Of a stretch of 64,000 nucleotides of DNA, positions 1 through 64,000 are shown one piece after another. Source of the DNA: a virus. Under the pieces are notes generated by a model. It made no database searches and was not told the origin of the DNA. It saw nothing but the letters and a program-made list of their open reading frames with translations. The stretch lies in IMG/VR virus record IMGVR_UViG_3300048837_000795, positions 1 to 64,000 of that record. The stretch is one strand, 5' to 3'. The position numbers and the translations under genes were made by a program. Numbering within the stretch: the first letter of the stretch is position 1; the number at the start of each line of letters is the position of its first letter.

Positions 1-744
1 GTCGACGTACTGGCGCGAAACACCAACGGTTTTTGCAAGTTGCGTTTTGGTTGCGTCTGGTTGCGTTTCGTGCAACTCAAGGATGCGCTCGCGGTTGCTC
101 TTTTGCTGTTCCGGTTGCGTTGGTTGCGCAACCAACGCCTCCTGGGTTGCCCGATTCGCAACCTTCTGGTTGCGCAAGTTGCGCATCTCTCGCATCGCCG
201 TTTTCTGCTCTTCCGCGGCTTCTAACCTGCGCGCGTGCTGCCCACGCACGGCTAATATCAGCGCGGCGATCACGCTCAGCGATGACAACAGCCCTTTAGC
301 CACCTTCTCAACCGCGCCAGAGTCGTCCAGCAGCACGTTGACTACCAACACAACGACCATGTAGAACACGCCGGCGCTCAGCGTGAGCCAAACCGGCGCT
401 AACCCGCGAACCTTGCGTGGTTTGATTTTCCTGCCTCTACCCTTTGCCGGCCCGCGCACGCTATCACGCTTGCGGTCGTTGTAATCCCAGAGCGTGATCG
501 TGGTCGACACGGCAGATAAGCCCAGAAACTCGACCACAATAGCACCCAACCAAGCAATGGCCGCCGGCATTCCAAGCGCGTCCCTGAGCCCGATGTGTAC
601 CATCCATGCCGGAAGAAGTGGCGCTAACCAGGGTGCTGAGGCCGCGATTATATCAATCAAAAGCGACTCGACCGCCTGGATTAGCCGTTTCGAGTTTTTC
701 AAGAAGGCAACGACACGGGCGACAAAATCAGGCCTAGTCTCCAT
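1..744 (-). CDS. Membrane-anchored protein with C-terminal helix-turn-helix, 3' end cut by window edge
   Basis: Reading leftward from ATG at 744, the frame stays open for 248 codons to the window edge, so the C terminus is missing. The N-terminal half has several hydrophobic stretches, including APWLAPLLPAWMVHIG and a segment around VFYMVVVLVVNVLL. A basic linker follows (KGRGRKIKPRKVRG). The distal part is Gln/Thr/Asn-rich and ends in a helix-turn-helix-like segment (ERILELHETQPD, then TKTQLAKTVGVSRQYV). The start overlaps the stop of the upstream gene. It could tether phage DNA or a regulator to the membrane, but this is inference and the family is not recognised. Confidence 0.65.
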   Translation of the reverse strand, partial: METRPDFVARVVAFLKNSKRLIQAVESLLIDIIAASAPWLAPLLPAWMVHIGLRDALGMPAAIAWLGAIVVEFLGLSAVSTTITLWDYNDRKRDSVRGPAKGRGRKIKPRKVRGLAPVWLTLSAGVFYMVVVLVVNVLLDDSGAVEKVAKGLLSSLSVIAALILAVRGQHARRLEAAEEQKTAMREMRNLRNQKVANRATQEALVAQPTQPEQQKSNRERILELHETQPDATKTQLAKTVGVSRQYVD

Positions 745-1225
745 CCGAGTCCCCCTCCCCCATCATTGGCAGGCGAATCGCCGGCAGCCGGTTGGTCAAA
801 ATATCCACGTCAATCTCGCCGGCAGTCGGCGGCAGGCCTGCGCCGGACATAGCCCCAGGCAGCTCCAAAAAACCAAACAGCGCATGCGGGTGAGCTTCCG
901 CTGCGGTGAGGATCGCCTTCACGAACCAGGCAGCAATGCGGCCCATTTGATAGCGCGCCTGCTCGGATCCCTTACGTTTCTTGCGGTCGAATGACCAGAC
1001 TTTATCCGGGTATTTACACGGCAGTGGGGTGAAGAGAAAGCGGTATCCCCGCCCCTGCCACTCGAAACGCACCACCCAGGCAAAGCGCCCGCCGGCCTGG
1101 CCCTGAGTGACCATCTGGTTGTCCGCGCCAAAATCTTCCAGCATCTCCTGGATTTCACCCAGGCTTTTGGCCGGGTGAACCGTGGTCGACCAGTAGTTAG
1201 CGTCTTCTGCGAAACGTATATTCAT
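734..1225 (-). CDS. Hypothetical protein, 163 aa
   Basis: The start at 1225 is chosen because it follows AGGAGAACAGCC; a longer frame back to 1279 has no ribosome binding site. The protein has WVVRFEWQGRGYRFLF and a central basic stretch (FDRKKRKGSEQARYQMG) typical of small conserved phage proteins, and it ends in an acidic tail. Its stop overlaps the next start. No function is assigned. Confidence 0.7.
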   Translation of the reverse strand: MNIRFAEDANYWSTTVHPAKSLGEIQEMLEDFGADNQMVTQGQAGGRFAWVVRFEWQGRGYRFLFTPLPCKYPDKVWSFDRKKRKGSEQARYQMGRIAAWFVKAILTAAEAHPHALFGFLELPGAMSGAGLPPTAGEIDVDILTNRLPAIRLPMMGEGDSDGD

Positions 1226-1614
1226 GGCTGTTCTCCTAAATGCTTCTCCGCATAGACCGCCCATAGAGCGGTGCGGCAAACGACCAACGAGACGTTACGG
1301 TTAAACAGCAAGTACACGCGGTGGTCAGACAAATCGGTTACCTGTCCTATCGGAGTGATAAAGCAAACTACCCCAATTGGATCGAACTGGATATTGACAG
1401 TCATCGACCGACGAATCGCATCAATCACAGACAAAGTGTCTTTCCAAACGTTTGAAGGATCAAACATGTTATGAATGGTGTAAGAGTAAGAGAAAGGGGA
1501 TTGACTAGTTTTTTCACTGCGGCCCTGTTTCCATCCCATCACGTGCTCACCGATCAGGAGATTTAATTCCTTGCCGGCTTCGAGCTCTTCAACAAACATA
1601 CGGTCAATAATCAT
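1222..1614 (-). CDS. Phage ABA-sandwich-domain-like protein, 130 aa
   Basis: The N terminus (EELEAGKELNLLIGEHVMGW) is typical of the phage ABA sandwich family, whose function is unknown. The C terminus (VCRTALWAVYAEKHLGE) also fits. The start at 1614 is preferred over 1626 because GAGAACAGCC precedes it, the same leader as the next gene. A motif A promoter candidate lies directly upstream, so this starts a small operon of three genes (with 734-1225 and 1-744). The family assignment is by pattern recall. Confidence 0.65.
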   Translation of the reverse strand: MIIDRMFVEELEAGKELNLLIGEHVMGWKQGRSEKTSQSPFSYSYTIHNMFDPSNVWKDTLSVIDAIRRSMTVNIQFDPIGVVCFITPIGQVTDLSDHRVYLLFNRNVSLVVCRTALWAVYAEKHLGEQP

Positions 1615-1621
1615 GGCTGTT

Positions 1622-1647
1622 CTCATATAGACTTACTTTAGTAATGC
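1622..1647 (-). promoter_or_regulatory. Motif A copy 1 (promoter-like)
   Basis: On the minus strand it reads TTACTAAAGTAA, GT, CTATATG. It ends inside the 5' leader of the 1222-1614 gene. It is one of nine copies of the TTATYWAAGTAA-N2-CKATAGR element in the window. Confidence 0.6.
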
Positions 1648-1689
1648 TATACAATCGCCTGTGAGGCATATAGAATGACGTTGCCTTGC

Positions 1690-1795
1690 CTGAATAGCCC
1701 TGTGAGGGCTCCTGTGCGGCCCTGTGCGGCCCTGTGCGGTTCCTGTGCGGTGCCTTTGAGGCCTATGAGAGCCTTAGAGGGCTACGTGCCCTGCG
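1690..1795. repeat. Degenerate 10-bp tandem repeat array
   Basis: Four near-identical units of CCTGTGCGGY lie at 1711-1750. They are flanked on both sides by weaker 10-11 bp relatives (CCTGTGAGGG, CCTTTGAGG, CCTATGAGAG, CCTTAGAGGG). The period matches one helical turn. The array fills most of the gap between the FtsK-like gene and the next operon and runs just into the last codons of the FtsK-like gene. Iteron- or partition-site-like arrays look like this, but the role is unproven. Confidence 0.6.
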
Positions 1796-3071
1796 CGGAA
1801 ATACCCGCCAATTTCTCCAGTTCGGGTGTAGTTTTCCGCGAAGAAACTGCGTCAACCGGATGGGTCAGCCAGCCGCGGCGCTCCCACTCCTCGGCGGTGG
1901 TACGGATCTTCCATTCCGTCGCGCGCCCGTCCATCATTTCAGCCAGCCGCTTGATCTTGAACTGCCCCCCCATCGTCTCAATCGCTAAGCGCACCAGCGT
2001 GCATTCAATCTCGGTCAGCGCGTTGACCGGCGCGGTCCCGCCGCCCAACCAATCCGACTCGGCCTGCGGGTCGAGCATGTAGGTCTGGATGGGCTGGTAT
2101 TGGCCGGCCAGGCGCAAGACGGCCCTGCCTGGTCGCTGGATCTGGTTGGCATACAGGCCCCACGAGCGGTTATCCAGCGTTACCGACCCGCCGGTATCGT
2201 CGGCCATGCGGAAACATAACCGGGTCTGGAGCATGCCCGACAGCTCGCGGCTCACATCTTTCGCGCGCCAGTTGTGCGCGGCCAAAACCATGTGCAGGCC
2301 CCACTTGCGCCCGCGCCTGGCCACCTCACCCAGTAGCCGCACGATCTCCTTATCACCCATGACCGTGTTGGCCTCATCGACCAGCAGCAGCACGCGCTTG
2401 AGTTTGTCGGGCGAGACCAAGTTATAGGCATCCATATCATCCGGCGGCATGTCACCAATTGAGCGATACAGCGCCGCGCGCCGGGCAATCTCCGACTCCA
2501 GCAGCTCCAATAACTCTAAAACATCGTCGCCCGAGGATGCGATGGGCCGGCCGGTGACCCGCTCCCAGGCCGCGCCAAACGTATGACCATCCGGGTCGGC
2601 AAGGTAAATATCCCAGCCGTGCACCCGCGCCGTGTGGGAAAGCACGCGCAGGAAGGTGCTTTTACCCGAGCCTTGTCCGCCGCCGATCAGCATGTTTTGC
2701 CATGCCCGCGCGTCGGCCATGATCGGCCCGCGCATACCTATGCCGAAGTCAAAGTTTTCCGGGCCGGGGAATGCCGGCAGTTGTGCGCTGTCTGGCAGCG
2801 CCGGTTTATTCGACAGTAGCACGGCGTATCTCAGGCCGGTCGAATTGGAAATGACTACAGGCCGGCCGCCCAGCGCGGTCGAAAGTGAGTGAACCAGGTC
2901 CTGGGTGATGTACGGCGCGAGTTTTGGCAGCGCGGGTAATACCCCGATCAGCCAGGCGTAGCCGTCGCGCTCGACCAGCAGCCAGCGTTCGGGCGTCTGT
3001 AGCTGGCGCGCCGTCATCATCTCGACAATCAGAGTCTTGACTGCCTGCGCCTGAGCCAGATAACTTTTCAC
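1782..3071 (-). CDS. FtsK/HerA-like DNA-translocating ATPase
   Basis: The 429-residue protein has Walker A GGGQGSGKST (about residues 130-139), Walker B RVLLLVDEAN (about 230-238) and a RecA-fold core typical of the FtsK/SpoIIIE-HerA superfamily. After it, EWKIRTTAEEWERRGWLT resembles a small winged-helix tail. It lacks the multi-pass membrane domain of cellular FtsK, but the upstream gene encodes a two-helix membrane protein and overlaps it by 4 bp, so the two may form a complex. It could move or pair phage DNA during replication, segregation or plasmid-like maintenance. It is not the packaging terminase, which lies at 61.6-63.1 kb. Confidence 0.8.
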   Translation of the reverse strand: MKSYLAQAQAVKTLIVEMMTARQLQTPERWLLVERDGYAWLIGVLPALPKLAPYITQDLVHSLSTALGGRPVVISNSTGLRYAVLLSNKPALPDSAQLPAFPGPENFDFGIGMRGPIMADARAWQNMLIGGGQGSGKSTFLRVLSHTARVHGWDIYLADPDGHTFGAAWERVTGRPIASSGDDVLELLELLESEIARRAALYRSIGDMPPDDMDAYNLVSPDKLKRVLLLVDEANTVMGDKEIVRLLGEVARRGRKWGLHMVLAAHNWRAKDVSRELSGMLQTRLCFRMADDTGGSVTLDNRSWGLYANQIQRPGRAVLRLAGQYQPIQTYMLDPQAESDWLGGGTAPVNALTEIECTLVRLAIETMGGQFKIKRLAEMMDGRATEWKIRTTAEEWERRGWLTHPVDAVSSRKTTPELEKLAGISAQGT

Positions 3072-4030
3072 TTTCCACCCCCTTGCATCAACAGTTTGCG
3101 CTCAACCTCATCCAGAATATTACCCATCGCCGGGTCGCCCGGGTCGATAATCTCAATCTCGCCGGCAGTGCGCGGCGCATCTAGTGCCGGCGGGGGAAAG
3201 CTGGAAGGCGTGGCCCGCAGCAGGTCAATCTTCTGTTCGTTTTGCTTGACCAGCAGCTGGACGGCCGGCGGGGTCTGCTCGGGCGCGGCGGTATTCATCA
3301 CCGGGTTGACCTGCAAATTGGGGTTGATCGCCAGGCCGTTTTTGATTTGCACCGGGTATTTGCCCTGGGCATTGGCGTGCACCTCTTTGTACTCGGTCTT
3401 TTTCCACACCCAGCGGTAAGCCAGCAGCCCCAGCAGGCCCAGTAAAAAGGTGGGAATCGCCCATTTGGTCACGGCCCAAACGGTGACCATCGTTTTGCGC
3501 GATTGGATATCCAGGGCGCGTTTCTCCTGCTCAGCGTCGTTTTTTTCGGCGATGGCTGTGGCGGCCTCGTTGGTCACCGCCATCTCCGCGCTGAAAACCG
3601 CCTGGGTCTGGGTGCTGGCAATGGCGGAGGCCTTCCTGCGCTCGATCGCGTTATCGGTGGACATGATCGAGCCTGCCGTGGCCGTTTGACCGTCGATGCG
3701 CAGCCGGTAAGCAAACTCGGTCGCCTGCGCGTACTCGCCGGCCACACGGAACGCCTCAGCCGTGTTGGCTGCGCGCCAGGTACTATCGGCGTCGGCTACC
3801 ATGCGGGCAGCCACGGCAGTCTCTTCCAGCCCGCTGTATCCGCGGGGAGCTTCGAGCACAGGCAGGCGAAAGACCGCTGCGCTGGCAGGTTGGTTCGGAT
3901 CGCCCAGCGCGGAAGAGGCAAACGCCGCCATACCCAAACACACCAGGATGATCAGGAAGATCATTACCCCTGAGTTCCCGCCGGAAGACCTGGAACCACC
4001 GCCCTCGTGATGACCGCCGTATCCACTCAT
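3068..4030 (-). CDS. Membrane protein with two transmembrane segments, 320 aa
   Basis: The start at 4030 follows GGGAGGGATAAC. A Gly/Ser/His-rich head precedes a first hydrophobic segment (VMIFLIILVCLGMAAFASS). An Ala/Thr-rich region, probably extracytoplasmic, follows, then a second segment (FLLGLLGLLAYRWVW), then a Pro-rich cytoplasmic-type tail. The stop overlaps the FtsK-like gene, so it may be that ATPase's membrane partner. No family is recognised. Confidence 0.7.
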   Translation of the reverse strand: MSGYGGHHEGGGSRSSGGNSGVMIFLIILVCLGMAAFASSALGDPNQPASAAVFRLPVLEAPRGYSGLEETAVAARMVADADSTWRAANTAEAFRVAGEYAQATEFAYRLRIDGQTATAGSIMSTDNAIERRKASAIASTQTQAVFSAEMAVTNEAATAIAEKNDAEQEKRALDIQSRKTMVTVWAVTKWAIPTFLLGLLGLLAYRWVWKKTEYKEVHANAQGKYPVQIKNGLAINPNLQVNPVMNTAAPEQTPPAVQLLVKQNEQKIDLLRATPSSFPPPALDAPRTAGEIEIIDPGDPAMGNILDEVERKLLMQGGGK

Positions 4031-4031
4031 G

Positions 4032-4949
4032 TTATCCCTCCCAAAAGGGGATGAACCCTTTAACCTGCTTTGCGATCGCCCGATAAACGTCTTTATCAAT
4101 CAGTACGATCTTTACTTCCGGGTAGTACTTCGCCATTCGATCCAGCTTTGTTTTTGACTTTTGATCCATCCAACCTTTAACCTCGTGGTACTCGATCGAC
4201 CCGTCGCAGCCGTAAACCTTGAAATCTGGAAGATAGGATCTTGTACCGCGCTTTATAGCGTGAAACTCAAAAACATCCGGCTCGAATTCCCACTTTGCAA
4301 TCTGACCAATGGAGATAAGCCAATTCAGGTATCTTGCGTAATTGGCCTCCCAGGCGGAGCGAAAATACTTTCCGTCCAGGTCATCGCGCCTGCCCATTCT
4401 CCCGCTACTATATCCCTGGCGAAGCTTCCCCTCTTTTTGCATTGCAGTCATACGATCAGAGCATGCCTGTGATCTTTCGTCCGAATTCAATTTAGAATCA
4501 GGATTTGCCCATGCGAGAGTGATACCTTTTGACATCAATTCTCTGGTGCTTTCAGTATGCGTTTTCCCTCTGTGTCCTTTCGGATGCTCATGGGTTTTAT
4601 GCCATTCCTTTACAAGCAAAGACATCTTTCTTATTTGACCCCGTGACTTCTTCCTGTTCTGGTTGGTCAACCCGAGCTCCCGGGCCTTGCGAGAAATATT
4701 TGCCTTATCACGTGAAAACAAAACTTCAAGCGCATCCAGATTTATTTCATCTCCCTGGTAGTGTTCACGCAGTATCTCGATCTCTTTGTCGGTCCAGAAT
4801 TCATGGCGCTTTCTCCAACCCATCTTCCAGCATAGGTTTCTTACAGATGTTTCGTTGCGTCCAAGAACTGAAGCAATGTCTTTATACTCCAGGGTCTGGT
4901 AATTCAGTTTGACCAGCTCGATCTCGTGATCCTGCCATTTTCCCATCAT
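4032..4949 (-). CDS. Homing-type endonuclease: N-terminal helix-turn-helix repeats and C-terminal PD-(D/E)XK nuclease
   Basis: Two N-terminal helix-turn-helix modules (YKDIASVLGRNETSVRNLC and a second around LEVLFSRDKANISRKARELG) are followed by a basic linker. A PD-(D/E)XK-type core comes next: SAWEANYARYL, YLPDFKVY, and YHEVKGWMDQKSK, with WE, PDF and EVK as the likely catalytic residues. Free-standing phage homing endonucleases have this layout. The start at 4949 follows GGAGGGAGCG. It is wedged between a 53-aa gene and a membrane-protein gene in the replication operon, overlapping the former, which fits a mobile intruder. Specificity is unknown. Confidence 0.7.
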   Translation of the reverse strand: MMGKWQDHEIELVKLNYQTLEYKDIASVLGRNETSVRNLCWKMGWRKRHEFWTDKEIEILREHYQGDEINLDALEVLFSRDKANISRKARELGLTNQNRKKSRGQIRKMSLLVKEWHKTHEHPKGHRGKTHTESTRELMSKGITLAWANPDSKLNSDERSQACSDRMTAMQKEGKLRQGYSSGRMGRRDDLDGKYFRSAWEANYARYLNWLISIGQIAKWEFEPDVFEFHAIKRGTRSYLPDFKVYGCDGSIEYHEVKGWMDQKSKTKLDRMAKYYPEVKIVLIDKDVYRAIAKQVKGFIPFWEG

Positions 4950-5107
4950 ACCGCGCTCCCTCCATCCTGGCATACTTGCGCGCCGGGCCACAGCTGCGAA
5001 TACAATTCCTGCCTGCGCTGGATCTCCGCGGCAAGCTGGCGCTCAGCCGGCCAGTCACCGCGCAGAATTGCTAAACAGCGCTCGATTTCCAGCCGGGTGT
5101 CAGTCAT
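4946..5107 (-). CDS. Small hypothetical protein, 53 aa
   Basis: The start at 5107 follows GAGG with 8-base spacing and overlaps the end of the helicase-loader gene. The protein is helical and charged (LEIERCLAILRGDW, AAEIQRRQELYSQL). It may be a small accessory to the replication pair, by position only. Confidence 0.6.
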   Translation of the reverse strand: MTDTRLEIERCLAILRGDWPAERQLAAEIQRRQELYSQLWPGAQVCQDGGSAV

Positions 5108-6056
5108 TGTAAAGGCCTCGCTGAGCGCGGGCGCCCAAAATCTCGCGCACGTCGCAGCCCTCGACTTCAACCGGCACCCCGCCCGAAATGCGAGAGGCCA
5201 AATAGGCCATATCCTCGGGCAGCGAGTCGGGGTTGTTTTTCATGGCCAGCACGGTCAGCAATCCGCTCGATTCGTAGCGGGTATCCAGCAGGCGGTGCAT
5301 TGTCTGCATCACCCACGGCGTGTGGGCAATCTGGTCAAGCTCATCGATGGCCAGCACCGGGATCTGCCGCGTCTCGCGGATCGCCGCCTCGACCGCAATG
5401 CCGCCACGGTCATCGCCGAACATATCGCGGATCTCGGCGATCAGGTCGGAGGCGTTGACGTAGCGCGAGCGCACGCCAATCCCCCGAAAGCCGTTGACCA
5501 GGCTTTTGAGCAAATGGCTCTTTCCCCGGCCAGGCTGGCCCCAGAACGTGACGAAGCCCTCGGGCCGCTCATTCATACCCAGCATGTTGCGCGCAGCGCG
5601 CTGCGCGAGCTGCTTTTCCGCAAAATCGCCGGTCACACGGAACTGCTCCAGTGAGACAGACAAATCATCGCCTTTTAAACCGCAGTTTGCGCGGAGGTAA
5701 TCCTTCCACGCCTCACCGGTGCACCGCGGGCAGGGGCTGGAATGCGTCTCGCCAGTGTACCAGCCTGGGACGGGTGTCGGCAGCCACTTGACCTTACCGC
5801 CATTGGGTTGGGCGTAGGGGCCGGAGACGGACACAAAGACAAACATCAGCCGCGCCCCGCCGCAGTTACGGCAGAGATTGGCAACGGCATTATCAGGCGC
5901 GTCGACCAGCAGCTTTGTCGCCTTCGGGTTATCCAGCAGCGCAACCAGGTCAGCCGGCCATATTCTCCCGTCAGGGATAGGCCGCTCGGGCGGAAGCGAT
6001 TCTAATTCCGGCGCGTCTATCTGAATATCGCTGAGTATATTCTGAATAGTGGTCAT
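5100..6056 (-). CDS. DnaC-like replicative helicase loader (AAA+)
   Basis: The 318-residue AAA+ protein has Walker A FWGQPGRGKSH (about 172-182) and Walker B IPVLAIDELDQ. Two CxxC pairs (CRNCGG near 62 and CPRC near 109) form an N-terminal zinc-ribbon-like module. This matches DnaC/DnaI-type loaders, which deliver the host replicative helicase to the phage origin. Its start overlaps the end of the initiator gene. No replicative helicase or polymerase is in the window, so the phage either borrows the host's or encodes them elsewhere. Confidence 0.85.
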   Translation of the reverse strand: MTTIQNILSDIQIDAPELESLPPERPIPDGRIWPADLVALLDNPKATKLLVDAPDNAVANLCRNCGGARLMFVFVSVSGPYAQPNGGKVKWLPTPVPGWYTGETHSSPCPRCTGEAWKDYLRANCGLKGDDLSVSLEQFRVTGDFAEKQLAQRAARNMLGMNERPEGFVTFWGQPGRGKSHLLKSLVNGFRGIGVRSRYVNASDLIAEIRDMFGDDRGGIAVEAAIRETRQIPVLAIDELDQIAHTPWVMQTMHRLLDTRYESSGLLTVLAMKNNPDSLPEDMAYLASRISGGVPVEVEGCDVREILGARAQRGLYND

Positions 6057-7144
6057 GCTTTCACCCCTTTCCCGCGCAGGTAAATCTGATAATCGTTCTC
6101 AGTCACCGTCTCGCCGAATAAGTCCAGGTTCTTACGCTGGAAAACCTCGAAAGAGTCCACGTCAGTGAACGCCGGCTTACTGGCGCGCAGCTCCGCAGCC
6201 TTAGCGGTCACATAGTACGTCAGCGACCCGGGCCGGCCTGGCATAAACCGTTTGTCAATCTGCTGGCCTTTCCAATCCTCGTGGTATGCCCGTAAAGCAT
6301 TTAGGCCGAATTCGCCGCAAGCCTCACGCAGATCGCGGGCCTCGTTGATCCATAGGCCATGCTGCCCGGCCTTTTTTCCAGCCTTTGCCGGCGGAACAAG
6401 TTTCCACAAACGGCAGACCTCCCGAATGATCTCGCGGGTATCTTCCGGATAAGAGGAAAAATCGATCTCCCCTTTCCGCGCCTCGAACTTCTGCAAGGCT
6501 GCCAACGCGCCGGCGTTTTTGACCGTTCCGTTTCCGTTGGAGGCAGCGGGCGCGTCAGCGCCCAAATCTTTGTTAGTCTCTGAAGTACCCTCTGTAGGAA
6601 TAGTCTCTGTTAATGGTTCTCGCCGTTTGGCGAGAAGGTTTTCGCCGTTTGGCAATTCCCTTTTCGCCGTTTGGCGAGAACCACCGTTTTCGCCGTTTGG
6701 CGAAAAGGGAATTTTGGCATTCGCGAGCTTCGCTTCCGGGGTGTATGGATTGATAAATGGTTTAGCCGCCCACTCATTCCACAAAGCCAAAAAGCGATCT
6801 TCGACCAGCCGCAGGTGCAAGGTTGGGTCGCGATTGAACTGGAAGAGTTTCTTTTCGATCAGCCCGGTTTTTACCAAAATCGCCAGGATCCGGTCTGATT
6901 GATCAGGGGTAATCCTGACCCGCTCATACCATTCGTAACGGCGGGCAGCGATCCAGAACTTACCCTCGTGTTCCACGCGCAGCTTTGAGCCGCCCTCTTT
7001 GGTTGGGAGATACCAATAGACAATCTCGCTCAACACCAGGCCGGCCAGTACATCCCCGCCGGCCATATCCACGTAGATCTTTTTGAAATCAATCGTGTCG
7101 CGGGAAGCGCGCTCCCACTGGAAGAACCGATCCATCGATGACAT
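6053..7144 (-). CDS. Replication initiator / replisome organizer with origin iterons inside the gene
   Basis: The 363-residue protein has an N-terminal winged-helix-like domain (YERVRITPDQSDRILAILV, then TGLIEKKLF), a low-complexity linker encoded by the iteron array, and a C-terminal helical region. It sits directly before a DnaC-like loader, as lambda O sits before P. The linker (around residues 145-180) is translated from four palindromic repeats at 6617-6706. NLDLFGE near the C terminus resembles a sliding-clamp-binding pentapeptide. The start at 7144 (ATG, preceded by GGGGGA) overlaps the upstream stop as TGATG. The family is inferred from domains and context. Confidence 0.75.
   Translation of the reverse strand: MSSMDRFFQWERASRDTIDFKKIYVDMAGGDVLAGLVLSEIVYWYLPTKEGGSKLRVEHEGKFWIAARRYEWYERVRITPDQSDRILAILVKTGLIEKKLFQFNRDPTLHLRLVEDRFLALWNEWAAKPFINPYTPEAKLANAKIPFSPNGENGGSRQTAKRELPNGENLLAKRREPLTETIPTEGTSETNKDLGADAPAASNGNGTVKNAGALAALQKFEARKGEIDFSSYPEDTREIIREVCRLWKLVPPAKAGKKAGQHGLWINEARDLREACGEFGLNALRAYHEDWKGQQIDKRFMPGRPGSLTYYVTAKAAELRASKPAFTDVDSFEVFQRKNLDLFGETVTENDYQIYLRGKGVKA
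6617..6706. repeat. Four palindromic iterons inside the initiator gene: candidate replication origin
   Basis: Copies lie at 6617-6636, 6639-6655, 6661-6680 and 6687-6706. All share CGCCGTTTGGC. The first is the perfect palindrome TTCTCGCC-GTTT-GGCGAGAA. Start-to-start spacing is 22, 22 and 26 bp, about two helical turns. Iterons within an initiator gene are the arrangement known from lambdoid origins. Confidence 0.8.
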
Positions 7145-7497
7145 CACTCAGAGTCCCCCTCGGCACTCGATTCGGCCTCTTCCTGGCCTTCCACGCTCCG
7201 GATAGAGCCGGTGAAAGACGGCACCGCCTCGACCTCGACGAAAACGGTATAGATCCGGTTCGTGCGCGGGTCGCTGACGGTAATCGTCATAGAATTTGGA
7301 TAATCAAAGTCACCGAAACGATCTTCGAGGTATTCTTCAGCGGCCTTCTCCGGACTATCCGCGTAAACCGGTACAAGATCTTCCGGGTCATAATCTTCAG
7401 GCCCGCAGAGATACATCGGCGGGCATTTGTGCCCGTATAGAAAAGTTCTTTCTTTGCATGTCGGGCATTCGCCCCAGCTGTTCGCCCAGTCGCTCAT
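7144..7497 (-). CDS. Small zinc-ribbon protein, 117 aa
   Basis: The start at 7497 follows GAGGGGAGCGTGGCT. The N terminus has a possible zinc site (CPTCKER, then HKCPP and a further Cys). An acidic middle and a Glu/Ser-rich tail follow. It is the first gene of the leftward replication operon, behind a motif B element at 7539-7570. Function is unknown. Confidence 0.65.
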   Translation of the reverse strand: MSDWANSWGECPTCKERTFLYGHKCPPMYLCGPEDYDPEDLVPVYADSPEKAAEEYLEDRFGDFDYPNSMTITVSDPRTNRIYTVFVEVEAVPSFTGSIRSVEGQEEAESSAEGDSE

Positions 7498-7538
7498 AGC
7501 CACGCTCCCCTCACCAGTCAGAATATAAAAACATCTAA

Positions 7539-7570
7539 CCTAAAACCGGTTTCGCGTGAATTAATTAAGC
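7539..7570 (-). promoter_or_regulatory. Motif B copy 1
   Basis: Minus-strand copy of the repeated element: GCTTAA, a 12-base spacer, GAAACCGGTTTTAGG. It overlaps the stop codon of 7565-7828 and precedes the leftward replication operon. Confidence 0.75.
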
Positions 7571-7828
7571 AGCGTCCCAGTTATTGGCCTGACCGGCTTG
7601 AAACTCGTGCCCGAGCTGGGCCTGCGCTGCCAGAATCGAGCGGCGCACCCGCTCGATATCCGTCAGTACGGGCGTGAGCAGCTCGCGCATTTCTTCGCGC
7701 CGGCTGATCGCCTGGCGCACGCGCAGCTCATCATGCTCAAGGATGGCCAGCGCCGTGCCCAGCGAGTAGAGGCGGTCCTCGACCGACGCCTGGCGCGCGT
7801 CGGCCGATCTGGATAATTGGCCCTTCAT
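7565..7828 (-). CDS. Small coiled-coil protein, 87 aa
   Basis: Almost entirely helical with heptad-like spacing (VEDRLYSLGTALAILEHDEL, RREEMRELLTPVLTDIERV). Its start overlaps the stop of the membrane-protein gene upstream, so the pair is co-translated. Its stop lies inside the motif B element. Function is unknown. Confidence 0.65.
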   Translation of the reverse strand: MKGQLSRSADARQASVEDRLYSLGTALAILEHDELRVRQAISRREEMRELLTPVLTDIERVRRSILAAQAQLGHEFQAGQANNWDAA

Positions 7829-8187
7829 GGCCGCTCTTCCATCTGCCGGGCCCGCAGCGCCTCGCGCTCTTCTGCCTCGCGGGCGCGCAAACCGCGCTCG
7901 TGCCAGCTATCCAGCGCGTATAGAGCGCCAACCGTCAGGCCGGCGGAAACCACAATTGCCCATAGCGCTAAGGCCGCTGTGTAGGGTGATATATAACCAA
8001 TTTCAAATTGGCACCAAATTAGTAGGGCTGTATAAGGCAGCAAAATCCCTAACAGTCCTAGAATATAGTTATAGATAGGATGGAGTCGATCACGACCAAC
8101 AAGATAACGCCACGGCCAGTAATGCTCCCCAACCATGACCACCGCGGCAAAAATCGCAGCCAACATTACGGAAAATAGAATACTCAT
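7825..8187 (-). CDS. Membrane protein, about four transmembrane segments, 120 aa
   Basis: The start at 8187 follows GGGAGGTCTTCC. Hydrophobic stretches include ILFSVMLAAIFAAVVMV, YILGLLGILLPYTALLIW and AALALWAIVVSAGLTVGALY. The C terminus is a charged helix. The start codon shares CATG with a possible integrase start on the other strand. It could be a holin-like or superinfection-exclusion protein; nothing in the sequence decides. Confidence 0.65.
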   Translation of the reverse strand: MSILFSVMLAAIFAAVVMVGEHYWPWRYLVGRDRLHPIYNYILGLLGILLPYTALLIWCQFEIGYISPYTAALALWAIVVSAGLTVGALYALDSWHERGLRAREAEEREALRARQMEERP

Positions 8188-8209
8188 GGAAGACCTCCCA
8201 GAAACGAAT

Positions 8210-9115
8210 ATGTCACGGGAGCGGATCCTCGCTATTATAAAAAGCATGCTCAACGACGTGGACCGCTTCCTGAACGAAACAGACTACAGCCCAGCCACCG
8301 CGGTATCCTACGGGTACCATCTCAAACGGTTGGCGGACTGGTTAGATGCTGTTTGCATCCCCCCTGAGCATCTCAATGCGTCCTTACTGCGCACCTATCT
8401 CGGGTCCCACGGCTGGCGCAACAACTGTCAGCGGCTGGCCGGCAATGCCGCGAAAAGTTTTTTGAAGTGGCGTTACGGCGCGACTCATGCGGCGCTGAGC
8501 CTCAAGCTGCCAAAGGACGACTCTGCCCCCGGCCGCGCATTGGACCAGGTCGAGGTCGACCGGCTGCTGGCTGTGTTCGACACGACCAAAGCCGTCGGCT
8601 GGCGCGACCTGGCCATGCTGGCGTTGATGGTTGAGTCAGGCATCCGCGAGGCAGAAGTCTGCCGTCTGGAGCTGGATTACCTCGACCTGCGCAAGATGCG
8701 CTTCGATGTGCTGGCCAAAGGACGCGACTGGCGAGAGGGCGTCTTTTCGCCCATTACCGCGCAGTACCTGGATATCTGGCTGAATGCCAGAAAGGAGTTT
8801 GCCTATCCACCAAAATGCCCTTATGTGTTTGTGAGTGTGAATGGCAAGACCAAAGGGCGTCGTATGACGCCCGGCGGTCTGCGGGCCAATTTTCGTAAAA
8901 TGGGAGTACGGGCAGAATTGGGGAAATTCTCTCCGCACGTCATGCGCCGTACAATGGCAACGCTATTGATTTTAAACGGCGCGCCTACCCGGCTGGTGCA
9001 GGAGCTCGGAGGCTGGAGTGATATCCAGATGGTCGAGCGCTACACGCGCACGATCAATCCTCAACAAATCGAGCAGTATTCCCCGCTCTGCAATCCTATA
9101 GGGTTATCAAAGTAA
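8210..9115 (+). CDS. int: Tyrosine-recombinase integrase
   Basis: The protein has an N-terminal SAM-like core-binding domain and a C-terminal catalytic domain with the full active-site set: Arg in SGIREAEVCRL (about 146), Lys in LAKGRDW (about 170), HxxR in SPHVMRRTMA (about 243-246), Trp in GGWSD, and the nucleophile Tyr in MVERYTRTI (about 278). It should catalyse site-specific integration and excision of the prophage. Start choice is uncertain: ATGs at 8135 and 8186 are also in frame, but none has a strong ribosome binding site and the earlier ones overlap the divergent gene. A terminator and a tRNA-like attachment candidate lie just downstream. Confidence 0.9.
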   Translation: MSRERILAIIKSMLNDVDRFLNETDYSPATAVSYGYHLKRLADWLDAVCIPPEHLNASLLRTYLGSHGWRNNCQRLAGNAAKSFLKWRYGATHAALSLKLPKDDSAPGRALDQVEVDRLLAVFDTTKAVGWRDLAMLALMVESGIREAEVCRLELDYLDLRKMRFDVLAKGRDWREGVFSPITAQYLDIWLNARKEFAYPPKCPYVFVSVNGKTKGRRMTPGGLRANFRKMGVRAELGKFSPHVMRRTMATLLILNGAPTRLVQELGGWSDIQMVERYTRTINPQQIEQYSPLCNPIGLSK

Positions 9116-9124
9116 TCCGATAAG
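9104..9124 (+). promoter_or_regulatory. Motif A copy 2
   Basis: Reads TTATCAAAGTAA, TC, CGATAAG. It overlaps the integrase stop codon. A strong hairpin follows about 25 bp later, so a transcript started here would have to read through a terminator to reach the 9299-9622 gene. Confidence 0.6.
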
Positions 9125-9147
9125 ATGACTCCTACCCTACCCAAAAC

Positions 9148-9188
9148 AGCGGTCCTGCGGTAAAATAATAGCCGCAAGACCGCTTTTC
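9148..9188 (+). terminator. Rho-independent terminator after integrase
   Basis: AGCGGTC and TGCGG (one mismatch between) pair with CCGCA and GACCGCT across an AT-rich loop. TTTTC follows. Confidence 0.8.
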
Positions 9189-9190
9189 TT

Positions 9191-9250
9191 GGCTCACTAG
9201 CTCAATTGGCAGAGCAATTGACTCTTAATCAATGGGATTTAGGGTCAACG
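9191..9250 (+). other. attP: Partial tRNA-Lys(CUU)-like segment, candidate attP core
   Basis: The first 43 bases fold as a tRNA 5' portion: GGCTCAC acceptor strand, GCTC...GAGC D-stem with AATTGGCA loop, and ATTGA-CTCTTAA-TCAAT anticodon arm (anticodon CTT, lysine). The T-arm then degenerates and no GTGAGCC acceptor partner follows, so it is not a working tRNA gene. Its place directly after the integrase and terminator fits an attachment site shared with a host tRNA-Lys gene. Most phages carry the tRNA 3' end, so a 5'-side match is unusual. Confidence 0.6.
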
Positions 9251-9298
9251 GATCCGAGAAAATGCGGTTTTTTTGTTGTTAACGTGCTAGGTGACTAC

Positions 9299-9622
9299 AT
9301 GACTGAGAGCCTGAAACTCTTCAACGTTTTTGGGATGGTGACAGTCAGGCATAACCGCATCGTCGCATTGGCGACGGCAATTTTGCCAGGTGGCAGCAGC
9401 TGTGAGCGGACTCTGGCGCGCGACATCGACCCACCACTGAGCGTGATCGCGGATAACAAATCATTAACCTTGCTGTTTGCGGCCTCCCTGCGCGGGGAAA
9501 CCCGGGCCGAGGTGGCCGTCCAGCAGGTATCCGCGCGGACGGGCGCGGCGTCGGTGATCGACGAGCCGGCCGTGCAAAGCGCGATTGAGGATGTGATTGG
9601 TCTGGTGCGCAAAGCTCTATAA
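9299..9622 (+). CDS. Hypothetical protein, 107 aa
   Basis: ATG at 9299 follows AGGTG with short spacing. The sequence has beta-type segments (LKLFNVFGMVTVRHNRIVAL, LTLLFAASLRGETRAEVAVQ) and a helical C terminus. It lies between the attachment candidate and the repressor, a position often used for lysogeny or conversion genes. No family is recognised. Confidence 0.5.
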   Translation: MTESLKLFNVFGMVTVRHNRIVALATAILPGGSSCERTLARDIDPPLSVIADNKSLTLLFAASLRGETRAEVAVQQVSARTGAASVIDEPAVQSAIEDVIGLVRKAL

Positions 9623-9703
9623 GCCTCTACAGCCTACCGGCTGATACGGCGCCGCTGATCCTGGTGACACCTGGCTGGATCGACAGTTCAGCGGACATCG
9701 ATG

Positions 9704-9736
9704 CCCGGCCCCCATTTTGAGGGGCTGGGTTGTTTT
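9704..9736. terminator. Terminator between convergent genes
   Basis: A CCC/GGCCCC arm pairs with GGGGCTGGG around an ATTTTGA loop. TTGTTTTTA follows on the plus strand. It separates the 9299-9622 gene from the leftward repressor. Confidence 0.75.
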
Positions 9737-9739
9737 TAA

Positions 9740-9988
9740 TTATTTGGGTATACCCGAATCTCCTCCTGGGGTGTAGAATAGGATATCGCCGGGGTCCACC
9801 TGGCGACCCAACCGAGATGAGAAAAAATCGCACAGCGTTACCAGGGTGGCATAGCTGATTGCCCCGCCCTTGCCGTTGCGCAGGTTATACGCCGTAGTGG
9901 GGGAAATACCGGCACGGGCCAGATCGATCGGTGTGGCCTCAGCCTCAACTAACAAACTTTCAACACGCAGCTCTATTGTTCCCGGCAT
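9740..9988 (-). CDS. CI/Cro-type (XRE) helix-turn-helix repressor, 82 aa
   Basis: The protein is a single DNA-binding domain: ATPIDLARAGISPTTAYNLR is the helix-turn-helix, followed by GGAISYATLVTLCDFFSSRL, typical of short XRE regulators. It lacks a LexA-type cleavage domain. It is transcribed leftward from a consensus promoter (10008-10036) whose spacer holds a dyad, so it probably represses itself and the rightward promoter at 10090-10118. This makes it the likely lysogeny regulator. Confidence 0.75.
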   Translation of the reverse strand: MPGTIELRVESLLVEAEATPIDLARAGISPTTAYNLRNGKGGAISYATLVTLCDFFSSRLGRQVDPGDILFYTPGGDSGIPK

Positions 9989-10007
9989 AAAACCTCCATT
10001 TCGGTTT

Positions 10008-10036
10008 ATTGTATACTGTTAGTATTCCACTGTCAA
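10008..10036 (-). promoter_or_regulatory. Leftward sigma-70 promoter for the repressor, with internal dyad operator
   Basis: On the minus strand TTGACA, 17 bp, TACAAT. The dyad ATACT-GTT-AGTAT at 10013-10025 overlaps the -10 box and spacer and is a plausible repressor operator. Confidence 0.8.
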
Positions 10037-10089
10037 CAAAGGAAATGTGCCTATAAACTCATATAATCTAAGGAAATTCTTTTACACTG

Positions 10090-10118
10090 TTGACAATGCA
10101 CTAGAAAAGCCTTACAAT
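10090..10118 (+). promoter_or_regulatory. Rightward sigma-70 promoter
   Basis: TTGACA at 10090-10095, exactly 17 bp, TACAAT at 10113-10118, the same -10 box as the leftward promoter. It should drive the 10184-10834 genes, including the first sigma factor, and so act as the early lytic promoter. Confidence 0.85.
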
Positions 10119-10183
10119 GAACGTACCAAACAAACTGATCCAGCCAATCAGATGCAAGACCAGTCACCAGGAGTACCGTATCA

Positions 10184-10327
10184 ATGTCAGCCGTTTTCTT
10201 CACCCTTCACCCCACTGCTGCCCGCTCATTTGAGCAATGCAAAACCATCGCCGACCTGGCCCGCTCCGCTGTGGAGCTCGCGCCGGGTTTTCTGACGTTT
10301 TTCAAGATGCTCACAATTGGCCTTTAG
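10184..10327 (+). CDS. Small protein, 47 aa, leader of the sigma-factor operon
   Basis: ATG at 10184 follows CCAGGAGTACCGTATCA. The product starts MSAVFFTLHPTAARSFEQC and ends FFKMLTIGL. It lies 65 bp downstream of the rightward promoter and 9 bp before the sigma gene. A longer frame from 10047 is rejected because it spans the promoter. No family is recognised; a Cro-like or regulatory peptide role would be a guess. Confidence 0.6.
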   Translation: MSAVFFTLHPTAARSFEQCKTIADLARSAVELAPGFLTFFKMLTIGL

Positions 10328-10336
10328 GGGGACACG

Positions 10337-10834
10337 ATGACTATTCAAATTACCGAACTTGCACCCACGCTCGAACGCGTAGCTTATAAATTCACCAGCA
10401 CCGACGAAGATGCCGCCGACTTCCTGCAGGACGCCATGCTGGGCCTGGTAGAATTTACCCAGTCAGACCCGAACGCGCTGAGTAATTCCAGAACCTACCT
10501 GGTCAACCGCGGCAAATGGGCCGGTCAGCAGGCCGCCGATAAACACCGCACAATGGAGAACACGCGGTCGACCAGCCTGGACGGCCCCGGCGTAACCTTC
10601 GCCGAGCTGCTGCCCGCCGGTACCCTCGACCCGCAGGAAGCCGCCGAGCAGGCCGAAACGATCGAGGAGCTGCTTTCGATGACCGACGATATCCCCGACG
10701 GTCCGAAAATGGTCAAGCTGATTTATCTCGGTTATTCCGAGAAAGAGATCGCCGAGACCCTGCACGTCTCCGCCGCGGCCATCAGCCAGCGCAAACATAA
10801 GTTGATCGCGCGCTGGCGCAATCTGCAAATCTAA
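10337..10834 (+). CDS. Sigma-70 family factor (ECF-like size), 165 aa
   Basis: It has a region-2-like helix set (DAADFLQDAMLGLVEF and following) and a region-4 helix-turn-helix near the C terminus (GYSEKEIAETLHVSAAAISQ). The linker is short, as in group IV sigma factors. It follows RBS AGGGGGACACG and is the main product of the rightward early promoter. It is a strong candidate to read motif B or A promoters downstream. A terminator follows. Confidence 0.8.
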   Translation: MTIQITELAPTLERVAYKFTSTDEDAADFLQDAMLGLVEFTQSDPNALSNSRTYLVNRGKWAGQQAADKHRTMENTRSTSLDGPGVTFAELLPAGTLDPQEAAEQAETIEELLSMTDDIPDGPKMVKLIYLGYSEKEIAETLHVSAAAISQRKHKLIARWRNLQI

Positions 10835-10854
10835 TTCACGAGCCACGCACCAGA

Positions 10855-10883
10855 AGCCCCACGGAAACCCGCGGGGCTTTTTT
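10855..10883 (+). terminator. Rho-independent terminator
   Basis: AGCCCC pairs with GGGGCT, followed by six T. It ends the early sigma operon before motif B copy 2. Confidence 0.85.
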
Positions 10884-10892
10884 GATTCTCGT

Positions 10893-10929
10893 GCTTAATT
10901 TTTTGCCGCGAAACCGGTTTTAAGTACAC
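10893..10929 (+). promoter_or_regulatory. Motif B copy 2
   Basis: GCTTAA, TTTTTTGCCGC, GAAACCGGTTTTA, then AGTACAC. It lies directly upstream of the AGGAG of the 10944 gene. Confidence 0.8.
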
Positions 10930-10943
10930 AGGAGAACGGAACG

Positions 10944-11351
10944 ATGGAGCAAAGCCAGCCTACCACCCGGCGCTATTTTGTGCCTGTGCCGGCAGGCGTA
11001 ACGGATGCGCACGGCCTGCCCGTGCCCGATATCGAGATTACCCGCATTGATTTTTTGGTAACAGGAGCCACCACCACCGTCAACAAAATGGGCATGAATG
11101 TTTTTGAAAAAACAATCGTAGCCGAGGGCAAAACGCATAAAAATTTTGACCTCGCCGCGGCGCTGGATTGGCTGCGCGTGCGCGGTTGGACCGTGCGCGA
11201 ATGGCCCGGCGGCGCCAGGGCGTGGCGTGATGGGCTCAAGCCGATCCGCAGCGCGCGTGAAATTATCCGGCTGCGGGATGAGCTTCGCGCTTATCCACGG
11301 CCGGAATTAGAGGGCAAGGCGCATACCCTTGACCTGGCATTTGATCTTTAG
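10944..11351 (+). CDS. Hypothetical protein, 135 aa
   Basis: It starts after AGGAGAACGGAACG, behind motif B. The N-terminal half has alternating beta strands (RRYFVPVPAG, EITRIDFLVTGATTTV). The middle has a tryptophan-rich helix (LDWLRVRGWTVREWPGG) and the C terminus is charged. It is co-transcribed with a possible single-strand-binding protein, so a replication or recombination role is possible. Not recognised. Confidence 0.65.
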   Translation: MEQSQPTTRRYFVPVPAGVTDAHGLPVPDIEITRIDFLVTGATTTVNKMGMNVFEKTIVAEGKTHKNFDLAAALDWLRVRGWTVREWPGGARAWRDGLKPIRSAREIIRLRDELRAYPRPELEGKAHTLDLAFDL

Positions 11352-11360
11352 GAGGCCAGA

Positions 11361-12128
11361 ATGGAACGGGAGAACTATTTAGAACTAATGTGCTTGCACC
11401 TCAGCCGGATTGCCGACTCGCTGGAGATTTTATCCCGACCGGGTAAGGACTATTCGCCCGATTATGTAATGCCCATCGGCGAGTTTGCCGGTTTTGATTG
11501 GGGATCAGTCAATATCACCGTGGTACGCGCTGACCGCGATGGGCCGACCCATTTGCAGTGGAACGGCCAGGTATATACCCGGCGCAGCCCCAGCAATAAG
11601 TTTGACCCGGCGATCTGGTACTCACGCGCTTCCGGCAAAAGCGAGGACGGCGAAACCGAATATACCCGCCTGATCACCTTCCGTGAGATCAAAGACGCTG
11701 ATCCGCTGGGGGATAAGACGCGGGCCGTGGTTGACCGCAACCGCCCCCAACAGCCCACGAACGGAACCAACAAAACGCCGGCACCTGCCGCCAACGGCGC
11801 GACCAAGCAGCAGCCAGCGCCCTCGCCCAGCCAGGCACCAGCCCCAACGACAAACAGCGCCGTCAAACCACTGGCGTCTGGTGAGCTGGTCTCTTACACC
11901 GAGTACATGCGCCGCGCGAAGGCCGGCAATATCACTGCCGAGGCCGCCATGTGGATTGCTCAGCAGATTCCCGTAAAGCCAGAAGATGATCACTCGGTAC
12001 CCGCCTCGTACCTGCAATTTTTCTACAATGCGAAGCACGCCGGATTTAAGCTGAGCGAGGCATGGAGCCATCTCAAGGAGTCCGGCTTCGATACTGAGGC
12101 CGCTACCGCAAAGCTGCCGCCCTTCTAA
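11361..12128 (+). CDS. Hypothetical protein, possibly single-stranded-DNA-binding-like, 255 aa
   Basis: Three parts are visible. An N-terminal beta-rich domain (HLQWNGQVYTRRSPSNKFDP, YTRLITFREI) could be an OB-type fold. A Pro/Ala/Gln-rich linker covers roughly residues 130-170. A C-terminal helical domain (EYMRRAKAGNITAEAAMWIA) follows. Compact fold plus disordered linker recalls phage SSB-like proteins, but no diagnostic motif is seen. RBS is AGGAGG. A terminator follows the stop. Confidence 0.55.
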   Translation: MERENYLELMCLHLSRIADSLEILSRPGKDYSPDYVMPIGEFAGFDWGSVNITVVRADRDGPTHLQWNGQVYTRRSPSNKFDPAIWYSRASGKSEDGETEYTRLITFREIKDADPLGDKTRAVVDRNRPQQPTNGTNKTPAPAANGATKQQPAPSPSQAPAPTTNSAVKPLASGELVSYTEYMRRAKAGNITAEAAMWIAQQIPVKPEDDHSVPASYLQFFYNAKHAGFKLSEAWSHLKESGFDTEAATAKLPPF

Positions 12129-12155
12129 CCCTACCAACTTCCCTTATCGGTACCC

Positions 12156-12190
12156 GGCCCGGCAGTTCCCCTGACTGCCGGGCCCCTTTT
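12156..12190 (+). terminator. Rho-independent terminator
   Basis: An 11-bp perfect stem, GGCCCGGCAGT with ACTGCCGGGCC, followed by CCCTTTTT. Confidence 0.85.
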
Positions 12191-12199
12191 TGCCAATTT

Positions 12200-12231
12200 G
12201 CTTAATTATTTCCCGCGAAACCGGTTTTAGG
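12200..12231 (+). promoter_or_regulatory. Motif B copy 3
   Basis: GCTTAA, TTATTTCCCGC, GAAACCGGTTTTAGG. It precedes the operon of the second sigma factor. Confidence 0.8.
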
Positions 12232-12257
12232 AAAACAAAACTATTAGGAGTAGATCT

Positions 12258-12455
12258 ATGCCCCCAAAAATCAAACCTCAGACAAAAGCCGTCGTGATGA
12301 TCACCCCCACCGGCACCTGCATTGTACGCACCGATGACGGCCGTCACGTCGCGCTGGCCCCTCAGCTGGCCGTAGACGTGGCGCGGACCATCCTCGATGA
12401 GGGCAAGCCCGCCATTTCACCGCCGCCGGCAAAAAGCGCCGGTTGGGTGCAGTGA
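12258..12455 (+). CDS. Small hypothetical protein, 65 aa
   Basis: ATG follows AGGAGTAGATCT. The product is a compact beta-type peptide (KAVVMITPTGTCIVRTDDGR) with a Pro-rich tail. It is the first gene behind motif B copy 3, 22 bp before the second sigma factor. Function is unknown. Confidence 0.6.
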   Translation: MPPKIKPQTKAVVMITPTGTCIVRTDDGRHVALAPQLAVDVARTILDEGKPAISPPPAKSAGWVQ

Positions 12456-12477
12456 CCCAGTTACCCAGGGGGACCGC

Positions 12478-13245
12478 ATGATACATGACCTGCTGACGGC
12501 TGAGGAAGAGATCGACCTGATCACCTGCGCGCGCGCCGGCGATACTGCCGCGCTGGAGTCGCTGGTCGAGCATAACCAGCGCCTGGTCTTCTCCATCGCC
12601 AACCGCTATTTTCATTCGGGTTTCGGCGGTGACCAGGACCTGGAAGACCTGGCGCAGTGGGGCAATATGGGCATGATCCATGCGATACGCAAATTTGACG
12701 CCCGCCGAGGCACGCGCTTCTCCACTTACGCAGTGCATTGGATCGACGCTTATATCCGGCGCTACGCCGGCGAACAAGCCAGGACCATCAGCATGACCCA
12801 GCGCGATACTGAGCGCCTGCGCAAGATCCGGCGCAGCCGTTCAGCGCTCACCATCCGGCTGCAGCGGGCGCCAACCGCCGCGGAGATCGCCGCCGACTGC
12901 GATATGGACGCCGCGTACGTCGCCGACTGGCTGCCGGCCCTGACCGCGCACGTGCGCCTCGACCGCGAGGTTGACCACGCTGCCGGCAATGATGACGCGC
13001 TGCACGAGATTATCAGCGCTGCCGACGATGACCATGACCCCGAGCGGGCCCTGGAACGCAAAGAGCTGGCCGAGCTGTTGGGCCGGCTCGACCCGCGCTG
13101 CCGGGAAGTAATCAACCGCCGCTTTTTCAACGAGCCGCCCGAGTCGCGCGCTCACATTGCCCAGCAGCTGGGCGTGTCGGTCGACTGCGTGCGCCGGCTC
13201 GAACAGCAGGCGCTGGAGATTATCCGGCCGCATTTTGGGGCTTAA
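12478..13245 (+). CDS. Sigma-70 family factor with regions 2, 3 and 4, 255 aa
   Basis: The start at 12478 follows AGGGGGACCGC; an upstream frame to 12397 lacks an RBS. Region 2 is clear (LVEHNQRLVFSIANRYFHSG, FSTYAVHWIDAYIRRYAGE). Region 3 is RAPTAAEIAADCDMDAAYVA. Region 4 is SRAHIAQQLGVSVDCVRRLE. It looks like a group-3 sigma factor lacking region 1. A second phage sigma factor implies a timed switch of promoter class. Its last codons lie inside motif B copy 4. Confidence 0.9.
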   Translation: MIHDLLTAEEEIDLITCARAGDTAALESLVEHNQRLVFSIANRYFHSGFGGDQDLEDLAQWGNMGMIHAIRKFDARRGTRFSTYAVHWIDAYIRRYAGEQARTISMTQRDTERLRKIRRSRSALTIRLQRAPTAAEIAADCDMDAAYVADWLPALTAHVRLDREVDHAAGNDDALHEIISAADDDHDPERALERKELAELLGRLDPRCREVINRRFFNEPPESRAHIAQQLGVSVDCVRRLEQQALEIIRPHFGA

Positions 13246-13276
13246 GTTTTCTGCGTGAAACCGGTTTTAAATCAGG
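13240..13276 (+). promoter_or_regulatory. Motif B copy 4
   Basis: GCTTAA (containing the sigma gene stop), GTTTTCTGCGT, GAAACCGGTTTTA, then the AGGAG of nrdG. Confidence 0.8.
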
Positions 13277-13288
13277 AGACCAAACACT

Positions 13289-13930
13289 ATGAAAATCAGA
13301 ATACACCGCATTATTCCCCAGTCCAGAGTCGACGGCCCAGGCGTGCGCACAGTTGTGTTTTTGCAGGGGTGCAGCCTGGCATGCAAGGGCTGCCAGAACC
13401 GCCATATCTGGCCGGCTGACGGCGGGCATGAGACCAACACCGCCGACCTGGCGCAGGCCCTGACCATCCTTTCCGGGCGCATCGGCAATGTCACCATCAG
13501 CGGCGGCGAGCCCTTCCAGCAGCCGGCAGCGCTGGCCGCGCTGATCACTGATCTGCGCAAGCACGGCACGGTCAAGCACCTGATCGTTTACACCGGCTAC
13601 ACCTGGGAAGAGCTGCACAGCGCCACCCACCCGGCCCGGCCATACCTGAGCGAGATTTTGCAGGGCGTGGACGTGCTGGTCGACGGGCGCTTTATCGCAA
13701 AGCTCGACGATCCGATGATCACCTACCGCGGCAGCCGCAATCAGCGGCCCATCGACGTGGCTGAGAGCCTGACCGTAGATGAGCTGGTGGTGCTGGACTG
13801 GGATCACCCCGAGGTGATCATCGGCGATGACGGCGAGCTGCTGCTGCCAATCGGACTCGCGGACGTATTTGCCAGCATGGGGGCTGTCAGGCAAAGTCGC
13901 ATGTGCGGCGAGACAGTCGATGTCAAATGA
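13289..13930 (+). CDS. nrdG: NrdG-like anaerobic ribonucleotide reductase activase (radical SAM)
   Basis: The CxxxCxxC iron-sulfur motif (GCSLACKGCQN, Cys 28, 32 and 35) and GGEP motif (ISGGEPFQQP) define a radical-SAM activase. Opening SRVDGPGVRTVVFLQGC matches NrdG. In anaerobes it makes the glycyl radical of class III ribonucleotide reductase. No nrdD is in the window, so it either serves a host or distal phage NrdD or has another glycyl-radical or peptide target. Start follows AGGAG. Confidence 0.85.
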   Translation: MKIRIHRIIPQSRVDGPGVRTVVFLQGCSLACKGCQNRHIWPADGGHETNTADLAQALTILSGRIGNVTISGGEPFQQPAALAALITDLRKHGTVKHLIVYTGYTWEELHSATHPARPYLSEILQGVDVLVDGRFIAKLDDPMITYRGSRNQRPIDVAESLTVDELVVLDWDHPEVIIGDDGELLLPIGLADVFASMGAVRQSRMCGETVDVK

Positions 13931-14130
13931 GCATATCCGAGGAGCGGGTTGCCCGGTTCGACGCGTACCGCGAAACGCTGAGCAAGGATGAGCGCGCGGA
14001 GCTGGATCGCATGGTCGTGGAGTGCTGCGACACGTTCCGCCGGCCCGGCGGCCAGTTTGGCGAGCGCATGGCCAAAGAATTGATTATTGCGCTGGTGGAC
14101 TTCAACCCCCGCCGGCAGGTAGTGAGGTGA
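13927..14130 (+). CDS. Small hypothetical protein, 67 aa
   Basis: ATG overlaps the nrdG stop as ATGA. The product is helical and charged (EERVARFDAYRETLSKDERA, MAKELIIALVDFNPRRQ). It is translationally coupled to nrdG and to the DUF5131 gene. Function is unknown. Confidence 0.6.
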   Translation: MSISEERVARFDAYRETLSKDERAELDRMVVECCDTFRRPGGQFGERMAKELIIALVDFNPRRQVVR

Positions 14131-14133
14131 GAG

Positions 14134-14940
14134 ATGGGCGAAACAACTGGTATTAGCTGGTGTGATCATACGTTCAACCCCTGGATAGGCTGCACGAAGG
14201 TGTCAGCCGGTTGTGATCTATGTTATGCGGAAACGCAGAACAACCGTTTTCAGTGGAATCCTGCCGGATGGGGCAAGGGCGCGCCGCGCAAACTTACGGC
14301 AGACGCCAATTGGATAAAGCCGCTGGCATGGGCAAAGCAGGCGATTACCGACGGCGTCTTGCGCCGCGTATTTGCCGGCAGTTTATGCGATCCGTTTGAT
14401 GACGAGGTTCCAAGCGCCTGGCGCGATCGCTACTTCACCTTGATCGATGACGTTGGAGAATACTGCCGACACTTCCGCACCGTTCCGGGGTCCGGTTTGG
14501 AATTTATGATCCTGACCAAACGAATCAAGGGCGCGTGGAAAAAACTTCCTGGCGAGTGGGTCGAGTACCTTCCCGAGTATGTACGGCTGGGCGTCACTGC
14601 CGAAAACCAACCAAATGCCGACCGCCGAATCCATGAGCTTTTCAGTACCTGGCGCGGCAAGAACTTTATCAGTGTCGAGCCAATGCTGGGCCCGCTCGAC
14701 TTAACCCATGATCTCGACGGTTACAACCCTTATGGCGCGAGTCTTGATTGGGTCATTGTTGGAGGAGAGTCTGGCGCCGGCTGTCGGCCCATGAACATAG
14801 ACTGGGCACGAAGCGTGCGCGATCAATGCAAAGAAGCTGGCGTTCCCTTTTTCTTCAAACAGATCGGTGGGCACCCGAATAAGCAGCACGACCCCGCCAG
14901 ATGGCCCGCCGACTTGCGTATCCAGGAGTTTCCAAAATGA
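14134..14940 (+). CDS. Phage Gp37/Gp68-family protein (DUF5131), radical-SAM-like
   Basis: The 268-residue protein opens with ISWCDHTFNPWIGCTKVS and a CX6CX2C cluster (GCTKVSAGCDLCYAE, Cys 20, 27, 30). It continues with FAGSLCDPFDD, EFMILTKR, ISVEPMLGPLD and WVIVGGESGAGCRPM, all hallmarks of the Gp37/Gp68 family common in phages. A metal- or FeS-dependent reaction is likely but the substrate is unknown. It lies two genes after nrdG, another FeS enzyme. Confidence 0.85.
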   Translation: MGETTGISWCDHTFNPWIGCTKVSAGCDLCYAETQNNRFQWNPAGWGKGAPRKLTADANWIKPLAWAKQAITDGVLRRVFAGSLCDPFDDEVPSAWRDRYFTLIDDVGEYCRHFRTVPGSGLEFMILTKRIKGAWKKLPGEWVEYLPEYVRLGVTAENQPNADRRIHELFSTWRGKNFISVEPMLGPLDLTHDLDGYNPYGASLDWVIVGGESGAGCRPMNIDWARSVRDQCKEAGVPFFFKQIGGHPNKQHDPARWPADLRIQEFPK

Positions 14941-16088
14941 CCATCGACACGAAACTGATCCTGCGCTCGATCGACCCGCGCCCTGGGTTTTTGCTCACCT
15001 GCTACCAGATGGAGCTCATGCAAGGCTACGTCCGCGAACTGGTCACCGCATATGAGGCCCAGGCGCAGCAGATCGAGGATCTGAAAGGGCAGTTGCCCAA
15101 ACGCGTATCTATCGCCGATGCATGGCCCGAAGAGTCGGAGTCGGTTCTGATCTTCCTGAACGGGGACGTTATACCGGCTTTCTGGCAGGAAGAGCAGGAA
15201 GGCGACTTTGAGAACGGCTACAAAAAATACCGTCAGTTCTATTACTGCCCCGACTGGGATAAATTCGAGCCGTTAGATGCTTATGGCTGTACGTTCGATT
15301 GGCAGGCGTTCCCAAAACCATCAGCCGGCGATCTAACCGACTATTCCCGCGCCCTGGCCAAAACTTACCCCTGGAAGGGCACCAGTCACCGCGCTGACGG
15401 CAATGCTGATGAGTTTGTCTGCATCCACTGCGGAGCAAGCATCGTAGATGACCCGGCGCAGTCTGAGCCGGAACACCACACAGATACCTGTATCTGGGCC
15501 AAAGCCGTGGCTTGCACGAAGGAAACGACCATGAAAAACAGATTGCTTGACCTGGTTGACCGCCTGGCAATGGCATGGATCAACCGCCGCATGGACCAGG
15601 AAGTTGCCGAGCTCAAGAAAGAGCCGGGTTACGAATCGATCCAGCTCCGCAAAGCCGAATTTGACGAAAACGGCTGGAGCATGGATATGGTGCACCGTGA
15701 CGTTGCCATCCTGGCAGCCAGCGCCGCCGAAATGCTCACGAAGCAAAACGCCAAAAACTATGTGCAGATGGTTATGTACCCAAAGGTTGATATGCAACCG
15801 GTTGAGGTCACCGTGCGCTGGTATTGGGGTGGGTTGACGCCGGCGCAATTAAACAGCCAGCTCCAGGATGAGCTGGACGCGGCAAAGGCTTTCCATCCGC
15901 GCGCGATGAAGCTGATCGGAAAACGTAAAAACTTTGTCGTGGTCGCTGAGGATGAGCCGTACTTTCCGACGGTTTACGCCCTGATCCGCGCCTACGAATT
16001 CTCCAATGGCCGCTGGACGGATGAAGATGAGCGTATCTATAGAGAGGCTATGCAAAAGGCAGGGGTTAGCGATGTGCCGACTGTATAA
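14937..16088 (+). CDS. Hypothetical protein with DUF551-like segment and zinc site, 383 aa
   Basis: ATG at 14937 overlaps the previous stop. The N-terminal third has a short coiled coil then a DUF551-like stretch (VLIFLNGDVIPAFWQEE, QFYYCPDW). A zinc-type module follows (FVCIHCGASIV, then EHHTDTC). The C-terminal half, helical then beta, may be a separate domain: MKNRLLDLVDRLAMAWINRR starts with its own internal ATG. It may be a fusion of two small phage genes. Function is unknown. Confidence 0.65.
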   Translation: MTIDTKLILRSIDPRPGFLLTCYQMELMQGYVRELVTAYEAQAQQIEDLKGQLPKRVSIADAWPEESESVLIFLNGDVIPAFWQEEQEGDFENGYKKYRQFYYCPDWDKFEPLDAYGCTFDWQAFPKPSAGDLTDYSRALAKTYPWKGTSHRADGNADEFVCIHCGASIVDDPAQSEPEHHTDTCIWAKAVACTKETTMKNRLLDLVDRLAMAWINRRMDQEVAELKKEPGYESIQLRKAEFDENGWSMDMVHRDVAILAASAAEMLTKQNAKNYVQMVMYPKVDMQPVEVTVRWYWGGLTPAQLNSQLQDELDAAKAFHPRAMKLIGKRKNFVVVAEDEPYFPTVYALIRAYEFSNGRWTDEDERIYREAMQKAGVSDVPTV

Positions 16089-16368
16089 GACCAAGAAGGG
16101 TGATTACGTCCGTCTATGCTACTACCACGGCAAGCGCAGGGGCGAGCGGATTCCGTTCTTTGATCTTCCAAAAGATATCGGTGATGATTTTATTTCCAGG
16201 CGCATCTTTCACATACCAAGAACCAAAGCAACGCTGAAAGTGATAAAACCATCTTACAACAAGGCACTGATGAAAAAAGAGCCTGTGCGCTGCCGGAAAT
16301 GTGGAGCGCCGATGAACCGGTCGAATTACGCAATCGGTATTTGTGACCTCTGCCAAAGGGGGAGATGA
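16072..16368 (+). CDS. Small zinc-ribbon protein, 98 aa
   Basis: ATG at 16072 lies inside the end of the previous gene. The basic body ends in a four-Cys ribbon (VRCRKCGAPMNRSNYAIG, then ICDLCQRG). It probably binds zinc and nucleic acid. Overlap with both neighbours shows coupling. Confidence 0.6.
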   Translation: MCRLYKTKKGDYVRLCYYHGKRRGERIPFFDLPKDIGDDFISRRIFHIPRTKATLKVIKPSYNKALMKKEPVRCRKCGAPMNRSNYAIGICDLCQRGR

Positions 16369-16790
16369 TGTGGCACAACACCTTCCCGACTAAACCTTAC
16401 GGCGCCCGCGGCATGTATTTCTACGAGGATATTCTCGCCGCCGGCATCCCAGAAACCGCAAAGCCGTACTGCTGCTATATCTGCACGATCATTTTCTACA
16501 AGCAGCCTTACAAAGTGGTCGACGGTGAGTTTGAGCGGTGGGGCGAGGCCGTCACGCGCTGGAATCTAATCGGGGAGCGCTGGACAGACCAGGACATGGG
16601 ATTCGGCTCGCTCGCCCCGCTGGTTTTGCACAACGGCCAGGTATACGAGCTGGCGACCGGGAACGTGATTTGGAAAGATGGCAAATGGGTAAATCAATGG
16701 ATCGGCTGGCGATTGCCTGCCGATGATAACAGAATAATCGAGCTCAAAAGGTTAGGCTGGGACCCATTCCAGCCAGGAGTGACGGAATGA
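16365..16790 (+). CDS. Hypothetical protein, 141 aa
   Basis: Rich in Trp and Tyr, with a Cys cluster (KPYCCYICTIIFYKQPY) and a beta-type end (VYELATGNVIWKDGKW). It overlaps the previous stop by 4 bp and the next start. No family is recognised. Confidence 0.6.
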   Translation: MMWHNTFPTKPYGARGMYFYEDILAAGIPETAKPYCCYICTIIFYKQPYKVVDGEFERWGEAVTRWNLIGERWTDQDMGFGSLAPLVLHNGQVYELATGNVIWKDGKWVNQWIGWRLPADDNRIIELKRLGWDPFQPGVTE

Positions 16791-16966
16791 ACGGGTTTGT
16801 TGTTTTCCTGGTAGTGGTGGTGATCATCCTTATTTTGGCGGCTCTGGCTGCCGTATTCGGTGGATTCCGGCAGGGGGCTGCGCGTGATGCCCAGATGCTG
16901 GCGCTGAACCATAAGAGCATGACGCCGGCCGAGTATGAAAAAGTGCGCCGGAATTACGAGGGGTAG
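16787..16966 (+). CDS. Small single-pass membrane protein, 59 aa
   Basis: ATG overlaps the upstream stop as ATGA. One N-terminal membrane helix (FVVFLVVVVIILILAALAAV) is followed by a short basic cytoplasmic-type tail (MTPAEYEKVRRNYEG). It lies in a run of three membrane-protein genes. Confidence 0.65.
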   Translation: MNGFVVFLVVVVIILILAALAAVFGGFRQGAARDAQMLALNHKSMTPAEYEKVRRNYEG

Positions 16967-16970
16967 ACCG

Positions 16971-17387
16971 ATGAACCCTATTTTACCAATCCTGATCCTG
17001 ATTGTAATTTTAATCTTCGTCAGCCTGTACGCCGGCAAGAAACAGCAGCGCGTCAAGCAGCTCGAAGCGAAGCTGAAACGCCAGCGAGTGGCGGCAGCCG
17101 CGAAGAAAGCGAAGGCTAAACGCCCCCGCCGCAAACTGTTCGGCCTGTTCACCCTGATGCTGCTGTTATCCGCATGCGGCGCGCGCGTGGAATACATCGA
17201 CCCTGCCGGCGCCTTTGTCTACCCGGTGGATGGGGTAGCGGTGCTGGTCACTGAGAGTGGTGAGTATACGCTCACCGGCGCGAGTCTGCCCGCCGGATGC
17301 TACCAGCTCGACCCGCCGGCAGCCGGCCAGACTCGCGGCGCTGCCTCGTGGGTGGACGCGGACAGCTGCAAGGATGGTGCGCAATGA
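16971..17387 (+). CDS. Membrane protein with internal lipobox-like motif, 138 aa
   Basis: An N-terminal membrane helix (ILPILILIVILIFVSLYAG) is followed by a strongly basic, helical segment (QLEAKLKRQRVAAAAKKAKA). A second hydrophobic run ends in LLLSAC, a lipobox. A beta-type domain with two Cys follows. The layout recalls a fused or nested spanin pair, or an internal start making a lipoprotein, but neither is shown. Confidence 0.6.
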   Translation: MNPILPILILIVILIFVSLYAGKKQQRVKQLEAKLKRQRVAAAAKKAKAKRPRRKLFGLFTLMLLLSACGARVEYIDPAGAFVYPVDGVAVLVTESGEYTLTGASLPAGCYQLDPPAAGQTRGAASWVDADSCKDGAQ

Positions 17388-17857
17388 GAGCGCTGATCTA
17401 CGCTTCCCCCATCCTCACTGCCGGCCTGGCCGCGTCCCTCTATGGATGGACCGCGCTGGACATTGGCACAATCGTCGGCCACTGCATGGCGTTCTTCTTT
17501 GCCTACCTGCTGGTCTTGCAGGTGATCACGCTCTTATTCCTGGGCCGGCTGGCCAGGGCGATGTATTTTCAGGCCGGCTTCGCCCCGGTCGCGCTCGGTA
17601 TGCTTACCCTGTTTGGCCTGCTGCTGGGTAAGGCCCTGAACGCGCCGCTGACAGCGCTTTACCAGACTACCGCACCCACGTCGGCGGCCTTCCAGCTGAC
17701 CAATGCGCTGTACGGGGTGGTTGGCATCGCCATGCTGCTGTGGCCAGTGGCGACCATCGTCTGGGCGATTGCCGTGCCGCACTGTGACGAGGCTGAGGCG
17801 GAGATGCTGGCAAAAGAGCGGGCGTGGTTGTCTAGGCCTGCACGAGCCCCTGAGTGA
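17384..17857 (+). CDS. Multi-pass membrane protein, 157 aa
   Basis: ATG at 17384 overlaps the previous stop. About four hydrophobic segments are visible: MRALIYASPILTAGLAASLY, CMAFFFAYLLVLQVITLLFL, a third around PVALGMLTLFGLLLGKAL, and YGVVGIAMLLWPVATIVWAI. It ends with a short charged tail whose codons form the terminator stem. Function is unknown. Confidence 0.65.
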   Translation: MRALIYASPILTAGLAASLYGWTALDIGTIVGHCMAFFFAYLLVLQVITLLFLGRLARAMYFQAGFAPVALGMLTLFGLLLGKALNAPLTALYQTTAPTSAAFQLTNALYGVVGIAMLLWPVATIVWAIAVPHCDEAEAEMLAKERAWLSRPARAPE

Positions 17858-17872
17858 TCAGGGGCTTTTTTA
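17845..17872 (+). terminator. Rho-independent terminator overlapping a stop codon
   Basis: AGCCCCTGA pairs with TCAGGGGCT around GTGA, followed by six T. The stop of the membrane-protein gene lies inside it. Confidence 0.85.
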
Positions 17873-17890
17873 TTCCAGGGTCATTTCAGA

Positions 17891-17922
17891 ACGGATAGTT
17901 GCAGTTTGTTCTATTTATCCGT
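17891..17922. repeat. Inverted repeat, possible operator
   Basis: ACGGATA and TATCCGT, 7 bp each, 18 bp apart, lie just upstream of the 17930-17956 promoter. Confidence 0.45.
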
Positions 17923-17929
17923 AACCCCT

Positions 17930-17976
17930 TGTATTGTTTGATTGCGTGTGTATAATATAAGCATACACACGCAATC
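17930..17976 (+). promoter_or_regulatory. Promoter with a perfect 14-bp inverted repeat around its -10 box
   Basis: TTGTAT (about 17929-17934) with roughly 16-bp spacing precedes a perfect TATAAT at 17951-17956. GATTGCGTGTGTAT (17940-17953) is inverted exactly at 17963-17976, so a dimeric regulator bound here would block the promoter. It drives 18002-18965. Confidence 0.75.
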
Positions 17977-18001
17977 AATAAAGCAAACAGGGAGATAACA
18001 A

Positions 18002-18346
18002 ATGGACGCACTAGAGGGTTTTGAACACAAGCACAACAATCAGATTACGCTCAATTCGAGCATCGGCAAGATCGAACTGACCTACCGCACGCACGACGGC
18101 GAAGCGCAGGAATGGAAAGAGGGGATGGGGAGCCTTTTCGAAACACTAGAGGATCTTCCATATGAAGAACCCGCCCGCAATCAGCCCTCCCATTTCCAGG
18201 CGGTACTCGTCAGCGAAGACAACAAAATCCGCTTTATGGCCCGCGAAACCACCGCAAGTGAAGCTATCAAATCGCTCTACAAACAGGAGGCGGTCAGCCG
18301 CTTCGAGGCTGAGTTTTACCCCCAGGGCGCTGAAATCAACTACTAA
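18002..18346 (+). CDS. Hypothetical protein, 114 aa
   Basis: ATG follows GGGAGATAACAA. The sequence is beta-rich then helical (NQITLNSSIGKIELTYRTHD, TASEAIKSLYKQEAV), ending in a short strand. It is first in an operon with a ribbon-helix-helix candidate and an HTH protein. No family is recognised. Confidence 0.6.
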   Translation: MDALEGFEHKHNNQITLNSSIGKIELTYRTHDGEAQEWKEGMGSLFETLEDLPYEEPARNQPSHFQAVLVSEDNKIRFMARETTASEAIKSLYKQEAVSRFEAEFYPQGAEINY

Positions 18347-18390
18347 AAATCTGCCCCGCTGGTCGGGCCAAAGTCCAGCAAGGATATTCG

Positions 18391-18732
18391 ATGACCCCAC
18401 GCGGTGGATCTGGCAGAGGGCAAGGGCGAAAGCCACGCGAAAACGCCAAACGGCACAACGTAATTTTAGAAAATGATGTCTGGGAATATCTCAGCAAAAC
18501 CAACGCATCGGCAGAGATCGAAAGGATTACCAGGATGGAAATGGAAAAGAAACACTTACTCGAATTGGCAGAGGCGATCTACTCAGAGGTCAGCGGCGCG
18601 GACAATAAGACGGAGCACGCCACCACGGTTGGGGAGATCTACGATTGGCTGTACGAGGGCGATGATGATTACGCGACTGCGGATCTGGCATACCTGGTGC
18701 GCGAGTGGCGTGCATACAACAGTGCAGAATGA
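18391..18732 (+). CDS. Putative ribbon-helix-helix DNA-binding protein, 113 aa
   Basis: The N terminus GGSGRGQGRKPRENAKRHNV is the Gly/Arg-rich head often found before small phage DNA-binding domains. A strand and helix (HNVILENDVWEYLSKTNA) fit a ribbon-helix-helix fold. The C-terminal half is acidic. RBS is AAGGATATTCG. It may bind the dyads upstream of the operon; that is inference. Confidence 0.55.
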   Translation: MTPRGGSGRGQGRKPRENAKRHNVILENDVWEYLSKTNASAEIERITRMEMEKKHLLELAEAIYSEVSGADNKTEHATTVGEIYDWLYEGDDDYATADLAYLVREWRAYNSAE

Positions 18733-18965
18733 GCGGGCGCCCAGACATCAAAAGCCTCAACCACGTGGCGCGCGTCATCGCCCTGCAGCGCGCCCGGCGC
18801 ATGGGGTGGCTGGAAGGCAGATCGCTCCAGGAGATTGGAGCGGAGCTGGGGGTGAATAGGTCAACGGTAATGCGCAATCTCCGCGACCTGGACGAAATCG
18901 AGGCACTGGCAGAGGAATACCTGACAGCACTTGGACCAAAGATCATCACCAAAGCCCCGGCATAG
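18729..18965 (+). CDS. Helix-turn-helix protein, 78 aa
   Basis: ATG overlaps the previous stop. A clear helix-turn-helix (SLQEIGAELGVNRSTVMRNL) is followed by a short helix. It resembles terminase-small-like or sigma-region-4-like HTH modules. It could be the autoregulator acting on the 17940-17976 dyad. The terminator stem lies in its last codons. Confidence 0.65.
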   Translation: MSGRPDIKSLNHVARVIALQRARRMGWLEGRSLQEIGAELGVNRSTVMRNLRDLDEIEALAEEYLTALGPKIITKAPA

Positions 18966-18981
18966 GCCCGGGGCTTTTTTT
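18953..18981 (+). terminator. Rho-independent terminator
   Basis: AGCCCCGG with CCGGGGCT around CATAGGC, then seven T. It is followed at once by motif A and motif B. Confidence 0.85.
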
Positions 18982-18994
18982 ATTCCCTATGCAA

Positions 18995-19015
18995 TTATCA
19001 AAGTAATCCGATAGA
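18995..19015 (+). promoter_or_regulatory. Motif A copy 3
   Basis: TTATCAAAGTAA, TC, CGATAGA. It sits between the terminator and motif B copy 5, heading the 19071 operon. Confidence 0.65.
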
Positions 19016-19017
19016 TC

Positions 19018-19054
19018 GCTTAATTTTTTGCGCCGAAACCGGTTTTAAGTACAC
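19018..19054 (+). promoter_or_regulatory. Motif B copy 5
   Basis: GCTTAA, TTTTTTGCGCC, GAAACCGGTTTTA, AGTACAC. It begins 2 bp after motif A copy 3, forming a tandem pair. Confidence 0.8.
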
Positions 19055-19070
19055 ACCAACGGAGGCGCAA

Positions 19071-20309
19071 ATGTTACAAACAACCGATCCAAAAACCAGT
19101 ATCTCCGACCTGACCGGCCTCGCGCCCGAGCAGATCGGCGCGCAGTATTTACAGGTTGACGTGCTCAAGCAGGAAGGCGTTTTGATCAACCTGGATATCG
19201 CCGGCAGCAGCATGTTTGTCTGCGGCGCAGACTGGGGCGAGCTGGGGGTGAGCGGCGACTCGACCCGCGCCGCGCGCATGACCCCGGGCCGCAAATTCCT
19301 ATACCCCAAAGCCGCGGTAAACAAAATCAACAGCGTGGTCACCAGCATGCGCCAGGCATTGGAGCGTTACTCCTACGACCTGACCGGCTTCCGGCCCTCG
19401 CGTTATATGCACTATAAGGTTTACGGCCACTGGCGCAAGGAATGGGACCAGCTCCTGGAGCGCTTCAACGCGGTCAAGGCGGAGCTGATCGCCATGCACG
19501 ACCAGGCGGTTGATGAGCTGGCCGACGAATTCCGCTCAATCGCCGCCGAGGCCTGGGCTGCCAACGGGCACCAGCCGCTCTTTTTCAAGGGCGTCAAATA
19601 CTCGGACCTGGACGAATTCACCGACGCGGTCGTGGCCCGAGTGCTGTCAAAGATGCCCGACGTGGAAACGATCGAGGCCGGCATGCACGCTGATTACCGC
19701 GTATCGATGCTCTACGGCCTGGAAGAGATTGCCCGGGCCGAGGCCAACGCTACCCGCATCCGCGAACAGGCCGAGGCTGAGCTGGCAAAGGCGAAGGACG
19801 AACAGCAAGCCGCGTACCTCAACAGCGCTATTCTCCAGGAGCAATACAACCACCAGGAACGTATGCTGCGGCTGGAAGAGCAGGAGAAAGAACTGGCGAT
19901 CGAGGCCATGATGCACGCCGAAGCTGAGCACGCTCGTGCTCAGCTGAAAGAAATCGTCAGCCCGTATCAAGAGGTATTCATCGCGCTGCGCAACCAGATC
20001 GCGCAGGACGCCACCGAGATGCTGGCCAGTGTCCAGAAGAACGGATTCTGTAAAGGAAAAATAGCTGAGCGGGGCAGGGGATTGCTTGACCTGTACGAGC
20101 TGATGACCATCGGCGAGGACGCCACGCTGCGGGGCCGGCTGGTCGAGCTGCGCAACGCCATCGGCACGATCGGCGATGACCGGCCCAAAGACGCTGCCCC
20201 GCGCGATACCGCGCAGGTTGTTTCCGCGCTGGAGTCGATCCGCGAACTGGCTCATTCAGCCGCGCAGGACCTGGCTGCCGGACCGTCAAGATTTTCATTT
20301 TTGGAATAA
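19071..20309 (+). CDS. Large coiled-coil protein, 412 aa, unknown function
   Basis: The N-terminal domain (about residues 1-170) includes LKQEGVLINLDIAGSSMFVC and a helix around SVVTSMRQALERYSYDLTGF; it faintly recalls DUF3150 proteins. The centre (about 225-300) is a long coiled coil rich in Glu, Ala and Gln (NATRIREQAEAELAKAKDEQ). The C terminus ends PSRFSFLE, echoed by PSRFALLE at the end of 27708-27998. RBS is GGAGGCGCAA behind the tandem A/B element, so high regulated expression is likely. Confidence 0.6.
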   Translation: MLQTTDPKTSISDLTGLAPEQIGAQYLQVDVLKQEGVLINLDIAGSSMFVCGADWGELGVSGDSTRAARMTPGRKFLYPKAAVNKINSVVTSMRQALERYSYDLTGFRPSRYMHYKVYGHWRKEWDQLLERFNAVKAELIAMHDQAVDELADEFRSIAAEAWAANGHQPLFFKGVKYSDLDEFTDAVVARVLSKMPDVETIEAGMHADYRVSMLYGLEEIARAEANATRIREQAEAELAKAKDEQQAAYLNSAILQEQYNHQERMLRLEEQEKELAIEAMMHAEAEHARAQLKEIVSPYQEVFIALRNQIAQDATEMLASVQKNGFCKGKIAERGRGLLDLYELMTIGEDATLRGRLVELRNAIGTIGDDRPKDAAPRDTAQVVSALESIRELAHSAAQDLAAGPSRFSFLE

Positions 20310-20319
20310 GGGGAATCGC

Positions 20320-20724
20320 ATGGACTATCCTGAAATCGCGTACGACGAAATCAAGCATTCCATCCCCGACGGCCTGGCCGAGCGGGTGCTGGCTGAGCTG
20401 CAAAAGCACGTCGGCAAGGATAACCGCATCTCACGCCTGGCGCTGGTCGAGTCTACCTGCAACGTGCATTTAGAGCGCTCAGCGCTGGCCAACAGCACCT
20501 ATGACCGGCAGGTGCGCCTCGTGCTGGATGAGCTGCAAGGGCGTTACCCGATTCTTTCATCCTCGGGCGCCGGCGGCTACTACTACGCATCCAGTGCCGA
20601 CGAAATCGCCGCGTATGCCGCTGAGCTCAACAGCCGGGCGATGAAGCTGCTCAACAAATCAAAGCGGTTGGTACGCCAGGCAAAGCGCTTCCAGCGCGAT
20701 GTGCAGATGGGGCTGGGGATATGA
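20320..20724 (+). CDS. Hypothetical protein with winged-helix-like fold, 134 aa
   Basis: The start at 20320 follows AAGGGGAATCGC; the longer frame overlaps the previous gene. The sequence alternates helices and a possible wing (ISRLALVESTCNVH, VRLVLDELQGRYPILSSSGA, GGYYYASSADEIAAYAAEL), as in small winged-helix phage proteins. The tail is basic (KSKRLVRQAKRFQR). DNA binding is plausible. Confidence 0.55.
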   Translation: MDYPEIAYDEIKHSIPDGLAERVLAELQKHVGKDNRISRLALVESTCNVHLERSALANSTYDRQVRLVLDELQGRYPILSSSGAGGYYYASSADEIAAYAAELNSRAMKLLNKSKRLVRQAKRFQRDVQMGLGI

Positions 20725-20909
20725 AAGACAAGATCCTCGAATACTGTTCAATCTGCGACGCGCCGCTGGACGCCGATAACTGCTACGGCACGGATGATTA
20801 CCCGCTCTGCCGTGAGCATCACGAAAAGTTTTATGACGCGGTCGATTTTATGTTAACGCTGTCTGGGCATGAAAAGGCAGCGCCGGTTCAGCTCAGCCTG
20901 GAGATTTAA
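20721..20909 (+). CDS. Small zinc-finger protein ending in a clamp-binding-like peptide, 62 aa
   Basis: A four-ligand site (EYCSICDAPL, then YPLCREHHEKF) fits a treble-clef or zinc ribbon. The last six residues, QLSLEI, match the QxxLxL/F hexapeptide by which bacterial proteins bind the DNA polymerase sliding clamp. This may be a clamp-tethered adaptor. It overlaps the previous gene by 4 bp. Confidence 0.6.
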   Translation: MKDKILEYCSICDAPLDADNCYGTDDYPLCREHHEKFYDAVDFMLTLSGHEKAAPVQLSLEI

Positions 20910-20911
20910 CC

Positions 20912-21148
20912 ATGACCCACAAAATGATCCTAGACACCCACACGCCCGACTCTGCCCCGCTTGAATTCTACTGCCCGACCTGCGGCCGGCGCATCCAGAT
21001 CACTACCCAGCCGGCCGGCAGAGTCGTGCTGGTGCCAGGCGACGCCAATGCCCAGCACGTGGGCGGCGTGGGCGTCGAGATCCAGGCCGAGATCACCGAC
21101 CCATATCTGGCAGTCTGGGAGGCGTATCTCAAGGATAAGCTGGCATGA
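20912..21148 (+). CDS. Small zinc-ribbon protein, 78 aa
   Basis: The CPTCGRR knuckle follows an acidic head. The second half is beta-type (AGRVVLVPGDANAQHVGGVG). Only one CxxC pair is seen, so metal binding may need dimerisation. It is coupled to its neighbours. Confidence 0.55.
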   Translation: MTHKMILDTHTPDSAPLEFYCPTCGRRIQITTQPAGRVVLVPGDANAQHVGGVGVEIQAEITDPYLAVWEAYLKDKLA

Positions 21149-21345
21149 TCTGCGCTGAGCGCAACCGGCTGATCGACAAAACCCGGGCCGATCCAAAGGC
21201 GATCAACGAGCTGCGCTCTCACATTGCCGGCTGCCCGGAGTGCCTGGATTTTATCCGGTCCTTTCCAGCCGATGGCCCGCCGCCGCCGGAAGAGCCAGAG
21301 CCTGGCCATGCGCCGGCGGTGATCGGGCAGATAGCCATCGAATAG
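21145..21345 (+). CDS. Mini anti-sigma-like zinc protein, 66 aa
   Basis: The HxxxCxxC signature (SHIAGCPECLDFI) is that of zinc-binding anti-sigma (zf-HC2/ZAS) domains, with a further Cys at residue 3. The rest is a helix and a Pro/Glu-rich tail, so it is much shorter than membrane anti-sigmas. In a phage with two sigma factors it may hold one of them in check. Assignment rests on the signature alone. Confidence 0.45.
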   Translation: MICAERNRLIDKTRADPKAINELRSHIAGCPECLDFIRSFPADGPPPPEEPEPGHAPAVIGQIAIE

Positions 21346-21380
21346 CTTAAGTTTTTGCCGCGAAACCGGTTTTAGATCAG
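21345..21380 (+). promoter_or_regulatory. Motif B copy 6
   Basis: GCTTAA, GTTTTTGCCGC, GAAACCGGTTTTA, GATCAG. The previous stop abuts its first base. Confidence 0.8.
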
Positions 21381-21394
21381 AGGAAAAATTACCT

Positions 21395-23833
21395 ATGATG
21401 ACCTACGAAGAATATCTAGCAAGCAAAGTCACCAAAACGGAAATATCAGGATTTGAAGTGTCACTAGAGGCGCTCCATCCGATCCTGAAAGGTTGGCAGA
21501 AAGTCATTGTCCAGCATGCGCTCAAGATGGGTAAATACGCGCTGTTGGAAAATACCGGACTGGGTAAGACCTTGCAATATGGCGAATGGGCTAAGCACGT
21601 GGCTGCGCACACCGGTATGAAAGTGCTGATTGTTACCCCGCTTTCCGTGGCTGATCAAACGATACGCGAGCTCGATAAGAAGCTCCAGGTGGCCGCGCGC
21701 TACTGCCGGTCACAGGAAGAGGCCGAGTCGTGCGAAGAGCAGATCATCGTTACCAATTACGACATGCTCAAGGTGTTTGACCCGGAATACTTTTCCGGCC
21801 TGGTCCTGGATGAGTCAAGCATTCTTAAAAGCTACATGGGCAAGCTCAAGCAGTACATCCTGGAAACCTTCGCCAATACGCCCTATAAGCTGGCCTGCAC
21901 CGCTACCGCCGCGCCAAACGATCACATGGAATACGGCAATCATGCCGAATTTATCGATGCGATGAGCTCGACCGATGTTTTGCAGCGCTTTTTCATCAAC
22001 GACACGATGGAGGCCGGCGGCTATCGCTTGCTGGGATGGGCCGACACGACCAAGCCAATGGGGTTTTGGACGTGGCTTTCTTCATGGGCTGCCTGCATTT
22101 CTAAGCCGTCCGATATTCCAGGCTTTACCGATGATGACTTTGTTTTGCCTAACCTGGTAATCCACGAGGAAGTCGTTTCGATCGACCATACCCGCGCCTT
22201 CGATCAAGGGCAGCTCGTGATCTCGGGCAAGCTCAGCGCCACGGGCGTATGGAAGGAAAAGGCCCTTACGCTGGAAGATCGTTGCATCCGCGCGCGTGAG
22301 GTATACGACCGCATCCAGACGCATGAGCCGGTCGTTGTCTGGTGCCAGACGAACGATGAAGCTGATCGACTGGTGCAGCTCTTCCCTGATTTTGTCGAGG
22401 TGCGCGGGGAAGAAAAGCGCGAGGTAAAGCTGGCCAAGCTGCGCGATTTTGGAGACGGCAAATATCCCGGAATTATTACCAAAGCCGAGATCGCCGGCTA
22501 CGGCATGAACTGGCAGCACGCCGGCAATCATATCTTTGTTGGGGTAACGTACTCATTCGAGGATTTTTACCAGTCGATTCGCCGCTCTTACCGCTATATG
22601 CGCGAGGGCGATGTGCATGCCTGGCTGATCTATGCGGAAACCGAGGGCAATGTGCGCAAGGCCCTGGAGATGAAACAAAAAGAGTATGACCGCATGCAAT
22701 CCCGCATGAATGAGGCCATGCGCATTTATGGACTCGACCGGGCAGTAGACCGCAAGCAGGCCAATATTGAGATCGACGAAGATGTGGCCAGCGGGGAGGG
22801 ATGGACGAATTATTTAGGTGACTGCGTTCTGACCGCCCGTAAACATATTGCCGCCGATAGTGTTGACTTCTCTATCTTCTCGCCGCCATTCGCTGAGCTT
22901 TACCGCTACACCGACAAAGTCGCCGATATGGGCAACGTAGCCAATATGGACGAATTCTTTGAGGGGTTTGATTATATGATCCACGAGCTGTACCGGGTGA
23001 TCAAACCGGGCCGGCTGGTCGCTGTGCACTGCAAAGACCTTCCCCTGTACATGAACCGTGACGCGGCCGCCGGGCTGCGCGACTTTCCCGGTGAGATCGT
23101 CAATCATTTCCAGAAATACCAGTACGATCGTGACCATATCCCCAGCGAAGACCCGCAGTACAAAAACCGGCGCTGGATCCTGCACTCAAAGGTCACGATC
23201 TGGAAAGATCCGGTCATCGAAATGCAGCGCACGAAAAACCACGGCCTGTTGTGGAAAAACTTCATGGAGCGCGGAGAGGTCGTGCGCCAGGGCATGGCAG
23301 ATTATCTGTATGTTTTCCGCAAGTGGGTGGATATGGACGAAATGCCAGACAAGCAAATTCAGCGCGTTATGAAAGCGCCTGGCTTTCACGATGGCGAAGA
23401 TGAGCATGTTTTTATCGGCGAAAACCCGCCCTTGCGTTTCGATGGTGACCGTGACTACTCGATCCAGGTATGGCAGAAATACGCTTCGCCGGTCTGGGAT
23501 GATATCCGTCAGACCAATGTGCTCAACGGCCGCATTGCCCGCGAGGACCGCGACCAGAAACATATCTGCCCGCTTCAGCTCGACGTGATCGACCGCGGGA
23601 TCGACCTGTGGACAAACCCCGGCGATCTGGTATATGACCCTTATAACGGGGTTGGGTCCACCACCAGCAGGGCTGTGCAAATGCACCGGCGCGCGGTTGG
23701 GAGTGAGCTCAAGAAAACCTATTGGAAGCTGGGCAACAAACACAATAAACAGGCCGAGCAGGAAGCGCGAAACGTGGACCTCTTTGCCTACGCCGCGTCG
23801 CTGCCCATCGAAGAACAGGCCGCCGCAGATTAG
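21395..23833 (+). CDS. Fusion of SNF2/DEAD-type helicase and DNA methyltransferase, 812 aa
   Basis: The N-terminal half is a superfamily-2 ATPase: ENTGLGKTLQYGEW (Walker A, about 52-60), LDESS (motif II, about 138-142), TATAAP (motif III) and a helicase C domain (VVVWCQTNDEADRLVQLF, FYQSIRRSYRYMREG). From about residue 470 follows a DNA methyltransferase with catalytic SPPF (about 495-498) and AdoMet loop YDPYNGVGSTTSRAV (about 746). SPPF suggests N4-cytosine methylation, or N6-adenine. The fusion resembles type III/ISP-like restriction enzymes without a nuclease. NVDLF near the C terminus is clamp-motif-like. RBS is AGAGG behind motif B. Confidence 0.85.
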   Translation: MMTYEEYLASKVTKTEISGFEVSLEALHPILKGWQKVIVQHALKMGKYALLENTGLGKTLQYGEWAKHVAAHTGMKVLIVTPLSVADQTIRELDKKLQVAARYCRSQEEAESCEEQIIVTNYDMLKVFDPEYFSGLVLDESSILKSYMGKLKQYILETFANTPYKLACTATAAPNDHMEYGNHAEFIDAMSSTDVLQRFFINDTMEAGGYRLLGWADTTKPMGFWTWLSSWAACISKPSDIPGFTDDDFVLPNLVIHEEVVSIDHTRAFDQGQLVISGKLSATGVWKEKALTLEDRCIRAREVYDRIQTHEPVVVWCQTNDEADRLVQLFPDFVEVRGEEKREVKLAKLRDFGDGKYPGIITKAEIAGYGMNWQHAGNHIFVGVTYSFEDFYQSIRRSYRYMREGDVHAWLIYAETEGNVRKALEMKQKEYDRMQSRMNEAMRIYGLDRAVDRKQANIEIDEDVASGEGWTNYLGDCVLTARKHIAADSVDFSIFSPPFAELYRYTDKVADMGNVANMDEFFEGFDYMIHELYRVIKPGRLVAVHCKDLPLYMNRDAAAGLRDFPGEIVNHFQKYQYDRDHIPSEDPQYKNRRWILHSKVTIWKDPVIEMQRTKNHGLLWKNFMERGEVVRQGMADYLYVFRKWVDMDEMPDKQIQRVMKAPGFHDGEDEHVFIGENPPLRFDGDRDYSIQVWQKYASPVWDDIRQTNVLNGRIAREDRDQKHICPLQLDVIDRGIDLWTNPGDLVYDPYNGVGSTTSRAVQMHRRAVGSELKKTYWKLGNKHNKQAEQEARNVDLFAYAASLPIEEQAAAD

Positions 23834-23850
23834 CGGCGGTCTGTTTTCTT
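23820..23850 (+). terminator. Terminator-like hairpin
   Basis: CCGCCGC pairs with GCGGCGG around AGATTA, followed by TCTGTTTTCTTT. Confidence 0.7.
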
Positions 23851-23855
23851 TGGAA

Positions 23856-23876
23856 TTATCTTAGTAAGTCTATAGG
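23856..23876 (+). promoter_or_regulatory. Motif A copy 4
   Basis: TTATCTTAGTAA, GT, CTATAGG. The AGGAG ribosome binding site of the next gene starts inside its 3' end, so a transcript starting at the final G would have a leader of about 14 nt. It stands alone here, without motif B. Confidence 0.65.
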
Positions 23877-23887
23877 AGTGCTTATAT

Positions 23888-24145
23888 ATGAAGAACCCTC
23901 AGTTAAAGCCTGAAATTGCTCAATCCGTGAGTGACGCCGTTGCGGCAATTCAAAAACTTTTCTTCGAAGAGTCGCAAGAACCCCCGCGCAAAGCAAGCAT
24001 GCCCGAGCGGGTTAGAGCGCGCCTGTACTACGTCATGTATGACGTGTTTTACTGGATCACCTATTTTGTGTGGTCTTTTTTCGCCGGCATTATTGACGGT
24101 GTGAAAGATGCTGTCGGGGCGGTAAACGTAAAGAGGGACGTATGA
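23888..24145 (+). CDS. Small membrane protein, 85 aa
   Basis: A charged N-terminal helix is followed by an aromatic-rich membrane segment (LYYVMYDVFYWITYFVWSFF) and a short tail. It is first in the operon behind motif A copy 4, and its stop overlaps the DndC-like gene. Function is unknown. Confidence 0.6.
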   Translation: MKNPQLKPEIAQSVSDAVAAIQKLFFEESQEPPRKASMPERVRARLYYVMYDVFYWITYFVWSFFAGIIDGVKDAVGAVNVKRDV

Positions 24146-25290
24146 AGAGCCAGCCCTCACTGTTCGAAGGCATGAGAATGGATTTGAATTCATCCATCGA
24201 ATTAAGCATACAGAGTCTGGCGTCATACGGGAGTAGCTACCGGCATTGGGCGGTTGCTTATAGCGGCGGCAAGGACTCGACCGCTACAGCCGCATTTGTC
24301 GCCTGGGCAATCAAGGAGCGCCTTGTTCCGGCGCCGGAAACCCTGACTTTTTTGTATGCAGACACTCGTATGGAGCTCCCTCCGCTGCAACAAGGCGCGA
24401 TGCGGCTGCTTGACGCGATGCGGCGCGATGGCTTCGAGGCGCAAGTTGTTCTGCCTACTCTCAACGAGCGGTTTTTTGTCTATATGCTGGGCCGTGGCGT
24501 TCCACCGCCCAAAAACCGATTCCGGTGGTGCACGGTCCAGATAAAGGTCGAGCCTATGCAGGCGGCGCTGGCCGGCTTACGAGAGCAGGCAGGGGAGAAG
24601 TTATTGATGCTGACCGGAGTGCGCATGGGCGAAAGCGCCGCGCGCGATCAGAGAATTGCCTTAAGCTGCTCGAAGGACTCGGGCGAGTGCGGTCAGGGAT
24701 GGTTCCAAACCGCTACGGATAGCGCGATAGCTGACACTCTTGCGCCCCTGCTGCACTGGCGATTGTGCCATGTTTATGACTGGCTTTACCTAGATGACCG
24801 GCACAAATACGACGTGAGCGGGATTGCGGCTATCTATGGCGATGAGGACGTGCGCACTGGCTGCGCTGGATGCAATCTTGTCGATCGAGACACGGCATTG
24901 GAGCGGCTGGTAAAAAATCCAGCATGGGCACATATCGCACCGCTTCTTGAGCTCAAGCCGCTGTACAGGGAGCTGACAAAATCAAAATGGCGAAAGCGCA
25001 AGGCCGAGCCGGAATTGCGCAAGGACGGCAAGTATTCCAAAAACGGGCAGCGCATGGGGCCGCTGACAATGGCCGGGCGTAAGTTTGGCCTGGATAAAGT
25101 GCTAGACATACAGCGACGGGCCGGGGTTGACCTGATCAACGCAGAGGAAGAGGCCGCTATCCGTGAAATGTGGCAGACCAATACTTGGCCGAATAAGTGG
25201 TCAGATCAAGATATTGATGCAAATAAGCCCATCGATCTTGCTATCTCGGATGGCAGTCGAATTATCAGACAGGCCCTATTGGTAAGGTAG
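24142..25290 (+). CDS. PAPS-reductase/DndC-like PP-loop sulfurtransferase-type protein, 382 aa
   Basis: The PP-loop ATP-pyrophosphatase signature SGGKDST lies at residues 41-47. Downstream RFRWCTVQIKVEPM, GVRMGESAARDQR and a GCAGC cysteine pair match the PAPS reductase/DndC branch. DndC activates sulfur for DNA phosphorothioation, but no dndB, D or E is in the window, and phage orphans of this family are common and mostly uncharacterised. The N terminus QPSLFEG fits a clamp-binding pentapeptide (QxSLF). A Mom-like gene follows two genes later. RNA modification or a sulfur-metabolism role is also possible. Confidence 0.75.
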   Translation: MKSQPSLFEGMRMDLNSSIELSIQSLASYGSSYRHWAVAYSGGKDSTATAAFVAWAIKERLVPAPETLTFLYADTRMELPPLQQGAMRLLDAMRRDGFEAQVVLPTLNERFFVYMLGRGVPPPKNRFRWCTVQIKVEPMQAALAGLREQAGEKLLMLTGVRMGESAARDQRIALSCSKDSGECGQGWFQTATDSAIADTLAPLLHWRLCHVYDWLYLDDRHKYDVSGIAAIYGDEDVRTGCAGCNLVDRDTALERLVKNPAWAHIAPLLELKPLYRELTKSKWRKRKAEPELRKDGKYSKNGQRMGPLTMAGRKFGLDKVLDIQRRAGVDLINAEEEAAIREMWQTNTWPNKWSDQDIDANKPIDLAISDGSRIIRQALLVR

Positions 25291-25294
25291 CCCC

Positions 25295-25732
25295 ATGACA
25301 ACCCAACCCATCCCTAACGTCTCCAGCCTGACCCCGCTGGAAGGGGAGCGCTACCAGTACCGCGCCTGCCCGCGCTGCAACGGGGTTTTCCGCTGCTCAA
25401 CCGGCAACGCCTATGATCTGTGCCAGGCCTGCCAGACAGCGACCAAGCTGCCAAAGATCGACAAACGCAAGCACGTTGAGACCGGCAACGGAATCCCCTT
25501 TACCCTCACCTATGACCCGACCGGGGATTTCCCCGCCGGCAGCACCTTCGACGTGCCCGACTTCGCTTTCTCGCTGTTGACCGGAGTCTGGCCCATCGGC
25601 GCGATATTCGAGCGCGACGGCAGCACCTATACCGTAACTGGCATCGGCGAGATGGTCGACCAGGACGGCCGGCCGCGCTACGCCACAACGCAGCGAATCC
25701 GCAAGACGAAAAAGCGGGAAAAGAAAAAATGA
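25295..25732 (+). CDS. Zinc-ribbon protein, 145 aa
   Basis: A four-Cys ribbon (RACPRCNGVFRC with LCQACQ) is followed by a beta-rich domain (GIPFTLTYDPTGDFPAGSTF, IFERDGSTYTVTGIGEMVD) and a very basic tail (KTKKREKKK), consistent with nucleic-acid binding. It lies between the DndC-like and Mom-like genes. Confidence 0.6.
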   Translation: MTTQPIPNVSSLTPLEGERYQYRACPRCNGVFRCSTGNAYDLCQACQTATKLPKIDKRKHVETGNGIPFTLTYDPTGDFPAGSTFDVPDFAFSLLTGVWPIGAIFERDGSTYTVTGIGEMVDQDGRPRYATTQRIRKTKKREKKK

Positions 25733-26034
25733 AATATTACCTTTACTCGAATATTACCGGCTGTCACCCGTCCTGGACGGTGGCTGTGCTTGCGGTGAGT
25801 CGAAGCGATGCAAATCAGCGCATCAACGGCCCGATGTGGCGCGGTGGGAAATTCGCCGGCGAAGTAGAGTCCGGAAATGTCAAGGCCGATTGCGGGGATG
25901 TGACGGAAAAAGCAGGAGCTATTTTGCATGAACAGCTCGAAGAAGAGTATCTAAGAGCAAAGGCTGTCCAGGCGCGACTTACCAGAGCACTGGGCAGGGA
26001 GCCGACTTTGATGGAAACGGTGAATTCCTTATGA
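25729..26034 (+). CDS. Hypothetical protein, 101 aa
   Basis: It opens with beta strands (MKYYLYSNITGCHPSWTVAV) and ends in helices (LHEQLEEEYLRAKAVQARLT). It overlaps both neighbours by 4 bp, directly before the Mom-like gene. It could be a partner of that protein, by position only. Confidence 0.6.
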   Translation: MKYYLYSNITGCHPSWTVAVLAVSRSDANQRINGPMWRGGKFAGEVESGNVKADCGDVTEKAGAILHEQLEEEYLRAKAVQARLTRALGREPTLMETVNSL

Positions 26035-26750
26035 TCACGTTGATCCCCCTCGACCGCAAAGGCATTGCCTGGACGCAGCGGGTCGTCACTGAATATCACT
26101 ACCTGCATAAGCCAGTTGATGCGCGCTGCTCCGTCGAGGGGTACGAAATCCAGCTGTCAAACTATGGGTTTGCCGGCGTGCTGCTGTTTGGGCGTCCTCA
26201 AGCAACGAAGTGCCGGGACTGGTACGGCTCGGTCGAAGATGCGCAGGCCGGGCGATGCGAAGTGACTCGCTGGCAGGTGCTCAATCTGGCCCGGGTCTGG
26301 ATTTGTCCCGAATTCCAACCGGGCGGAGCGCATTGGGAATATTGGAAAGAAAACGGCGGTAATACGGCGCTGCGCTATTACCTTCCGGGCTTTGTGGATC
26401 GCAAAGACGTCTTTCGCTCTACCCTGGCCAGCGACGTGCTCAGGCTGGCAGCGGCGCAGATTGGCCTTGATTATCTTCTACGCCGGCCGCCCTGCTTTCT
26501 GGAAGAGCCTTACGAGATCCGCTGGCTGCTCTCATACTGCGATACCCGACTGCACAAAGGCACGATCTACCAGGCCGCCGGCTTCGAGCTGTATAGCACA
26601 AACGATGACGGCATTCAGACCTGGCGCATCCAGCTGCCCGCCCTGACTGACGATCAAGATAACCAGGTGCGGCAGGCCTCGCTGATCTCCCCACGCTCCA
26701 ACCGGTACCGAGCACAAAGATCCCAGCTCACGTTTGATTTTTCCGCTTAA
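26031..26750 (+). CDS. Mom-like DNA-modification acyltransferase-fold protein, 239 aa
   Basis: Features shared with the phage Mu Mom/GNAT-like group: an early YHYLHK motif (about 23-28), FAGVLLFGRP, LNLARVWICPEF, and the late KGTIYQAAGFELYS. Mu Mom converts adenine in DNA to a carbamoylmethyl form that blocks restriction. The last residues, QLTFDF, fit a sliding-clamp-binding hexapeptide, which would place modification at the replication fork. Assignment is by motif memory. It ends inside motif B copy 7 (GCTTAA supplies its stop). Confidence 0.65.
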   Translation: MITLIPLDRKGIAWTQRVVTEYHYLHKPVDARCSVEGYEIQLSNYGFAGVLLFGRPQATKCRDWYGSVEDAQAGRCEVTRWQVLNLARVWICPEFQPGGAHWEYWKENGGNTALRYYLPGFVDRKDVFRSTLASDVLRLAAAQIGLDYLLRRPPCFLEEPYEIRWLLSYCDTRLHKGTIYQAAGFELYSTNDDGIQTWRIQLPALTDDQDNQVRQASLISPRSNRYRAQRSQLTFDFSA

Positions 26751-26780
26751 TTTTTCCGCGCGAACCCGGTTATAGATCAG
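26745..26780 (+). promoter_or_regulatory. Motif B copy 7 (most divergent)
   Basis: GCTTAA, TTTTTCCGCGC, GAACCCGGTTATA, GATCAGGAG. It has two substitutions in the otherwise fixed core. Confidence 0.7.
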
Positions 26781-26793
26781 GAGAACAAACACC

Positions 26794-27021
26794 ATGAAAG
26801 AAATATCACGTCTTATGGCTGCGGTGGGTTATGTTGCCGGCATTTACGGCGTACTCGCCATTATCTATGCCTTCTACATGGCCAGCGAGACTACCAAGAT
26901 CATCGGCTACACCGGCGGCTGGGTTGCGTGGGGTATGCTGTACGGCGCAGCCCCGGTGCTGGTGGGGGCTTTGCTGCTCTTTGCCTCGGATTGGGTCTTT
27001 ATGGCCGGGAGGATGAAATGA
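26794..27021 (+). CDS. Small membrane protein, 75 aa
   Basis: Two membrane segments (VGYVAGIYGVLAIIYAFYMA and LYGAAPVLVGALLLFASDWV). RBS is AGGAG behind motif B. It overlaps the next membrane-protein gene. Size and topology would allow a holin-like role; this is not shown. Confidence 0.6.
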   Translation: MKEISRLMAAVGYVAGIYGVLAIIYAFYMASETTKIIGYTGGWVAWGMLYGAAPVLVGALLLFASDWVFMAGRMK

Positions 27022-27704
27022 AATCACTGGGCATAATCCTGCTGATTGGCGGGATGGCCGGCACCGGCATATCCTCGCAGGTGATACCAGGCCCCAACCC
27101 GGAGTGGGCGCTGCAAATGCAGTGCTGGTCACCGGCCGCGTTTCTCGCCGGCTGCCTGCTGCTGCTGCTGTTTTGCCCAAAGCCCGATCGGGGACCGCTG
27201 GGCGTCTTCCTGCTTCTCGCTGGCGCGCTGGGCCTCGCAATCTCGGGCGGCGTGTTCACCGATATCAATAACGATACCCGCGCCGTGATATGGGTGATCT
27301 ACTCTTTCGTCGCCATCGTCGTCGGCCTGCTGCTGATCGTATGGCCCTATGGCGAGGTCGAAATGCGGCGCGAGGAAGCCATGCCCGACGGTGGCTGGGA
27401 TGGTACCAGGCGCGAGTATGTAGAACGCCAGCCGGCGACGATCCGGGAGGAAGATTTGACGCCCGTGTTTAAAGGCGGGCTGTTCGGCGGCCTGTTTGGC
27501 GGGTTGTACACCACCGAGCCGGCCCCCGAGAACAGGCTGGAGTCTGCGCAGGTCGAAAATCTACCGGCCGGCGATACCTTCATCGATGTTAAATACCGGG
27601 ACGCGAACCCGGCCCAGCTGCAAGACTACAACGCTGAGGAAGTCGGCTCAGCGACCTGGCTGCACCCACGCCGGGTGGAAAACGAAGAGCAAAGGCGGTG
27701 GTGA
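27018..27704 (+). CDS. Multi-pass membrane protein, 228 aa
   Basis: The first 110 residues have about four hydrophobic helices (SLGIILLIGGMAGTGISSQ, FLAGCLLLLLFCPK, GVFLLLAGALGLAISGGV, VIYSFVAIVVGLLLIVWP). The rest is soluble with a Gly/Phe repeat (GGLFGGLFGGLY) and an acidic tail. ATG overlaps the upstream stop. Unknown function. Confidence 0.6.
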   Translation: MKSLGIILLIGGMAGTGISSQVIPGPNPEWALQMQCWSPAAFLAGCLLLLLFCPKPDRGPLGVFLLLAGALGLAISGGVFTDINNDTRAVIWVIYSFVAIVVGLLLIVWPYGEVEMRREEAMPDGGWDGTRREYVERQPATIREEDLTPVFKGGLFGGLFGGLYTTEPAPENRLESAQVENLPAGDTFIDVKYRDANPAQLQDYNAEEVGSATWLHPRRVENEEQRRW

Positions 27705-27707
27705 GAA

Positions 27708-27998
27708 ATGAGCGACTTTTACCCCGGCTGCCATATCCCGATCGATGACAACGAGATTTATACCGGGTCGGGATACCGGCCTCAGCGGCCCGCGACCTGG
27801 GACAGGAATCCCGACCGGCTGCGCGTGCTGCCCGACTGCCGCCCGAGCCCGGCCACACTGCCGGCCGCCGCGCCGCAACCAGCAAAGTCGGCCTCGTGGA
27901 AAGAGGTTTTTGACCAGCTCCTGGCGCTGGAGATCAAAGCCCCGGCAGCGCCGGCCAGCACACCAGAACAACCGTCACGATTTGCATTGTTGGAATGA
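27708..27998 (+). CDS. Hypothetical protein, 96 aa, with SRFxxLE tail
   Basis: A Pro/Arg-rich, probably disordered body carries one helix (SWKEVFDQLLALEIK). It ends PSRFALLE, matching PSRFSFLE at the end of the 412-aa protein at 19071-20309. Function is unknown. Confidence 0.55.
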   Translation: MSDFYPGCHIPIDDNEIYTGSGYRPQRPATWDRNPDRLRVLPDCRPSPATLPAAAPQPAKSASWKEVFDQLLALEIKAPAAPASTPEQPSRFALLE

Positions 27999-28007
27999 GA
28001 GGGTGAT

Positions 28008-28571
28008 ATGAGCGAAATCGAATTGAAACCGTGTCCGCTTTGCGGAAAGCCGGCCGAGTCACGCAGTAATGGAAAACTTGCGGCTTGCTCTAATCAGTTG
28101 TGCTGGTGGGCAATGGACGTTCCTGTTAAGTATTGGAACACTCGCCCCATCGAAGACGCCATTACCAAGCGCGCAGAGCGGGCGGAAGCGGCGAATGAGT
28201 GTCAGATCGCAGCAACGAAACGCATGGGTGAAATCGCGCAAGAATTTTCCAACCGTGCACTACAGGCGTATGCGGAACTGAAAGCGGTCAAGGCCGAACT
28301 GGCCGATTACAAGGCCAGCTACCAGCGCGTGCTGGATGAGCAGTGTGGGGAAGATGAACAACACTGCACCTGCGTGCCGGCGCTGCGCATCGCACTGAAA
28401 GCGGCCCAGGAAGATGCTAACCGGCTGGCTGATGCGCTGACTAACCTGAATAGAGCGTGCTGGCTTGCAGATATAGATGGGGATCTGAGCGCCTGGATTG
28501 ATGGATCGATGCTCACCGATAGCGACTCCGCCATCGCTGCCCACAACGCCCTGAAAGGCCCGCAGCCATGA
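28008..28571 (+). CDS. Lar-like restriction-alleviation-domain protein, 187 aa
   Basis: The N terminus (LKPCPLCGKPAE, then CSNQLCWW and VKYWNTRP) matches the Lar/restriction-alleviation zinc-ribbon family. The C-terminal part is a helical extension (QAYAELKAVKAELADYKASY) with further Cys. Rac-prophage Lar modulates type I restriction-modification; many phage members are untested. Proximity to the DNA-modification genes fits a counter-defence region. Confidence 0.65.
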   Translation: MSEIELKPCPLCGKPAESRSNGKLAACSNQLCWWAMDVPVKYWNTRPIEDAITKRAERAEAANECQIAATKRMGEIAQEFSNRALQAYAELKAVKAELADYKASYQRVLDEQCGEDEQHCTCVPALRIALKAAQEDANRLADALTNLNRACWLADIDGDLSAWIDGSMLTDSDSAIAAHNALKGPQP

Positions 28572-28696
28572 CTCCCGCCGATTGGGCCCTTGTTTACCGC
28601 GTCGCCGCGCTGCTGTTCGTCCTGCTGGCCTGGTATGCCATATTCGTGGCAGTTATCTTCCTGTTTTTGGAGGCGCTCCGTGGAAAACACAGTTGA
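28568..28696 (+). CDS. Very small membrane protein, 42 aa
   Basis: ATG overlaps the Lar-like stop. One membrane helix (ALLFVLLAWYAIFVAVIFLF) and a basic tail. It overlaps the next small membrane gene. Confidence 0.55.
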   Translation: MTPADWALVYRVAALLFVLLAWYAIFVAVIFLFLEALRGKHS

Positions 28697-28817
28697 CCCT
28701 GACGACTCTGCTGGCTGTGCGTGGCTGCTGCTGGGCATGCTCGTTTACCTGGCCGTCTCTATCGGCGGGTACTTCTTGATCAAGCTTTTGATTGACGCCT
28801 ATGCGGTGACCGTATGA
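28680..28817 (+). CDS. Very small membrane protein, GTG start, 45 aa
   Basis: GTG at 28680 is preceded by GGAGGCGCTCC inside the previous gene. One long hydrophobic helix (WLLLGMLVYLAVSIGGYFLI). The overlapping pair of tiny membrane proteins could be holin/antiholin- or spanin-like, but evidence is positional only. Confidence 0.55.
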   Translation: MENTVDPDDSAGCAWLLLGMLVYLAVSIGGYFLIKLLIDAYAVTV

Positions 28818-29170
28818 AAACCTGTTCTAGCTGCGAACGAAATCTACCAACCCCGCTGGACGAATACGGGCCGGCTGACGCGCCGCTGTGCCTGGGCTGT
28901 TTCTTCGACGGCGTGGACCAGGGCGACCCCACGCGCGAGTTGCAAGAGGCTGAGTGTTACCGGGACTCAATCCTGGCCGACCTGCAGGACCAGCATAACC
29001 TAGTTTCCGAAATGGAGACCCAAGAACAGTACAAAGGTAGCCGCGATCTTTACTACGAGCGCCGGGAATTAGAAGAGCTGAAAGCGCGCTACGACAATGC
29101 CTGCCGTCACGCGCAGGCAATCAAAGACCGGCCATTGCGCCAGTTGAAAGCATGGGGAGGGAAAGCATGA
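28814..29170 (+). CDS. Zinc-finger coiled-coil protein, 118 aa
   Basis: An N-terminal zinc site (TCSSCERNL, then LCLGCFF) is followed by a helical, coiled-coil body (YYERRELEELKARYDNACRH). It overlaps the previous stop. Confidence 0.6.
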   Translation: MKTCSSCERNLPTPLDEYGPADAPLCLGCFFDGVDQGDPTRELQEAECYRDSILADLQDQHNLVSEMETQEQYKGSRDLYYERRELEELKARYDNACRHAQAIKDRPLRQLKAWGGKA

Positions 29171-29379
29171 GTCTGGATTATATACGCAATTTTTACCAGG
29201 TCCCCGCTTACCGTGGAATGCCGGTCAAAGAAAAGCGCAGCGGCAAGCAGGGCATTATTAAATCCTCTCACGGTTCGCACCTGGTGGTTGTTCTGGATGG
29301 CGAAACAATCCGCAAATACTACCATCCTGGCGATCTGGAATATTTGGTTCATGAGTACAAGAAGGACGGCAAGCCATGA
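29167..29379 (+). CDS. Hypothetical protein, 70 aa
   Basis: Start at 29167 follows GGGAGGGAAAGC. Beta-type core (GKQGIIKSSHGSHLVVVLDG) resembling a small SH3-like barrel. It overlaps neighbours. Unknown function. Confidence 0.55.
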   Translation: MSLDYIRNFYQVPAYRGMPVKEKRSGKQGIIKSSHGSHLVVVLDGETIRKYYHPGDLEYLVHEYKKDGKP

Positions 29380-29909
29380 GCTACACCACGCTTTACAAAA
29401 TAACACCGTCGGGCAGAATCAGTGAGTATGCCGAATTCAAGAATTCGCACCGCGGGGCTATGCTGGTATGGTGCAACGTCTACAAGTGTTATCTGCCAGA
29501 GCGCATCGAAGCCGAAAAACTTATGAATGGCTTTGAGCCGCACGGCCCATTCAGGGAGGCCGATTACAAGGCATTATGGCCGTTGTTCAGAGACGTGCGC
29601 CTGCCCGATTACGTGCGCGCTGTGCTGGGATCAACGTATGACCGGGTTGTTTTGGAAAAGAAATATTTTCAGCGCTTCTATGATGACGTTCTGAAATATG
29701 CCGGCATGTTTGAGGCAGGAACGATGATCGAGCAGGCGCAGTCTATCCTTAGACTGCGCGGTAAGAAGGTTTTTGGCGTGTGCTGGAATCAAACCAGTGT
29801 AGGCAGTGGCTTCTGGCACAAAGGCAATATCCATAAAGTTGATGGTCCCTGGTCGCTGTACGGAGCGATTGACAGGATCAGCGCCGGCGAGAAAGGCGGT
29901 GAGGCATGA
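29376..29909 (+). CDS. Hypothetical protein, 177 aa
   Basis: Recurrent phage-type sequence: SHRGAMLVWCNVYKCYLP early, GFEPHGPFREADYKALWPLF in the middle, and KKVFGVCWNQTSVG later. No catalytic motif is recognised. It is coupled to the ASCH-domain gene. Confidence 0.6.
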   Translation: MSYTTLYKITPSGRISEYAEFKNSHRGAMLVWCNVYKCYLPERIEAEKLMNGFEPHGPFREADYKALWPLFRDVRLPDYVRAVLGSTYDRVVLEKKYFQRFYDDVLKYAGMFEAGTMIEQAQSILRLRGKKVFGVCWNQTSVGSGFWHKGNIHKVDGPWSLYGAIDRISAGEKGGEA

Positions 29910-30535
29910 AACAGCGACCGATTATTATGACGGCTGAAAGCGTGCGCGCGATCGAGGGCGATTGCAAAACGCAGACAAGGCGGGTGATCATGCCGCAGCC
30001 AACAGGCGGGTTTCTCGGTTTTATCAGAGAGCGCAAAACCCACTGGTTCAGGGGCGAAACAAGAACGCTTGAGGTCAAATGCCCCTACGGCCAACCTGGA
30101 GACCGACTCTGGGTGCGCGAAACGTGGGCATGCGTGAAATGGTTCGATCACTTCAAACCGAGCGAGATCCCGAAAGGTGACGAACGCTGGCCGTCCGTTT
30201 TTTTTAGCGCATGGACTGGAGCCGCGCGGAATGCCTGGTGCCGCGGCAAGTGGCGGTCAGCAAGGTTCATGCCCCGCTGGGCATCGCGATTCACCCTGGA
30301 GGTTATCAGCGTGCGAGTCGAGCGGCTGAATGAAATCAGCAAAGAAGACGCAAAAGCCGAGGGTATGTATTGCGGCTTCATCGGCGGAAGTTACGACTTC
30401 CCTATCGGCCCATACGATGCTTACACGGCAAATTACCGCAAAGCCTGGGATGAAATCAACGCCAAACGCGGCTATCCCTGGGAGTCAAATTGTTGGGTCT
30501 GGGTCATCGAATTCAAAAGGATCGAGCAGCCATGA
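29906..30535 (+). CDS. ASCH/PUA-like domain phage protein, 209 aa
   Basis: The opening RPIIMTAESVRAIEGDCKTQ, then CPYGQPGDRLWVRETW, FMPRWASRFTLEVISVRVER and LNEISKEDAKAEG are standard for the phage ASCH-like family. ASCH domains are RNA-binding-type beta barrels; the phage members are uncharacterised. The gene is coupled at both ends. Confidence 0.75.
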   Translation: MKQRPIIMTAESVRAIEGDCKTQTRRVIMPQPTGGFLGFIRERKTHWFRGETRTLEVKCPYGQPGDRLWVRETWACVKWFDHFKPSEIPKGDERWPSVFFSAWTGAARNAWCRGKWRSARFMPRWASRFTLEVISVRVERLNEISKEDAKAEGMYCGFIGGSYDFPIGPYDAYTANYRKAWDEINAKRGYPWESNCWVWVIEFKRIEQP

Positions 30536-30750
30536 TCGAAAAAATAGAGCTGGCCTGGGTGCCGATGAGTGAGCGACTGCCGCCTGCACCCGGAAAATAT
30601 CTTACCCAGCGCGTCACGCGCGTGACTGAGCATGGCCACGGCAAGCGCACCATCTACAGCGTGATCCTGTCCGCATATTGGGACGGGCAAACATTCAACC
30701 TACACGACCAGCCAACGCACTGGCGTGATCTACCAAAGGATATGCAATGA
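30532..30750 (+). CDS. DUF551-like small protein, 72 aa
   Basis: WVPMSERLPPAPGKYLTQRV and a YWDGQTFNLHD/THWRDLP ending fit DUF551, a small phage domain of unknown function. The start at 30532 overlaps the previous stop. Confidence 0.65.
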   Translation: MIEKIELAWVPMSERLPPAPGKYLTQRVTRVTEHGHGKRTIYSVILSAYWDGQTFNLHDQPTHWRDLPKDMQ

Positions 30751-31052
30751 GCGAAGATGTGCAGGAACTAACAGCAGAGGAAAAGCACGAGTCATGGCTG
30801 GAGTCTGGCAAGTGGGCCGGCATGACTCTGGGCGAGCTGGTCTCTAATATGATCGACGGGGGAGGCGGCGACGACGTACCCTTCGTGAGGGTTACAGAGC
30901 AGACTGAACGAAACGATCAGGGTGAATACATCATGCAGATGGAGATTCGTCTCGTACCTAACGGGCAAGTGATAGAAGAGGCCGCCAAAATCGGCTGCAA
31001 CCTATTCCACAACCGGCTGATCGAGGCGATCAACAAAGGATTGGTGAAATGA
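30747..31052 (+). CDS. Hypothetical protein, 101 aa
   Basis: An acidic helical head (AEEKHESWLESGKWAGMTLG) and a beta-type tail (IMQMEIRLVPNGQVI). It overlaps neighbours. No family is recognised. Confidence 0.55.
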   Translation: MSEDVQELTAEEKHESWLESGKWAGMTLGELVSNMIDGGGGDDVPFVRVTEQTERNDQGEYIMQMEIRLVPNGQVIEEAAKIGCNLFHNRLIEAINKGLVK

Positions 31053-31276
31053 GCGGTGATATCGGCAGCATACTCGAACTAGGGGCGATCGTCCAGAATG
31101 AGCTGAAGCTGCGTGATGAGGCCAACCGCCTGGCTGAGGCAATGCTTCATCCCAAACCGGCGCCGCGCAAAACCCCACGGCCAAAGCGCGCCCGCCCCGA
31201 TGCGCAGCTCGCAAAGCCGCACAAGCCGACCAACCGCGAGAAACGCCGGCAGCGCCGGCAGGCAAAGCGCAAGTAA
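31049..31276 (+). CDS. Very basic small protein, 75 aa
   Basis: A short helix (AIVQNELKLRDEANRLAEAM) is followed by an extremely basic tail of Lys, Arg and Pro ending in REKRRQRRQAKRK. This charge suggests nucleic-acid binding or condensation. Last gene of its operon; a terminator follows. Confidence 0.55.
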   Translation: MSGDIGSILELGAIVQNELKLRDEANRLAEAMLHPKPAPRKTPRPKRARPDAQLAKPHKPTNREKRRQRRQAKRK

Positions 31277-31280
31277 CCCA

Positions 31281-31310
31281 AAGGCCCCATCCCCGGGGCC
31301 TTTTATTTTT
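31281..31310 (+). terminator. Rho-independent terminator
   Basis: AAGGCCCC with GGGGCCTT around ATCCCC, then TTATTTTT. Confidence 0.85.
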
Positions 31311-31319
31311 CCTAACGAG

Positions 31320-31340
31320 TTATCAAAGTAACCCTATAGA
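31320..31340 (+). promoter_or_regulatory. Motif A copy 5
   Basis: TTATCAAAGTAA, CC, CTATAGA. It begins 10 bp after the terminator and 3 bp before motif B copy 8. Confidence 0.65.
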
Positions 31341-31342
31341 CT

Positions 31343-31380
31343 GCTTAATTTCTTGCGCTGAAACCGGTTTTAAGTACAGG
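31343..31380 (+). promoter_or_regulatory. Motif B copy 8
   Basis: GCTTAA, TTTCTTGCGCT, GAAACCGGTTTTA, AGTACAGG. It heads the AAA+ gene. Confidence 0.8.
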
Positions 31381-31391
31381 AGAACACGACC

Positions 31392-32936
31392 ATGAACCAG
31401 ATCCAAGCCATTGAAATTTTAGAGCGCTATATCCGCGCTCGTTATCCGATCATCGCCACACTCAGCCACGAAGAGACCCGCGTCATGGCGGCCATCCGCG
31501 CCGCCGCCAACAGCCGCAAGATGGAGCTCGTCGAATGGTCCATCACCACCGGCCTGTTGGGGGAGGGCTTTGACGCTTCCGGCACGCGCGACGTGGTCGC
31601 CGCGTTCGAGGCTATGCTGGGCGCATCCACTGACCGCTCGATCCTGTTTGTCATGCGCGACCTGCACGGCGCGCTGGGCAACGCGGACCGTGGGCATGAT
31701 CCGCTGATCACGCGCTACCTGCGCGACCTGGCTGAGAAATTCGCCGCCTGCCGCAATACTCTGGTGCTGCTGTCGCCGGCCTTCTCGATCCCCTCGGACC
31801 TCGACAAAACCATCGTACTGATCGACTGGCCGCTGCCCGACTCGGAAGAGCTGGGCGCGGTGCTCACAAAGGCCGAGATCGACCTGCCGGCGTCTATCCC
31901 CTACACCCTCAACGGCAACCGCGACCGGGTTATCCAGGCCATGCGCGGCCTGACGCTGTTCGAGGCCGAGTCGGTGCTCTCTTCCGGCATTGTCGCCACG
32001 CGGCAGTTGGGCGATAACATCATCCCCTTTATCGTCAAGGAAAAGGCGCAGATCATCCGCAAGGCCGGCGTGTTGGAATACTACGACACCGACGTGACCA
32101 TGAACCAGGTGGGCGGGCTGCAATATCTCAAGGAATATTCCGCGATCAAGCGCAAAGCCTTCTCACGCGAGGCTGCCGCCGCGGGTGTGGATGCGCCAAA
32201 GGGCTTGCTGCTGGTCGGCATCCCCGGCACCGGTAAATCCCTGGCCGCCAAAGCCATTGCCGGCGGGCAAATGCCCCTGCTGCGCATGGACGTGGGCGCG
32301 CTGATGGGTGGGCTGGTCGGGCAGAGTGAGGGCAATATGCGCGCCGCGCTCAAGGTTGCAGAGGCCGTTGCCCCGTGTGCGCTCTGGTTGGATGAAATCG
32401 AGAAAGCAATCTCGGGCGGCGGTGGGGAGCTGGACGGCGGCACGAGTGCGCGCGTCTTTGGCACGCTGCTGACCTGGATGCAGGAGACCACGGCGCCGGT
32501 TTACGTAATAGCCACCGCAAACGATATCCGCTCCCTGCGCCCCGAGCTGATCCGGCGCTTTGACGATATGATGTGGGTCGACCTGCCCAACCAGGCGGCG
32601 CGCGTCGAGATCCTGACGGTACACCTGTCCAAACGCCGGCAGGACGCTTCCCGCATCGACCTAGAGTCGGCCGCCCGGGCCACCTGGGGTTTCTCGGGCG
32701 CGGAGATCGAAAAGACGGTCAAGAGCGCGTTGGAACGGGCATTCTCACAGGGCCAGGAGCTCAGCACGGATTACCTGCTCAAGGCTGCCTCGAAAATTGT
32801 CCCCATCGCCGTGACGATGGAAAACAAGATCAAAGACCTGCGCGCCCAGGCCCAGCACGCGCTGCAGGCCGGCGATCCGCTGGAGACAAAGCCGGCAGCC
32901 GTTGCAAGCCGGGCGGTCGACCTGAGCGATTTATAA
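31392..32936 (+). CDS. Ycf46-like AAA+ ATPase, 514 aa
   Basis: An N-terminal domain with Ycf46-like features (ILERYIRARYPIIATLSHEE, WSITTGLLGEGF) is followed by one classical AAA+ module: LVGIPGTGKSLAAKAI (Walker A, about 275), CALWLDEIEKA (Walker B), VIATANDI (sensor 1) and LRPELIRRFDD (Arg finger). Ycf46 proteins are known from chloroplasts and cyanobacteria and their substrates are unsettled. It has its own A+B promoter pair, and DUF1257 and DUF2997 genes follow, so the set likely works as one system. Confidence 0.8.
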   Translation: MNQIQAIEILERYIRARYPIIATLSHEETRVMAAIRAAANSRKMELVEWSITTGLLGEGFDASGTRDVVAAFEAMLGASTDRSILFVMRDLHGALGNADRGHDPLITRYLRDLAEKFAACRNTLVLLSPAFSIPSDLDKTIVLIDWPLPDSEELGAVLTKAEIDLPASIPYTLNGNRDRVIQAMRGLTLFEAESVLSSGIVATRQLGDNIIPFIVKEKAQIIRKAGVLEYYDTDVTMNQVGGLQYLKEYSAIKRKAFSREAAAAGVDAPKGLLLVGIPGTGKSLAAKAIAGGQMPLLRMDVGALMGGLVGQSEGNMRAALKVAEAVAPCALWLDEIEKAISGGGGELDGGTSARVFGTLLTWMQETTAPVYVIATANDIRSLRPELIRRFDDMMWVDLPNQAARVEILTVHLSKRRQDASRIDLESAARATWGFSGAEIEKTVKSALERAFSQGQELSTDYLLKAASKIVPIAVTMENKIKDLRAQAQHALQAGDPLETKPAAVASRAVDLSDL

Positions 32937-32943
32937 AAATGAC

Positions 32944-32975
32944 CGGGCCGGATTGGGGTTACCTGATCCGGCCCG
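32944..32975 (+). terminator. Strong hairpin after AAA+ gene
   Basis: CGGGCCGGAT pairs with ATCCGGCCCG over 10 bp. No T-run follows, so it may be an mRNA-stabilising hairpin or weak terminator. Confidence 0.5.
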
Positions 32976-33053
32976 TAGCTTCACAGGAAGGCACTACAGC
33001 GATTTTGTGCACCAGAGTCGTATTTTCTCCCATTGGTTGATTATTCTATAACG

Positions 33054-33074
33054 TTGTTTAAGTAATTCGATAGG
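33054..33074 (+). promoter_or_regulatory. Motif A copy 6
   Basis: TTGTTTAAGTAA, TT, CGATAGG. It lies 13 bp before motif B copy 9. Confidence 0.65.
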
Positions 33075-33087
33075 ATTTAGGATTTGT

Positions 33088-33125
33088 GCTTAAGTTTTGG
33101 TGCTGAAACCGGTTTTAAGTACAGG
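33088..33125 (+). promoter_or_regulatory. Motif B copy 9
   Basis: GCTTAA, GTTTTGGTGCT, GAAACCGGTTTTA, AGTACAGG. It heads the DUF1257/DUF2997 operon. Confidence 0.8.
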
Positions 33126-33137
33126 AGGATCAAACAC

Positions 33138-33386
33138 ATGGCAGATCAAGAATTACCGACTCGTCTAAAATCGCTAACGCCCCGCAGCGCGCAGAACGCT
33201 ATCCGGCCCGAGCTGAGCGCGGCGGTTATCGATATGCTGAATGCGATTCTGTCCGGCTTCGTGGATGAAACCAGGGGCAGCAAAGTCAAGGTGCATGAAA
33301 ACATGGATAGCGTAAACATCCCCCTGCTGGTCAATGGCCAGCAGTTCACCGTCAAAGTTGAGATCTGGAACGGAGACCATCAGTAA
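33138..33386 (+). CDS. Small protein of the AAA+/DUF1257 cassette, 82 aa
   Basis: The start at 33138 follows AGGAGGATCAAACAC. The sequence is helical then beta (ELSAAVIDMLNAILSGFVDE, VNIPLLVNGQQFTVKVEIW). It ends 1 bp into the DUF1257 gene. It is not recognised, but its position makes it a likely fourth component. Confidence 0.6.
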   Translation: MADQELPTRLKSLTPRSAQNAIRPELSAAVIDMLNAILSGFVDETRGSKVKVHENMDSVNIPLLVNGQQFTVKVEIWNGDHQ

Positions 33387-33826
33387 TGTCAAAATATCGC
33401 GTTATCCAAACAGAATTCCGCAACCTGGACAGCCTGAAAAAGGCACTGGCCGATCTCGGCGTACCATACGACCTGGCAAAGAACCCGCTGCAACCCGACC
33501 TGCCGCTGTACGGGTATCTCGGCGATGAACGTCCGGAGCGCGGCTCGATCGTTATCCGCCGCAGCTGGCTGGATAACAACTGGTCAGGCAATGAGCACAT
33601 GGTTGGGCTGTCAAACGACATCGGCTTTGCCTGGGACGGGAAAGAGCTGACCGCACAGGTAAGCGAGTACGACGAAAGCAATCTCGGGGTAACCGCGGCA
33701 ATGAAGCACCTTCGCCAGCGCTACGCCTACCACGAGGTCATGCGCCTGGCGCACTCCCACGGCTACAACGTGCGCGAGTCGACCTCGCAAAACGGACAGA
33801 TGCGGGTCAAGATTGTGAGGATATGA
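33386..33826 (+). CDS. DUF1257 (Ycf35-like) protein, 146 aa
   Basis: The N terminus (RVIQTEFRNLDSLKKALADL) and C terminus (LRQRYAYHEVMRLAHSHGYN, then MRVKIVRI) match DUF1257, which includes chloroplast Ycf35. The family often neighbours DUF2997 and an AAA+ ATPase in bacteria and phages; function is unknown. It overlaps the gene before it. Confidence 0.8.
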   Translation: MSKYRVIQTEFRNLDSLKKALADLGVPYDLAKNPLQPDLPLYGYLGDERPERGSIVIRRSWLDNNWSGNEHMVGLSNDIGFAWDGKELTAQVSEYDESNLGVTAAMKHLRQRYAYHEVMRLAHSHGYNVRESTSQNGQMRVKIVRI

Positions 33827-33828
33827 TC

Positions 33829-34029
33829 ATGGCCACCAAACCACAACCGCACGAGATCACCATCATCATTGACGCCGACGGGCACATCGAGTCGACCGTC
33901 GGCGGGGTAGAGGGCCCGGCCTGTGCTGAGCTCACCAAATGGCTGGAAGAGTTGGGCACCGTCGAGATCGACTCCCAGACGGCCGACTTCCGCAAGCTGC
34001 CCAGGCAGACCACCCGGGCAGGAAAATAA
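33829..34029 (+). CDS. DUF2997-like small protein, 66 aa
   Basis: HEITIIIDADGHIESTVGGV followed by GPACAELTKWLEELG fits DUF2997, the usual partner of DUF1257. ATG at 33829 is preferred to 33823 because of GAGG spacing. Confidence 0.75.
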   Translation: MATKPQPHEITIIIDADGHIESTVGGVEGPACAELTKWLEELGTVEIDSQTADFRKLPRQTTRAGK

Positions 34030-34055
34030 TTATCAGGAACGAAAGGAAAATCACC

Positions 34056-34229
34056 ATGAGCGAAGAGAGAAAGGACGGTGCGAGCTGCGGTCAGTTATTG
34101 GCCGTGTTTGCTATACTGATCGTCGGGGCATTGATCATCAACGCGATCGGCGGAGATGCGTTCTCATTGTCACGGGCGCTCGGAATTCCCGACTGGGTAA
34201 TTCCGACGATGATCATCTTCTCGAAATAA
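34056..34229 (+). CDS. Small membrane protein, 57 aa
   Basis: Start follows GAAAGGAAAATCACC. One hydrophobic helix (LLAVFAILIVGALIINAIGG) and a second weaker one. Last gene of the DUF1257 operon. It could anchor the cassette to the membrane. Confidence 0.55.
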   Translation: MSEERKDGASCGQLLAVFAILIVGALIINAIGGDAFSLSRALGIPDWVIPTMIIFSK

Positions 34230-34231
34230 AG

Positions 34232-34264
34232 ACCGCAGCCAGCGAGGGGGGCGCTGGCTGCGGT
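34232..34264 (+). terminator. Long hairpin, probable terminator
   Basis: A 13-bp stem (ACCGCAGCCAGCG with CGCTGGCTGCGGT) around a G-rich loop, with only TTGG after it. Confidence 0.55.
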
Positions 34265-34271
34265 TGGCCGG

Positions 34272-34330
34272 CTGCGTTATTTGCCCGGCGAAAATTATTA
34301 TAACGCAGAAATCTGGGTCTATAATCATGG
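34272..34330 (+). promoter_or_regulatory. Inverted repeat and TATAAT box upstream of 34354 gene
   Basis: CTGCGTTAT (34272-34280) is inverted exactly at 34300-34308. A TATAAT follows near 34320. The inverted half reads GCGTTATAAT on the minus strand, the motif C core. It is a regulated promoter candidate. Confidence 0.45.
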
Positions 34331-34353
34331 TATCACCTGCATAGGAGCCAACC

Positions 34354-34620
34354 ATGACTACAGACCCAGATTTATTATTTGAGAAGGTCGTTACCAAATT
34401 CAACGCCATCCGCGTCTACCGCAACCGCGTCGTTTACTCCGAGGGCACGTTCTTTGCCAAAGAGACCACCATCCTGATACGCTCGATTACTGCCGTAACG
34501 CTGGACGGGCCGGCGAAGTTCCTCAAGATCACCACCCAGGACGGGCAGGTACATAAACCCAAATTCGCCGCAGGCAGCATTGCCCAGGAAGCGCAGAAAG
34601 CCATCCTGAGCGTGTTGTAA
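34354..34620 (+). CDS. Small PH-like-fold protein, 88 aa
   Basis: A run of beta strands (VYRNRVVYSEGTFFAKETTI, ITAVTLDGPAKFLKITTQDG) and a C-terminal helix (SIAQEAQKAILSVL) is the pattern of short bacterial PH (bPH/YokE-like) domains. RBS is AGGAGCCAACC. Role unknown. Confidence 0.55.
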   Translation: MTTDPDLLFEKVVTKFNAIRVYRNRVVYSEGTFFAKETTILIRSITAVTLDGPAKFLKITTQDGQVHKPKFAAGSIAQEAQKAILSVL

Positions 34621-34628
34621 ACAAAAAG

Positions 34629-34654
34629 CCCGGCAAATGCCGGGCTCATTTTCT
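34629..34654. terminator. Bidirectional terminator
   Basis: AGCCCGGCA with TGCCGGGCT, A-run before and TTTT after. It separates the rightward module from the leftward late module. Confidence 0.85.
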
Positions 34655-34665
34655 ACAGGGGCCGT

Positions 34666-34980
34666 TTACCGCGGGCCGTTGGGCGGCCAGATCGGGTGCT
34701 TGACCCATTTGACGCACTTACGCGCGCCACCGGTCTGCACCACATACTGAAGACAGCGCCCAGCCGCGCCGCCGATGATTTTATCGGCCGGCTGTTTTGC
34801 GATATCGACCGGGCGCGACTCGGCCCGGTTGTCATCAACCGTCACGACCTGCGCCGGTGGGCTGGTCATCCTGGAGCCGGCAGGCACGCGCCCGGGGCTT
34901 GCGTCTGGCATGGGCTTTGCGGCGGTCAGCAGCAGCACGATCAGGATCACGAGGATCAAACGATACAGATTGGTTTTCAT
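34666..34980 (-). CDS. Secreted or membrane-anchored small protein, 104 aa
   Basis: N-terminal signal or anchor (LYRLILVILIVLLLTAAKP) without lipobox, followed by a Pro/Ser-rich then basic periplasmic-type domain with two Cys. It lies just downstream of the lysin gene. A role in lysis is possible. RBS is GGGGAGTAAGGCA. Confidence 0.6.
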   Translation of the reverse strand: MKTNLYRLILVILIVLLLTAAKPMPDASPGRVPAGSRMTSPPAQVVTVDDNRAESRPVDIAKQPADKIIGGAAGRCLQYVVQTGGARKCVKWVKHPIWPPNGPR

Positions 34981-34984
34981 TGCC

Positions 34985-36910
34985 TTACTCCCCTTTCACA
35001 AATGGTTTTACTTCAACGGTAACAGCCCATTCTTCGAGCTGCGTAATCCTGTTCTCCTGCCTCGTGTCCGCGCCTTTCAGCGCGTCGCCCATGACCTTCG
35101 TCAGCTCGACCAGACCCCTCACTGCCGACTCTGCCGCGTCCAGTCTTGCTAATATTGCGGTCAGGTCCTGGGGTGGGGGAGGGGTGGCAACGGTCACAGA
35201 AACGGTATTGCTCTTTGCGGAGCGGTTGCCAGCGGCGTCATACGCCTCGACCTGGTACTGATAGGTGCCGGCGGGTTTGTTGAGCAGGGTAAACGTCGGG
35301 CTGGTGGTGTTGTAGGTCTGCACGCCGTTCTCGAACAGGTGATACCCAACCGCGCCACCAGCGCTGTCTGTGGACGGCTGCCAGTTCAAAACGACGGTGC
35401 TGCCGGCTACCTGCGCGGTCAGCCCGGCCGGGGCAGTGGGCGGGGTGGTGTCGGCGGGAGGCGGCTGCGTTGGTTTGCCCAGGGCGGCCGCGAGCTGCGC
35501 AGCAGTGCCTTTGTAGAGATAGAGCGTCGGGCGATAGCTCACAAACTCCCAGCCGTCGCTCGCCCCGATGTGGGCGGGCCGTGTATCAGCAGGCGGGTAT
35601 GATTCGTCAAGCGCGCCAAGCGGAAGCTGCTGGTCGACGATGGTCTCGTGCTGGTGTATCCATGCCAGCGCGCCAGGCGCGTACTGCGCCAGAAACGCGT
35701 GGCTGGTGCGTACATACACTTTTACGCCCGGATGCGCCTTTTCCGCGATTTCTTTCGCCTTGTTGATAAACTCGCGCATGGTGAAATTGAGCCACGCCGC
35801 GTTGCCCGGCTTGCCGCTGTGATCGTTGGGATCGAGCACGGTGATAATATAACCATCAGCATTGCGCGGCTTGCAGATATCCGCGAAGGTCTGCAACGGA
35901 TAGTCCTGGTCAAAGTCGGGCCACATTGCCGGGTCGAGAGGGTACTGGTTTTCGGTGTAGTACGCCATTGAAAACCGGTATTCGATCAATACCTGCTTGC
36001 CTTGCGCGCGTGCCTTCTCCTCCATCGGCTTGAGCACCTGGTTGGGCTGCTCGTAGCCCGCGCCGCCGGCCAAAACGTAGAAGTGGTACCCCGGATTGCC
36101 CCAGCCGGAATCGGTCGGCGTTTTGGCGTAGTAGCCAATCGCATTGTCCTTGTAAAGATTCGCCATCATTTCACCTTCCTTTAGCCATTCAGTGAACTGC
36201 TCTTCCGAGCCAAAGAAAACATCCCAGTCGATGTCTTTGCTGCCGTCCATGCCCAGCTCCAACCCATACGCCGGGGTGCCAGCCTGCCAGAACGTAGCCC
36301 GCTCCCACTGGCCCAGCGTGTTGGGGGTAAAACCCAGCCGCTCGATATAATCGATAAACGCTTCCAGAGTCATGCCTGCCGGCAGCTTTGGCCAGGCCGC
36401 AATCCACAAAGGCATGACCCGCAGCCAGGCAGGCAGCGGCACAAAAACGCCGTTTTCACTGGTCAGGTATTGGATCATCGCCAGGTTCATGTAAGCGCCC
36501 ATGCGTTTCCCGCTGGCTAGCTCGCCGGCGTCTTTGTAAAGCTTCATCTTGGCGAGGCACTGCGCACGCGGGGGCAGGGGCGGCCAGTCTGCGCCAGGCT
36601 TTTCCCAGTCGCCCCAGATCACGGGCATCTCGGATGGATAAGCGCGTTCGACCTCGCCAAATGCGCGGCCCTGGACAGCGTCGGCCGCTGCGCCTATACG
36701 GTAATCCCACCAGCCATATGCGCCGCGCACATAACCATGCACGGCCTGCGCAGTGTAGTTGCGCACAAAGTCGGCGTCAATCGTTGCGGCGTTGGTCAAC
36801 CGGTTGATCACAAAGCGCACGTGCCGCGTTTTGGGTTTCGACCAGTCGATCACCTGCGGGGTGTCGGGATTATCCTGATGGGTAGATACATCAATGCCGT
36901 GTACTCTCAT
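34985..36910 (-). CDS. GH25-type endolysin with extra domains, 641 aa
   Basis: The N-terminal GH25 lysozyme-like domain has GIDVSTHQ at residues 5-12 and the catalytic-type IWGDWEKP. A second TIM-barrel-like domain covers about residues 245-490. A fibronectin type III domain follows (PTAPAGLTAQVAGSTVVLNW, YQVEAYDAAGNRS). A C-terminal coiled coil ends the protein. It should cut peptidoglycan glycan strands at lysis or, given the FN3 and coiled coil, act as a virion-associated lysin. It is the last large late gene. Upstream TTATCAAAATCAACTAGG is a weak relative of motif A. Confidence 0.8.
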   Translation of the reverse strand: MRVHGIDVSTHQDNPDTPQVIDWSKPKTRHVRFVINRLTNAATIDADFVRNYTAQAVHGYVRGAYGWWDYRIGAAADAVQGRAFGEVERAYPSEMPVIWGDWEKPGADWPPLPPRAQCLAKMKLYKDAGELASGKRMGAYMNLAMIQYLTSENGVFVPLPAWLRVMPLWIAAWPKLPAGMTLEAFIDYIERLGFTPNTLGQWERATFWQAGTPAYGLELGMDGSKDIDWDVFFGSEEQFTEWLKEGEMMANLYKDNAIGYYAKTPTDSGWGNPGYHFYVLAGGAGYEQPNQVLKPMEEKARAQGKQVLIEYRFSMAYYTENQYPLDPAMWPDFDQDYPLQTFADICKPRNADGYIITVLDPNDHSGKPGNAAWLNFTMREFINKAKEIAEKAHPGVKVYVRTSHAFLAQYAPGALAWIHQHETIVDQQLPLGALDESYPPADTRPAHIGASDGWEFVSYRPTLYLYKGTAAQLAAALGKPTQPPPADTTPPTAPAGLTAQVAGSTVVLNWQPSTDSAGGAVGYHLFENGVQTYNTTSPTFTLLNKPAGTYQYQVEAYDAAGNRSAKSNTVSVTVATPPPPQDLTAILARLDAAESAVRGLVELTKVMGDALKGADTRQENRITQLEEWAVTVEVKPFVKGE

Positions 36911-36971
36911 GGTAATTTCCTAGTTGATTTTGATAAGATTTATTAAGAAAAGAATGAATTTATCAGAAACA

Positions 36972-37442
36972 TCACGCACCCGCGCTCTTGCTGTGGGAGT
37001 AAATTCCCCAAATCCAAACTGCTAGCCGTTGCCATTTCTCCATTTCGGCAGCCACATGCACATGATCCATGCTGTTCTGCTGCTGGTTGCCAAGCGCGAG
37101 ATTTTCCAGACGGTTATCTTTCTTGTCTCCATTCAGGTGACGCACAACCTCACGAGTCATGAGAGGCCGCCCGATATGTCGGGCCATCACTAAACGATGC
37201 TCAAGCACATAATGCAGTTTGGTATTCGCTAGTATCCGATCATTATCGGAAAGAGCATTAACCGGAACCGCGTTATAACCCTGAACGTCATGCGTTCTGT
37301 AACCCCGGTTTATATTTGCGGTATGCGTCATTCCAGACAAAACACCGGCGCATTTTCGGCTGCACGCTGTTCGGTTGGCCGGGCTTTTGTAAAAAGCCCT
37401 GGTAATTCCTTTTCCGCAAACAACACAATTTCTTGTTTCCAT
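36972..37442 (-). CDS. HNH homing endonuclease, 156 aa
   Basis: The HNH core is YVLEHRLVMARHIGRPL then EVVRHLNGDKKDNRLENLAL. The N terminus has two CxxC-type pairs (CVVCGKG and CSRKCAG). ATG at 37442 follows GGGGAGCGGTG. Inserted between tail and lysin genes with its own motif C box, as free-standing homing endonucleases are. Confidence 0.85.
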   Translation of the reverse strand: METRNCVVCGKGITRAFYKSPANRTACSRKCAGVLSGMTHTANINRGYRTHDVQGYNAVPVNALSDNDRILANTKLHYVLEHRLVMARHIGRPLMTREVVRHLNGDKKDNRLENLALGNQQQNSMDHVHVAAEMEKWQRLAVWIWGIYSHSKSAGA

Positions 37443-37482
37443 CACCGCTCCCCTTTTTAGAACACCTATTCGGTCTCACTGT

Positions 37483-37494
37483 CAGTATAACGCG
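37483..37494 (-). promoter_or_regulatory. Motif C box before HNH gene
   Basis: Minus strand reads CGCGTTATACTG. It shares GCGTTATAMTG with boxes at 52.7, 55.7 and 58.9 kb. Confidence 0.5.
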
Positions 37495-37513
37495 CCGGCC
37501 ATTTTGGCCTTTT

Positions 37514-38284
37514 TCACACCCCAAACGCCGCGCGAGTCTGCTGGAAGAGATTGTCGATCGCGGCCAACGGCACCGCTGCGGCGGACACAAAACACAGCCC
37601 GGCATAACCGTTGAACGCCGCGGCTGCGCTGATTCCGCCCACCAGCAACGCAGCGGATGAGTCCTTGATACTGGCCGGCACGCCAGCCACAACAGTGGTT
37701 CGAACCCCGTTGCAGGAGACCGACAACTGGCTTGACGGGATAAACCGCCCGACCGTAAAGCTCCACGCTCCCTCCGCCACGCAGCCGGCCGCGGAGGACG
37801 CAAACACCGCCGCGCCGGCGGTGCCGTCTGGCGAAACGCCCATGATCGCCTCGCCCGTGGTTGCTACTTGCAGCGAGTAGCTGCGCTGGTCGCCGGACGC
37901 GTCCCATTTCGACATAGCTACCTGCGCAGCCAGCAAGCTGTTATGTTTGAACCACCCCCCCAGGGTCAGCGTTCCGGTAATATCCAGCCCGGCATCATCC
38001 GCCCGTGAGAAATACTGCGTGGTGCCGTTCATGCTGGCGTAGGGTACCAGCCCCTCCGTGCTGCGCGGCGCGCCGCCGTTATTAGTCAGGGTCCTGCCCT
38101 GCCCCGACAGGTCGATGGCGTTGCCCGATTCGTTGATCGAGGAAAACGACCAGAGCGCGCGCAGGCCCGGCAGCATGAGCATGGTCGGGATTGCATTTGC
38201 AATGGCGAACTGCGGCTCGTTGCGGCCCTGAAAATCAATTGACATCAAGTTGGCCAGCTCGGCGTTATGTTTTTGGGTTGTCAT
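37514..38284 (-). CDS. LamG-like (concanavalin fold) tail protein, 256 aa
   Basis: The start at 38284 overlaps the upstream stop as ATGA; the frame to 38488 is not used. After a helical head, a jelly-roll lectin domain is visible (GTLTLGGWFKHNSLLAAQVA, SYSLQVATTGEAIMGVSPDG, AWSFTVGRF). It probably decorates the tail tip and binds host sugars. Two other LamG proteins lie at 53.0-54.7 and 57.7-58.5 kb. Confidence 0.7.
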   Translation of the reverse strand: MTTQKHNAELANLMSIDFQGRNEPQFAIANAIPTMLMLPGLRALWSFSSINESGNAIDLSGQGRTLTNNGGAPRSTEGLVPYASMNGTTQYFSRADDAGLDITGTLTLGGWFKHNSLLAAQVAMSKWDASGDQRSYSLQVATTGEAIMGVSPDGTAGAAVFASSAAGCVAEGAWSFTVGRFIPSSQLSVSCNGVRTTVVAGVPASIKDSSAALLVGGISAAAAFNGYAGLCFVSAAAVPLAAIDNLFQQTRAAFGV

Positions 38285-39423
38285 GCAGCACCTCCACCCA
38301 GACCCAACTGCGCCAATATCTGCGGCAGCCGGCGCACCTTGCCGCCGTTGATCGATATACCGTAGGGCGCGGTGAAATTGACCGATTCGATAAAGACGCT
38401 GCGCGGATCGCGGCGCAGCTTCGCGCCCGAGGCGCTGCCGGGTAGGAAGTCGGGGTAAAACAGCCACTGGCCGGGCCGCACGTTCCACGGATTGACCACG
38501 TCGCCGTGATAAACGCTCAGCAGGCTTTCCGCCAGGCTGTATTCGTAGGCATACGTGGTCGGAGCCGGCGCGTAGACCGGCTCGCGGTTCTCGTAGACCC
38601 CAAAGGTATAGCGGTTGTAAGCAACGTCGCCCAGCGCTACCAATCCCTTGATCACATCCAGCCCCATACGGTCGTTGTTTTCAAGCAGCGGCACGAGGAT
38701 GGTATTACTGGCAATCGAGCGGGCATTGACTGCCAGCCAGCCGTTTGGCTCGGCATTCAGCACGGCCAGAATCTTGTCACTCAGCGCCCCGGTGCCGGTC
38801 GCGGCCGAGTTATAAACCGCCTTTTTGAGGATTTCACCATAGCCGGCGCATTTGACGGTCACCGACGCCACGCCGCCTTCCAGCGACAGCGTCTCGGTGG
38901 TTTCCGGCCAGGCGTTCTCTTCCAGGAAGGTCGCCACAATATTGGCGACAGTCGCCGCGGCGCTCGCCGCATCAACGTTTGAGGTCGAGTAGACCCCGCC
39001 CATAATGCCGTACAGCGCCTGTGAGTCGAGCTGATTGGTAAAGGCGGGCTTTTCGCCGGCGGCAACGGGAGCCGGCGTCACGGTCGTGTTGATTGTGGTG
39101 TAGAGCATGCGCAGATGGTTGACGATATCCAGCACCGGTCCGCGCTCGACAGAACGCCCGCCAATGGTCAGCGCCACCGCGTTGACAAAACCCTGCCATA
39201 CCACCGCGCCGGCTTCGTCCCGCGTGGTTACTTCGCGCATCAGCCCGTTCTCGTACCAATCCTCCAGGTAACCCAGCGGTCCGGTCAGGCTGAAATTGGC
39301 GCTTTTGAACCCGCCAAACACCTCGCTGGCGTGGTCGTAGCCGGTGACAATATCCGCCAGCGTTTCCAGCGGAGCCGCGCCCTTTAAGCGCGGCTCGCTC
39401 ACGTCGATCGATATACCTATCAT
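38281..39423 (-). CDS. Tail-tip (baseplate hub-like) protein, 380 aa
   Basis: Position after the tape measure and distal-tail-like genes, plus NFSLTGPLGYLEDWYENGLM, an EVTTRDEAGAVVWQGFV stretch and a C-terminal LRRDPRSVFIESVNFTAPYG, fit the hub/Tal family of siphovirus tails. No enzymatic motif is seen. It overlaps neighbours by 4 bp. Confidence 0.6.
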   Translation of the reverse strand: MIGISIDVSEPRLKGAAPLETLADIVTGYDHASEVFGGFKSANFSLTGPLGYLEDWYENGLMREVTTRDEAGAVVWQGFVNAVALTIGGRSVERGPVLDIVNHLRMLYTTINTTVTPAPVAAGEKPAFTNQLDSQALYGIMGGVYSTSNVDAASAAATVANIVATFLEENAWPETTETLSLEGGVASVTVKCAGYGEILKKAVYNSAATGTGALSDKILAVLNAEPNGWLAVNARSIASNTILVPLLENNDRMGLDVIKGLVALGDVAYNRYTFGVYENREPVYAPAPTTYAYEYSLAESLLSVYHGDVVNPWNVRPGQWLFYPDFLPGSASGAKLRRDPRSVFIESVNFTAPYGISINGGKVRRLPQILAQLGLGGGAA

Positions 39424-41918
39424 GAGTCGCCTCGCATGGACAAATAACGGAAGACCGCCTCGGTCTCCAGCTTGATCACCTGCGACGGCGAGGGCCAGGT
39501 TTCCAGGATCTGGATGCCAATCAATTGATCTTTATTGGGCGCCAGAGACAGCGGAGCCACGGTCACCGCCGAAAAGCCGCCGTCGGCAATCACCCCGCCA
39601 GTCGTGTCCAACACGCCGAATGTGCGGTGCATGCGCCGCGGGTAAATCGCGTCAACCAGGGCGTGTTTGGTATTGCTGATCTCGCTGACCGTGCCGGCCG
39701 GGGTTATCTCTACCACCGACTCGTCGATCGGGATCAGGATCAGGTCGTAAAGCCGCACAACGCTGCCACTAGACCCCGCTGCGCCGTCCAGCCGGATATG
39801 GAATTGGATTTCATCTATCGTTATGGCGCTGCCAATCTCCAGGCTGGGTATCTGCACCTTGCCCAGGTCGAGCAGGCTAAACTGGGTAGCGTGCACCAGG
39901 TTGATATACGCCTTCGGCCCGGCCACCTGTGATGTCGAAACGGTGAGCAGCCTGGCCGAAACGGTGCTGACGGCGCCGGCGGTCTGCTTGACCCGCAGGA
40001 AGGCCCGGAACACTCCCTTGTAGTGGTTGGCCAGCGGCGCGGTCATCTTGATATAAAACGTGGCCGTCGGGTTGATCACCGGAACGGTCCACTGCACCGC
40101 GCGCCCGGTCGGGGCTGCTCCGTCAGTAACCCATGCCTGGGAGGCCACAAATGAGGCGAACATGCTAATCTCGGAATTGTCCTGGATATCCGACAGGTTG
40201 ATATAGGGCGTGAAGCGCGTTCCTCGAGACAGTGTACGCGACCACAAGATAAAGCGCCTGTTGAGTCCCCCAACGCTCATCATTGAAAAGCGGTGCCGCA
40301 GTAGAGCGCGGATATCGCCGCCAACCAGCCCGCCGCGCACGTTGACGGACGGCCAGCTGGCCGCGTAGATCTCCCGGTTTTGCTGGCGCGGAACCGGAAC
40401 GCCGCCGGTCACCGCTGTGACCCGCAGGCGTACCCAGTAGCCGTACGCGCCGTTGATAGTAATCTTGCCCCAGTCGCTGGGAGCCTCCCAGGCCATCCCG
40501 CACACACCCGCGCCGCCCAACTGGCCCTCGGTGGTCGGCGCGCTCGAGAGGCGCGTCTCGTCTTCGTAAGCCGCGATCTGCGTCCAGGTGGCCGGCGAGT
40601 ATTCCAGCACCATCGCCAGGTAGCCCGTGCCGGCCTGCACCAGATCAAAGACCAGCGAGCGGAACGTGCCGCTGATCACCGCCGCGTCATCCACGCCGAA
40701 ATAGATGCAGTCATTCACGGCCGGCGCGGCCGGCAGCAAATTGACCGGTTTGGCCGCGCCCAGCAAATTGGCCGAGAAAGTGCCGGCCGAGTCGTCGTAA
40801 TGATAAATATCCGAGATCTGGCCCTGCTGCGCCTGGCCAAAGTAGGACTCGCGCTCACATATCTCTGTCCGCCCGAGCGTTACCGCTGTTTCCCGGCGCA
40901 GCACCACGTAATCAAAGCGCGCCTCCTGACCGTTGGTATTGGGACATTGCAGCACCAGGCCGATGGTATTGCAGCCAGGTGGGACGGAAATGCGCTGGCT
41001 GAGCGTGCGGAAAGGGACGGTCGCAACGTCCGGGATTGGGGTAGGAGAAAGCGAATTGATCGGAATGATATCCCCGCCAGATGTGATGTTGGCGACTCGG
41101 AAACGCGGCGCGTCGACAAAGCTGGGTGACAGCGTCCGGCTGGCGTAGAAAAATAAGCGGTAATTGGCCCCGGCCGTGACGGCAATATTCTGCTGGATGT
41201 TTGTGTTGCGGTTTGGCCCGGCCGTCAGCAAGGCCCGCTTTGTTCCGTGCGGTCCGCCCGCCTCGGATACGATGGACCCGTCGCTGGCCGTCTCTGTCCA
41301 GTTGGCAAACACATCCGCCCCACCCCCGCCGGCCGTCTCGAATGAGCCGTTCAGCACCAGATTCGCCCCGTAGGTGTAGGCCGCGCCATTGGCCGACAAT
41401 GGCAAACATGCGCCCACGTCCGGAATCTCGGACAGCCAGTGCCCGCGCTCAAGGCTAAGTGGCCAGTCACTCATCATGGGCAGCGGGCCGCCAAATTCCG
41501 GGGCATACGGGTCGCCGTCGGACGGCGCGCGGTAATCGTGGATGATGGCATAGCGGCTGTATGTTTCGCGGCTGGAACGCGCCTCGATCCACACCGGGCC
41601 ATACAGCGCCGGATCTGTCCAGTAGCCGCGCCCCTGCTCGAGTAGCGCCCGCAGCGCCCGTGTATCCTCGATGACCGCCTCCTGGGTCAGTCCGTTCACA
41701 TCCAGGGTCAGCGCTTCGATCACCGTCGCCCATCTGCGCATGACCATTCTCCGCCCATCAGCCAGCGGCGAGTCGCTCCATACCCCGCCGCCTTTTGGTT
41801 CGGCAATAGCCGGACGCATGCTGTTCAAGTGAAAGCCGTGCTCGCCCGCGAGTTTGATCAGATTGATAGACGTTGTGCCGTCCGTAATTTTGAGTATTGC
41901 GTAATTGAGCTCTGGCAT
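39420..41918 (-). CDS. Distal-tail-like protein with carbohydrate-binding insert, 832 aa
   Basis: The N terminus (AILKITDGTTSINLIKLA) and early ALTLDVNGLTQEAVIEDTRA resemble distal tail (Dit-like) proteins. A CBM-type module starts with NLVLNGSFETAGGG and continues through beta strands. Several further beta-sandwich segments follow. Such evolved Dit proteins carry sugar-binding inserts that help host recognition. A motif A element lies 9 bp upstream of the start. Confidence 0.65.
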   Translation of the reverse strand: MPELNYAILKITDGTTSINLIKLAGEHGFHLNSMRPAIAEPKGGGVWSDSPLADGRRMVMRRWATVIEALTLDVNGLTQEAVIEDTRALRALLEQGRGYWTDPALYGPVWIEARSSRETYSRYAIIHDYRAPSDGDPYAPEFGGPLPMMSDWPLSLERGHWLSEIPDVGACLPLSANGAAYTYGANLVLNGSFETAGGGGADVFANWTETASDGSIVSEAGGPHGTKRALLTAGPNRNTNIQQNIAVTAGANYRLFFYASRTLSPSFVDAPRFRVANITSGGDIIPINSLSPTPIPDVATVPFRTLSQRISVPPGCNTIGLVLQCPNTNGQEARFDYVVLRRETAVTLGRTEICERESYFGQAQQGQISDIYHYDDSAGTFSANLLGAAKPVNLLPAAPAVNDCIYFGVDDAAVISGTFRSLVFDLVQAGTGYLAMVLEYSPATWTQIAAYEDETRLSSAPTTEGQLGGAGVCGMAWEAPSDWGKITINGAYGYWVRLRVTAVTGGVPVPRQQNREIYAASWPSVNVRGGLVGGDIRALLRHRFSMMSVGGLNRRFILWSRTLSRGTRFTPYINLSDIQDNSEISMFASFVASQAWVTDGAAPTGRAVQWTVPVINPTATFYIKMTAPLANHYKGVFRAFLRVKQTAGAVSTVSARLLTVSTSQVAGPKAYINLVHATQFSLLDLGKVQIPSLEIGSAITIDEIQFHIRLDGAAGSSGSVVRLYDLILIPIDESVVEITPAGTVSEISNTKHALVDAIYPRRMHRTFGVLDTTGGVIADGGFSAVTVAPLSLAPNKDQLIGIQILETWPSPSQVIKLETEAVFRYLSMRGDS

Positions 41919-41926
41919 TTGTTGCC

Positions 41927-41947
41927 CCTATAGAATTATTTAAATAA
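41927..41947 (-). promoter_or_regulatory. Motif A copy 7
   Basis: Minus strand TTATTTAAATAA, TT, CTATAGG; GGGGC and the ATG at 41918 follow at once, so it would start a nearly leaderless tail-tip transcript. Confidence 0.65.
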
Positions 41948-41958
41948 CCGCAAAGGAT

Positions 41959-44343
41959 TTATGCCTTTACTGCCCTGGCCACGACCTGCTCGATGCGTGC
42001 CTCAAGCACGGAGAAATCGAGGGCGCTGTTGATGTTATTGCCGCCAAAGTTGAAGGCGTTGTTGATGGTGGTCGAGCGCGTCATCGCCGGGGTGGAAGGC
42101 ATGGAGCTGAATGAGCCTGCACTGCCGCGCACACCCGCGCCCTGACTGCCCGCGCCTGGGGATTTGGCATTGTGTACCACCACGCCGTCTACCAGGTAGG
42201 TATGGTCGGGATGGTCGACTTCGATGTTATAGATATCAAACTCGCCCGGGTAGGCTTCTACAAACGCGACAAAGGCCGGCGTTTTGGAAACCAGCATCTC
42301 GCCGGGCGCAAGATCGCATGCTTCGACCCAGCCGCGGGCAAATGTTTTAAATCTGTGATTGGGTGAGCAGTGATACTGCCGTCCGTCATCGATATACACG
42401 CTGACCAGGTCGCTGCGCACCGAATGGATGGTCTTTGCCACCAGCGCCGCGACTTGCTCGCCGTCATCGCGCATCAACAAAACTTTGTCGCCCACGCGCA
42501 GATCAGCAATCATGGTCATGCCGCCCGGCACATTGACCGGGGTTGACGCCACAAAGCAGGTGCCAGGCGGGTCAGATGCCGGGCCTGAGCGCGCGCCGTT
42601 GATCAGCCGCACCAAATTGTTAAACCACTTGGTCAGGTCCTGGAGTTTGCCCGACGCCCACTCGAAGGCCCGCCCTAAAACGTCGCGGATGGTTTTGGCG
42701 GCGTCCTCGATCAGCGGGCCAAATGTCTGCGAGAGCCAGTCGCCAAACCCGGTCAGCAGCGGGAACAGGGTCTCGCTGATAAACTTCCACACTTCGGTCA
42801 GCGCGGGTAACAGCGTCTCGGTCCAGACCTTACCCAATTCCTCCAGCGCCAGGCCAAACACCGCGCCGAGGAAATCGGTAAACGACTGGAAAAACGGGAA
42901 CAGCACCGTGGTCATCCATGTCCACACACGCTGGATTGCCGGCAGCAGCGTATCTTCCCAGAAGGCCCTGAGTGACTCGATAGCCAGCGGAATATTGGTC
43001 GCCAGCCAGTCCCACATGGTTTGGAAGAGCGGGAAGAGGTTGGCCTGGATCCACTCCCACACCGACATAATCGCCGGCAGTAATGTCTCTTCCCAGAAGC
43101 CTTTCAAAATCTCGATGGCCGCCGGCACGTTGACCGCCAGCCAGTTCCACAGCTGCTGTAAGGCCGGCCTTACCGTACCCTCCCAGAACTGGGTCAGGGC
43201 GTCGCGCATGCCCAAAAAGTTGTTTTCCCAGGCGTAGGCCAGCGCGGCCACGACCGCGGCGACCAGCAGCAGCACGCCGATCAGCGGCGCGGCAGCGGTG
43301 ACCATCGCTACGATCGCCGGGATGGCCGCGGCGATGGTGGTATAGGCCCATACTGCCACAGCCACGGCAATGGCCGCCAGCACCCCCACAATAATAGGCT
43401 TATTGGCCATCAGCCAGTTGAATCCGGCCTGGAGGATATTAAAGGCGATGGGCATGGCGGTAATAATCACGTTGGCAATGCGCGAGATAAGGCCGGCGAT
43501 TTGCGGCAATATCTCGCGCACCTTCGGCAGCGCTTTGCGGGCCAGCTCCATAAAACGTTTGGCCAGGTCCATCACTGCCGGCATAAGTTCTTTGCCAAGC
43601 TGCACAAACAGGCCCTGCCCGGCCATCTTCAAAAACTCAAGCTGTTTCTGCAGCTCGATCGACCCGTCAACAGTATCCCCGCTCAGCGACAGGCCCAATT
43701 CTTTGGCCATCGCGTCAGCCTCGGCAAAGCCGTCGGTGGTCAGCGCGCCTAACGTGTCGGTCAAATCTTTGCCCGACTTGCCAAACAGCTCAACCATCAG
43801 CTTGGTCTTTTCCAGCCCGTCCGGCATGAGCGCCAGTTTATCGGCCACGGCGGTGATGATATCGGTCGACGGTAGTATGTTGCCGTTCGCGTCGCGGAAA
43901 GCAATGCCCAGCTTATCCATTACCGCCCCGGTTGCGCCCAGCTCGCCCTTGCTGTCGACCAGCCCGCGGGTAAGGAAGGCCATCTGCCCGGTAATGCCCT
44001 CGACATTGCCGCCCACGCGCTGGATTGCCACGGCCAGCGCCGACGACTCTTCGGCCGACGTGCCCAGCACATCGCCAATGCTGTCGACCGTGCCGGCCCA
44101 GCCCATCATGGCCGGGATCGCCGCGAGCGCCGCGCCGGCCAGCGTGCCGACCGCCGCGGCGGCAGCGCCTAACGCCCCCATCACCACCGCCCCACCCACG
44201 CGGGACAAACCTTCGGTCATACGCGCGCCCGCGCTCTCAGTCTCATCCTTGCCGGTCTTTGTCGCGGCTAAGTATTCCCGCATACCAGCCAGGAAGTCCG
44301 CGTTTTTGAAAATAGCCTCAAGGCCGATCTGCTCTAAACCCAT
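41959..44343 (-). CDS. Tail tape measure protein with internal Hint domain, 794 aa
   Basis: The N-terminal third is Ala/Gly-rich helical (LSRVGGAVVMGALGAAAAAV). Central hydrophobic helices (IIVGVLAAIAVAVAVWAYTT, LIGVLLLVAAVVAALAYAW) are typical of tape measures. Trp-rich repeats (TLLPAIQRVWTWMTTVLFPF and relatives) follow. From Cys596 to Asn725 lies a Hint/intein-like domain. A short Ser/Asn-rich tail ends the protein. It sets tail length and aids DNA ejection. Start follows AAAGGACGGTAATC. Confidence 0.85.
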   Translation of the reverse strand: MGLEQIGLEAIFKNADFLAGMREYLAATKTGKDETESAGARMTEGLSRVGGAVVMGALGAAAAAVGTLAGAALAAIPAMMGWAGTVDSIGDVLGTSAEESSALAVAIQRVGGNVEGITGQMAFLTRGLVDSKGELGATGAVMDKLGIAFRDANGNILPSTDIITAVADKLALMPDGLEKTKLMVELFGKSGKDLTDTLGALTTDGFAEADAMAKELGLSLSGDTVDGSIELQKQLEFLKMAGQGLFVQLGKELMPAVMDLAKRFMELARKALPKVREILPQIAGLISRIANVIITAMPIAFNILQAGFNWLMANKPIIVGVLAAIAVAVAVWAYTTIAAAIPAIVAMVTAAAPLIGVLLLVAAVVAALAYAWENNFLGMRDALTQFWEGTVRPALQQLWNWLAVNVPAAIEILKGFWEETLLPAIMSVWEWIQANLFPLFQTMWDWLATNIPLAIESLRAFWEDTLLPAIQRVWTWMTTVLFPFFQSFTDFLGAVFGLALEELGKVWTETLLPALTEVWKFISETLFPLLTGFGDWLSQTFGPLIEDAAKTIRDVLGRAFEWASGKLQDLTKWFNNLVRLINGARSGPASDPPGTCFVASTPVNVPGGMTMIADLRVGDKVLLMRDDGEQVAALVAKTIHSVRSDLVSVYIDDGRQYHCSPNHRFKTFARGWVEACDLAPGEMLVSKTPAFVAFVEAYPGEFDIYNIEVDHPDHTYLVDGVVVHNAKSPGAGSQGAGVRGSAGSFSSMPSTPAMTRSTTINNAFNFGGNNINSALDFSVLEARIEQVVARAVKA
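42169..42558 (-). other. Hint (intein-like / BIL) domain inside the tape measure protein
   Basis: 130 residues. They begin with CFVASTPVNVPGGM (N1 Cys), carry HCSPNHRF (TxxH-like block B), and end YLVDGVVVHN (His-Asn terminus). The residue after Asn is Ala, not Ser, Thr or Cys, so normal splicing is unlikely. Bacterial intein-like domains of this type cleave or splice weakly. No homing endonuclease is inserted. Confidence 0.75.
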
Positions 44344-44345
44344 GA

Positions 44346-44531
44346 TTACCGTCCTTTCTTACCACGTTTGGATGTGGCCTCTTCCGACTTGCGCTCCTGT
44401 TCCTGCGCTTCCCAGCTGCGCATCCTGGAAACAGTCGAGGAGTAGGCCATCATTACCGCTAAGTCATCTTCGGGCAGGCACAGATCAAATTCGCTTGGCA
44501 GCCGGTTCCAGTCGTGGCAGGTATCGATCAT
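44346..44531 (-). CDS. Downstream tail assembly chaperone frame (frameshift product part), at least 61 codons
   Basis: This frame is open upstream through the end of the 44566-45168 gene (readable as LKEGDWSYQAYFAM before MIDTCHDW), in the +1 (equivalently -2) frame. That is the usual arrangement of tail chaperone G/GT pairs. WNRLPSEFDLCLPEDD and a basic tail (TSKRGKKGR) fit the T domain. It is probably made mainly as a frameshift extension rather than from its own ATG. Confidence 0.65.
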   Translation of the reverse strand: MIDTCHDWNRLPSEFDLCLPEDDLAVMMAYSSTVSRMRSWEAQEQERKSEEATSKRGKKGR

Positions 44532-44565
44532 GGCGAAATACGCCTGGTAGCTCCAGTCACCTTCT

Positions 44566-45168
44566 TTAAGCGGAAGGCTTAAGACCTTCTGCCGCTTTTT
44601 CCATTTGACGCCGAAACATATCTTGCGCGGCGGCCCGAGCCTCCTCGCTCACGTTGGTTACCGTGGAAGTCACGGAGAAAATCAGCTCGGTAATATCGTC
44701 GGTCGAGCGGATAACCCAGGTACGACCAAACAGCAATAATCGCTCGCCCTCATCCTCGGGGATGGTGATTTTCAGCGCCTTCATGCGCATTTTCCAGCGA
44801 GGGTAATCGTTGGGCTCAGCATCGATGCACAGATAGCACGAGGCCATAAATCGCTCGGTGAAATCGGCCTGGAATGCGGTTTCGGTCTTTTCGTAGGCGT
44901 CCCACATCGCTATGAGTTCCGGCGTGTCGGCGTCTTCGCGGCTGTCCAGCTCGATGCGCTGCACTTCGCCGGCGGCAGTGGTGGCCTCGTAGTACGGCTT
45001 TGTTGGCAGCTCGCGCCCCGCCTCTAGCCACTCCGACTCGACCTGCTGTTGGATGACCTGCTCTTCGAGCGGGTTGAGCGGGAAAAGCTTAAATGTTTCT
45101 TTTTGTGAATTGGTAAAGGCGAATTCTTTCTTCGCCGGTTTTGCCACTTTTGGTTTCGACTGTTTCAT
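44566..45168 (-). CDS. Tail assembly chaperone, 200 aa
   Basis: It lies between tail tube and tape measure genes. It has a basic N terminus, ETFKLFPLNPLEEQVIQQQV, a central helical body and an end at LKPSA, where the overlapping +1 frame takes over. This is the position and size of G-type chaperones. RBS is GGGGAGTATTGGC. Confidence 0.7.
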   Translation of the reverse strand: MKQSKPKVAKPAKKEFAFTNSQKETFKLFPLNPLEEQVIQQQVESEWLEAGRELPTKPYYEATTAAGEVQRIELDSREDADTPELIAMWDAYEKTETAFQADFTERFMASCYLCIDAEPNDYPRWKMRMKALKITIPEDEGERLLLFGRTWVIRSTDDITELIFSVTSTVTNVSEEARAAAQDMFRRQMEKAAEGLKPSA

Positions 45169-45287
45169 GCCAATACTCCCCAGTGTTGGTGTCTTCGCAC
45201 CAGACCATCCAGGAGGCGGGGGAGCGGCGCCTGTTCCCTGGATGATCCGTGCGCAAAGTTTTAATGAACGACTCCCCGACGGTGTTG

Positions 45288-46769
45288 TTAGTTTTCGTTG
45301 ATCTTGAGCAGCAGCCCGGTGCCGCCGTTGGCCTCGCCAACCGCGTAGCAGCTGTTTTCCGTCAGCGCCTTGACCGCGTTCAGCCCGCTGTTGAGCGGGG
45401 TGGTCAGCGCTAACCAGTTAGCCCCACCGTCAATGGTGCGCAGCACGGTGCCGACCGGAGCCGCGGTGTTGGAGGCCATAAACCCAACGAAGTCATTGAC
45501 GTAATCGATATCGCGCACCTGTCCGATGCCCGAGCCTGTCCAACCAGTGATGCCGACCCAGGTCGTGCCGAAATCGTTGGACTGGTAGAGCAGGCCTGTC
45601 GCGGTGCCGACCTGCACGCGCCGGTCGTTGAAGACAAAGACGCAGTTGAGGCCAGGTGTACCGGTCACTACCGCGCCGGCGGTCCAGGTCTCGCCGCCGT
45701 CGCGGGTCACCGCGGTCACGCCAGAAGCTGCCACGGCCACGCCGTATTTTTCGTCGGCAAAATGCACGTGGCTGTATGCGCCGGCAGTGATCACGCCGCT
45801 TTCAACCGCGCGCCAGGTCTCGCCGCCGTCAGTCGATTTGTAGATATAACCAGCCTTGCCGGCCAGCAAAATCATGTCACGCGATAAGGCAAACAGGCAG
45901 CCGCCTGCCGAAGCGCCGTGGCCAGCCGCCGCGCCGCCAATCGATTTCAGCGTCCAGGATGCCCCGGCGTTGTCCGAGTATGCGACCTGACCCTGACCGC
46001 CCGCCGGGCCTTCCTTACCGGCTAAATATCGCCGGCCTGTTTTGCCAATCGGGAAGGCGGTGATGGCCATCGTGTTGATCCCTGCCCCAAACGGGTCCGC
46101 AGCGCCGGCGGCCCAGGTCGCACCGTCCGAGGTGAACAGAATATTGCCGGTGGCGGGTCCTGCCGCGCTGTCAGCCGCGATAACAGCCACGTCGCCAGGA
46201 TCGACCGCCTGGCCGCAGTCGCCCAAACACTGCCCGGCCGCGTCGGCCCAGATATCATTCAGCGACTGGGTTTCGGACAGCGCCACGCGCCCCACCGAAA
46301 CCTCCACCGCCTCGATCAGCGGAGGCCAGGCCTGCACGCTCATGGCGTGGGTAGCGTCGTTGGCCTCATTGTGATGCACGCGGCCTGCGTAGGTGATCGA
46401 GTCGATGTTGATGTGATGCAGCACCTGCGCCCGCTCGTAGTTGAGCGGGTTGCTTTTATTGCTGCAGGTCGACAGCATGATGTACAGCGCGCCGTTGGAG
46501 CAGCGCGCCTTTTCGAGATAGTCGCGGGTTTTCTTGCTCATGCCGGTAATGGTGGTGGTCACCGGCTCAGGCGGGGCTTTGCGCTGTCCGATCACGTCCC
46601 AGCCAGAGCGGTCGGCGCGAAAAGCTTGATTGATTTCAATTTCCCCCTGGGGGGCCTCAATATCATCGACGTCGTGGCAGCCGAGCCATTTGAGCTCAGT
46701 TCCCGGCCCATCGGGCTGGAAGAAAACTGACCCGTCGCCGGAATTGTATACATAATCACCAGTAGGCAT
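45288..46769 (-). CDS. Major tail tube protein fused to a six-bladed Asp-box beta-propeller, 493 aa
   Basis: The N-terminal 180 residues sit at the tail tube position and have tube-like features (KWLGCHDVDDIEAPQGEIEI, VTTTITGMSKKTRDYLEKAR). After it come six Asp boxes (S/T-x-D-x-G-x-T-W type) near residues 213, 265, 312, 355, 397 and 445, such as KSTDGGETWRAV and TRDGGETWTAG. This is a BNR/sialidase or Ycf48-type propeller. No sialidase active-site set is evident, so a binding role is likelier. If every tube subunit carries it, the whole tail is decorated. Confidence 0.75.
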   Translation of the reverse strand: MPTGDYVYNSGDGSVFFQPDGPGTELKWLGCHDVDDIEAPQGEIEINQAFRADRSGWDVIGQRKAPPEPVTTTITGMSKKTRDYLEKARCSNGALYIMLSTCSNKSNPLNYERAQVLHHINIDSITYAGRVHHNEANDATHAMSVQAWPPLIEAVEVSVGRVALSETQSLNDIWADAAGQCLGDCGQAVDPGDVAVIAADSAAGPATGNILFTSDGATWAAGAADPFGAGINTMAITAFPIGKTGRRYLAGKEGPAGGQGQVAYSDNAGASWTLKSIGGAAAGHGASAGGCLFALSRDMILLAGKAGYIYKSTDGGETWRAVESGVITAGAYSHVHFADEKYGVAVAASGVTAVTRDGGETWTAGAVVTGTPGLNCVFVFNDRRVQVGTATGLLYQSNDFGTTWVGITGWTGSGIGQVRDIDYVNDFVGFMASNTAAPVGTVLRTIDGGANWLALTTPLNSGLNAVKALTENSCYAVGEANGGTGLLLKINEN

Positions 46770-46771
46770 TT

Positions 46772-47149
46772 TTACGCTCCTTGATGCGCCGCTGTTTCCG
46801 CGGCATGGATCAGCGCCGCTAAATCGACGCCGTAAACAGACTGAATCGCGCCAAACGCCGCCGGCTGGTTGCGTTCCAGGTCGGCCAGCGTCCAGATACC
46901 GCGCACGCGCAGCGCATTGGCCAGCGATGCGCCGGTAGCGCTCAGCACGGCAATCGACTCCCAGGGCAGGCCGTAGGGTACGCCCATATCAAGATCGGTT
47001 TCGCTGGCCTGATCCTCGACAATTGCATCCGCCGGCACGATCACCCGGTATAACCCGACGCCGGCCTTGTCGTATTCGACCACGGCCGATTCGCCGCGCT
47101 GTTCTACCAGCCGGACACTGACCATGATTACCTCAGACTCTTCGCTCAT
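46772..47149 (-). CDS. Hypothetical tail/connector protein, 125 aa
   Basis: The start at 47149 follows AGGAAAAAGCAA; the ATG at 47164 supplies that RBS. It sits in the tail-terminator position. Beta strands come first (MVSVRLVEQRGESAVVEYDK), and the C-terminal helices (LANALRVRGIWTLADLERNQ) look like a helix-hairpin-helix. Role inferred from place only. Confidence 0.55.
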   Translation of the reverse strand: MSEESEVIMVSVRLVEQRGESAVVEYDKAGVGLYRVIVPADAIVEDQASETDLDMGVPYGLPWESIAVLSATGASLANALRVRGIWTLADLERNQPAAFGAIQSVYGVDLAALIHAAETAAHQGA

Positions 47150-47160
47150 TTGCTTTTTCC

Positions 47161-47676
47161 TCATGTGCCGTGCCCGGAGGCTTTCGCGGCGTTGCGCATG
47201 GCCGCGCTCATCCAGCGCTCAAACAGCGGCTGGTTATCCTTGATAATCAGGTCCTTCCATTCCCGCGCCGCGGTGCCGGGGTGGTTGACCTCGTCTTTCG
47301 AGGCCCATCCGCCCGACCTGGATGCGCGGCTGGTAAAGGTGGTGCCGGGTTTGGAGCCTGCCGAATACCCGGTCTGGAAGTGCAGGCGCTTGCCGGCCTT
47401 CGCGCGGATCTTATGCGGCTTGGTGCCGTAGTTGAGCCAGTTCCATTTCTCGCGGCCGTGCGCGCTGCCGGCGAGCCGGATCTGGATGGTGATGCCTGCG
47501 CCGTCCATCTTCAGCACGGGGGTGAATTTTGGCTTGTCGCCCTGCCAGCCGGCGGTGGTTTTCTCGAAGTCTTTGACCAGGAACGGCGCGAATTTCTCCA
47601 TCTCGCCGCGCAATGTGCGCATCACGGCGTCGGAGTTGAATTCCTTTGGAACGATCGCCCGTACCTGTCCTGGCAT
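47161..47676 (-). CDS. HK97 gp10-like head-tail joining protein, 171 aa
   Basis: LNYGTKPHKIRAKAGKRLHF and NHPGTAAREWKDLIIK are typical of the HK97-gp10 family, found between connector and tail tube genes. TAATG coupling links it to the 47676-47864 gene. Confidence 0.8.
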   Translation of the reverse strand: MPGQVRAIVPKEFNSDAVMRTLRGEMEKFAPFLVKDFEKTTAGWQGDKPKFTPVLKMDGAGITIQIRLAGSAHGREKWNWLNYGTKPHKIRAKAGKRLHFQTGYSAGSKPGTTFTSRASRSGGWASKDEVNHPGTAAREWKDLIIKDNQPLFERWMSAAMRNAAKASGHGT

Positions 47677-47864
47677 TAGATCCTCTCAAAAACCTTGAAA
47701 CCATCCTCGACTGTTTCGAGCAGCGCCTGCGCGTCTCTTGCGTCGACATAACCGCGCTGGTGGAAGAGCCCAAAGGGGTAAGCCGTTCCGGTCACCTGGC
47801 CGGGGTAGGTGTCGATATCCATGTACCCGGTGTATCGCACCGCGACTAAGCCCGCCTCGCCAAT
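47676..47864 (-). CDS. Small head-tail gene with a non-ATG start, about 62 codons
   Basis: The frame is open from a stop at 47913-47915 to the TAA at 47676-47678. It reads IGEAGLVAVRYTGYMDIDTY, then PGQVTGTAYPFGLFHQRGYV, ending ETVEDGFKVFERI. No ATG occurs before the internal Met; AGGGA lies upstream of an ATT codon at 47862-47864, with GTG at 47838-47840 as an alternative. The TAATG junction with gp10 shows it is translated. It fills an otherwise empty gap in the connector cluster. Confidence 0.6.
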   Translation of the reverse strand: MGEAGLVAVRYTGYMDIDTYPGQVTGTAYPFGLFHQRGYVDARDAQALLETVEDGFKVFERI

Positions 47865-47923
47865 TGTTAATTCCCTCGCCGAGGGCGCCGGTTGTGTCCG
47901 GCTGCGTCCCCCTCAGCCCATCG

Positions 47924-48364
47924 CTACGGCCGCCGCCTGCGCGCATTGTCGATAATCTGCGCCTCGTTCCAGACGGTATATCCAAACTCGGCCACGCCAA
48001 AAGCCGGGAAGTCCGCGCCGGTATCACCCGCACACAGCGGCACACGCCCCGTGCGGATCAGCTCGTACTGGCGTTCCAGCCATTCGCCCAGCACCTGCTT
48101 TCGTTCGTTATCGATGCGGCCGCAAGGGCAGCCCTTGATCACGGCCGCATCGATGATGTTGAGCTTTTTCAAATATTCCGCCGCCCATGACTCTAATGTG
48201 CAGTTGCATGCCCCTGCGGCGGCCAGCGCCACGTGGATATCCGAAGCGGCCAGGTCGAGGTAGGTATTGACAGTGTTTACCTCGCCGGCGTTGCCTAAAT
48301 CAACTCCAGCGCAGAACAGGTTTTCATAATCCGCCGCTTGAGCATATCGACCAGTACAGGGCAT
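47924..48364 (-). CDS. Head-tail connector-like protein, 146 aa
   Basis: Acidic helical N terminus, four or more Cys (AGACNCTLESWAAEYLKKL, IKGCPCGRIDNERKQVLGEW), and the gp6-like position after capsid genes suggest a head completion adaptor. The Cys could bind metal. Start ATG at 48364. Confidence 0.6.
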   Translation of the reverse strand: MPCTGRYAQAADYENLFCAGVDLGNAGEVNTVNTYLDLAASDIHVALAAAGACNCTLESWAAEYLKKLNIIDAAVIKGCPCGRIDNERKQVLGEWLERQYELIRTGRVPLCAGDTGADFPAFGVAEFGYTVWNEAQIIDNARRRRP

Positions 48365-48421
48365 GGGTTTCTCCTTGCCGGCAGGCGCAGTAGTAAAGGC
48401 GCAGCACCGGTAAGCCAGGGA

Positions 48422-49096
48422 TTAGGCCGCGGCAGTCACGACCGAAGCGGGTGATAACGGCTTGTAGACCATGTACCACTTGATGTTCCCGGTCTGCGGA
48501 GCGCTTGCCAACGCGGCAACCGTGCCAGGCGACAGGATCAGATCGGTTTCCTCGACAGTGACCGGGTCAGACAGTACAAGACCCAGCGCGGTCGAAGGAG
48601 TAAAGACCGATGTTGCGCCCACGTTGCGGTAGAAGGTGCCAACCGCATCGTTGTCAATCGCAACCGGTGCGGCGCTGAGCGTCACGGTAGCGGCCGGCGC
48701 GACGGTAGCGATTTGCAAACTCATATTGGCCGCCCCGCCGATGACAGTTGTCACCAGGCCGAAAATCTTGGCTTTCACCGGCCCGCCGGAAACGACGAAA
48801 ATGGGATCGCCCACGCCGGCAGCGTTGAGCACCGCGCCGTCCGACTTTTCGACGCAGCGCTCCGCCAGGGCAGGCACGTATGACTGCAAGAATTCCAGCC
48901 GCTCCATAACCGAGCCGTCCGCGTTGGCGGCAACCAGGTTAGAGGCAAAGGCATTGTTCGCGCTGTTCGCGCCAATCGCGCCGAGCACGGAGAGAGCTGA
49001 GTCCGTGACGGTTGTTCCGTCCGTCCCCAGCGCGGCTTCCGGGTCGCCGACGTCGGTGGGGTCTATGCCCCAGTTAATAGGTTTGAGAGGAAACAT
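48422..49096 (-). CDS. Hypothetical virion protein, 224 aa
   Basis: Ala/Val/Thr-rich with many beta strands (AATVTLSAAPVAIDNDAVGT) after a helical head. This composition fits a capsid decoration or head fibre protein. Adjacent genes abut. No family is recognised. Confidence 0.55.
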   Translation of the reverse strand: MFPLKPINWGIDPTDVGDPEAALGTDGTTVTDSALSVLGAIGANSANNAFASNLVAANADGSVMERLEFLQSYVPALAERCVEKSDGAVLNAAGVGDPIFVVSGGPVKAKIFGLVTTVIGGAANMSLQIATVAPAATVTLSAAPVAIDNDAVGTFYRNVGATSVFTPSTALGLVLSDPVTVEETDLILSPGTVAALASAPQTGNIKWYMVYKPLSPASVVTAAA

Positions 49097-49375
49097 TTAG
49101 CCCTCCAGGGTCCGATCTCTTGTCCAGCCGGGCTTAGTCGAGATCACCACGGGCTGCGCGCCGAGCTGTGCCAGGAAGGCTTCCGCCTTCTCTTGCATCT
49201 CATAGGGCCAGCTTTGCGGGTTGGCTTTGCGCTCTTTGATGATGGTCTCGGCCTTTTCTTTGGTCATCTGATAGCCGATTTGAACCATCTGCTCGTGCTG
49301 CTGTGAGCCGGGCTTGACATAGTTTTTCTCACGCAGTGCATCGGCGAGTTTTTGGGTTTTTGGTTGAGTTGCCAT
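49097..49375 (-). CDS. Hypothetical small protein, 92 aa
   Basis: Charged helical sequence (MTKEKAETIIKERKANPQSW, PYEMQEKAEAFLAQLGAQPV). It lies between capsid and the 224-aa virion protein. Unknown. Confidence 0.55.
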   Translation of the reverse strand: MATQPKTQKLADALREKNYVKPGSQQHEQMVQIGYQMTKEKAETIIKERKANPQSWPYEMQEKAEAFLAQLGAQPVVISTKPGWTRDRTLEG

Positions 49376-49422
49376 TGGATAGGTGCTCCCCTATTTTGAG
49401 TGAATATGATTTGGCGCGGCTC

Positions 49423-50571
49423 TTAAGGAGTCGTGCCGCTGGAGTAGTAGATCCCGTTGGGGTCGATGACTCCGACCCAGGCCGCGTCATCCCATCCGCC
49501 GATGACGTCGTTGACCATATACTCGATATCGCCAGTCTCGAAAGAGCCCATCAGGAACGCGGCCGGCGCGCTGCCGGAGATAACGCTGATGTTCGAGGTC
49601 TTCTGGGCAACCAGCGGGGCCTCCCAGCCGGTAAGGCGGGCCACGGGCAGGGCCTGGATTTCGTTCGGGTCAGCGAACAGATACCAGGGGATATTCGGCG
49701 CGGCGGTGCCAATGTAGGGGTCGACCCGGTAACCGCGGATGAACTGCGGGATAACGTTTTTGTCGTTGAGTGCCGAGCCGGCAGCCAGCGTCGAGCCCAG
49801 AATGACCTGCGCCTGCATTTCCAGGATCTTAGGAATTACCAGCCAGATCCCGTTGATCGTGATCGGGTTGCCGGCAGCGTCCAGGCGCGAATTCATGGCG
49901 TTGATACCGATCGCCAGGTTGGCCGAGGTAAGGCGGCCGGTGCCGGCATACGCAGCACCCAAAGCGATCAGCGCGGCCTGCGTCAGGGCATTGTCGTACT
50001 GCGCCGAAACAAAGCTGTCCTCGAAGCGGCGTACCGCGTTGAGCATGCGCATCGGTGTCTGGCGGATCTTGCCCAGATCGTCATTCATAACGGCGCGCCA
50101 GGAAACGTCAAACTGGCGGGCGAATTCTTCCACGCCGTAGGAAACAACCGAGTCGGAGATGTGCGTGGCCTTCGCCTCCGCTTTCTCGCGCCGGCGGTGG
50201 AGCGTGCCGGGCTCGGTCATGCGGAACCGGTCCACATCCCGGAAGTCGGGCGCGCTGTCGGGGAAGGTGTAATCGCGCCACGATCCACCCTGATAGGCGT
50301 AATCCTTGAGGAACGCCCGACTGATCGCATCGGCGAAGTACACGTCAAAATGCGCGGTTGTCATGGCTTCACGGAACTGGCCGATATCCATGTGTTTGTA
50401 CGTGTTTTGCAACTCGATCATGGCGTGGAATTCAGCCTGACCGGACTCGCCCAACCGTTCCGCTGCCCACTGGGGGACGGCGGAGGCGCGAGACAGCGCT
50501 TCGATCTGATTTGCATCGAAACCGCGCTCGGCCAGAGCGATTGATTTAACCCACTGCATTACCTGATACAT
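49423..50571 (-). CDS. Major capsid protein, 382 aa
   Basis: HK97-fold size and place, after the protease-scaffold and decoration genes. Features include a helical N arm, SVVSYGVEEFARQFDVSWRA (Mu gpT-like), a spine around ALTQAALIALGAAYAG, and a C-terminal VVIGGWDDAAWVG-like end. No long scaffolding delta domain is seen, consistent with the separate scaffold region at 51.1 kb. Confidence 0.8.
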   Translation of the reverse strand: MYQVMQWVKSIALAERGFDANQIEALSRASAVPQWAAERLGESGQAEFHAMIELQNTYKHMDIGQFREAMTTAHFDVYFADAISRAFLKDYAYQGGSWRDYTFPDSAPDFRDVDRFRMTEPGTLHRRREKAEAKATHISDSVVSYGVEEFARQFDVSWRAVMNDDLGKIRQTPMRMLNAVRRFEDSFVSAQYDNALTQAALIALGAAYAGTGRLTSANLAIGINAMNSRLDAAGNPITINGIWLVIPKILEMQAQVILGSTLAAGSALNDKNVIPQFIRGYRVDPYIGTAAPNIPWYLFADPNEIQALPVARLTGWEAPLVAQKTSNISVISGSAPAAFLMGSFETGDIEYMVNDVIGGWDDAAWVGVIDPNGIYYSSGTTP

Positions 50572-50607
50572 AGTAGAGTCCTCCTCTTTTTCAGGTTTCG
50601 ACGAATG

Positions 50608-51105
50608 TTAGCGACCAGCGCCAACCTGCATCACGCCAACGGTCTGCGTGGAAGCCACTCCGCCGGCGCCCTTCGGGTACAGGGCCATATCTGCGTCGGA
50701 CATGGGAACGATAAAGCCAAAGAGCGGGTTGGCCGTGCCGGCCGAGTCCAGCGGGGACTTCGACAGGTAGGTGCCGACCGGCATGGTGGCGCTGCGATCG
50801 TAGTACACGGGGTCGCCAATCGCCTCGGTGCCCCAGGTAGCCTCGACGTTCGCCGCGTAGGTCAGTACGTTGCGCACTGTCTGGCGGTACACCATCGAGC
50901 TGGTCACGTCCAGAATGGCGACGCTGGTGCCCGGGTCTACGGTCAGGATGGTCCCGGTGAGCTGCGTGCCGGGGACGGCAGACAGAACAGCAGCGGGGTT
51001 GGACGGAGTCGGGGTAGCGTCTTCCAGGCGAGCATAAGGAACTTCCCAATGCCGCACTGCGCCCTCAGAGCTCACTTCATAGTCGTTGTGGATAATTTCA
51101 GTCAT
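50608..51105 (-). CDS. Capsid decoration protein (DUF2190-like), 165 aa
   Basis: GTILTVDPGTSVAILDVTSS, EAIGDPVYYDRSATMPVG and LFGFIVPMSDADM fit DUF2190-type head decoration proteins lying between protease and capsid. Confidence 0.7.
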   Translation of the reverse strand: MTEIIHNDYEVSSEGAVRHWEVPYARLEDATPTPSNPAAVLSAVPGTQLTGTILTVDPGTSVAILDVTSSMVYRQTVRNVLTYAANVEATWGTEAIGDPVYYDRSATMPVGTYLSKSPLDSAGTANPLFGFIVPMSDADMALYPKGAGGVASTQTVGVMQVGAGR

Positions 51106-51111
51106 CTTGCA

Positions 51112-52629
51112 TTACCTCCCAATACCAAAGCGAGTATTGATCTTGTCCATCGTCTCCTCGATCTGCGACCGCGAGACTGGACGTGTGCTATCGGGCGCGG
51201 CTGCGCTTTCGCCCAGTCCAAATGGACGCCCGGAACCGCTGATTTCTTTCAGCCGCCGCACCTCGGCTGCGACCGCGGCGCTCAAGGCCGCTTCGTTCTC
51301 CCACCTGTTGAAAGCCAGCGTCAAGAGCGATTCGGCCGGCAGCCGGGTCTTGGATAACACCGCGCGCACCTCGGCCTCACCCAAAACCGGGTCAGGCGCG
51401 GGAGGCTCTTCCACGGGGGCCGGCGCTTCAACCTGGTCTGCGTCAGCGGCCGGGGGAGTCTCTTCCCCGCTCTCGGGCTGCTCGACCTGCACGGCGGTCT
51501 GGTCTTCCTCGCGGATCGTGACTTCCGCGGTCGGCTCCGCCTCGGTGGCAGGCACCGTCTCCTCGGTCTGCGCGTCGCTTTCAGCCAGCGCGAGCGCTTT
51601 ACCGCCTGCCCCGGCCCTGGTTACCCAGTCGACGCTGGCAACGGCAACGATTGACTCGACCACCTTGCCCTTGCGCCCATCCCGCTCGAAGCCTGGCCGG
51701 GCTTTGCCGTCGGCTAAGATCGAGCATTCCAGGCTTTCCAGCATGCCGGCTTTGGCGCGGTTGCGGGCCGCCTCGGCAAAGTCGGGGTCGAACACCACCA
51801 CGCGGGCAATCGGCGCGCCCTGCTCGGTAAAGCCGACAATGCGCTTGATCTGTGAGACCTCGCTGCGCACGTTCTTCTCCGACTGCACGTGATCGGTGGC
51901 GTACATTTTCGCGCCCTCAAACACTTTTGCATCGCGCCTGAGCATATCCGCCGGGTAGTAATGGTTGTCTCTGTTATTGCCCCACCCAGGCCGGATAATT
52001 TGCACGTCCATTTCCAGCGGCCCGCGCGGATTGGTCACCGCGTCGCCCTCGGCCTCGACCAGCGCGATGGCCGGCGCGAACGATTCAGTAAACGACTCGG
52101 CCTCACCGCCCATCACGCTGGCGTCTTCGTCCTGACCGGTCAGGACGTCGCCAACCACCTGCACAAATTCATCGAAGAGCGTCTGCGCCGCGGCGATTTT
52201 GTCGGGGGCGTCGCTCCAAAAGAAGATATTGTTGAGCATGCTTTGAAACTGGCCCACACGCTCGCGCATGTTCTCAGCCACTTCGCGGGCCGCGTTGGCC
52301 TGGTCGAGCTGGGTAAAGGTGATCACGCTGGACGGCACATAGTCACCGTAGTAATCTCCTTCCTCGATATCTGATTCCTTCGCCCCAGCTACGCCGCGAT
52401 GACCCTGCTCCTGGCCGGCCTCCTTCTCCAGCTCTGCCCATGTCTTTTTGAGCGAGCTGCTGAAAGTTTCGACCTGCTTGCGCAGCGCCTCTGGCAAAGT
52501 CTTGTTGGCCAGCAAGCTGGCCAGCTCGCGCGATAACCTGCGCACGTTGGCCTTGATGGTTGCCGCCTCAGCTACGGGCGCGGCGTCGTTTTCCCACAAA
52601 ACAACATCTTCAATTATGGTTTCTGGCAT
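51112..52629 (-). CDS. Prohead protease fused to scaffold-like C terminus, 505 aa
   Basis: Central region has RPGWGNNRDNHYYPADMLRR, MYATDHVQSEKN (His in DH) and GMLESLECSILADG (Ser candidate), a pattern of herpes/Mu-type prohead proteases. About 100 residues of Glu/Pro/Ala-rich linker follow, then a helical C terminus (ESLLTLAFNRWENEAALSAA), the usual scaffold layout. It also has a long helical N-terminal region. It should self-process and shape the procapsid. Confidence 0.7.
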   Translation of the reverse strand: MPETIIEDVVLWENDAAPVAEAATIKANVRRLSRELASLLANKTLPEALRKQVETFSSSLKKTWAELEKEAGQEQGHRGVAGAKESDIEEGDYYGDYVPSSVITFTQLDQANAAREVAENMRERVGQFQSMLNNIFFWSDAPDKIAAAQTLFDEFVQVVGDVLTGQDEDASVMGGEAESFTESFAPAIALVEAEGDAVTNPRGPLEMDVQIIRPGWGNNRDNHYYPADMLRRDAKVFEGAKMYATDHVQSEKNVRSEVSQIKRIVGFTEQGAPIARVVVFDPDFAEAARNRAKAGMLESLECSILADGKARPGFERDGRKGKVVESIVAVASVDWVTRAGAGGKALALAESDAQTEETVPATEAEPTAEVTIREEDQTAVQVEQPESGEETPPAADADQVEAPAPVEEPPAPDPVLGEAEVRAVLSKTRLPAESLLTLAFNRWENEAALSAAVAAEVRRLKEISGSGRPFGLGESAAAPDSTRPVSRSQIEETMDKINTRFGIGR

Positions 52630-52644
52630 TATGTACCTCGCAAA

Positions 52645-52679
52645 ACAAAAAGCGCCAATCCCGGTCAGGAGATTGGCGC
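52645..52679 (-). terminator. Terminator immediately upstream of the protease gene
   Basis: On the minus strand GCGCCAATC pairs with GATTGGCGC, then TTTTTG. Only about 16 bp separate it from the protease start, and a motif C box lies upstream. Confidence 0.8.
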
Positions 52680-52711
52680 AGAGGCTCAGAAAATAGGGTT
52701 GTTATCGAATT

Positions 52712-52730
52712 GTCATAATCATTATAACGC
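52712..52730 (-). promoter_or_regulatory. Motif C box
   Basis: Minus strand GCGTTATAATGATTATGAC, with a perfect TATAAT. It lies between the 52738 stop and the leader terminator. Confidence 0.6.
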
Positions 52731-52737
52731 AGCCCAT

Positions 52738-53046
52738 TTACGGGTAAAAATGCGACTGCGCCACGCTCAGCGCGCCTTCGCCGGCTACGACCCGGCTGCC
52801 CGTGCCCTCCACCCTGTAGAACCAGGTGCCGGCGCGGGTAAAGGTGACATAGAAGTGGTACTGGCCCTGCGAGTCTCGGACTACCTCGGGAGCAGCGCCG
52901 TAGACCCAGGTCGTGCGCAGACCGCCCGGGTCGGGCGAGTCGACCTTGACGGTAACCACATCCGGGTCGAGCGGCAGGCCGGTGACCAGGTCGGTAAATA
53001 TTACGGTGATCAGTGCGCGGTCACCAACGTTCCAGATATTCTCCAT
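52738..53046 (-). CDS. Ig-like/BppU-type small structural protein, 102 aa
   Basis: NVGDRALITVIFTDLVTGLP and GQYHFYVTFTRAGTWFYRVE show a single immunoglobulin-like beta sandwich, common in phage baseplate and adhesin gene sets. It directly follows the repeat protein. Confidence 0.6.
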   Translation of the reverse strand: MENIWNVGDRALITVIFTDLVTGLPLDPDVVTVKVDSPDPGGLRTTWVYGAAPEVVRDSQGQYHFYVTFTRAGTWFYRVEGTGSRVVAGEGALSVAQSHFYP

Positions 53047-54723
53047 CTATGCCTCGCTTTCCACGAATGTTAACGCTGTCTCGCGCGCCTCGTAAAACAT
53101 CAAGGCGGCCTGGGCCTCCTCGGAAATTGTCACACCGGTATTCCGGCTGACCCACCATTGCAGCCCGCCCAGACTCGCCCCGCTGCCAACGTGGCCCGCG
53201 CCCGTACCTGTAATGTCACCAATCGTGGCCGCGCCCTCACCCTGTACCAGAGTCGTCCCCGATGCACTGCCGGTAATATCCGCAATGGCAGCTGCGCCCT
53301 CGCCCTGCACGAGCACCGTTCCCGCGCCTGATCCGACGATATCGCCGATGGTGGCAGCGCCTTCCCCGGTGATCGGCGTAGAACCAACCACGCCCGTACC
53401 GGTGCCAATGATATTGGCAATCGTTGCGCTGCCAGATCCTTGCACCAGAGTCTTTCCTGCCCCGCTGCCGGTAATGTCGCCAATTGCAGCGCTACCTGCG
53501 CCCTGAATGAGAACCGTGCCGGCTCCTGTGCCGGTGATATCCGCGATGGTAGCAGCGCCCGAGCCGGTGATCGGCGACGATCCGACTGTTCCTGTGCCTG
53601 ATCCGGTAATATCGTCGACGGCAGCACTTCCCGCGCCTTGTACCAGTACGGTGCCGGCACCCGAACCGGTCAGGTCGGCAATGGTCGCGCTGCCTGCGCC
53701 TTGTACTAATACAGTACCTGCCGCGGACCCGGTAATATCAGCGATGGTAGAAGCACCTGCGCCCTGCACGAGAGTCTTGCCAGTGCTAGCGCCGGTTATG
53801 TCGCCGACCGTAGATGTCCCGGCTCCCTGCACCAACACCGTTCCCGCGCCAGAGACGGTCACATCGCCGATGACAGCCGCGCCCGCGCCAGTGATGGGCG
53901 CAGGAGCCGGCGGAGGAACCAGCCAGGGCATCTGGCTGACCGGGATACGAAAAAGGTCGTATTGGGTTTGTGGCGCGTACATGTGCGCGGCCAGGCTGTC
54001 ACCAGGGTATTTTTTGTAGACGCGTAAATCAGACAGCGCGCCGCGAAAATTCCAGATTGTGCCGGTTCCGCCTGCAACATAGATCCCGCCAAATCTCGGA
54101 ACGCCGCCCGATGGAATACCAGTGGCCCCGGTGGCGTCTGCGGTGGTGTCACGCAGCACCCCATTTACCAACAGCCGCCATTCGCCGCCCTTCCAGCCGC
54201 CAAGCGCATGCGTCCACTTATTGGCCGCGATAGTGCTGTCATAAGTCCAGCTCGCTACCACGTGAGTCGCGCCTGCGTTCCACCGCCCGACCTTGATCTG
54301 CTTGACGCCCGAAACATCATCGAGCCACATGCCCCAACCCAATGCGAACGTTGAGGAAGCGCCGCCGCCGCCGATGGCAATGCCGTCATTTACGCCGCTC
54401 GGCAGCACCGTGGGGTAAATCCATGCGCTGATCGCAATTTCCCCGCTGATATTGAGGTTCGCCGGGGCGTTTGCAGTCAATTGACCGTATGGGGAGATTG
54501 ACGGCTCGTTGCTGTCGGGCAGATACAGGCCCCGCCGGCCATCTGCCTCCACCCATGACATAACTTCGGGATGCACCAGCTCGCCCTGGTTGCCGCTGAT
54601 TTTGTCGATGAAATGATTTTGAGAGATGGTGATCGACTCTTCACCCATTAACGGCAGCCAATACGCAAGATTGGCTGCTTGCGGGCTGAGGTAATTAGGG
54701 GTGATCGGTGAAAACCGGTTCAT
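53047..54723 (-). CDS. LamG domain plus glycine-rich tandem repeat adhesin, 558 aa
   Basis: An N-terminal LamG jelly roll (ISGEIAISAWIYPTVLPSGV, WRLLVNGVLRD) is followed by about eleven 21-residue repeats of the form QGAGSATIADITGSGAGTVL. The repeats may form a beta-solenoid or flexible stalk. A 55-residue C-terminal tail follows. It is likely a receptor-binding or capsid-surface fibre. Confidence 0.7.
   Translation of the reverse strand: MNRFSPITPNYLSPQAANLAYWLPLMGEESITISQNHFIDKISGNQGELVHPEVMSWVEADGRRGLYLPDSNEPSISPYGQLTANAPANLNISGEIAISAWIYPTVLPSGVNDGIAIGGGGASSTFALGWGMWLDDVSGVKQIKVGRWNAGATHVVASWTYDSTIAANKWTHALGGWKGGEWRLLVNGVLRDTTADATGATGIPSGGVPRFGGIYVAGGTGTIWNFRGALSDLRVYKKYPGDSLAAHMYAPQTQYDLFRIPVSQMPWLVPPPAPAPITGAGAAVIGDVTVSGAGTVLVQGAGTSTVGDITGASTGKTLVQGAGASTIADITGSAAGTVLVQGAGSATIADLTGSGAGTVLVQGAGSAAVDDITGSGTGTVGSSPITGSGAATIADITGTGAGTVLIQGAGSAAIGDITGSGAGKTLVQGSGSATIANIIGTGTGVVGSTPITGEGAATIGDIVGSGAGTVLVQGEGAAAIADITGSASGTTLVQGEGAATIGDITGTGAGHVGSGASLGGLQWWVSRNTGVTISEEAQAALMFYEARETALTFVESEA
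53185..53905 (-). repeat. Eleven 63-bp (some 72-bp) coding repeats
   Basis: Units encode QGAG-SATIADITGSGAG-TVLV variants. Third-base divergence between units is high, so the array is old or selected at protein level. Two units carry a 3-residue insertion (GSSPI or GSTPI). Confidence 0.75.
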
Positions 54724-55169
54724 TAGCTGGCTTGCATGTTGTAACGGCTGTAGCTGAGGATGTTCCCGCTGGCGGCAAACGCCTGCCCAGTCACGTTGAA
54801 AATCACTATTTTAAAATCAAAGGGTGGCAGCGGAATTTGCCTGGCGATGACCAGCCGCGCCGTGGTAGCTGCGTCAAGCTGGAAGTTTGCGACCAGTAGC
54901 GCGCCGGCAGGCTTCAGGTTGGTCGCGCCATACGAATAGTTTGAGCCGTCCAGCGTCGGCACAAGGTACAGCTCGCACACGGCCCCGGCTTCGCGGGCGC
55001 CGCCCTGCGTAGCCAGGTTAAGCGCGAAGTCGGCATACAGGTACAACTCCGCCGCGTCGTCGTTGGAAACGTTCGCCGAGACAACGCCGGTATCGTCGGC
55101 CAGCGAGTTCAGCTCGGTGGTCAGTAGATTCGCGGGGGATGTTGGCCCGCCCCATTTAATTACACCCAT
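54723..55169 (-). CDS. Small virion protein, 148 aa
   Basis: WGGPTSPANLLTTELNSLAD opens a compact beta fold with ELYLYADFALNLATQGG and IVIFNVTGQAFAASG. It resembles structural proteins found next to phage adhesins. It overlaps the LamG-repeat gene by 1 bp. Confidence 0.6.
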   Translation of the reverse strand: MGVIKWGGPTSPANLLTTELNSLADDTGVVSANVSNDDAAELYLYADFALNLATQGGAREAGAVCELYLVPTLDGSNYSYGATNLKPAGALLVANFQLDAATTARLVIARQIPLPPFDFKIVIFNVTGQAFAASGNILSYSRYNMQAS

Positions 55170-55178
55170 AACCCCTCC

Positions 55179-55580
55179 TTACGCGTTTGGCCCGGTGAGG
55201 GTAAAGCTGGTGATGGTGATCTGCTGGGTAGCCACAACTACGTTGTTATCCAGGGTAATATCCCCGCCCCCACCTGTGATGGTGACCGAGCCTTGATCGT
55301 GACAGGTCGCGCCCTGCTTGATGCGGAAGTGCGCGACGGTGCCGGGATTGTCAGCGCTCAAATCCTGCCACGTACCCAACAACGCCTTGCTGCCGGCATT
55401 GGCTGCCGCCATCCAGTCAGCCGGTAATGCCAACGACGCGACTAACGTGCCGCTGTCTGCCGCGGCGCAGTTGGCCGGCTGCGCGCCGGTGCGCAGCTCA
55501 AGCGTCGGGGAAGCGCCGATAGTCGACTCGTACACGTCCAGGATCGCATTGCGGACCGCCACGGAAAATTGATGTGCCAT
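55179..55580 (-). CDS. Small virion protein, 133 aa
   Basis: FSVAVRNAILDVYESTIGAS, LELRTGAQPANCAAADSGTL and VAHFRIKQGATCHDQGSVTI match a family of phage appendage proteins seen near tail fibres. It has an RBS (AAGGAGC) right after a terminator. Confidence 0.65.
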   Translation of the reverse strand: MAHQFSVAVRNAILDVYESTIGASPTLELRTGAQPANCAAADSGTLVASLALPADWMAAANAGSKALLGTWQDLSADNPGTVAHFRIKQGATCHDQGSVTITGGGGDITLDNNVVVATQQITITSFTLTGPNA

Positions 55581-55600
55581 TTTTATGCTCCTTAAAAATA

Positions 55601-55630
55601 AAGCGCCAGTCTCGGGGTGAGAAAGGCGCA
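55601..55630 (-). terminator. Terminator immediately upstream of 55179-55580 gene
   Basis: Minus strand GCGCC, TCTC, then GAGA, GGCGC and TTTATTTTT. The flank GGCGCAGAGGCTCA is shared with the 52.65 kb terminator. Confidence 0.75.
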
Positions 55631-55647
55631 GAGGCTCAAATCGTTAC

Positions 55648-55661
55648 AGTCATTATAACGC
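55648..55661 (-). promoter_or_regulatory. Motif C box
   Basis: Minus strand CGCGTTATAATGAC. It lies between motif A copy 8 and the leader terminator. Confidence 0.6.
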
Positions 55662-55687
55662 GGAGAGCAAAACCGTTTCTTTCGAAG

Positions 55688-55708
55688 TCTATAGAATTAT
55701 TTTAGTAA
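55688..55708 (-). promoter_or_regulatory. Motif A copy 8
   Basis: Minus strand TTACTAAAATAA, TT, CTATAGA, upstream of motif C and the terminator. Confidence 0.65.
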
Positions 55709-55714
55709 TCGAAT

Positions 55715-55930
55715 AACCATTTTGATATAGATCGATGTATAATTAATTGTATGAACAACGCAGCGTGCTTTTGTGTGAAAGGCTCAACGGCGGGATCTAG
55801 CCCGCCAAAGCGGGTGCAACGCCCACCAAAGCGCGAACGGTAAACGATCCTGGCGGCCACCGGGGTCGTTTGCGTTTAATGGGTGGTAAAGAGCTGCAAA
55901 ACAGCTAGAACAGGTAATAAGAATTAGCGG
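55715..55930. other. Structured intergenic region, possible non-coding RNA
   Basis: No credible gene in about 215 bp. TATAAT at 55738-55743 (plus strand) precedes dense hairpins: GGCGGG/CCCGCC, GGTG/CACC, an 8-bp CGCGAACG/CGTTTGCG stem enclosing AACGATCC/GGGTCGTT, and AGCTG/CAGCT. A tiny frame at 55752 would give only about 30 codons. An RNA on either strand, or a 3' UTR of the tail spike gene, is possible. Confidence 0.45.
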
Positions 55931-55932
55931 AC

Positions 55933-57645
55933 TTAGTCCGGGTCGTAGACCGTGTTATTGTCCTGTGTGCTGTTGACTCCCAGCGCCGTGACTAGCAACG
56001 GCGTGGATACCCGATAAATCAGGTTGTCATCAACCTTGACGTAATTAATCGCGGTCAGACTGCCCTTTGCGAACGAAATCCCTATCTGTGTGTTGAGCGT
56101 GCCGTCCTCGTCAATCCACAGCCGGTTACCCGATACGCTTGCCATACTGTACGTTCCCACCTCGCCAGCGTCCAGCGCCATTTCTAGGTAGATCCCCGAT
56201 CTCCCCGCCTGAGCCGCACCCCAATCGCGGATGATGTTTTTATCCACCACCAAACCAATGATCCCGTTGGTTGCGTCCAGGTAGGCGGTAGACGAATATT
56301 TGACGTGCAACCCGGCGTATGCGGAGGTCAGAATGGTATTGTCGATAATGATGGGCTGTTTAGAATTTTGTACGTAGATACCCCGCGCCGTAGAGGACAG
56401 CACTTGATTACCCTCAATGGTCAGATCGTTGATCTGTGAACAGTAGATCCCCGCATCAGTGGCGGTGGCGGTGGCGGTAGAAACAACGTTATTGACAATC
56501 CGTGCCTGGGAGCCATCATTCACCCCATCGCGCAGGTAGATCGGCATTGATCCACTGCTGACAATGCGGTTGTCGCTTATTTCTAATCCCTGCACGCCCA
56601 CGCCATAAATACCATAGCCGGGTACTTCGATCTCGCAACCCCGAATTTGCACGTCCTTATGGGCAAGAACCCCATCGGCCAGGGAAATCCCCAACGCACC
56701 GCTTTGCGCGCTGACCAGCGTGCAGTTAGATATAGTTAGATGCTGACAAGCCGGAGTGGTTTCCTGATCCTGGTAATATGCGATTATTCCGCGTGCTGTA
56801 AAATCATACGCCTGTACGTTGTTTATCTTGATCCCGTTCCAGGGTATATTGCCCTCGGTCTTGATCCTGATGGCCGTGTCCCATCCTTTTAGCACACAAT
56901 CACTCAGGATAAAATTTGTCACGCTGGAAATATCAAATGCCTCGTCAGCGGTCGCCAGGGTTTGTTCCCCCCGAATGTGCTGGCAAACCACATTGTCCGT
57001 CTGGTAGAAATCAACCAACTCGCCCACGTCCAGCCCAAACACATTTTGAATGAGTACATACCGGCAGTCATGCAAAAAGGAAATCAACCCCTCGCCGTTG
57101 TCGTACCCCTCGCAGCCATCAATCTTGATCCAATCAGCCTGTTTCCACTCCAAGAAGCCGTGACCGCCCTCTTGCCACACATTATCAACCTCGGTGCGGT
57201 CTGCGTTCTCGAAATAGATGCGCCCGAACCCGTGGTTATCAGGGGTTGGCACTACCCCGTCCCAGTTGGTCGCGTCAATACCCATGTCACGGACAGTGAT
57301 ATTGGTCAGATGCGGGGAGGCCGGGCCAATCGCGTACAGTACCCGCCCGTCCATTGCAGCATCTGGTTTGAGTAGGGTCAGGCGCATCCCTGCGCCAATA
57401 ATCGTCAGGTTGGATTTCATCACCAGGGGAGCCGTTACCCGGTAGGTTCCAGGCGGCAGGTAAATCACGCTCTCACCGTCAATGGCCGCCTGAAGTGCTA
57501 TGGTGTCATCGGTTGTGCCATCCCCCACCACACCGTACTCCTTGACACTGGCCGCCCTGCCGTTGAGCCGCTTGCCGATCAGGTTATGCTCGGCTACGTG
57601 CGCGGCATTCCCCGCCGCCCAATCAATCTTGAATGTAGTTGTCAT
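55933..57645 (-). CDS. Tail spike with pectate-lyase-type beta-helix, 570 aa
   Basis: A short N-terminal head precedes VKEYGVVGDGTTDDTIALQA, the classic start of Pectate_lyase_3 beta-helix spikes. About 15 coils follow with repeated NxxI/NxI turns (ISNCTLVSA, LTIEGNQVLSS, PIIIDNTILTS). It probably binds or degrades host surface polysaccharide. No virion-binding domain is obvious beyond the first 35 residues. Confidence 0.85.
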   Translation of the reverse strand: MTTTFKIDWAAGNAAHVAEHNLIGKRLNGRAASVKEYGVVGDGTTDDTIALQAAIDGESVIYLPPGTYRVTAPLVMKSNLTIIGAGMRLTLLKPDAAMDGRVLYAIGPASPHLTNITVRDMGIDATNWDGVVPTPDNHGFGRIYFENADRTEVDNVWQEGGHGFLEWKQADWIKIDGCEGYDNGEGLISFLHDCRYVLIQNVFGLDVGELVDFYQTDNVVCQHIRGEQTLATADEAFDISSVTNFILSDCVLKGWDTAIRIKTEGNIPWNGIKINNVQAYDFTARGIIAYYQDQETTPACQHLTISNCTLVSAQSGALGISLADGVLAHKDVQIRGCEIEVPGYGIYGVGVQGLEISDNRIVSSGSMPIYLRDGVNDGSQARIVNNVVSTATATATDAGIYCSQINDLTIEGNQVLSSTARGIYVQNSKQPIIIDNTILTSAYAGLHVKYSSTAYLDATNGIIGLVVDKNIIRDWGAAQAGRSGIYLEMALDAGEVGTYSMASVSGNRLWIDEDGTLNTQIGISFAKGSLTAINYVKVDDNLIYRVSTPLLVTALGVNSTQDNNTVYDPD

Positions 57646-57700
57646 GTGATCCTCTCCTGCATAATGTCACCTATCGCGCTGTAACCCGTAAGCCCGGCGG

Positions 57701-58480
57701 CTAGTGAAAATTTGCGTAATCACTTGCTACCTCCGCGATGGTCGCCGCCCGGTTGAGCAGAACCACATGAGCGATATACCCGTCCCATACGTTTGTACCG
57801 CTGGTAGAGTGGTTGCCAATAACGGTGTTAATAGCCGCTGGTTTGGTCGCTCCCCACGCGCCGTTTGCCGCCTTATCAGTATCGACTTGCGCACCGTTGA
57901 TAAAGCCGCGAAAAGCATTTCCAGCCACGTCCCAAGTCAGCGCAAGGCGCAGCCAGCCCGAAACATTGTAGGCGGGCGCGGCGATCAATACACTCGCTGT
58001 GGAGGTCACGCCCCCCGCGACACGCTGCAACCAGAGTTGATTAACGGTGGTTGTCTTGCGTATTCGCACAAAGGTGGTGGTCGTATTGGCGGCGATGTTG
58101 AACAGGTTGCGGTTTGTCACGCCAGCCCACACGTCCGGACTGAGGGGCTTCATCCACAAAAACAGCGATCCTGCATCACCGTTGAACGCATCCCGCAGGC
58201 TGACGGTGTACCAGTCAATCACAGAGGTGGAGGCTGGCACAAACAGTGCGGCGGTTTTACCATCCCCAATACCGGCATCTCCCAAAGTTACATTAGAGTA
58301 TGACCCGTTGCGACTGTTCCCGCTGATGTCCTCAGCAGTCGTACTGCCTGCCGCATCCCACAAAGGCAGGTAAGCGAGGATCGACGTGCCAAACAACGCC
58401 TTGACCTTTTCGGCGTATGGTGGTGCCCCGCCCCCTCCCTGCCCCAGCCGCCTGACCCTGCTCAATCGTTGCATCCTCAT
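57701..58480 (-). CDS. LamG-like protein, 259 aa
   Basis: Signature LamG segments: ILAYLPLWDAAGSTTAEDIS, AGSLFLWMKPLSPDVWAGVT and GWLRLALTWDVAGNAFRGFI. Probably a sugar-binding accessory to the spike just downstream. A 55-bp gap with no signal separates it from the spike gene. Confidence 0.7.
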   Translation of the reverse strand: MRMQRLSRVRRLGQGGGGAPPYAEKVKALFGTSILAYLPLWDAAGSTTAEDISGNSRNGSYSNVTLGDAGIGDGKTAALFVPASTSVIDWYTVSLRDAFNGDAGSLFLWMKPLSPDVWAGVTNRNLFNIAANTTTTFVRIRKTTTVNQLWLQRVAGGVTSTASVLIAAPAYNVSGWLRLALTWDVAGNAFRGFINGAQVDTDKAANGAWGATKPAAINTVIGNHSTSGTNVWDGYIAHVVLLNRAATIAEVASDYANFH

Positions 58481-58529
58481 GCCCCACCTCCCTCAGTACA
58501 GGTAATGTTCGTTATCCTGCACACCTCGA

Positions 58530-58847
58530 TCACGCCTGCCACTGATACTCAAGCACAGCGCCGGCGGCTTCGCGGAAGAAGCGGATATCCGCGCCAGCCA
58601 CGCCGATGATGACCGGCGTGATTTCCTTCTGGAGCTGGAAACCGATTGCCGCGGTCGGGTCTACACCGTCCAGGCGGAATCGGGCATTTTGAGCAGTGAC
58701 CTGCACCATGATCTGCACCGCGCCGGCGGGCCGGGTCAGCACCGCGGCAGCCGCGCCCAGCGCAACCTGGGTATGCGCGCCGACGGGCTCGTAGTATTCG
58801 GTCAGGTAAACGGGAGTAACCTCTTGTCCATTATCGAGTGATTTCAT
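58530..58847 (-). CDS. Small virion protein, 105 aa
   Basis: TRPAGAVQIMVQVTAQNARF and AGADIRFFREAAGAVLEYQW form a small beta sandwich common in phage virion gene sets. RBS is GGAGGCAGA. A terminator sits just upstream. Confidence 0.6.
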   Translation of the reverse strand: MKSLDNGQEVTPVYLTEYYEPVGAHTQVALGAAAAVLTRPAGAVQIMVQVTAQNARFRLDGVDPTAAIGFQLQKEITPVIIGVAGADIRFFREAAGAVLEYQWQA

Positions 58848-58870
58848 TCTGCCTCCAAAACTTGGCTAAA

Positions 58871-58903
58871 CAAAAAGCCCCCACGAATATACTCGTGAGG
58901 GCT
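58871..58903 (-). terminator. Terminator immediately upstream of 58530-58847 gene
   Basis: Minus strand AGCCCTCACGA/TCGTGGGGGCT hairpin, then TTTTTG. Confidence 0.8.
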
Positions 58904-58917
58904 CAAGGCGCTGATAT

Positions 58918-58928
58918 CAGTATAACGC
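58918..58928 (-). promoter_or_regulatory. Motif C box
   Basis: Minus strand GCGTTATACTG, directly after the 58934 stop and before the terminator. Confidence 0.5.
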
Positions 58929-58933
58929 GAATC

Positions 58934-59158
58934 CTATTCCGCCTCAGCCCGCCGCTTCAGCTCGATAAACGCCAGGTTCAACCGCAGCGGACCAGCCTCG
59001 CATCGGTAGTCACACCGCTCTAGCTGCGACACAATCTCGCTTAGCGTCGCGTCGGCAAAGATGTTGGGCTGCGCCGGCTCGATGCGGAAATAGCCCGACA
59101 CTACCGGCAGCGCCGGCTGAGTTCCCGCTGGCTTTGGACAGCGGTTATATTTACGCAT
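58934..59158 (-). CDS. Hypothetical small protein, 74 aa
   Basis: The start at 59158 follows GGGGAGCACGACC; the ATG at 59173 is too early. It has four Cys (NRCPKPAG, LERCDYRCEAG) and a helical end. Unknown; in the portal operon. Confidence 0.55.
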   Translation of the reverse strand: MRKYNRCPKPAGTQPALPVVSGYFRIEPAQPNIFADATLSEIVSQLERCDYRCEAGPLRLNLAFIELKRRAEAE

Positions 59159-59375
59159 GGTCGTGCTCCCCATCCTCTCTATGAGATTGTTTAAGTAAGT
59201 CTATAAAGGTTTCCAGCGCCTCGAAAGGCACGACAAACCGCGGCCCGCCCAGCAGGGCCGCGCGGTGCGGGTCTTTCTCGTAGAACTCCAGGCCCTGGCT
59301 GCCGTTGTATTTAAACGGCAGCTTCGCGCCCTTCCACCAGACAAAGCCGTCAGCAGCCACGATCAAATCAGACAT
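59151..59375 (-). CDS. Hypothetical small protein, 74 aa
   Basis: LIVAADGFVWWKGAKLPFKY opens a beta-type fold. The C-terminal helix (FEALETFIDLLKQSHR) is encoded by an antisense copy of motif A. One base separates it from the portal stop. Confidence 0.55.
   Translation of the reverse strand: MSDLIVAADGFVWWKGAKLPFKYNGSQGLEFYEKDPHRAALLGGPRFVVPFEALETFIDLLKQSHREDGEHDHA
59187..59207 (+). promoter_or_regulatory. Motif A copy 9, antisense within a gene
   Basis: Plus strand TTGTTTAAGTAA, GT, CTATAAA. It points against the portal and terminase genes, unlike the other eight copies. Confidence 0.45.
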
Positions 59376-59376
59376 A

Positions 59377-61566
59377 TCATCCCCCTGGCCGGCGCGGGTG
59401 GCCGCGAGTGAGGCGCGTACCTTTTGGCACCGGGATTAAAGAACATTTACAGTTGTAACCATGACATGCCAAATCAGGACTCTGAGTCTCCCATCCATAT
59501 TTCGCCCATGTACTGGCGCGGTAGACCTTTCCGTTAGCATATACGCAGTCATCGCAATGGTCGGTGTCCCCGTACTGCCAACGGAGCGGCGGATTGCTCC
59601 CCGCCATCAGCAGCGCCCTGCTGCGCAGCTGGTTCCAGCGGTTTGCCCACAGCTCGATCCGCCCTTGCAGCGCGGCTAACTTGCCGCCGTTGGCTTTGCT
59701 GCCGGCCTCGATCGCGTCAGCAAAGCCGGCGATGTGCCGGTATTCATCCAGCACGGCCTGGGTCAGGGCATTCTCCTCTTCCTGGGTAAAATCCTCCGCG
59801 CCAATACCCAGCGCGTCCATGCCCTCCGCCCACGCGCCGTGCAAACCCGACTCGATGGCGGTTTTCATCGCCCCGGTAAAATCCGTGCGGGATAATGCCC
59901 CGGTCCATAAACCGCGGACAATGCTGCGCAGCGCCGAACGATATTGGCCCACGGTCGCCTTAGCCTCTACCAGCGAAAAAGGGGGCTGGCTCTCGCCGGC
60001 CTCCGTTGGCTCGGGCTCGGGCGGCGCGTTTGGATCAGGCGGAACGGGCGGAACTATTGGCGGCGGCATGGGATTTTCCTCGGGCGGCTTGATCAGCTTC
60101 AGCAGCTCATCAAAGCCATGCAAGCCCAACGTTTCGAAGACGACTCTCAACAGGCTCTTGATAATCTCCTGGCCGGCCTCATCATCCAGTAGCCCGCGGT
60201 CAATCATGTCATAAACCATGTCGCTGGCAGCTTTGATATCTTCTTGTGACATGGTAATAATGCGGTCGGTGGATATGGTCGACTCCAGCGACTGAAACGA
60301 CTTGCCGCCGTGGCGCTCGGCCATCATCGCCACGATGCAAAACAAATCGCGCCACACCGATGACCAGAAAGCCTGGTAGCGGTTAAAGCTTTTCAGCGTC
60401 GGGCCTTCCATCGCCGTGGATGTGGCTAACCGGTAGGTATCGCCGCGGCCTAAATAGTGCGGGTACAGCTTCGCGGCTAAACCCAGCTGGGTTAAGAGCG
60501 CCATGCCGTCTTTCTCGGCGTCGGCTGAATTGGTCGGGCGGTTCATCCACTGCCGGTCGACCGCGTCATTTTCCAGCCAGGCAGAGCCGGCCGGCGGCGG
60601 CGGGTTGGTGTCGAAGGCGTCATTCGCATTGCCCAGCGTCGAGCCGATGCGGCTTTTCATCATGTCGACCGCGCGCTGACCGCCCTTGACTTTGATCTTT
60701 TCCACCGCCGACGCGGCAGCCCTGGCCACGGCGGCGCGGTTGGTGAGGAACTGCTTGTACTCACGCGACCAGTCAATGCCGGCGGTCATCAGCGGCCATC
60801 CGCGCCCGCCCACCTCGCGGAAAGCAGCCTGCATTACCACCACGTCGGTCCAACTGTCTAAGCTGGTCTCGTTGGCCTTTTTGGCGTCGGGCGGCAGCTT
60901 TGCGCGGCTCAAAGCCTCGGGGCTGGCTGACCAATCTGGATAATAGACGGTCTCAAAATTACCATTGGCGGTCACGCTGTCACGGCGGTAATACAGGTTA
61001 ATGCTGGCGTCGGCAGGGTCTTTGACAACCTCCTTGATCTGATCGGTAGGGATGGTGCGCACGGTCGAAAGCCCGTCCAGAGTCGAGACAAAGATCACGA
61101 AGAAAATCTCACCGTCGACCAGCAGAGTTTCAGATTGTTTGTGCAGCTTGCGGTCACCTAATACCGGCGCGTTGCGGTCCGCAGTCCAGAACTCTTCCCA
61201 CAGCTCCTGCGCGGTCTTGTCCTCTGCGGTCAAGTTGGGGGTATTGCCAAAGGCATAGTCTGTCCACAGCTCGACCGCGAACTGGGTGACCGGGTCGGTC
61301 AGGTACAGTGAGCGCGACTCGCGAACGATCTGCAAGCGGAAGTTTTCCGACGTGTCCATGCCGAAGGAGTAGTCCTGGATGCGCCTTGTTAGCAGGTCGG
61401 CCAGCCGGCTGTCAAACTCGGCCAGCTGCTCGATAAGCGCCTCGGGCGAGCGCTGGGCAAGGTACGGCACCATGCGCCAGTCGTTGGCGACTTCGCGGGT
61501 TAATGCGCTCAGCCGTTCCATTTCCGGCCTGAGCAGCCATCGTGATAATATTTTTCGTAGATCCAT
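59377..61566 (-). CDS. Portal protein fused to a MuF-like head morphogenesis domain, 729 aa
   Basis: The start at 61566 follows AGGACGGTACATATA; upstream Mets lack an RBS. The first 480 residues fit a portal (NFRLQIVRESRSLYLTDPVT, MAFGNT-like wing, TNRAAVARAAASAVEKI). The C-terminal 200 residues are MuF-like, ending with a Cys-rich module (DTDHCDDCVYANGKVYRAST, LACHGYNCKCSLIPVPKGTR). The portal is the DNA gate; MuF-type proteins join the head interior. Fusion of the two is uncommon but known. Confidence 0.75.
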   Translation of the reverse strand: MDLRKILSRWLLRPEMERLSALTREVANDWRMVPYLAQRSPEALIEQLAEFDSRLADLLTRRIQDYSFGMDTSENFRLQIVRESRSLYLTDPVTQFAVELWTDYAFGNTPNLTAEDKTAQELWEEFWTADRNAPVLGDRKLHKQSETLLVDGEIFFVIFVSTLDGLSTVRTIPTDQIKEVVKDPADASINLYYRRDSVTANGNFETVYYPDWSASPEALSRAKLPPDAKKANETSLDSWTDVVVMQAAFREVGGRGWPLMTAGIDWSREYKQFLTNRAAVARAAASAVEKIKVKGGQRAVDMMKSRIGSTLGNANDAFDTNPPPPAGSAWLENDAVDRQWMNRPTNSADAEKDGMALLTQLGLAAKLYPHYLGRGDTYRLATSTAMEGPTLKSFNRYQAFWSSVWRDLFCIVAMMAERHGGKSFQSLESTISTDRIITMSQEDIKAASDMVYDMIDRGLLDDEAGQEIIKSLLRVVFETLGLHGFDELLKLIKPPEENPMPPPIVPPVPPDPNAPPEPEPTEAGESQPPFSLVEAKATVGQYRSALRSIVRGLWTGALSRTDFTGAMKTAIESGLHGAWAEGMDALGIGAEDFTQEEENALTQAVLDEYRHIAGFADAIEAGSKANGGKLAALQGRIELWANRWNQLRSRALLMAGSNPPLRWQYGDTDHCDDCVYANGKVYRASTWAKYGWETQSPDLACHGYNCKCSLIPVPKGTRLTRGHPRRPGG

Positions 61567-61582
61567 TATATGTACCGTCCTT

Positions 61583-63103
61583 TTATGCCTCACGAACACT
61601 GATGCGCTCTCTGCTCGCCCATTCTTCTTCAATCAGCAGCGGCCCGACAATAGCCTGGATAACCGAGTCGCCGTAGTCTGTAGACTTCCCGCGCCGGCGT
61701 CTGATCAAATCCTTCGACTCGATCAGGATCTGGCCGCTGGATGTGTAGGTGTAGCGCGGCGCGACTAAATCGTTGAATAACTCCTGGTTCGGCGGCAAAC
61801 ACACCTCGAAACCCGAGCCGGGTTCCAGCATTTCCCGCAGCAGCCACCATGCACAGGCCCGCCAGTTAGCGAAGCCGTACAAATTCGACTTATCGCGCAG
61901 CTCGGTCGAAGCCGCGGCCTTGAACGGGTACACCCGCATTCCCAATTCTGCGGCCCGGTGGTAAACGCCGGCGCCAATGCCGATCACGTCGATATAGCCG
62001 GCTGCCTGACGCTGGCTATCCAGCAATGCGGTGAGCTGCCCAACGACCTCCATCGTGACCTGGTCAGGATTGGAAATTACCAGCTCTTCAACACTTTTGA
62101 CTTTGACCCCGTCGTAGGTCGGTGCGAATGTGGATTTATCGCTCTGCGCCCCACCCCCGCCGACGTCGTTGCCAACCGCAGTTAGAACGCCGGGAAAGCC
62201 CTCTTTCTCCCACTGCCGCCAGCGCAGAATCGCATCACGGACGTGCGTCGCCGGGATGACCTGGTAATCGGCATCCCGCGCGCCGGCCATCCAATCGCCG
62301 TGCAGTAGCTGCGAGCGGAAAGGCTCAGGCATGGCGTTGAGGTTGCGCCGGTATTGGTCGTCGTTGGCCAGGAATGGGTTATCTTCCAGCTTGGCCGGGA
62401 TGAAGGTGCGGCTGACCCCGTCAGGATCATCCGCCGTGGTCTCGATCTCGGTCTTGCCGTCATCGGCCCGTTTGTAGTAGCGCAGCTCGCCGGCCTTCGC
62501 CGGCCGCGGATGGGCCGGGTCAAGCCATGCTGCCCAGCGCCGGAACACCCACCCGCCCGGGTCGGGGTTCGCGCAGGCCAGCATGCGCACGCGCTGGTAG
62601 CGTTTATCCGTGCGCGCGCGAGAAACCATGTACTCGTACTGCAACTGCGAGAACTGCGGCAGTTCATCGAAGCCAATAAAATCATACGCCGCGGACTGGT
62701 GACCAAACACCGAGTCGTCGCGTTCTAAGTGGCTGAACCAGATTATTCGATTGTCAAGGTGCCATGTATATTTCGATCCGTTGAAACCATCACTTGTGCC
62801 GCGGTTGTAAAACTCTATTGATCTTGGGATAACCGACTGTTCCAGGTCTTTGTACGTGCGCCGGAAGATGACCGCCCGGCGGTGCTCGAACCGCGCGATA
62901 CCGAGCAGCAAATCGCTCTTGCCTCCGCCGGCTGCCCCGCCGTACAAAGTCTCAAACGCTCTCGTCAGCAGCGCCATCCACTGCGGCTGACTCTGCGGAG
63001 CCCAGGGGATTCGCCTCTCCTGTACCGCCTGTAGATATGAGAGCTCCGAGGGCTTGAGCGAGTGCAGATACTGTTCGATCATGCTGCTCGTCGTTAAGCT
63101 CAA
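61583..63103 (-). CDS. terL: Terminase large subunit, TTG start, 506 aa
   Basis: Walker A LYGGAAGGGKSDLLL, Walker B AYDFIGFDELPQF and a nuclease domain with TAVGNDVGGGG, YIDVIGIGAG and RGKSTDYGDSV. It is the packaging motor and endonuclease. TTG at 63103 is chosen because GGAGGACCGA precedes it; ATG at 63082 is the alternative. It overlaps TerS by about 150 bp. Confidence 0.9.
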   Translation of the reverse strand: MSLTTSSMIEQYLHSLKPSELSYLQAVQERRIPWAPQSQPQWMALLTRAFETLYGGAAGGGKSDLLLGIARFEHRRAVIFRRTYKDLEQSVIPRSIEFYNRGTSDGFNGSKYTWHLDNRIIWFSHLERDDSVFGHQSAAYDFIGFDELPQFSQLQYEYMVSRARTDKRYQRVRMLACANPDPGGWVFRRWAAWLDPAHPRPAKAGELRYYKRADDGKTEIETTADDPDGVSRTFIPAKLEDNPFLANDDQYRRNLNAMPEPFRSQLLHGDWMAGARDADYQVIPATHVRDAILRWRQWEKEGFPGVLTAVGNDVGGGGAQSDKSTFAPTYDGVKVKSVEELVISNPDQVTMEVVGQLTALLDSQRQAAGYIDVIGIGAGVYHRAAELGMRVYPFKAAASTELRDKSNLYGFANWRACAWWLLREMLEPGSGFEVCLPPNQELFNDLVAPRYTYTSSGQILIESKDLIRRRRGKSTDYGDSVIQAIVGPLLIEEEWASRERISVREA

Positions 63104-63731
63104 TCGGTCCTCCGTTCTTGCCCGTCATTTCGTGCTTGGAAATACGCCCGCCGGTCTCCTTCGCCAGATCATCCAGCACGCCGCGGTACTGGTCGAGAAT
63201 GGCGCTGTTGAAGCGGTAGATATCGACCCGCTGCGCGCCGGCGCCCTGGCCGATGGATTTGACATCGTGTACCCAGATATTGGGGTAGGTCGAGCCCACT
63301 GTGAATGAGGTTGCTTCGCCGGCATTTTCCGAATCGCTATCGGCTTGCGGGGTAGTGGTGATGATGATCGGCGCTTGAGCGTAGACCTGCGCTTCGAGAA
63401 AATCGGCCATCTTTTTGAGCTTGACCACCCGCTCATAATCCAGCGCCAGGCCCGAATCCATAATCTCTTTCGCCCGTAGATTCTTCTCTTCTTCCAGGCG
63501 TTTGTCGTACGTGGCGGCGCGGTCAGCCCAAGTGAACCTTGATGACCACTGCTCTAATGTCTGCTTTGAGTGTGTCGGCGCTGAATTTACTTGACTCGTA
63601 TTGAATTTCTGGATCAAAAGCACCAACGACCGTCCAGGCCCGAGACGCAAATAATCGTTGCAGGCCTGGACGGCTTTATTACTTTCTCCAGGTTGGCGTT
63701 CCCCCGCCAACGGCTCGACTCTGTCTGCCAT
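62952..63731 (-). CDS. terS: Terminase small subunit, 259 aa
   Basis: LRLGPGRSLVLLIQKF followed by LEQWSSRFTWADRAATYDKR is the usual start of this TerS family. A coiled coil and a Gly/Glu-rich tail follow. It selects phage DNA for packaging. The long overlap with terL is unusual. TAATG links it to the gene at 63731. Confidence 0.8.
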   Translation of the reverse strand: MADRVEPLAGERQPGESNKAVQACNDYLRLGPGRSLVLLIQKFNTSQVNSAPTHSKQTLEQWSSRFTWADRAATYDKRLEEEKNLRAKEIMDSGLALDYERVVKLKKMADFLEAQVYAQAPIIITTTPQADSDSENAGEATSFTVGSTYPNIWVHDVKSIGQGAGAQRVDIYRFNSAILDQYRGVLDDLAKETGGRISKHEMTGKNGGPIELNDEQHDRTVSALAQALGALISTGGTGEANPLGSAESAAVDGAADESV

Positions 63732-64000
63732 TAGATCTTCTTTCTGGGTCTCTGCGCCGCCGTCGCTACCTGCGCATCGATCGCCTGGCGCTGCTGGTCG
63801 CTGAGAAGCACGTCAAACCTGGCATCATCGACGGCGATATGGTTGGTCACCGTTCCGGTCAGGTGGGTAACCTTTTCGATCAGGCCGTCCACCAGCTCCG
63901 CGACTTTGCGGCTGCTGTCCGACAGTTGATTGATCGATGTAGCCATGTCAGCCAGTTGTTCGCGGTTGCGCTCCTCTTCCCGCGCCGATACTGCCTGCAT
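63731..64000 (-). CDS. Coiled-coil protein at window edge, at least 89 aa
   Basis: Helical with heptads (NQLSDSSRKVAELVDGLIEK, THLTGTVTNHIAVDDARFDV) and a basic tail. An ATG falls on the last base of the window, so the true start may lie beyond. It is coupled to terS. Confidence 0.5.
   Translation of the reverse strand: MQAVSAREEERNREQLADMATSINQLSDSSRKVAELVDGLIEKVTHLTGTVTNHIAVDDARFDVLLSDQQRQAIDAQVATAAQRPRKKI

What the first reader, a model, noticed from the sequence alone, without database searches (positions are those of the whole stretch)
6617..6706. Origin-like iterons embedded in the initiator gene
Four copies of CGCCGTTTGGC at 22, 22 and 26 bp, one a perfect 20-bp palindrome, encode a low-complexity linker, as in lambda O.
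Basis: partly seen in the sequence, partly recalled or inferred. Interest (0 to 1): 0.7.

Follow-up and report, generated by a model that had tools for sequence, protein, structure and literature searches.

The report
Phage replication origin inside initiator gene
A phage's DNA-replication start site is hidden inside the gene for the protein that most likely recognises it, as in phage lambda, and comparison with about 180 related or similar genes shows a two-part layout (variable protein-binding repeats followed by a nearly constant, easily melted repeat) shared by phages of many bacterial groups.

Summary
The repeats are real: four identical 12-mers (TCGCCGTTTGGC, + strand) at 6620, 6642, 6664 and 6690, found nowhere else in the 65-kb virus record. 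They lie in three codon phases of an initiator gene (6053-7147, minus strand), so the DNA is repeated rather than the peptide. The gene has a winged-helix N-terminus, a disordered linker holding the repeats, and a DnaC-like loader next door. In 50 of 58 dereplicated homologues the linker carries a DNA repeat beyond synonymous-codon expectation, usually exactly 23 bp apart, with diverged sequence; only 13 of 196 neighbouring ORFs do. It is near-constant from cyanobacterial to Bacillus and Acinetobacter phages, and its codon choice goes against host composition. Best reading: a lambda-O-type intragenic origin, iterons plus unwinding element. The window copy is a new member of a known kind. The cross-phylum constancy of the second element was not found described in the open library searched. 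Origin activity itself was not tested.

The parts
6053..7147 (-). Replication initiator gene (364 aa from GTG; start not certain, ATG codons follow closely)
   Evidence: phrog_6493 DnaD-like helicase loader E=3.6e-7; 36 of 39 family members match phrog_9773 'replication initiation O-like' and 33 match phrog_428 'replication initiation protein'
6746..7147 (-). N-terminal winged-helix domain (about residues 1-134), presumed iteron-binding domain
   Evidence: AlphaFold pLDDT mostly above 90; best fold matches are plasmid initiator N-terminal domains 4pta/4pql/4pt7 (Z 8.2-8.3) and a Rep-DNA complex 5kbj (Z 7.8); Z near 8 is modest
6687..6706 (-). Iteron 1 in coding order: TTTTCGCC-AAAC-GGCGAAAA
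6661..6680 (-). Iteron 2 in coding order: TTCTCGCC-AAAC-GGCGAAAA
6639..6658 (-). Iteron 3 in coding order: GAATTGCC-AAAC-GGCGAAAA, 5' arm degenerate
6617..6636 (-). Iteron 4 in coding order: TTCTCGCC-AAAC-GGCGAGAA, next to the unwinding element
6600..6610 (-). Unwinding-element repeat, copy 1: ACAGAGACTAT (1 mismatch to ACAGAGANTAC)
6585..6595 (-). Unwinding-element repeat, copy 2: ACAGAGGGTAC (1 mismatch)
6573..6583 (-). Unwinding-element repeat, copy 3, degenerate: TCAGAGACTAA
   Evidence: read from the sequence printed
6565..6614 (-). Predicted DNA unwinding element: least stable 50 bp of the gene
   Evidence: nearest-neighbour energy -1.21 kcal/mol per bp against a gene mean of -1.48; a 50-bp stretch shifted by 1 bp lies at the 99.4th percentile of the window
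6071..6514 (-). C-terminal helical domain (residues about 212-359), low model confidence
5100..6056 (-). DnaC-like AAA+ helicase loader, overlapping the end of the initiator gene
   Evidence: phrog_50 E=9e-20; Pfam AAA E=1e-8 and Bac_DnaA E=1e-5

Best explanation
The stretch 6565-6706 is a theta-type phage replication origin embedded in its own initiator gene. Likely mechanism: (1) the winged-helix N-terminus of the 364-aa initiator binds the four interrupted-palindrome iterons, probably as dimers [inferred from lambda O and plasmid Rep structures]; (2) the protein-DNA complex strains and opens the adjacent weak stretch carrying the ACAGAGANTAC repeats [stability computed here; opening inferred]; (3) one exposed strand is held, and the neighbouring DnaC-like AAA+ protein loads the replicative helicase there [inferred from gene order and lambda O/P and SPP1 gp38/gp39]. 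The iteron sequence is replicon-specific and diverges between phages. The 3' element stays nearly constant at the DNA level, which suggests that it meets a conserved partner or has a fixed physical role. The coding linker is carried along: disordered, free in sequence, so it tolerates iterons in any frame.
For: Iterons real, unique in the record and in three codon phases. Linker DNA repeat in 50/58 dereplicated homologues beyond synonymous shuffles, 36 of them at exactly 23 bp; controls 13/196 with no 22-24 bp mode. ACAGAGANTAC exact in 38/58 homologues (4.7 expected from synonymous shuffles), within 1 mismatch in 55/58 (23.9 expected). Codon choice in T-E-x-T: ACA 71/74 and GAG 69/74; GAG used 37:4 in A+T-rich genes against 243:568 elsewhere in them (Fisher p=6e-15); ACA/ACT used 32:8 in G+C-rich genes against 121:257 (p=8e-9). 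Element copies sometimes change codon phase, e.g. L053 phases 2,0,1. Unbiased scan for the element: 126 matches, all in the same frame of the longest ORF, 111/124 with an upstream 21-24 bp repeat; synonymous-codon control 8/63, random 10/570. Iterons plus element occur outside an initiator gene, frame broken, on plasmid pBSG3, 79% identical to phage PM1's initiator gene. The element is the least stable 50 bp of the gene. Neighbouring DnaC-like loader. Mapped lambda, P22 and phi80 origins have the same layout.
Against: No experiment: neither binding nor origin activity is shown for this phage. No close relative of this initiator was found by sequence in viral or genome collections, so conservation is judged at roughly 21-47% protein identity. 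The window's own element is a degenerate version (1 mismatch in two copies). Protein homology to lambda O is not detectable. Homologues are phylogenetically related and not independent, so p-values are indicative. Eight of 58 homologues show no significant repeat.
Confidence: 0.9

Rival explanations
1. The repeats are mainly an autoregulatory operator: the initiator binds its own gene to repress transcription through it, and replication starts elsewhere.
For: Iterons of plasmid replicons often also serve in autoregulation (general knowledge); the array lies inside the transcribed gene.
Against: An operator would not need a conserved, weakly paired, repeat-bearing element a few bp 3' of the array, yet it is present in 55/58 homologues within 1 mismatch. 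No second iteron array exists in the record. The plasmid pBSG3 copy is not in front of or inside an initiator gene.
Confidence: 0.06
2. The repeats encode a repetitive low-complexity linker peptide whose sequence matters; the DNA repetition is a by-product.
For: The stretch is coding and the linker is predicted disordered; the 3' element is usually in one frame and encodes T-E-x-T repeats.
Against: Copies lie in three codon phases and give different peptides; the modal spacing of 23 bp is not a codon multiple; synonymous shuffles do not reproduce the repeats or the element; codon choice at the element opposes genome composition.
Confidence: 0.02
3. The array is a mobile palindromic repeat (REP- or Rickettsia-palindrome-like) that invaded the gene.
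For: Short interrupted palindromes inside a coding gene in several frames.
Against: No other copy in the virus record. Homologues have arrays of different sequence at the same gene position and spacing. Three viral contigs with the same 11-mer repeated show no related initiator around it.
Confidence: 0.01
4. The phage carries the array but starts replication mainly by another route (recombination-dependent or host-origin), so this is a relic origin.
For: The window also has a Holliday-junction-resolvase-like gene; the third iteron and the 3' element are slightly degenerate.
Against: Four 12-mers are still identical, with intact initiator and adjacent loader genes.
Confidence: 0.05

Closest known systems
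Phage lambda ori within gene O (also Stx phages, P22 gene 18, phi80 gene 15)
   Same: Four (lambda, phi80) inverted-repeat iterons of about 19 bp, 20-24 bp apart, in mid-gene between DNA-binding and C-terminal parts; A+T-rich stretch directly 3'; loader or helicase gene next (PMC5043065, PMC7466680). The lambda and P22 stretch (ACAAAAGACAMTATNACAAAAGA) looks like a divergent form of the same repeat.
   Different: Initiator protein not detectably homologous to lambda O; iteron sequence unrelated; loader is DnaC-like AAA+ rather than lambda P.
SPP1 oriL within gene 38, with gp38 and gp39
   Same: Origin-binding protein gene that contains its own direct repeats plus an A+T-rich unwinding element; helicase loader gp39 (PMC6316719).
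   Different: SPP1 has a second origin, oriR; no second array here. SPP1 sequence was not in the collection, so the element could not be checked.
RepA_N / pLS32-type plasmid initiators
   Same: Iterons inside the rep gene serve as origin (PMC4490491); best fold matches of the N-terminal domain are plasmid initiator N-terminal domains (4pta, 4pql, 4pt7, 5kbj), which I recall as RepA_N-type.
   Different: pLS32-type origins are described as lacking an A+T-rich region (PMC4490491), present here; no Pfam RepA_N match.
DnaA-trios and DnaD recognition element of Bacillus subtilis oriC
   Same: A repeated single-strand recognition element next to double-strand binding sites that directs helicase loading (PMC10201434); this initiator is classed as DnaD-like by PHROGs.
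   Different: No DnaA box near the array; period about 12 bp and sequence ACAGAGANTAC differ from the trio and TnnT motifs; single-strand binding here is only a hypothesis.

Membership tests
Lambda-O-type intragenic phage origin | Tandem inverted-repeat iterons inside the initiator coding sequence | tested here: met
   Four copies, interrupted palindromes, 22/22/26 bp
Lambda-O-type intragenic phage origin | A+T-rich / low-stability stretch adjacent to the iterons | tested here: met
   Least stable 50 bp of the gene starts within about 5 bp of the array
Lambda-O-type intragenic phage origin | Helicase loader or helicase gene next to the initiator | tested here: met
   DnaC-like AAA+ gene overlaps the initiator's end
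Lambda O protein family | Sequence homology of the initiator to lambda O | tested here: not met
   hhalign of the 39-member profile against lambda O: probability 0.7%. Filed as the same type of origin, not as a member of the lambda O protein family
Lambda-O-type intragenic phage origin | Initiator binds the iterons and the fragment acts as an origin | not testable with these tools
   Needs footprinting and a replication assay
Phage DnaD-like / O-like initiator family (phrog_6493, phrog_9773, phrog_428) | Profile match of the N-terminal domain | tested here: met
   phrog_6493 E=3.6e-7 for the window protein; 36 of 39 aligned relatives match phrog_9773
Phage DnaD-like / O-like initiator family (phrog_6493, phrog_9773, phrog_428) | 22-24 bp DNA repeats in the linker followed by ACAGAGANTAC repeats | tested here: met
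   Window: array score p=0.005 and two element copies with 1 mismatch
RepA_N plasmid initiators | Pfam RepA_N domain match | tested here: not met
   No Pfam match for the window protein, none to RepA_N among 39 relatives
RepA_N plasmid initiators | Winged-helix N-terminal fold of the RepA_N type | tested here: inconclusive
   Top fold matches at Z 8.2-8.3, tied within 1 with other winged helices

The most novel reading that the evidence does not exclude
The ACAGAGANTAC repeat next to the iterons is a cross-phylum, sequence-specific origin element that a conserved partner (the initiator's C-terminal part, the helicase loader, host primase or DnaA/DnaD-type single-strand binding) reads as single-stranded DNA. 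It would be a phage counterpart of DnaA-trios and the DnaD recognition element, held nearly constant while iterons diverge, and portable enough to be carried without its initiator by plasmids such as pBSG3.
Probability: 0.45. Interest if true: 0.8.

Novelty: new member of a known kind. Interest (0 to 1): 0.58.

Why it matters
The window feature adds an uncultured phage, with no close relative found, to the lambda-type class of self-contained initiator-plus-origin genes. More generally, the two-part signature (23-bp repeats in several frames plus ACAGAGANTAC repeats) lets origins be read straight from sequence in uncultured phages and some plasmids, and marks a constant element whose partner can be tested directly. 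The stand-alone copy on a Bacillus plasmid hints at plasmids carrying phage origins as decoys or as amplification handles; ectopic lambda origins are known to block lambda (PMC4488673).

Tried and rejected
Close relatives by single-protein scans of viral and genome collections: none found; distant ones came through plasmid and phage tblastn and then an alignment-based search. A scan for the exact 11-mer repeated in viral contigs gave three unrelated places. GC skew: follows gene strand only. DnaA boxes: six matches in the window, none near the array. Promoter and terminator scan near the array: at chance level. Perfect-stem length as a statistic: not discriminating against synonymous shuffles. 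No solved structure is related by sequence; Foldseek gave only weak matches. SPP1 could not be checked because the record is not in the collection. TP901-1 rep showed neither clear repeats nor the element by the same tests, so the signature is not universal. No paper in the held library prints the element in a phage-origin context or describes it under the searched terms; most subscription literature, including reviews of phage replication modules, could not be searched. Search for matching iterons of pBSG3 in viral contigs: none exact.

Full report
What is in the window. The window is 64,000 of 65,423 bases of an IMG/VR virus record. It has a terminase, a phage minor-tail (tape-measure type) protein, sigma factors and a tyrosine integrase, so it is a tailed phage or prophage. 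The flagged stretch lies in a gene on the minus strand, 6053-7147, 364 aa. Its N-terminal part matches the PHROG DnaD-like helicase loader family (E=3.6e-7), and the next gene, overlapping its end, is a DnaC-like AAA+ loader. AlphaFold gives a confident N-terminal winged helix (residues about 1-134), a disordered linker (147-218) and a poorly modelled helical C-terminus. The best solved-structure matches are N-terminal domains of plasmid replication initiators (4pta, 4pql, 4pt7; 5kbj is a Rep-DNA complex), but at Z about 8 these are tied with other winged helices.

The observation. The four 12-mers are exact, 22, 22 and 26 bp apart, and unique in the record. They fall in codon phases 2, 1, 2 and 0, so they encode different peptides. 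In 20,000 synonymous shuffles no 10-mer reached four copies in the linker. The claimed perfect 20-bp palindrome is really two perfect 8-bp arms around a 4-nt centre; two of the four copies have perfect arms.

The refutation test. Homologues were found in Stenotrophomonas phages, plasmids of Brevibacillus, Halobacillus and Nostoc, 56 viral contigs and 16 bacterial contigs. After removal of near-duplicates, 58 genes were tested: best direct self-match at offsets 17-30 against 200 synonymous-codon shuffles of the same gene. Fifty exceeded the shuffles (p<0.05); 36 of these had period exactly 23, five 22 and four 24. Among 196 other ORFs of the same loci 13 passed, close to the 5% expected, with no 22-24 mode. 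Repeats at a 23-bp period shift frame at each copy, so they are not peptide repeats. The repeat sequences differ between phages (TTGGNCCC..GGGNCCAA in Stenotrophomonas phages, GTTGAATCAAC in Halobacillus, CCCAAAGGG types in many), while position and spacing stay.

A second element. Printing the linkers showed a near-constant stretch just 3' of the repeats: TTAACAGAGACTACTACAGAGATTAC and variants. ACAGAGANTAC is exact in 38 of 58 genes (4.7 expected from synonymous shuffles) and within one mismatch in 55 (23.9 expected); in 46 genes a copy begins between 7 bp before and 54 bp after the end of the detected repeat array, most often 0-15 bp after it. It is mostly in one codon phase (107 of 116), encoding T-E-x-T, so peptide selection had to be tested. 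Codon choice settles it: T is ACA in 71 of 74, E is GAG in 69 of 74. In A+T-rich genes GAG:GAA is 37:4 in the element against 243:568 elsewhere (p=6e-15); in G+C-rich genes ACA/ACT:ACC/ACG is 32:8 against 121:257 (p=8e-9). Some genes also carry copies in other phases. The window's element (6573-6610) has two one-mismatch copies and a third weaker one. Two of the three such matches in the whole record are these, and the stretch is the least stable 50 bp of the gene and in the top 1% of the window.

Unbiased scan. All 126 matches lie in the same frame of the longest ORF, and 111 of 124 with enough sequence have a 21-24 bp repeat in the 110 bp upstream. A control pattern for the same peptide with other codons gave 61 contigs in mixed frames; only 8 of 63 had an upstream repeat, all at multiples of three; random stretches gave 10 of 570. 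These contigs were not dereplicated in the counts. Among named phages the element is annotated as lying in replication initiation, O-like, DnaD or primosomal genes of Acinetobacter, Klebsiella, Staphylococcus, Bacillus, Burkholderia and Erwinia phages, among others.

An origin without its gene. Six small Bacillus plasmids carry the element at a place with no listed gene. In pBSG3, 700-860 is 79% identical over 123 bp to the linker of the Bacillus phage PM1 initiator gene. One-base indels break the frame, and no winged-helix initiator is encoded around it. Iterons and element are thus found as a DNA unit without the protein, in agreement with a DNA role.

Mechanism. Shown here: repeats, their phase independence, conservation of arrangement, the second element with DNA-level constraint, low stability, gene order. 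Inferred from lambda, Stx phages and SPP1 (PMC5043065, PMC7466680, PMC6316719): initiator dimers bind the iterons, neighbouring A+T-rich DNA opens, the initiator holds single-stranded DNA, and a loader brings the helicase. For lambda, two iterons plus the A+T-rich part are the minimum for unwinding (cited in PMC7466680). Why the element is so constant when iterons diverge is not explained by A+T richness alone; a shared single-strand reader, like DnaA-trios or the DnaD recognition element (PMC10201434), is the natural hypothesis and is untested.

Placing it. The layout is that of lambda ori, annotated also in P22 and phi80. The protein is not a detectable lambda O homologue and not a Pfam RepA_N protein. 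It belongs to a broad phage family of O-like/DnaD-like initiators. The window feature is therefore a new member of a known kind. TP901-1 rep does not show the signature, so it is widespread but not universal.

Noticed in passing
L210 (NC_014104, plasmid pBSG3) 700-860: Stand-alone phage-type origin (iterons plus ACAGAGATTAC repeats), 79% identical over 123 bp to the Bacillus phage PM1 initiator gene, on a small plasmid with a separate rep gene and MobV relaxase; frame broken and no phage initiator present. Five Bacillus velezensis plasmids of 8.4 kb carry the same match to the element.
   Followed up: partly
L209 1219-1262 and L215 2920-2956: The A+T-rich stretches of lambda and P22 origins contain ACAAAAGACAMTAT-type repeats that resemble a divergent form of the ACAGAGANTAC element.
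   Followed up: partly
41959-44343 (-): Phage minor-tail (tape-measure type) protein with a Hint/intein-like domain near residues 595-726, starting with Cys and ending His-Asn before an Ala; may be a bacterial intein-like domain rather than a splicing intein.
   Followed up: no
21395-23833 (+): One 812-aa ORF joins a DEAD/SNF2-type helicase part to an N4/N6 DNA methylase part.
   Followed up: no
10337-10834 (+) and 12397-13245 (+): Two sigma-70-like proteins in one phage: a region 2-3-4 sigma factor and a shorter region 2 protein.
   Followed up: no
13289-14940 (+): Radical-SAM activating-enzyme-like gene followed by a DUF5131 gene.
   Followed up: no
31392-32936 (+): AAA+ ATPase with AAA lid (514 aa) of a type unusual for a phage.
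   Followed up: no
L013 4411-4575 (Nostoc HK-01 plasmid): The Nostoc initiator linker has nine repeat copies, first at 16-bp and then at 23-bp spacing, a denser array than in other homologues.
   Followed up: no

What the first reader, a model, noticed from the sequence alone, without database searches (positions are those of the whole stretch)
7539..33125. Nine copies of a 32-bp element (motif B) at operon heads
GCTTAA, an 11-12 base T-then-GC spacer, and GAAACCGGTTTTA recur at 7539 (minus), 10893, 12200, 13240, 19018, 21345, 26745, 31343 and 33088. Every copy points into an operon and lies 12-45 bp before a start codon. The spacing is nearly invariant and the core is a palindrome (AAACCGGTTT). 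It looks like a phage-specific middle promoter or a regulon operator, possibly read by one of the two phage sigma factors. No copy occurs in the late module.
Basis: seen in the sequence. Interest (0 to 1): 0.9.

Follow-up and report, generated by a model that had tools for sequence, protein, structure and literature searches.

The report
Phage sigma-factor promoters heading early operons
Nine near-identical DNA switches in an uncultured temperate phage look like start signals read by the phage's own small sigma factor, and at least ten related phages carry their own differently spelled version in front of the same genes, so the regulon stays fixed while its code drifts.

Summary
Nine copies of GCTTAA-N11-GAAACCGGTTTTA (matrix scores 44-55; next best 8.5; best in shuffles 10.6) head nine operons that together cover the early/middle genes (1.2-7.5 and 10.9-35.2 kb). 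None lies in the late module. The spacer is exactly 11 nt in all nine.

Best reading: a promoter class with -35 GCTTAA, a 17-nt spacer and -10 GGTTWT, read by sigma1 (10337-10834), a small ECF-like phage sigma that is itself made from a host-type sigma70 promoter (10090-10118).

The key evidence is comparative. Ten related IMG/VR phages each carry a different lineage-specific repeated element before their orthologous AAA-ATPase gene; most also have one before other orthologous operons. In four of them the element aligns best with motif B exactly at the 17-nt-spacer register; the palindrome's left half is not conserved, which speaks against an operator. A sigma1-like gene was found in nine of these ten records (the tenth is a 28-kb fragment).

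No transcription data exist. A statistical test for sigma/promoter co-divergence was not significant. Phage sigma regulons are a known kind (SPO1, phiEco32/7-11, SigN).

The parts
7539..7570 (-). motif B copy 1: promoter of the leftward replication operon (7503 down to about 1222)
   Evidence: score 48.1
10893..10924 (+). motif B copy 2, just downstream of sigma1 and before 10944
   Evidence: score 55.5
12200..12231 (+). motif B copy 3, heads the operon that contains sigma2
   Evidence: preceded by an intrinsic terminator 12156-12184
13240..13271 (+). motif B copy 4, overlaps the sigma2 stop codon; heads the radical-SAM gene operon (13289)
   Evidence: orthologs in L162, L164 and L168 also headed by elements
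19018..19049 (+). motif B copy 5, heads the 412-aa gene (19071); motif A dyad just upstream
   Evidence: orthologs in 7 relatives headed by elements
21345..21376 (+). motif B copy 6, heads the helicase-methyltransferase operon (21395)
26745..26776 (+). motif B copy 7, variant GAACCCGGTTATA, heads 26794
   Evidence: score 44.5
31343..31374 (+). motif B copy 8, heads the AAA-ATPase (31392); motif A dyad just upstream
   Evidence: ATPase ortholog headed by an element in all 9 relatives, and in L175
33088..33119 (+). motif B copy 9, heads the ORF starting at 33138; motif A dyad upstream
10337..10834 (+). sigma1: 165-aa ECF-like sigma factor, proposed reader of motif B
   Evidence: TIGR02937 54.4 bits against cut-off 42.9; PF04542 24.4 against 24; AlphaFold model's nearest solved structures are ECF and other sigma factors
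12397..13245 (+). sigma2: 282-aa sigma factor with regions 2, 3 and 4 (RpoS/SigA/SigF-like), inside a motif-B operon
10090..10118 (+). host-type sigma70 promoter TTGACA-N17-TACAAT (11/12), the likely source of sigma1
10008..10036 (-). divergent host-type sigma70 promoter TTGACA-N17-TACAAT (11/12) of the Cro/C1-like gene
9740..9988 (-). Cro/C1-type HTH protein, probable immunity repressor
   Evidence: PF13443 27.1 bits against cut-off 22

Best explanation
Motif B is a phage-specific promoter: -35 GCTTAA, 17-nt spacer, -10 GGTTWT, with transcription starting about 6-8 nt further on, at or just before the Shine-Dalgarno sequence. Host RNA polymerase carrying the phage's ECF-like sigma1 reads it. 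Proposed cascade: host sigma70 transcribes the immediate-early region and sigma1 from the switch at about 10.0-10.1 kb; sigma1 then switches on nine motif-B operons covering the early/middle genes, including the one that makes sigma2; the late module follows by another signal. Shown: the motif, its exact geometry, its placement, the two sigma genes, the host-type promoter sequences, and element families at orthologous operon heads in relatives.
For: Nine copies with invariant spacing, far above background. They partition all genes outside the integrase/immunity segment and the late module. B sites have no better sigma70 match nearby than random windows, while two 11/12 sigma70 sites lie at the immunity switch upstream of sigma1. 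Relatives L162-L169, L009 and L155/L163 each have their own repeated, co-oriented element, mostly followed closely by a ribosome-binding site. It heads the AAA-ATPase in 10 of 10 phages compared, the 412-aa gene in 8, a gene downstream of the ATPase in 5 and a radical-SAM gene in 4. L175, examined afterwards, also has one. Matrix-to-matrix alignment with the window motif is best exactly at the 17-nt register for L163 (p=0.001), L165 (0.012), L168 and L169 (<0.001), sharing TAA and GTTAT cores but not the palindrome's left half. Sigma1-like proteins were found in nine of ten relatives; the eight tested all hit TIGR02937. In L162, L164, L167, L168 and L169 the gene lies 5-14 kb upstream of the ATPase on the same strand (positions). 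Sigma2-like genes were found only in G016, G018 and G019.
Against: No transcript 5' ends. In copies 13240 and 26745 the Shine-Dalgarno sequence starts only 5 nt after the proposed -10 hexamer, so the leader would begin at the ribosome-binding site. Sigma1/motif co-divergence across nine phages is not significant (Mantel r=0.26, p=0.17), because sigma1 identities are saturated near 20%. L009 and L175 have a different layout, and the best register is 1-3 nt off for L162, L164, L166 and L167. The relatives are IMG/VR 'linear' records, so absence of sigma2 may be missing sequence. No sigma1-like gene was found in the 28-kb L155 record, although it carries the element.
Confidence: 0.72

Rival explanations
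1. Motif B is a promoter, but sigma2 (12397-13245), not sigma1, reads it, with positive feedback because sigma2 lies in a motif-B operon.
For: Sigma2 has full regions 2, 3 and 4, which suits a bipartite promoter. Copies 12200 and 13240 flank the sigma2 gene. Autoregulation is common among sigma factors.
Against: L164, L167, L168, L169, L009 and L175 have elements at the same operon heads, yet no sigma2-like gene was found in their records. Sigma2 would need another promoter to start the loop.
Confidence: 0.13
2. Motif B is read by a host alternative sigma factor; the phage borrows a host regulon.
For: The host is unknown, and different hosts would explain different motifs in the relatives.
Against: A scan of 84,980 genomes found 15 single matches without the conserved T-run or a downstream ribosome-binding site. 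A phage sigma-like gene was found in nine of the ten relatives.
Confidence: 0.06
3. Motif B is an operator: a repressor or activator binds the palindrome AAACCGGTTT and controls a weak promoter nearby.
For: The palindrome is perfect in eight copies. A Cro/C1-like protein is encoded.
Against: The left half-site is lost in L163, L165, L168 and L169 while the -35/-10 register is kept. No better-than-background sigma70 promoter lies near the sites. Orientation toward the gene is fixed. A separate true dyad (motif A) is a better operator candidate.
Confidence: 0.06
4. Motif B acts in RNA as a 5'-leader translation element.
For: It lies within about 20-30 nt of start codons and next to the Shine-Dalgarno sequence.
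Against: No Rfam match. The palindrome has no loop and cannot fold as a hairpin. Several copies directly follow terminator-like sequences, leaving little room for an upstream promoter.
Confidence: 0.02

Closest known systems
phiEco32 gp36 and phage 7-11 gp47 sigma regulons (PMC8948821)
   Same: Phage-encoded sigma redirects host polymerase to a small promoter set at operon heads. Two related phages have dissimilar promoters (tAATGTAtA and GTAAtg-(16)-aCTA) at similar genome positions; their sigmas share only 15% identity.
   Different: There the sigma serves middle and late genes. Here an ECF-like sigma appears to serve early/middle operons of an integrase-bearing phage, and a second sigma lies inside its regulon.
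SigN (ZpdN) of Bacillus subtilis plasmid pBS32 (PMC6751061)
   Same: Sigma made from host SigA promoters, which then reads its own -35/-10 promoter set across a mobile replicon.
   Different: SigN has a SigN-dependent promoter of its own; no motif B lies directly before sigma1 here. The promoter sequences differ.
SPO1 gp28 and gp33/34 sigma cascade (from general knowledge)
   Same: Sequential phage sigma factors for middle and late genes.
   Different: Unrelated phage and promoter sequences.
T4 middle promoters, MotA box (from general knowledge)
   Same: A GCTT-containing box near -30 replaces the usual -35.
   Different: T4 keeps a host TATAAT -10 and needs MotA/AsiA. Motif B's -10 is GGTTWT and the phage encodes sigma factors. 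No MotA search was made.

Membership tests
phage sigma-factor regulon | phage encodes a sigma factor | tested here: met
   sigma1 TIGR02937 54.4 bits, sigma2 PF04542/PF04539/PF04545, structure search
phage sigma-factor regulon | repeated bipartite promoter with fixed spacer at operon heads | tested here: met
phage sigma-factor regulon | transcripts start just downstream of the element | not testable with these tools
   no RNA data for this uncultured phage
phage sigma-factor regulon | sigma directs core polymerase to the element in vitro | not testable with these tools
   needs purified proteins
phage sigma-factor regulon | element conserved in related phages at orthologous operons | tested here: met
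   layout and position are largely conserved, sequence diverged
ECF sigma factor (sigma1) | regions 2 and 4 only, no region 3 | tested here: met
   TIGR02937 covers residues 7-159 of 165; region 2 just above cut-off; model of two helical domains joined by a low-confidence linker
ECF sigma factor (sigma1) | ECF-type -35 GGAAC(TT) | tested here: not met
   proposed -35 is GCTTAA; hence called ECF-like by protein, not by promoter
palindromic operator | both half-sites conserved in relatives | tested here: not met
   left half lost in L163, L165, L168 and L169
phiEco32-like regulon | promoter tAATGTAtA or GTAAtg-(16)-aCTA | tested here: not met
   motif B has neither sequence (against PMC8948821)

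The most novel reading that the evidence does not exclude
A natural series of at least eleven related phages in which one early/middle regulon is kept at the same operon heads while its ECF-like sigma and the promoter sequence diverge almost beyond recognition: co-evolving, mutually orthogonal sigma-promoter pairs with a mostly constant 17-nt spacer.
Probability: 0.5. Interest if true: 0.75.

Novelty: new member of a known kind. Interest (0 to 1): 0.6.

Why it matters
If right, the transcription plan of an uncultured phage lineage can be read from sequence: host sigma70, then sigma1, then sigma2. The relatives supply a ready-made panel of diverged sigma-promoter pairs on a fixed regulon, which makes the rewiring of promoter specificity directly testable and could give orthogonal expression parts. 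The lineage's marker protein has no match in 50,697 named phage records.

Tried and rejected
(1) Exact motif in IMG/VR: 0 contigs. (2) Motif in 84,980 genomes: 15 single hits without the conserved T-run or a downstream ribosome-binding site; judged chance. (3) Sigma2 as a single query in IMG/VR: nothing; helicase-methyltransferase query: only distant, widespread relatives. (4) Window matrix on the first relatives: no hit, which led to per-phage motif discovery. (5) FliA/sigma28-like promoter reading (TAAA-N15-GCCGATAA against TTAA-N15-CCGGTTTTA): attractive spacing, but neither sigma reaches the FliA/WhiG cut-off and the relatives align better as -35/17/-10. (6) Helical-phase argument for motif A upstream of B (dyad centre 17.5, 17.5 and 28.5 bp before B in the window): dropped, because L165 gives about 13.5, 20.5 and 21.5. 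(7) Sigma1-motif co-divergence by Mantel test: not significant. (8) Known RNA families: none. (9) Motif C in relatives: not shared. (10) Naming the host: the marker protein had no match in phage or plasmid records, and relative L162 none in plasmid records; not resolved.
Full report
WHAT IS THERE. The window is part of an IMG/VR virus record of 65,423 bp, 58% GC, with an integrase (8135-9115) and a Cro/C1-type regulator (9740-9988), so probably a temperate phage. Nine copies of a 32-bp element were confirmed. Consensus: GCTTAA-[TG]TTTT-n6-GAAACCGGTTTTA-RR-T. The distance between the two conserved blocks is exactly 11 nt in all nine copies. Scores are 44-55; the next-best place in the window scores 8.5 and the best in ten shuffled sequences 10.6. 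All copies face a gene, mostly 19-28 nt before its start codon, and the Shine-Dalgarno sequence often starts 5-7 nt after the proposed -10. Copy 12200 directly follows an intrinsic terminator, and 10893, 19018 and 31343 follow terminator-like sequences by inspection.

WHERE THE COPIES SIT. From the ORF map, the nine copies head operons that cover 7.5 down to 1.2 kb on the minus strand and 10.9 to about 35.2 kb on the plus strand. The segment left out is the integrase/immunity region and sigma1. That region carries two divergent, near-perfect host-type promoters, TTGACA-N17-TACAAT, one leading rightward to sigma1 (10337) and one leftward to the Cro/C1-like gene. The late structural module has no motif B.

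TWO SIGMA FACTORS. Sigma1 (165 aa) belongs to the sigma70-ECF superfamily (TIGR02937 54.4 bits, cut-off 42.9). Its AlphaFold model (mean pLDDT 78.5) has sigma factors as nearest solved structures (M. tuberculosis SigH and SigL, FliA, E. coli sigmaE). TM-scores are about 0.3 and the best E-value 0.007, which fits two domains of uncertain relative placement, so this is supporting evidence only. Sigma2 (282 aa) has regions 2, 3 and 4, resembles RpoS, SigA and SigF, and lies inside the operon headed by motif B at 12200.

RELATIVES. No other held sequence was found to carry the motif: the exact pattern gave no IMG/VR contig, and the genome hits are judged chance. The AAA-ATPase at 31392 led to relatives at 42-59% identity. 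Each of these has its own repeated, co-oriented element before the ATPase and usually before other genes, commonly with a ribosome-binding site soon after. L165 has three copies of GCTAAA-N17-GGTTAC, found by hand and tabulated. L175, examined last, has a family of its own. Downstream genes group into orthologous sets: the ATPase in all ten phages compared, the 412-aa gene in eight, a gene after the ATPase in five, a radical-SAM gene in four. Eight element copies had no clear gene downstream under the rule used.

GEOMETRY. Put in register, the elements read -35 / 17 nt / -10: window GCTTAA/GGTTTT, L163 GCTTAA/GGTTAT, L165 GCTAAA/GGTTAC, L169 CCCTAA/TGTTAT, L168 CTCTAA/CGTTAT, L167 TTGCAC/CGTTCT, L166 ATARAC/YGTTAT, L164 TTTGCT/TGTATT, L162 CAATTT/TATATA. 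The registers were chosen by eye and then tested: comparing each full matrix with the window matrix over 25 offsets, the best offset is the proposed one for L163, L165, L168 and L169 (p=0.001, 0.012, <0.001, <0.001). L162 and L166 fit best 1 nt off (p=0.005), L164 3 nt off (p=0.04), L167 2 nt off (p=0.06), and L009 does not fit. L009 and L175 look like a second layout.

WHO READS IT. Sigma1-like genes were found in nine of the ten relatives. All eight tested against NCBIfam hit TIGR02937, two of them above its cut-off. An element lies just downstream of the sigma1-like gene in the window, L162, L164 and L167. Sigma2-like genes were found only in the records of L162, L165 and L166. This profile favours sigma1. 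The direct statistical test of co-divergence failed (r=0.26, p=0.17), so the assignment rests on presence/absence, gene order and promoter logic.

WHY NOT AN OPERATOR. In the four relatives that align, its left half is replaced while the -35 and -10 cores stay. The likely operator is instead a separate dyad, motif A (CTATnGAATTAyTTAArTAATTCnATAG; 10 credible sites), which lies upstream of three B copies. A comparable dyad also lies upstream of the three B-type copies in L165.

LIMITS. There are no RNA data. In two copies the predicted leader would start at the ribosome-binding site. The relatives are linear records of unknown completeness. The host is unknown.

COMPARISON. Phage sigma regulons with dedicated promoters are known. 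In phiEco32 and 7-11, diverged sigmas use dissimilar promoters at similar genome positions (PMC8948821). SigN of pBS32 is a mobile-element sigma made from host promoters that drives its own regulon (PMC6751061). Motif B is therefore a new member of a known kind; what is unusual is the number of lineages in which regulon position is kept while the promoter sequence changes.

Noticed in passing
1626, 9095, 18986, 23847, 31311, 33045, 41929, 55688, 55726, 59178 (28 bp each): Motif A: a dyad CTATnGAATTAyTTAArTAATTCnATAG in early and late modules, three copies just upstream of motif B; L165 has a comparable dyad. Looks like an operator set for a phage regulator.
   Followed up: partly
37482, 52719, 55650, 58917 (minus strand): Motif C: GCGTTATAMTGA, four exact copies, all in the late module upstream of late genes (0 expected). 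Candidate late promoters, perhaps for sigma2; not shared with relatives.
   Followed up: partly
52630-52720, 55581-55650, 58848-58917 (minus strand): Three motif-C sites are each followed by a terminator-like hairpin and T-run before the gene start (sequences), which could be an attenuator or antitermination point.
   Followed up: no
53195-53889: About nine imperfect 63-bp repeats inside the late gene 53047-54723, as in a repetitive tail or fibre protein.
   Followed up: no
21395-25290 and 26031-26750: Helicase-methyltransferase fusion, PAPS-reductase/DndC-like gene and Mom-like gene, suggesting DNA modification or protection.
   Followed up: no
L218 911-1435 and 1435-1935: Relative L167's record has two adjacent sigma-like ORFs with overlapping stop and start.
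   Followed up: partly
L156 1465-2193 (minus) and L158 1039-1917 (minus): L009's record has a sigma1-like protein with an N-terminal cysteine-rich zinc-ribbon-like stretch, and a ParB-like protein by eye, hinting at a plasmid-like prophage.
   Followed up: no
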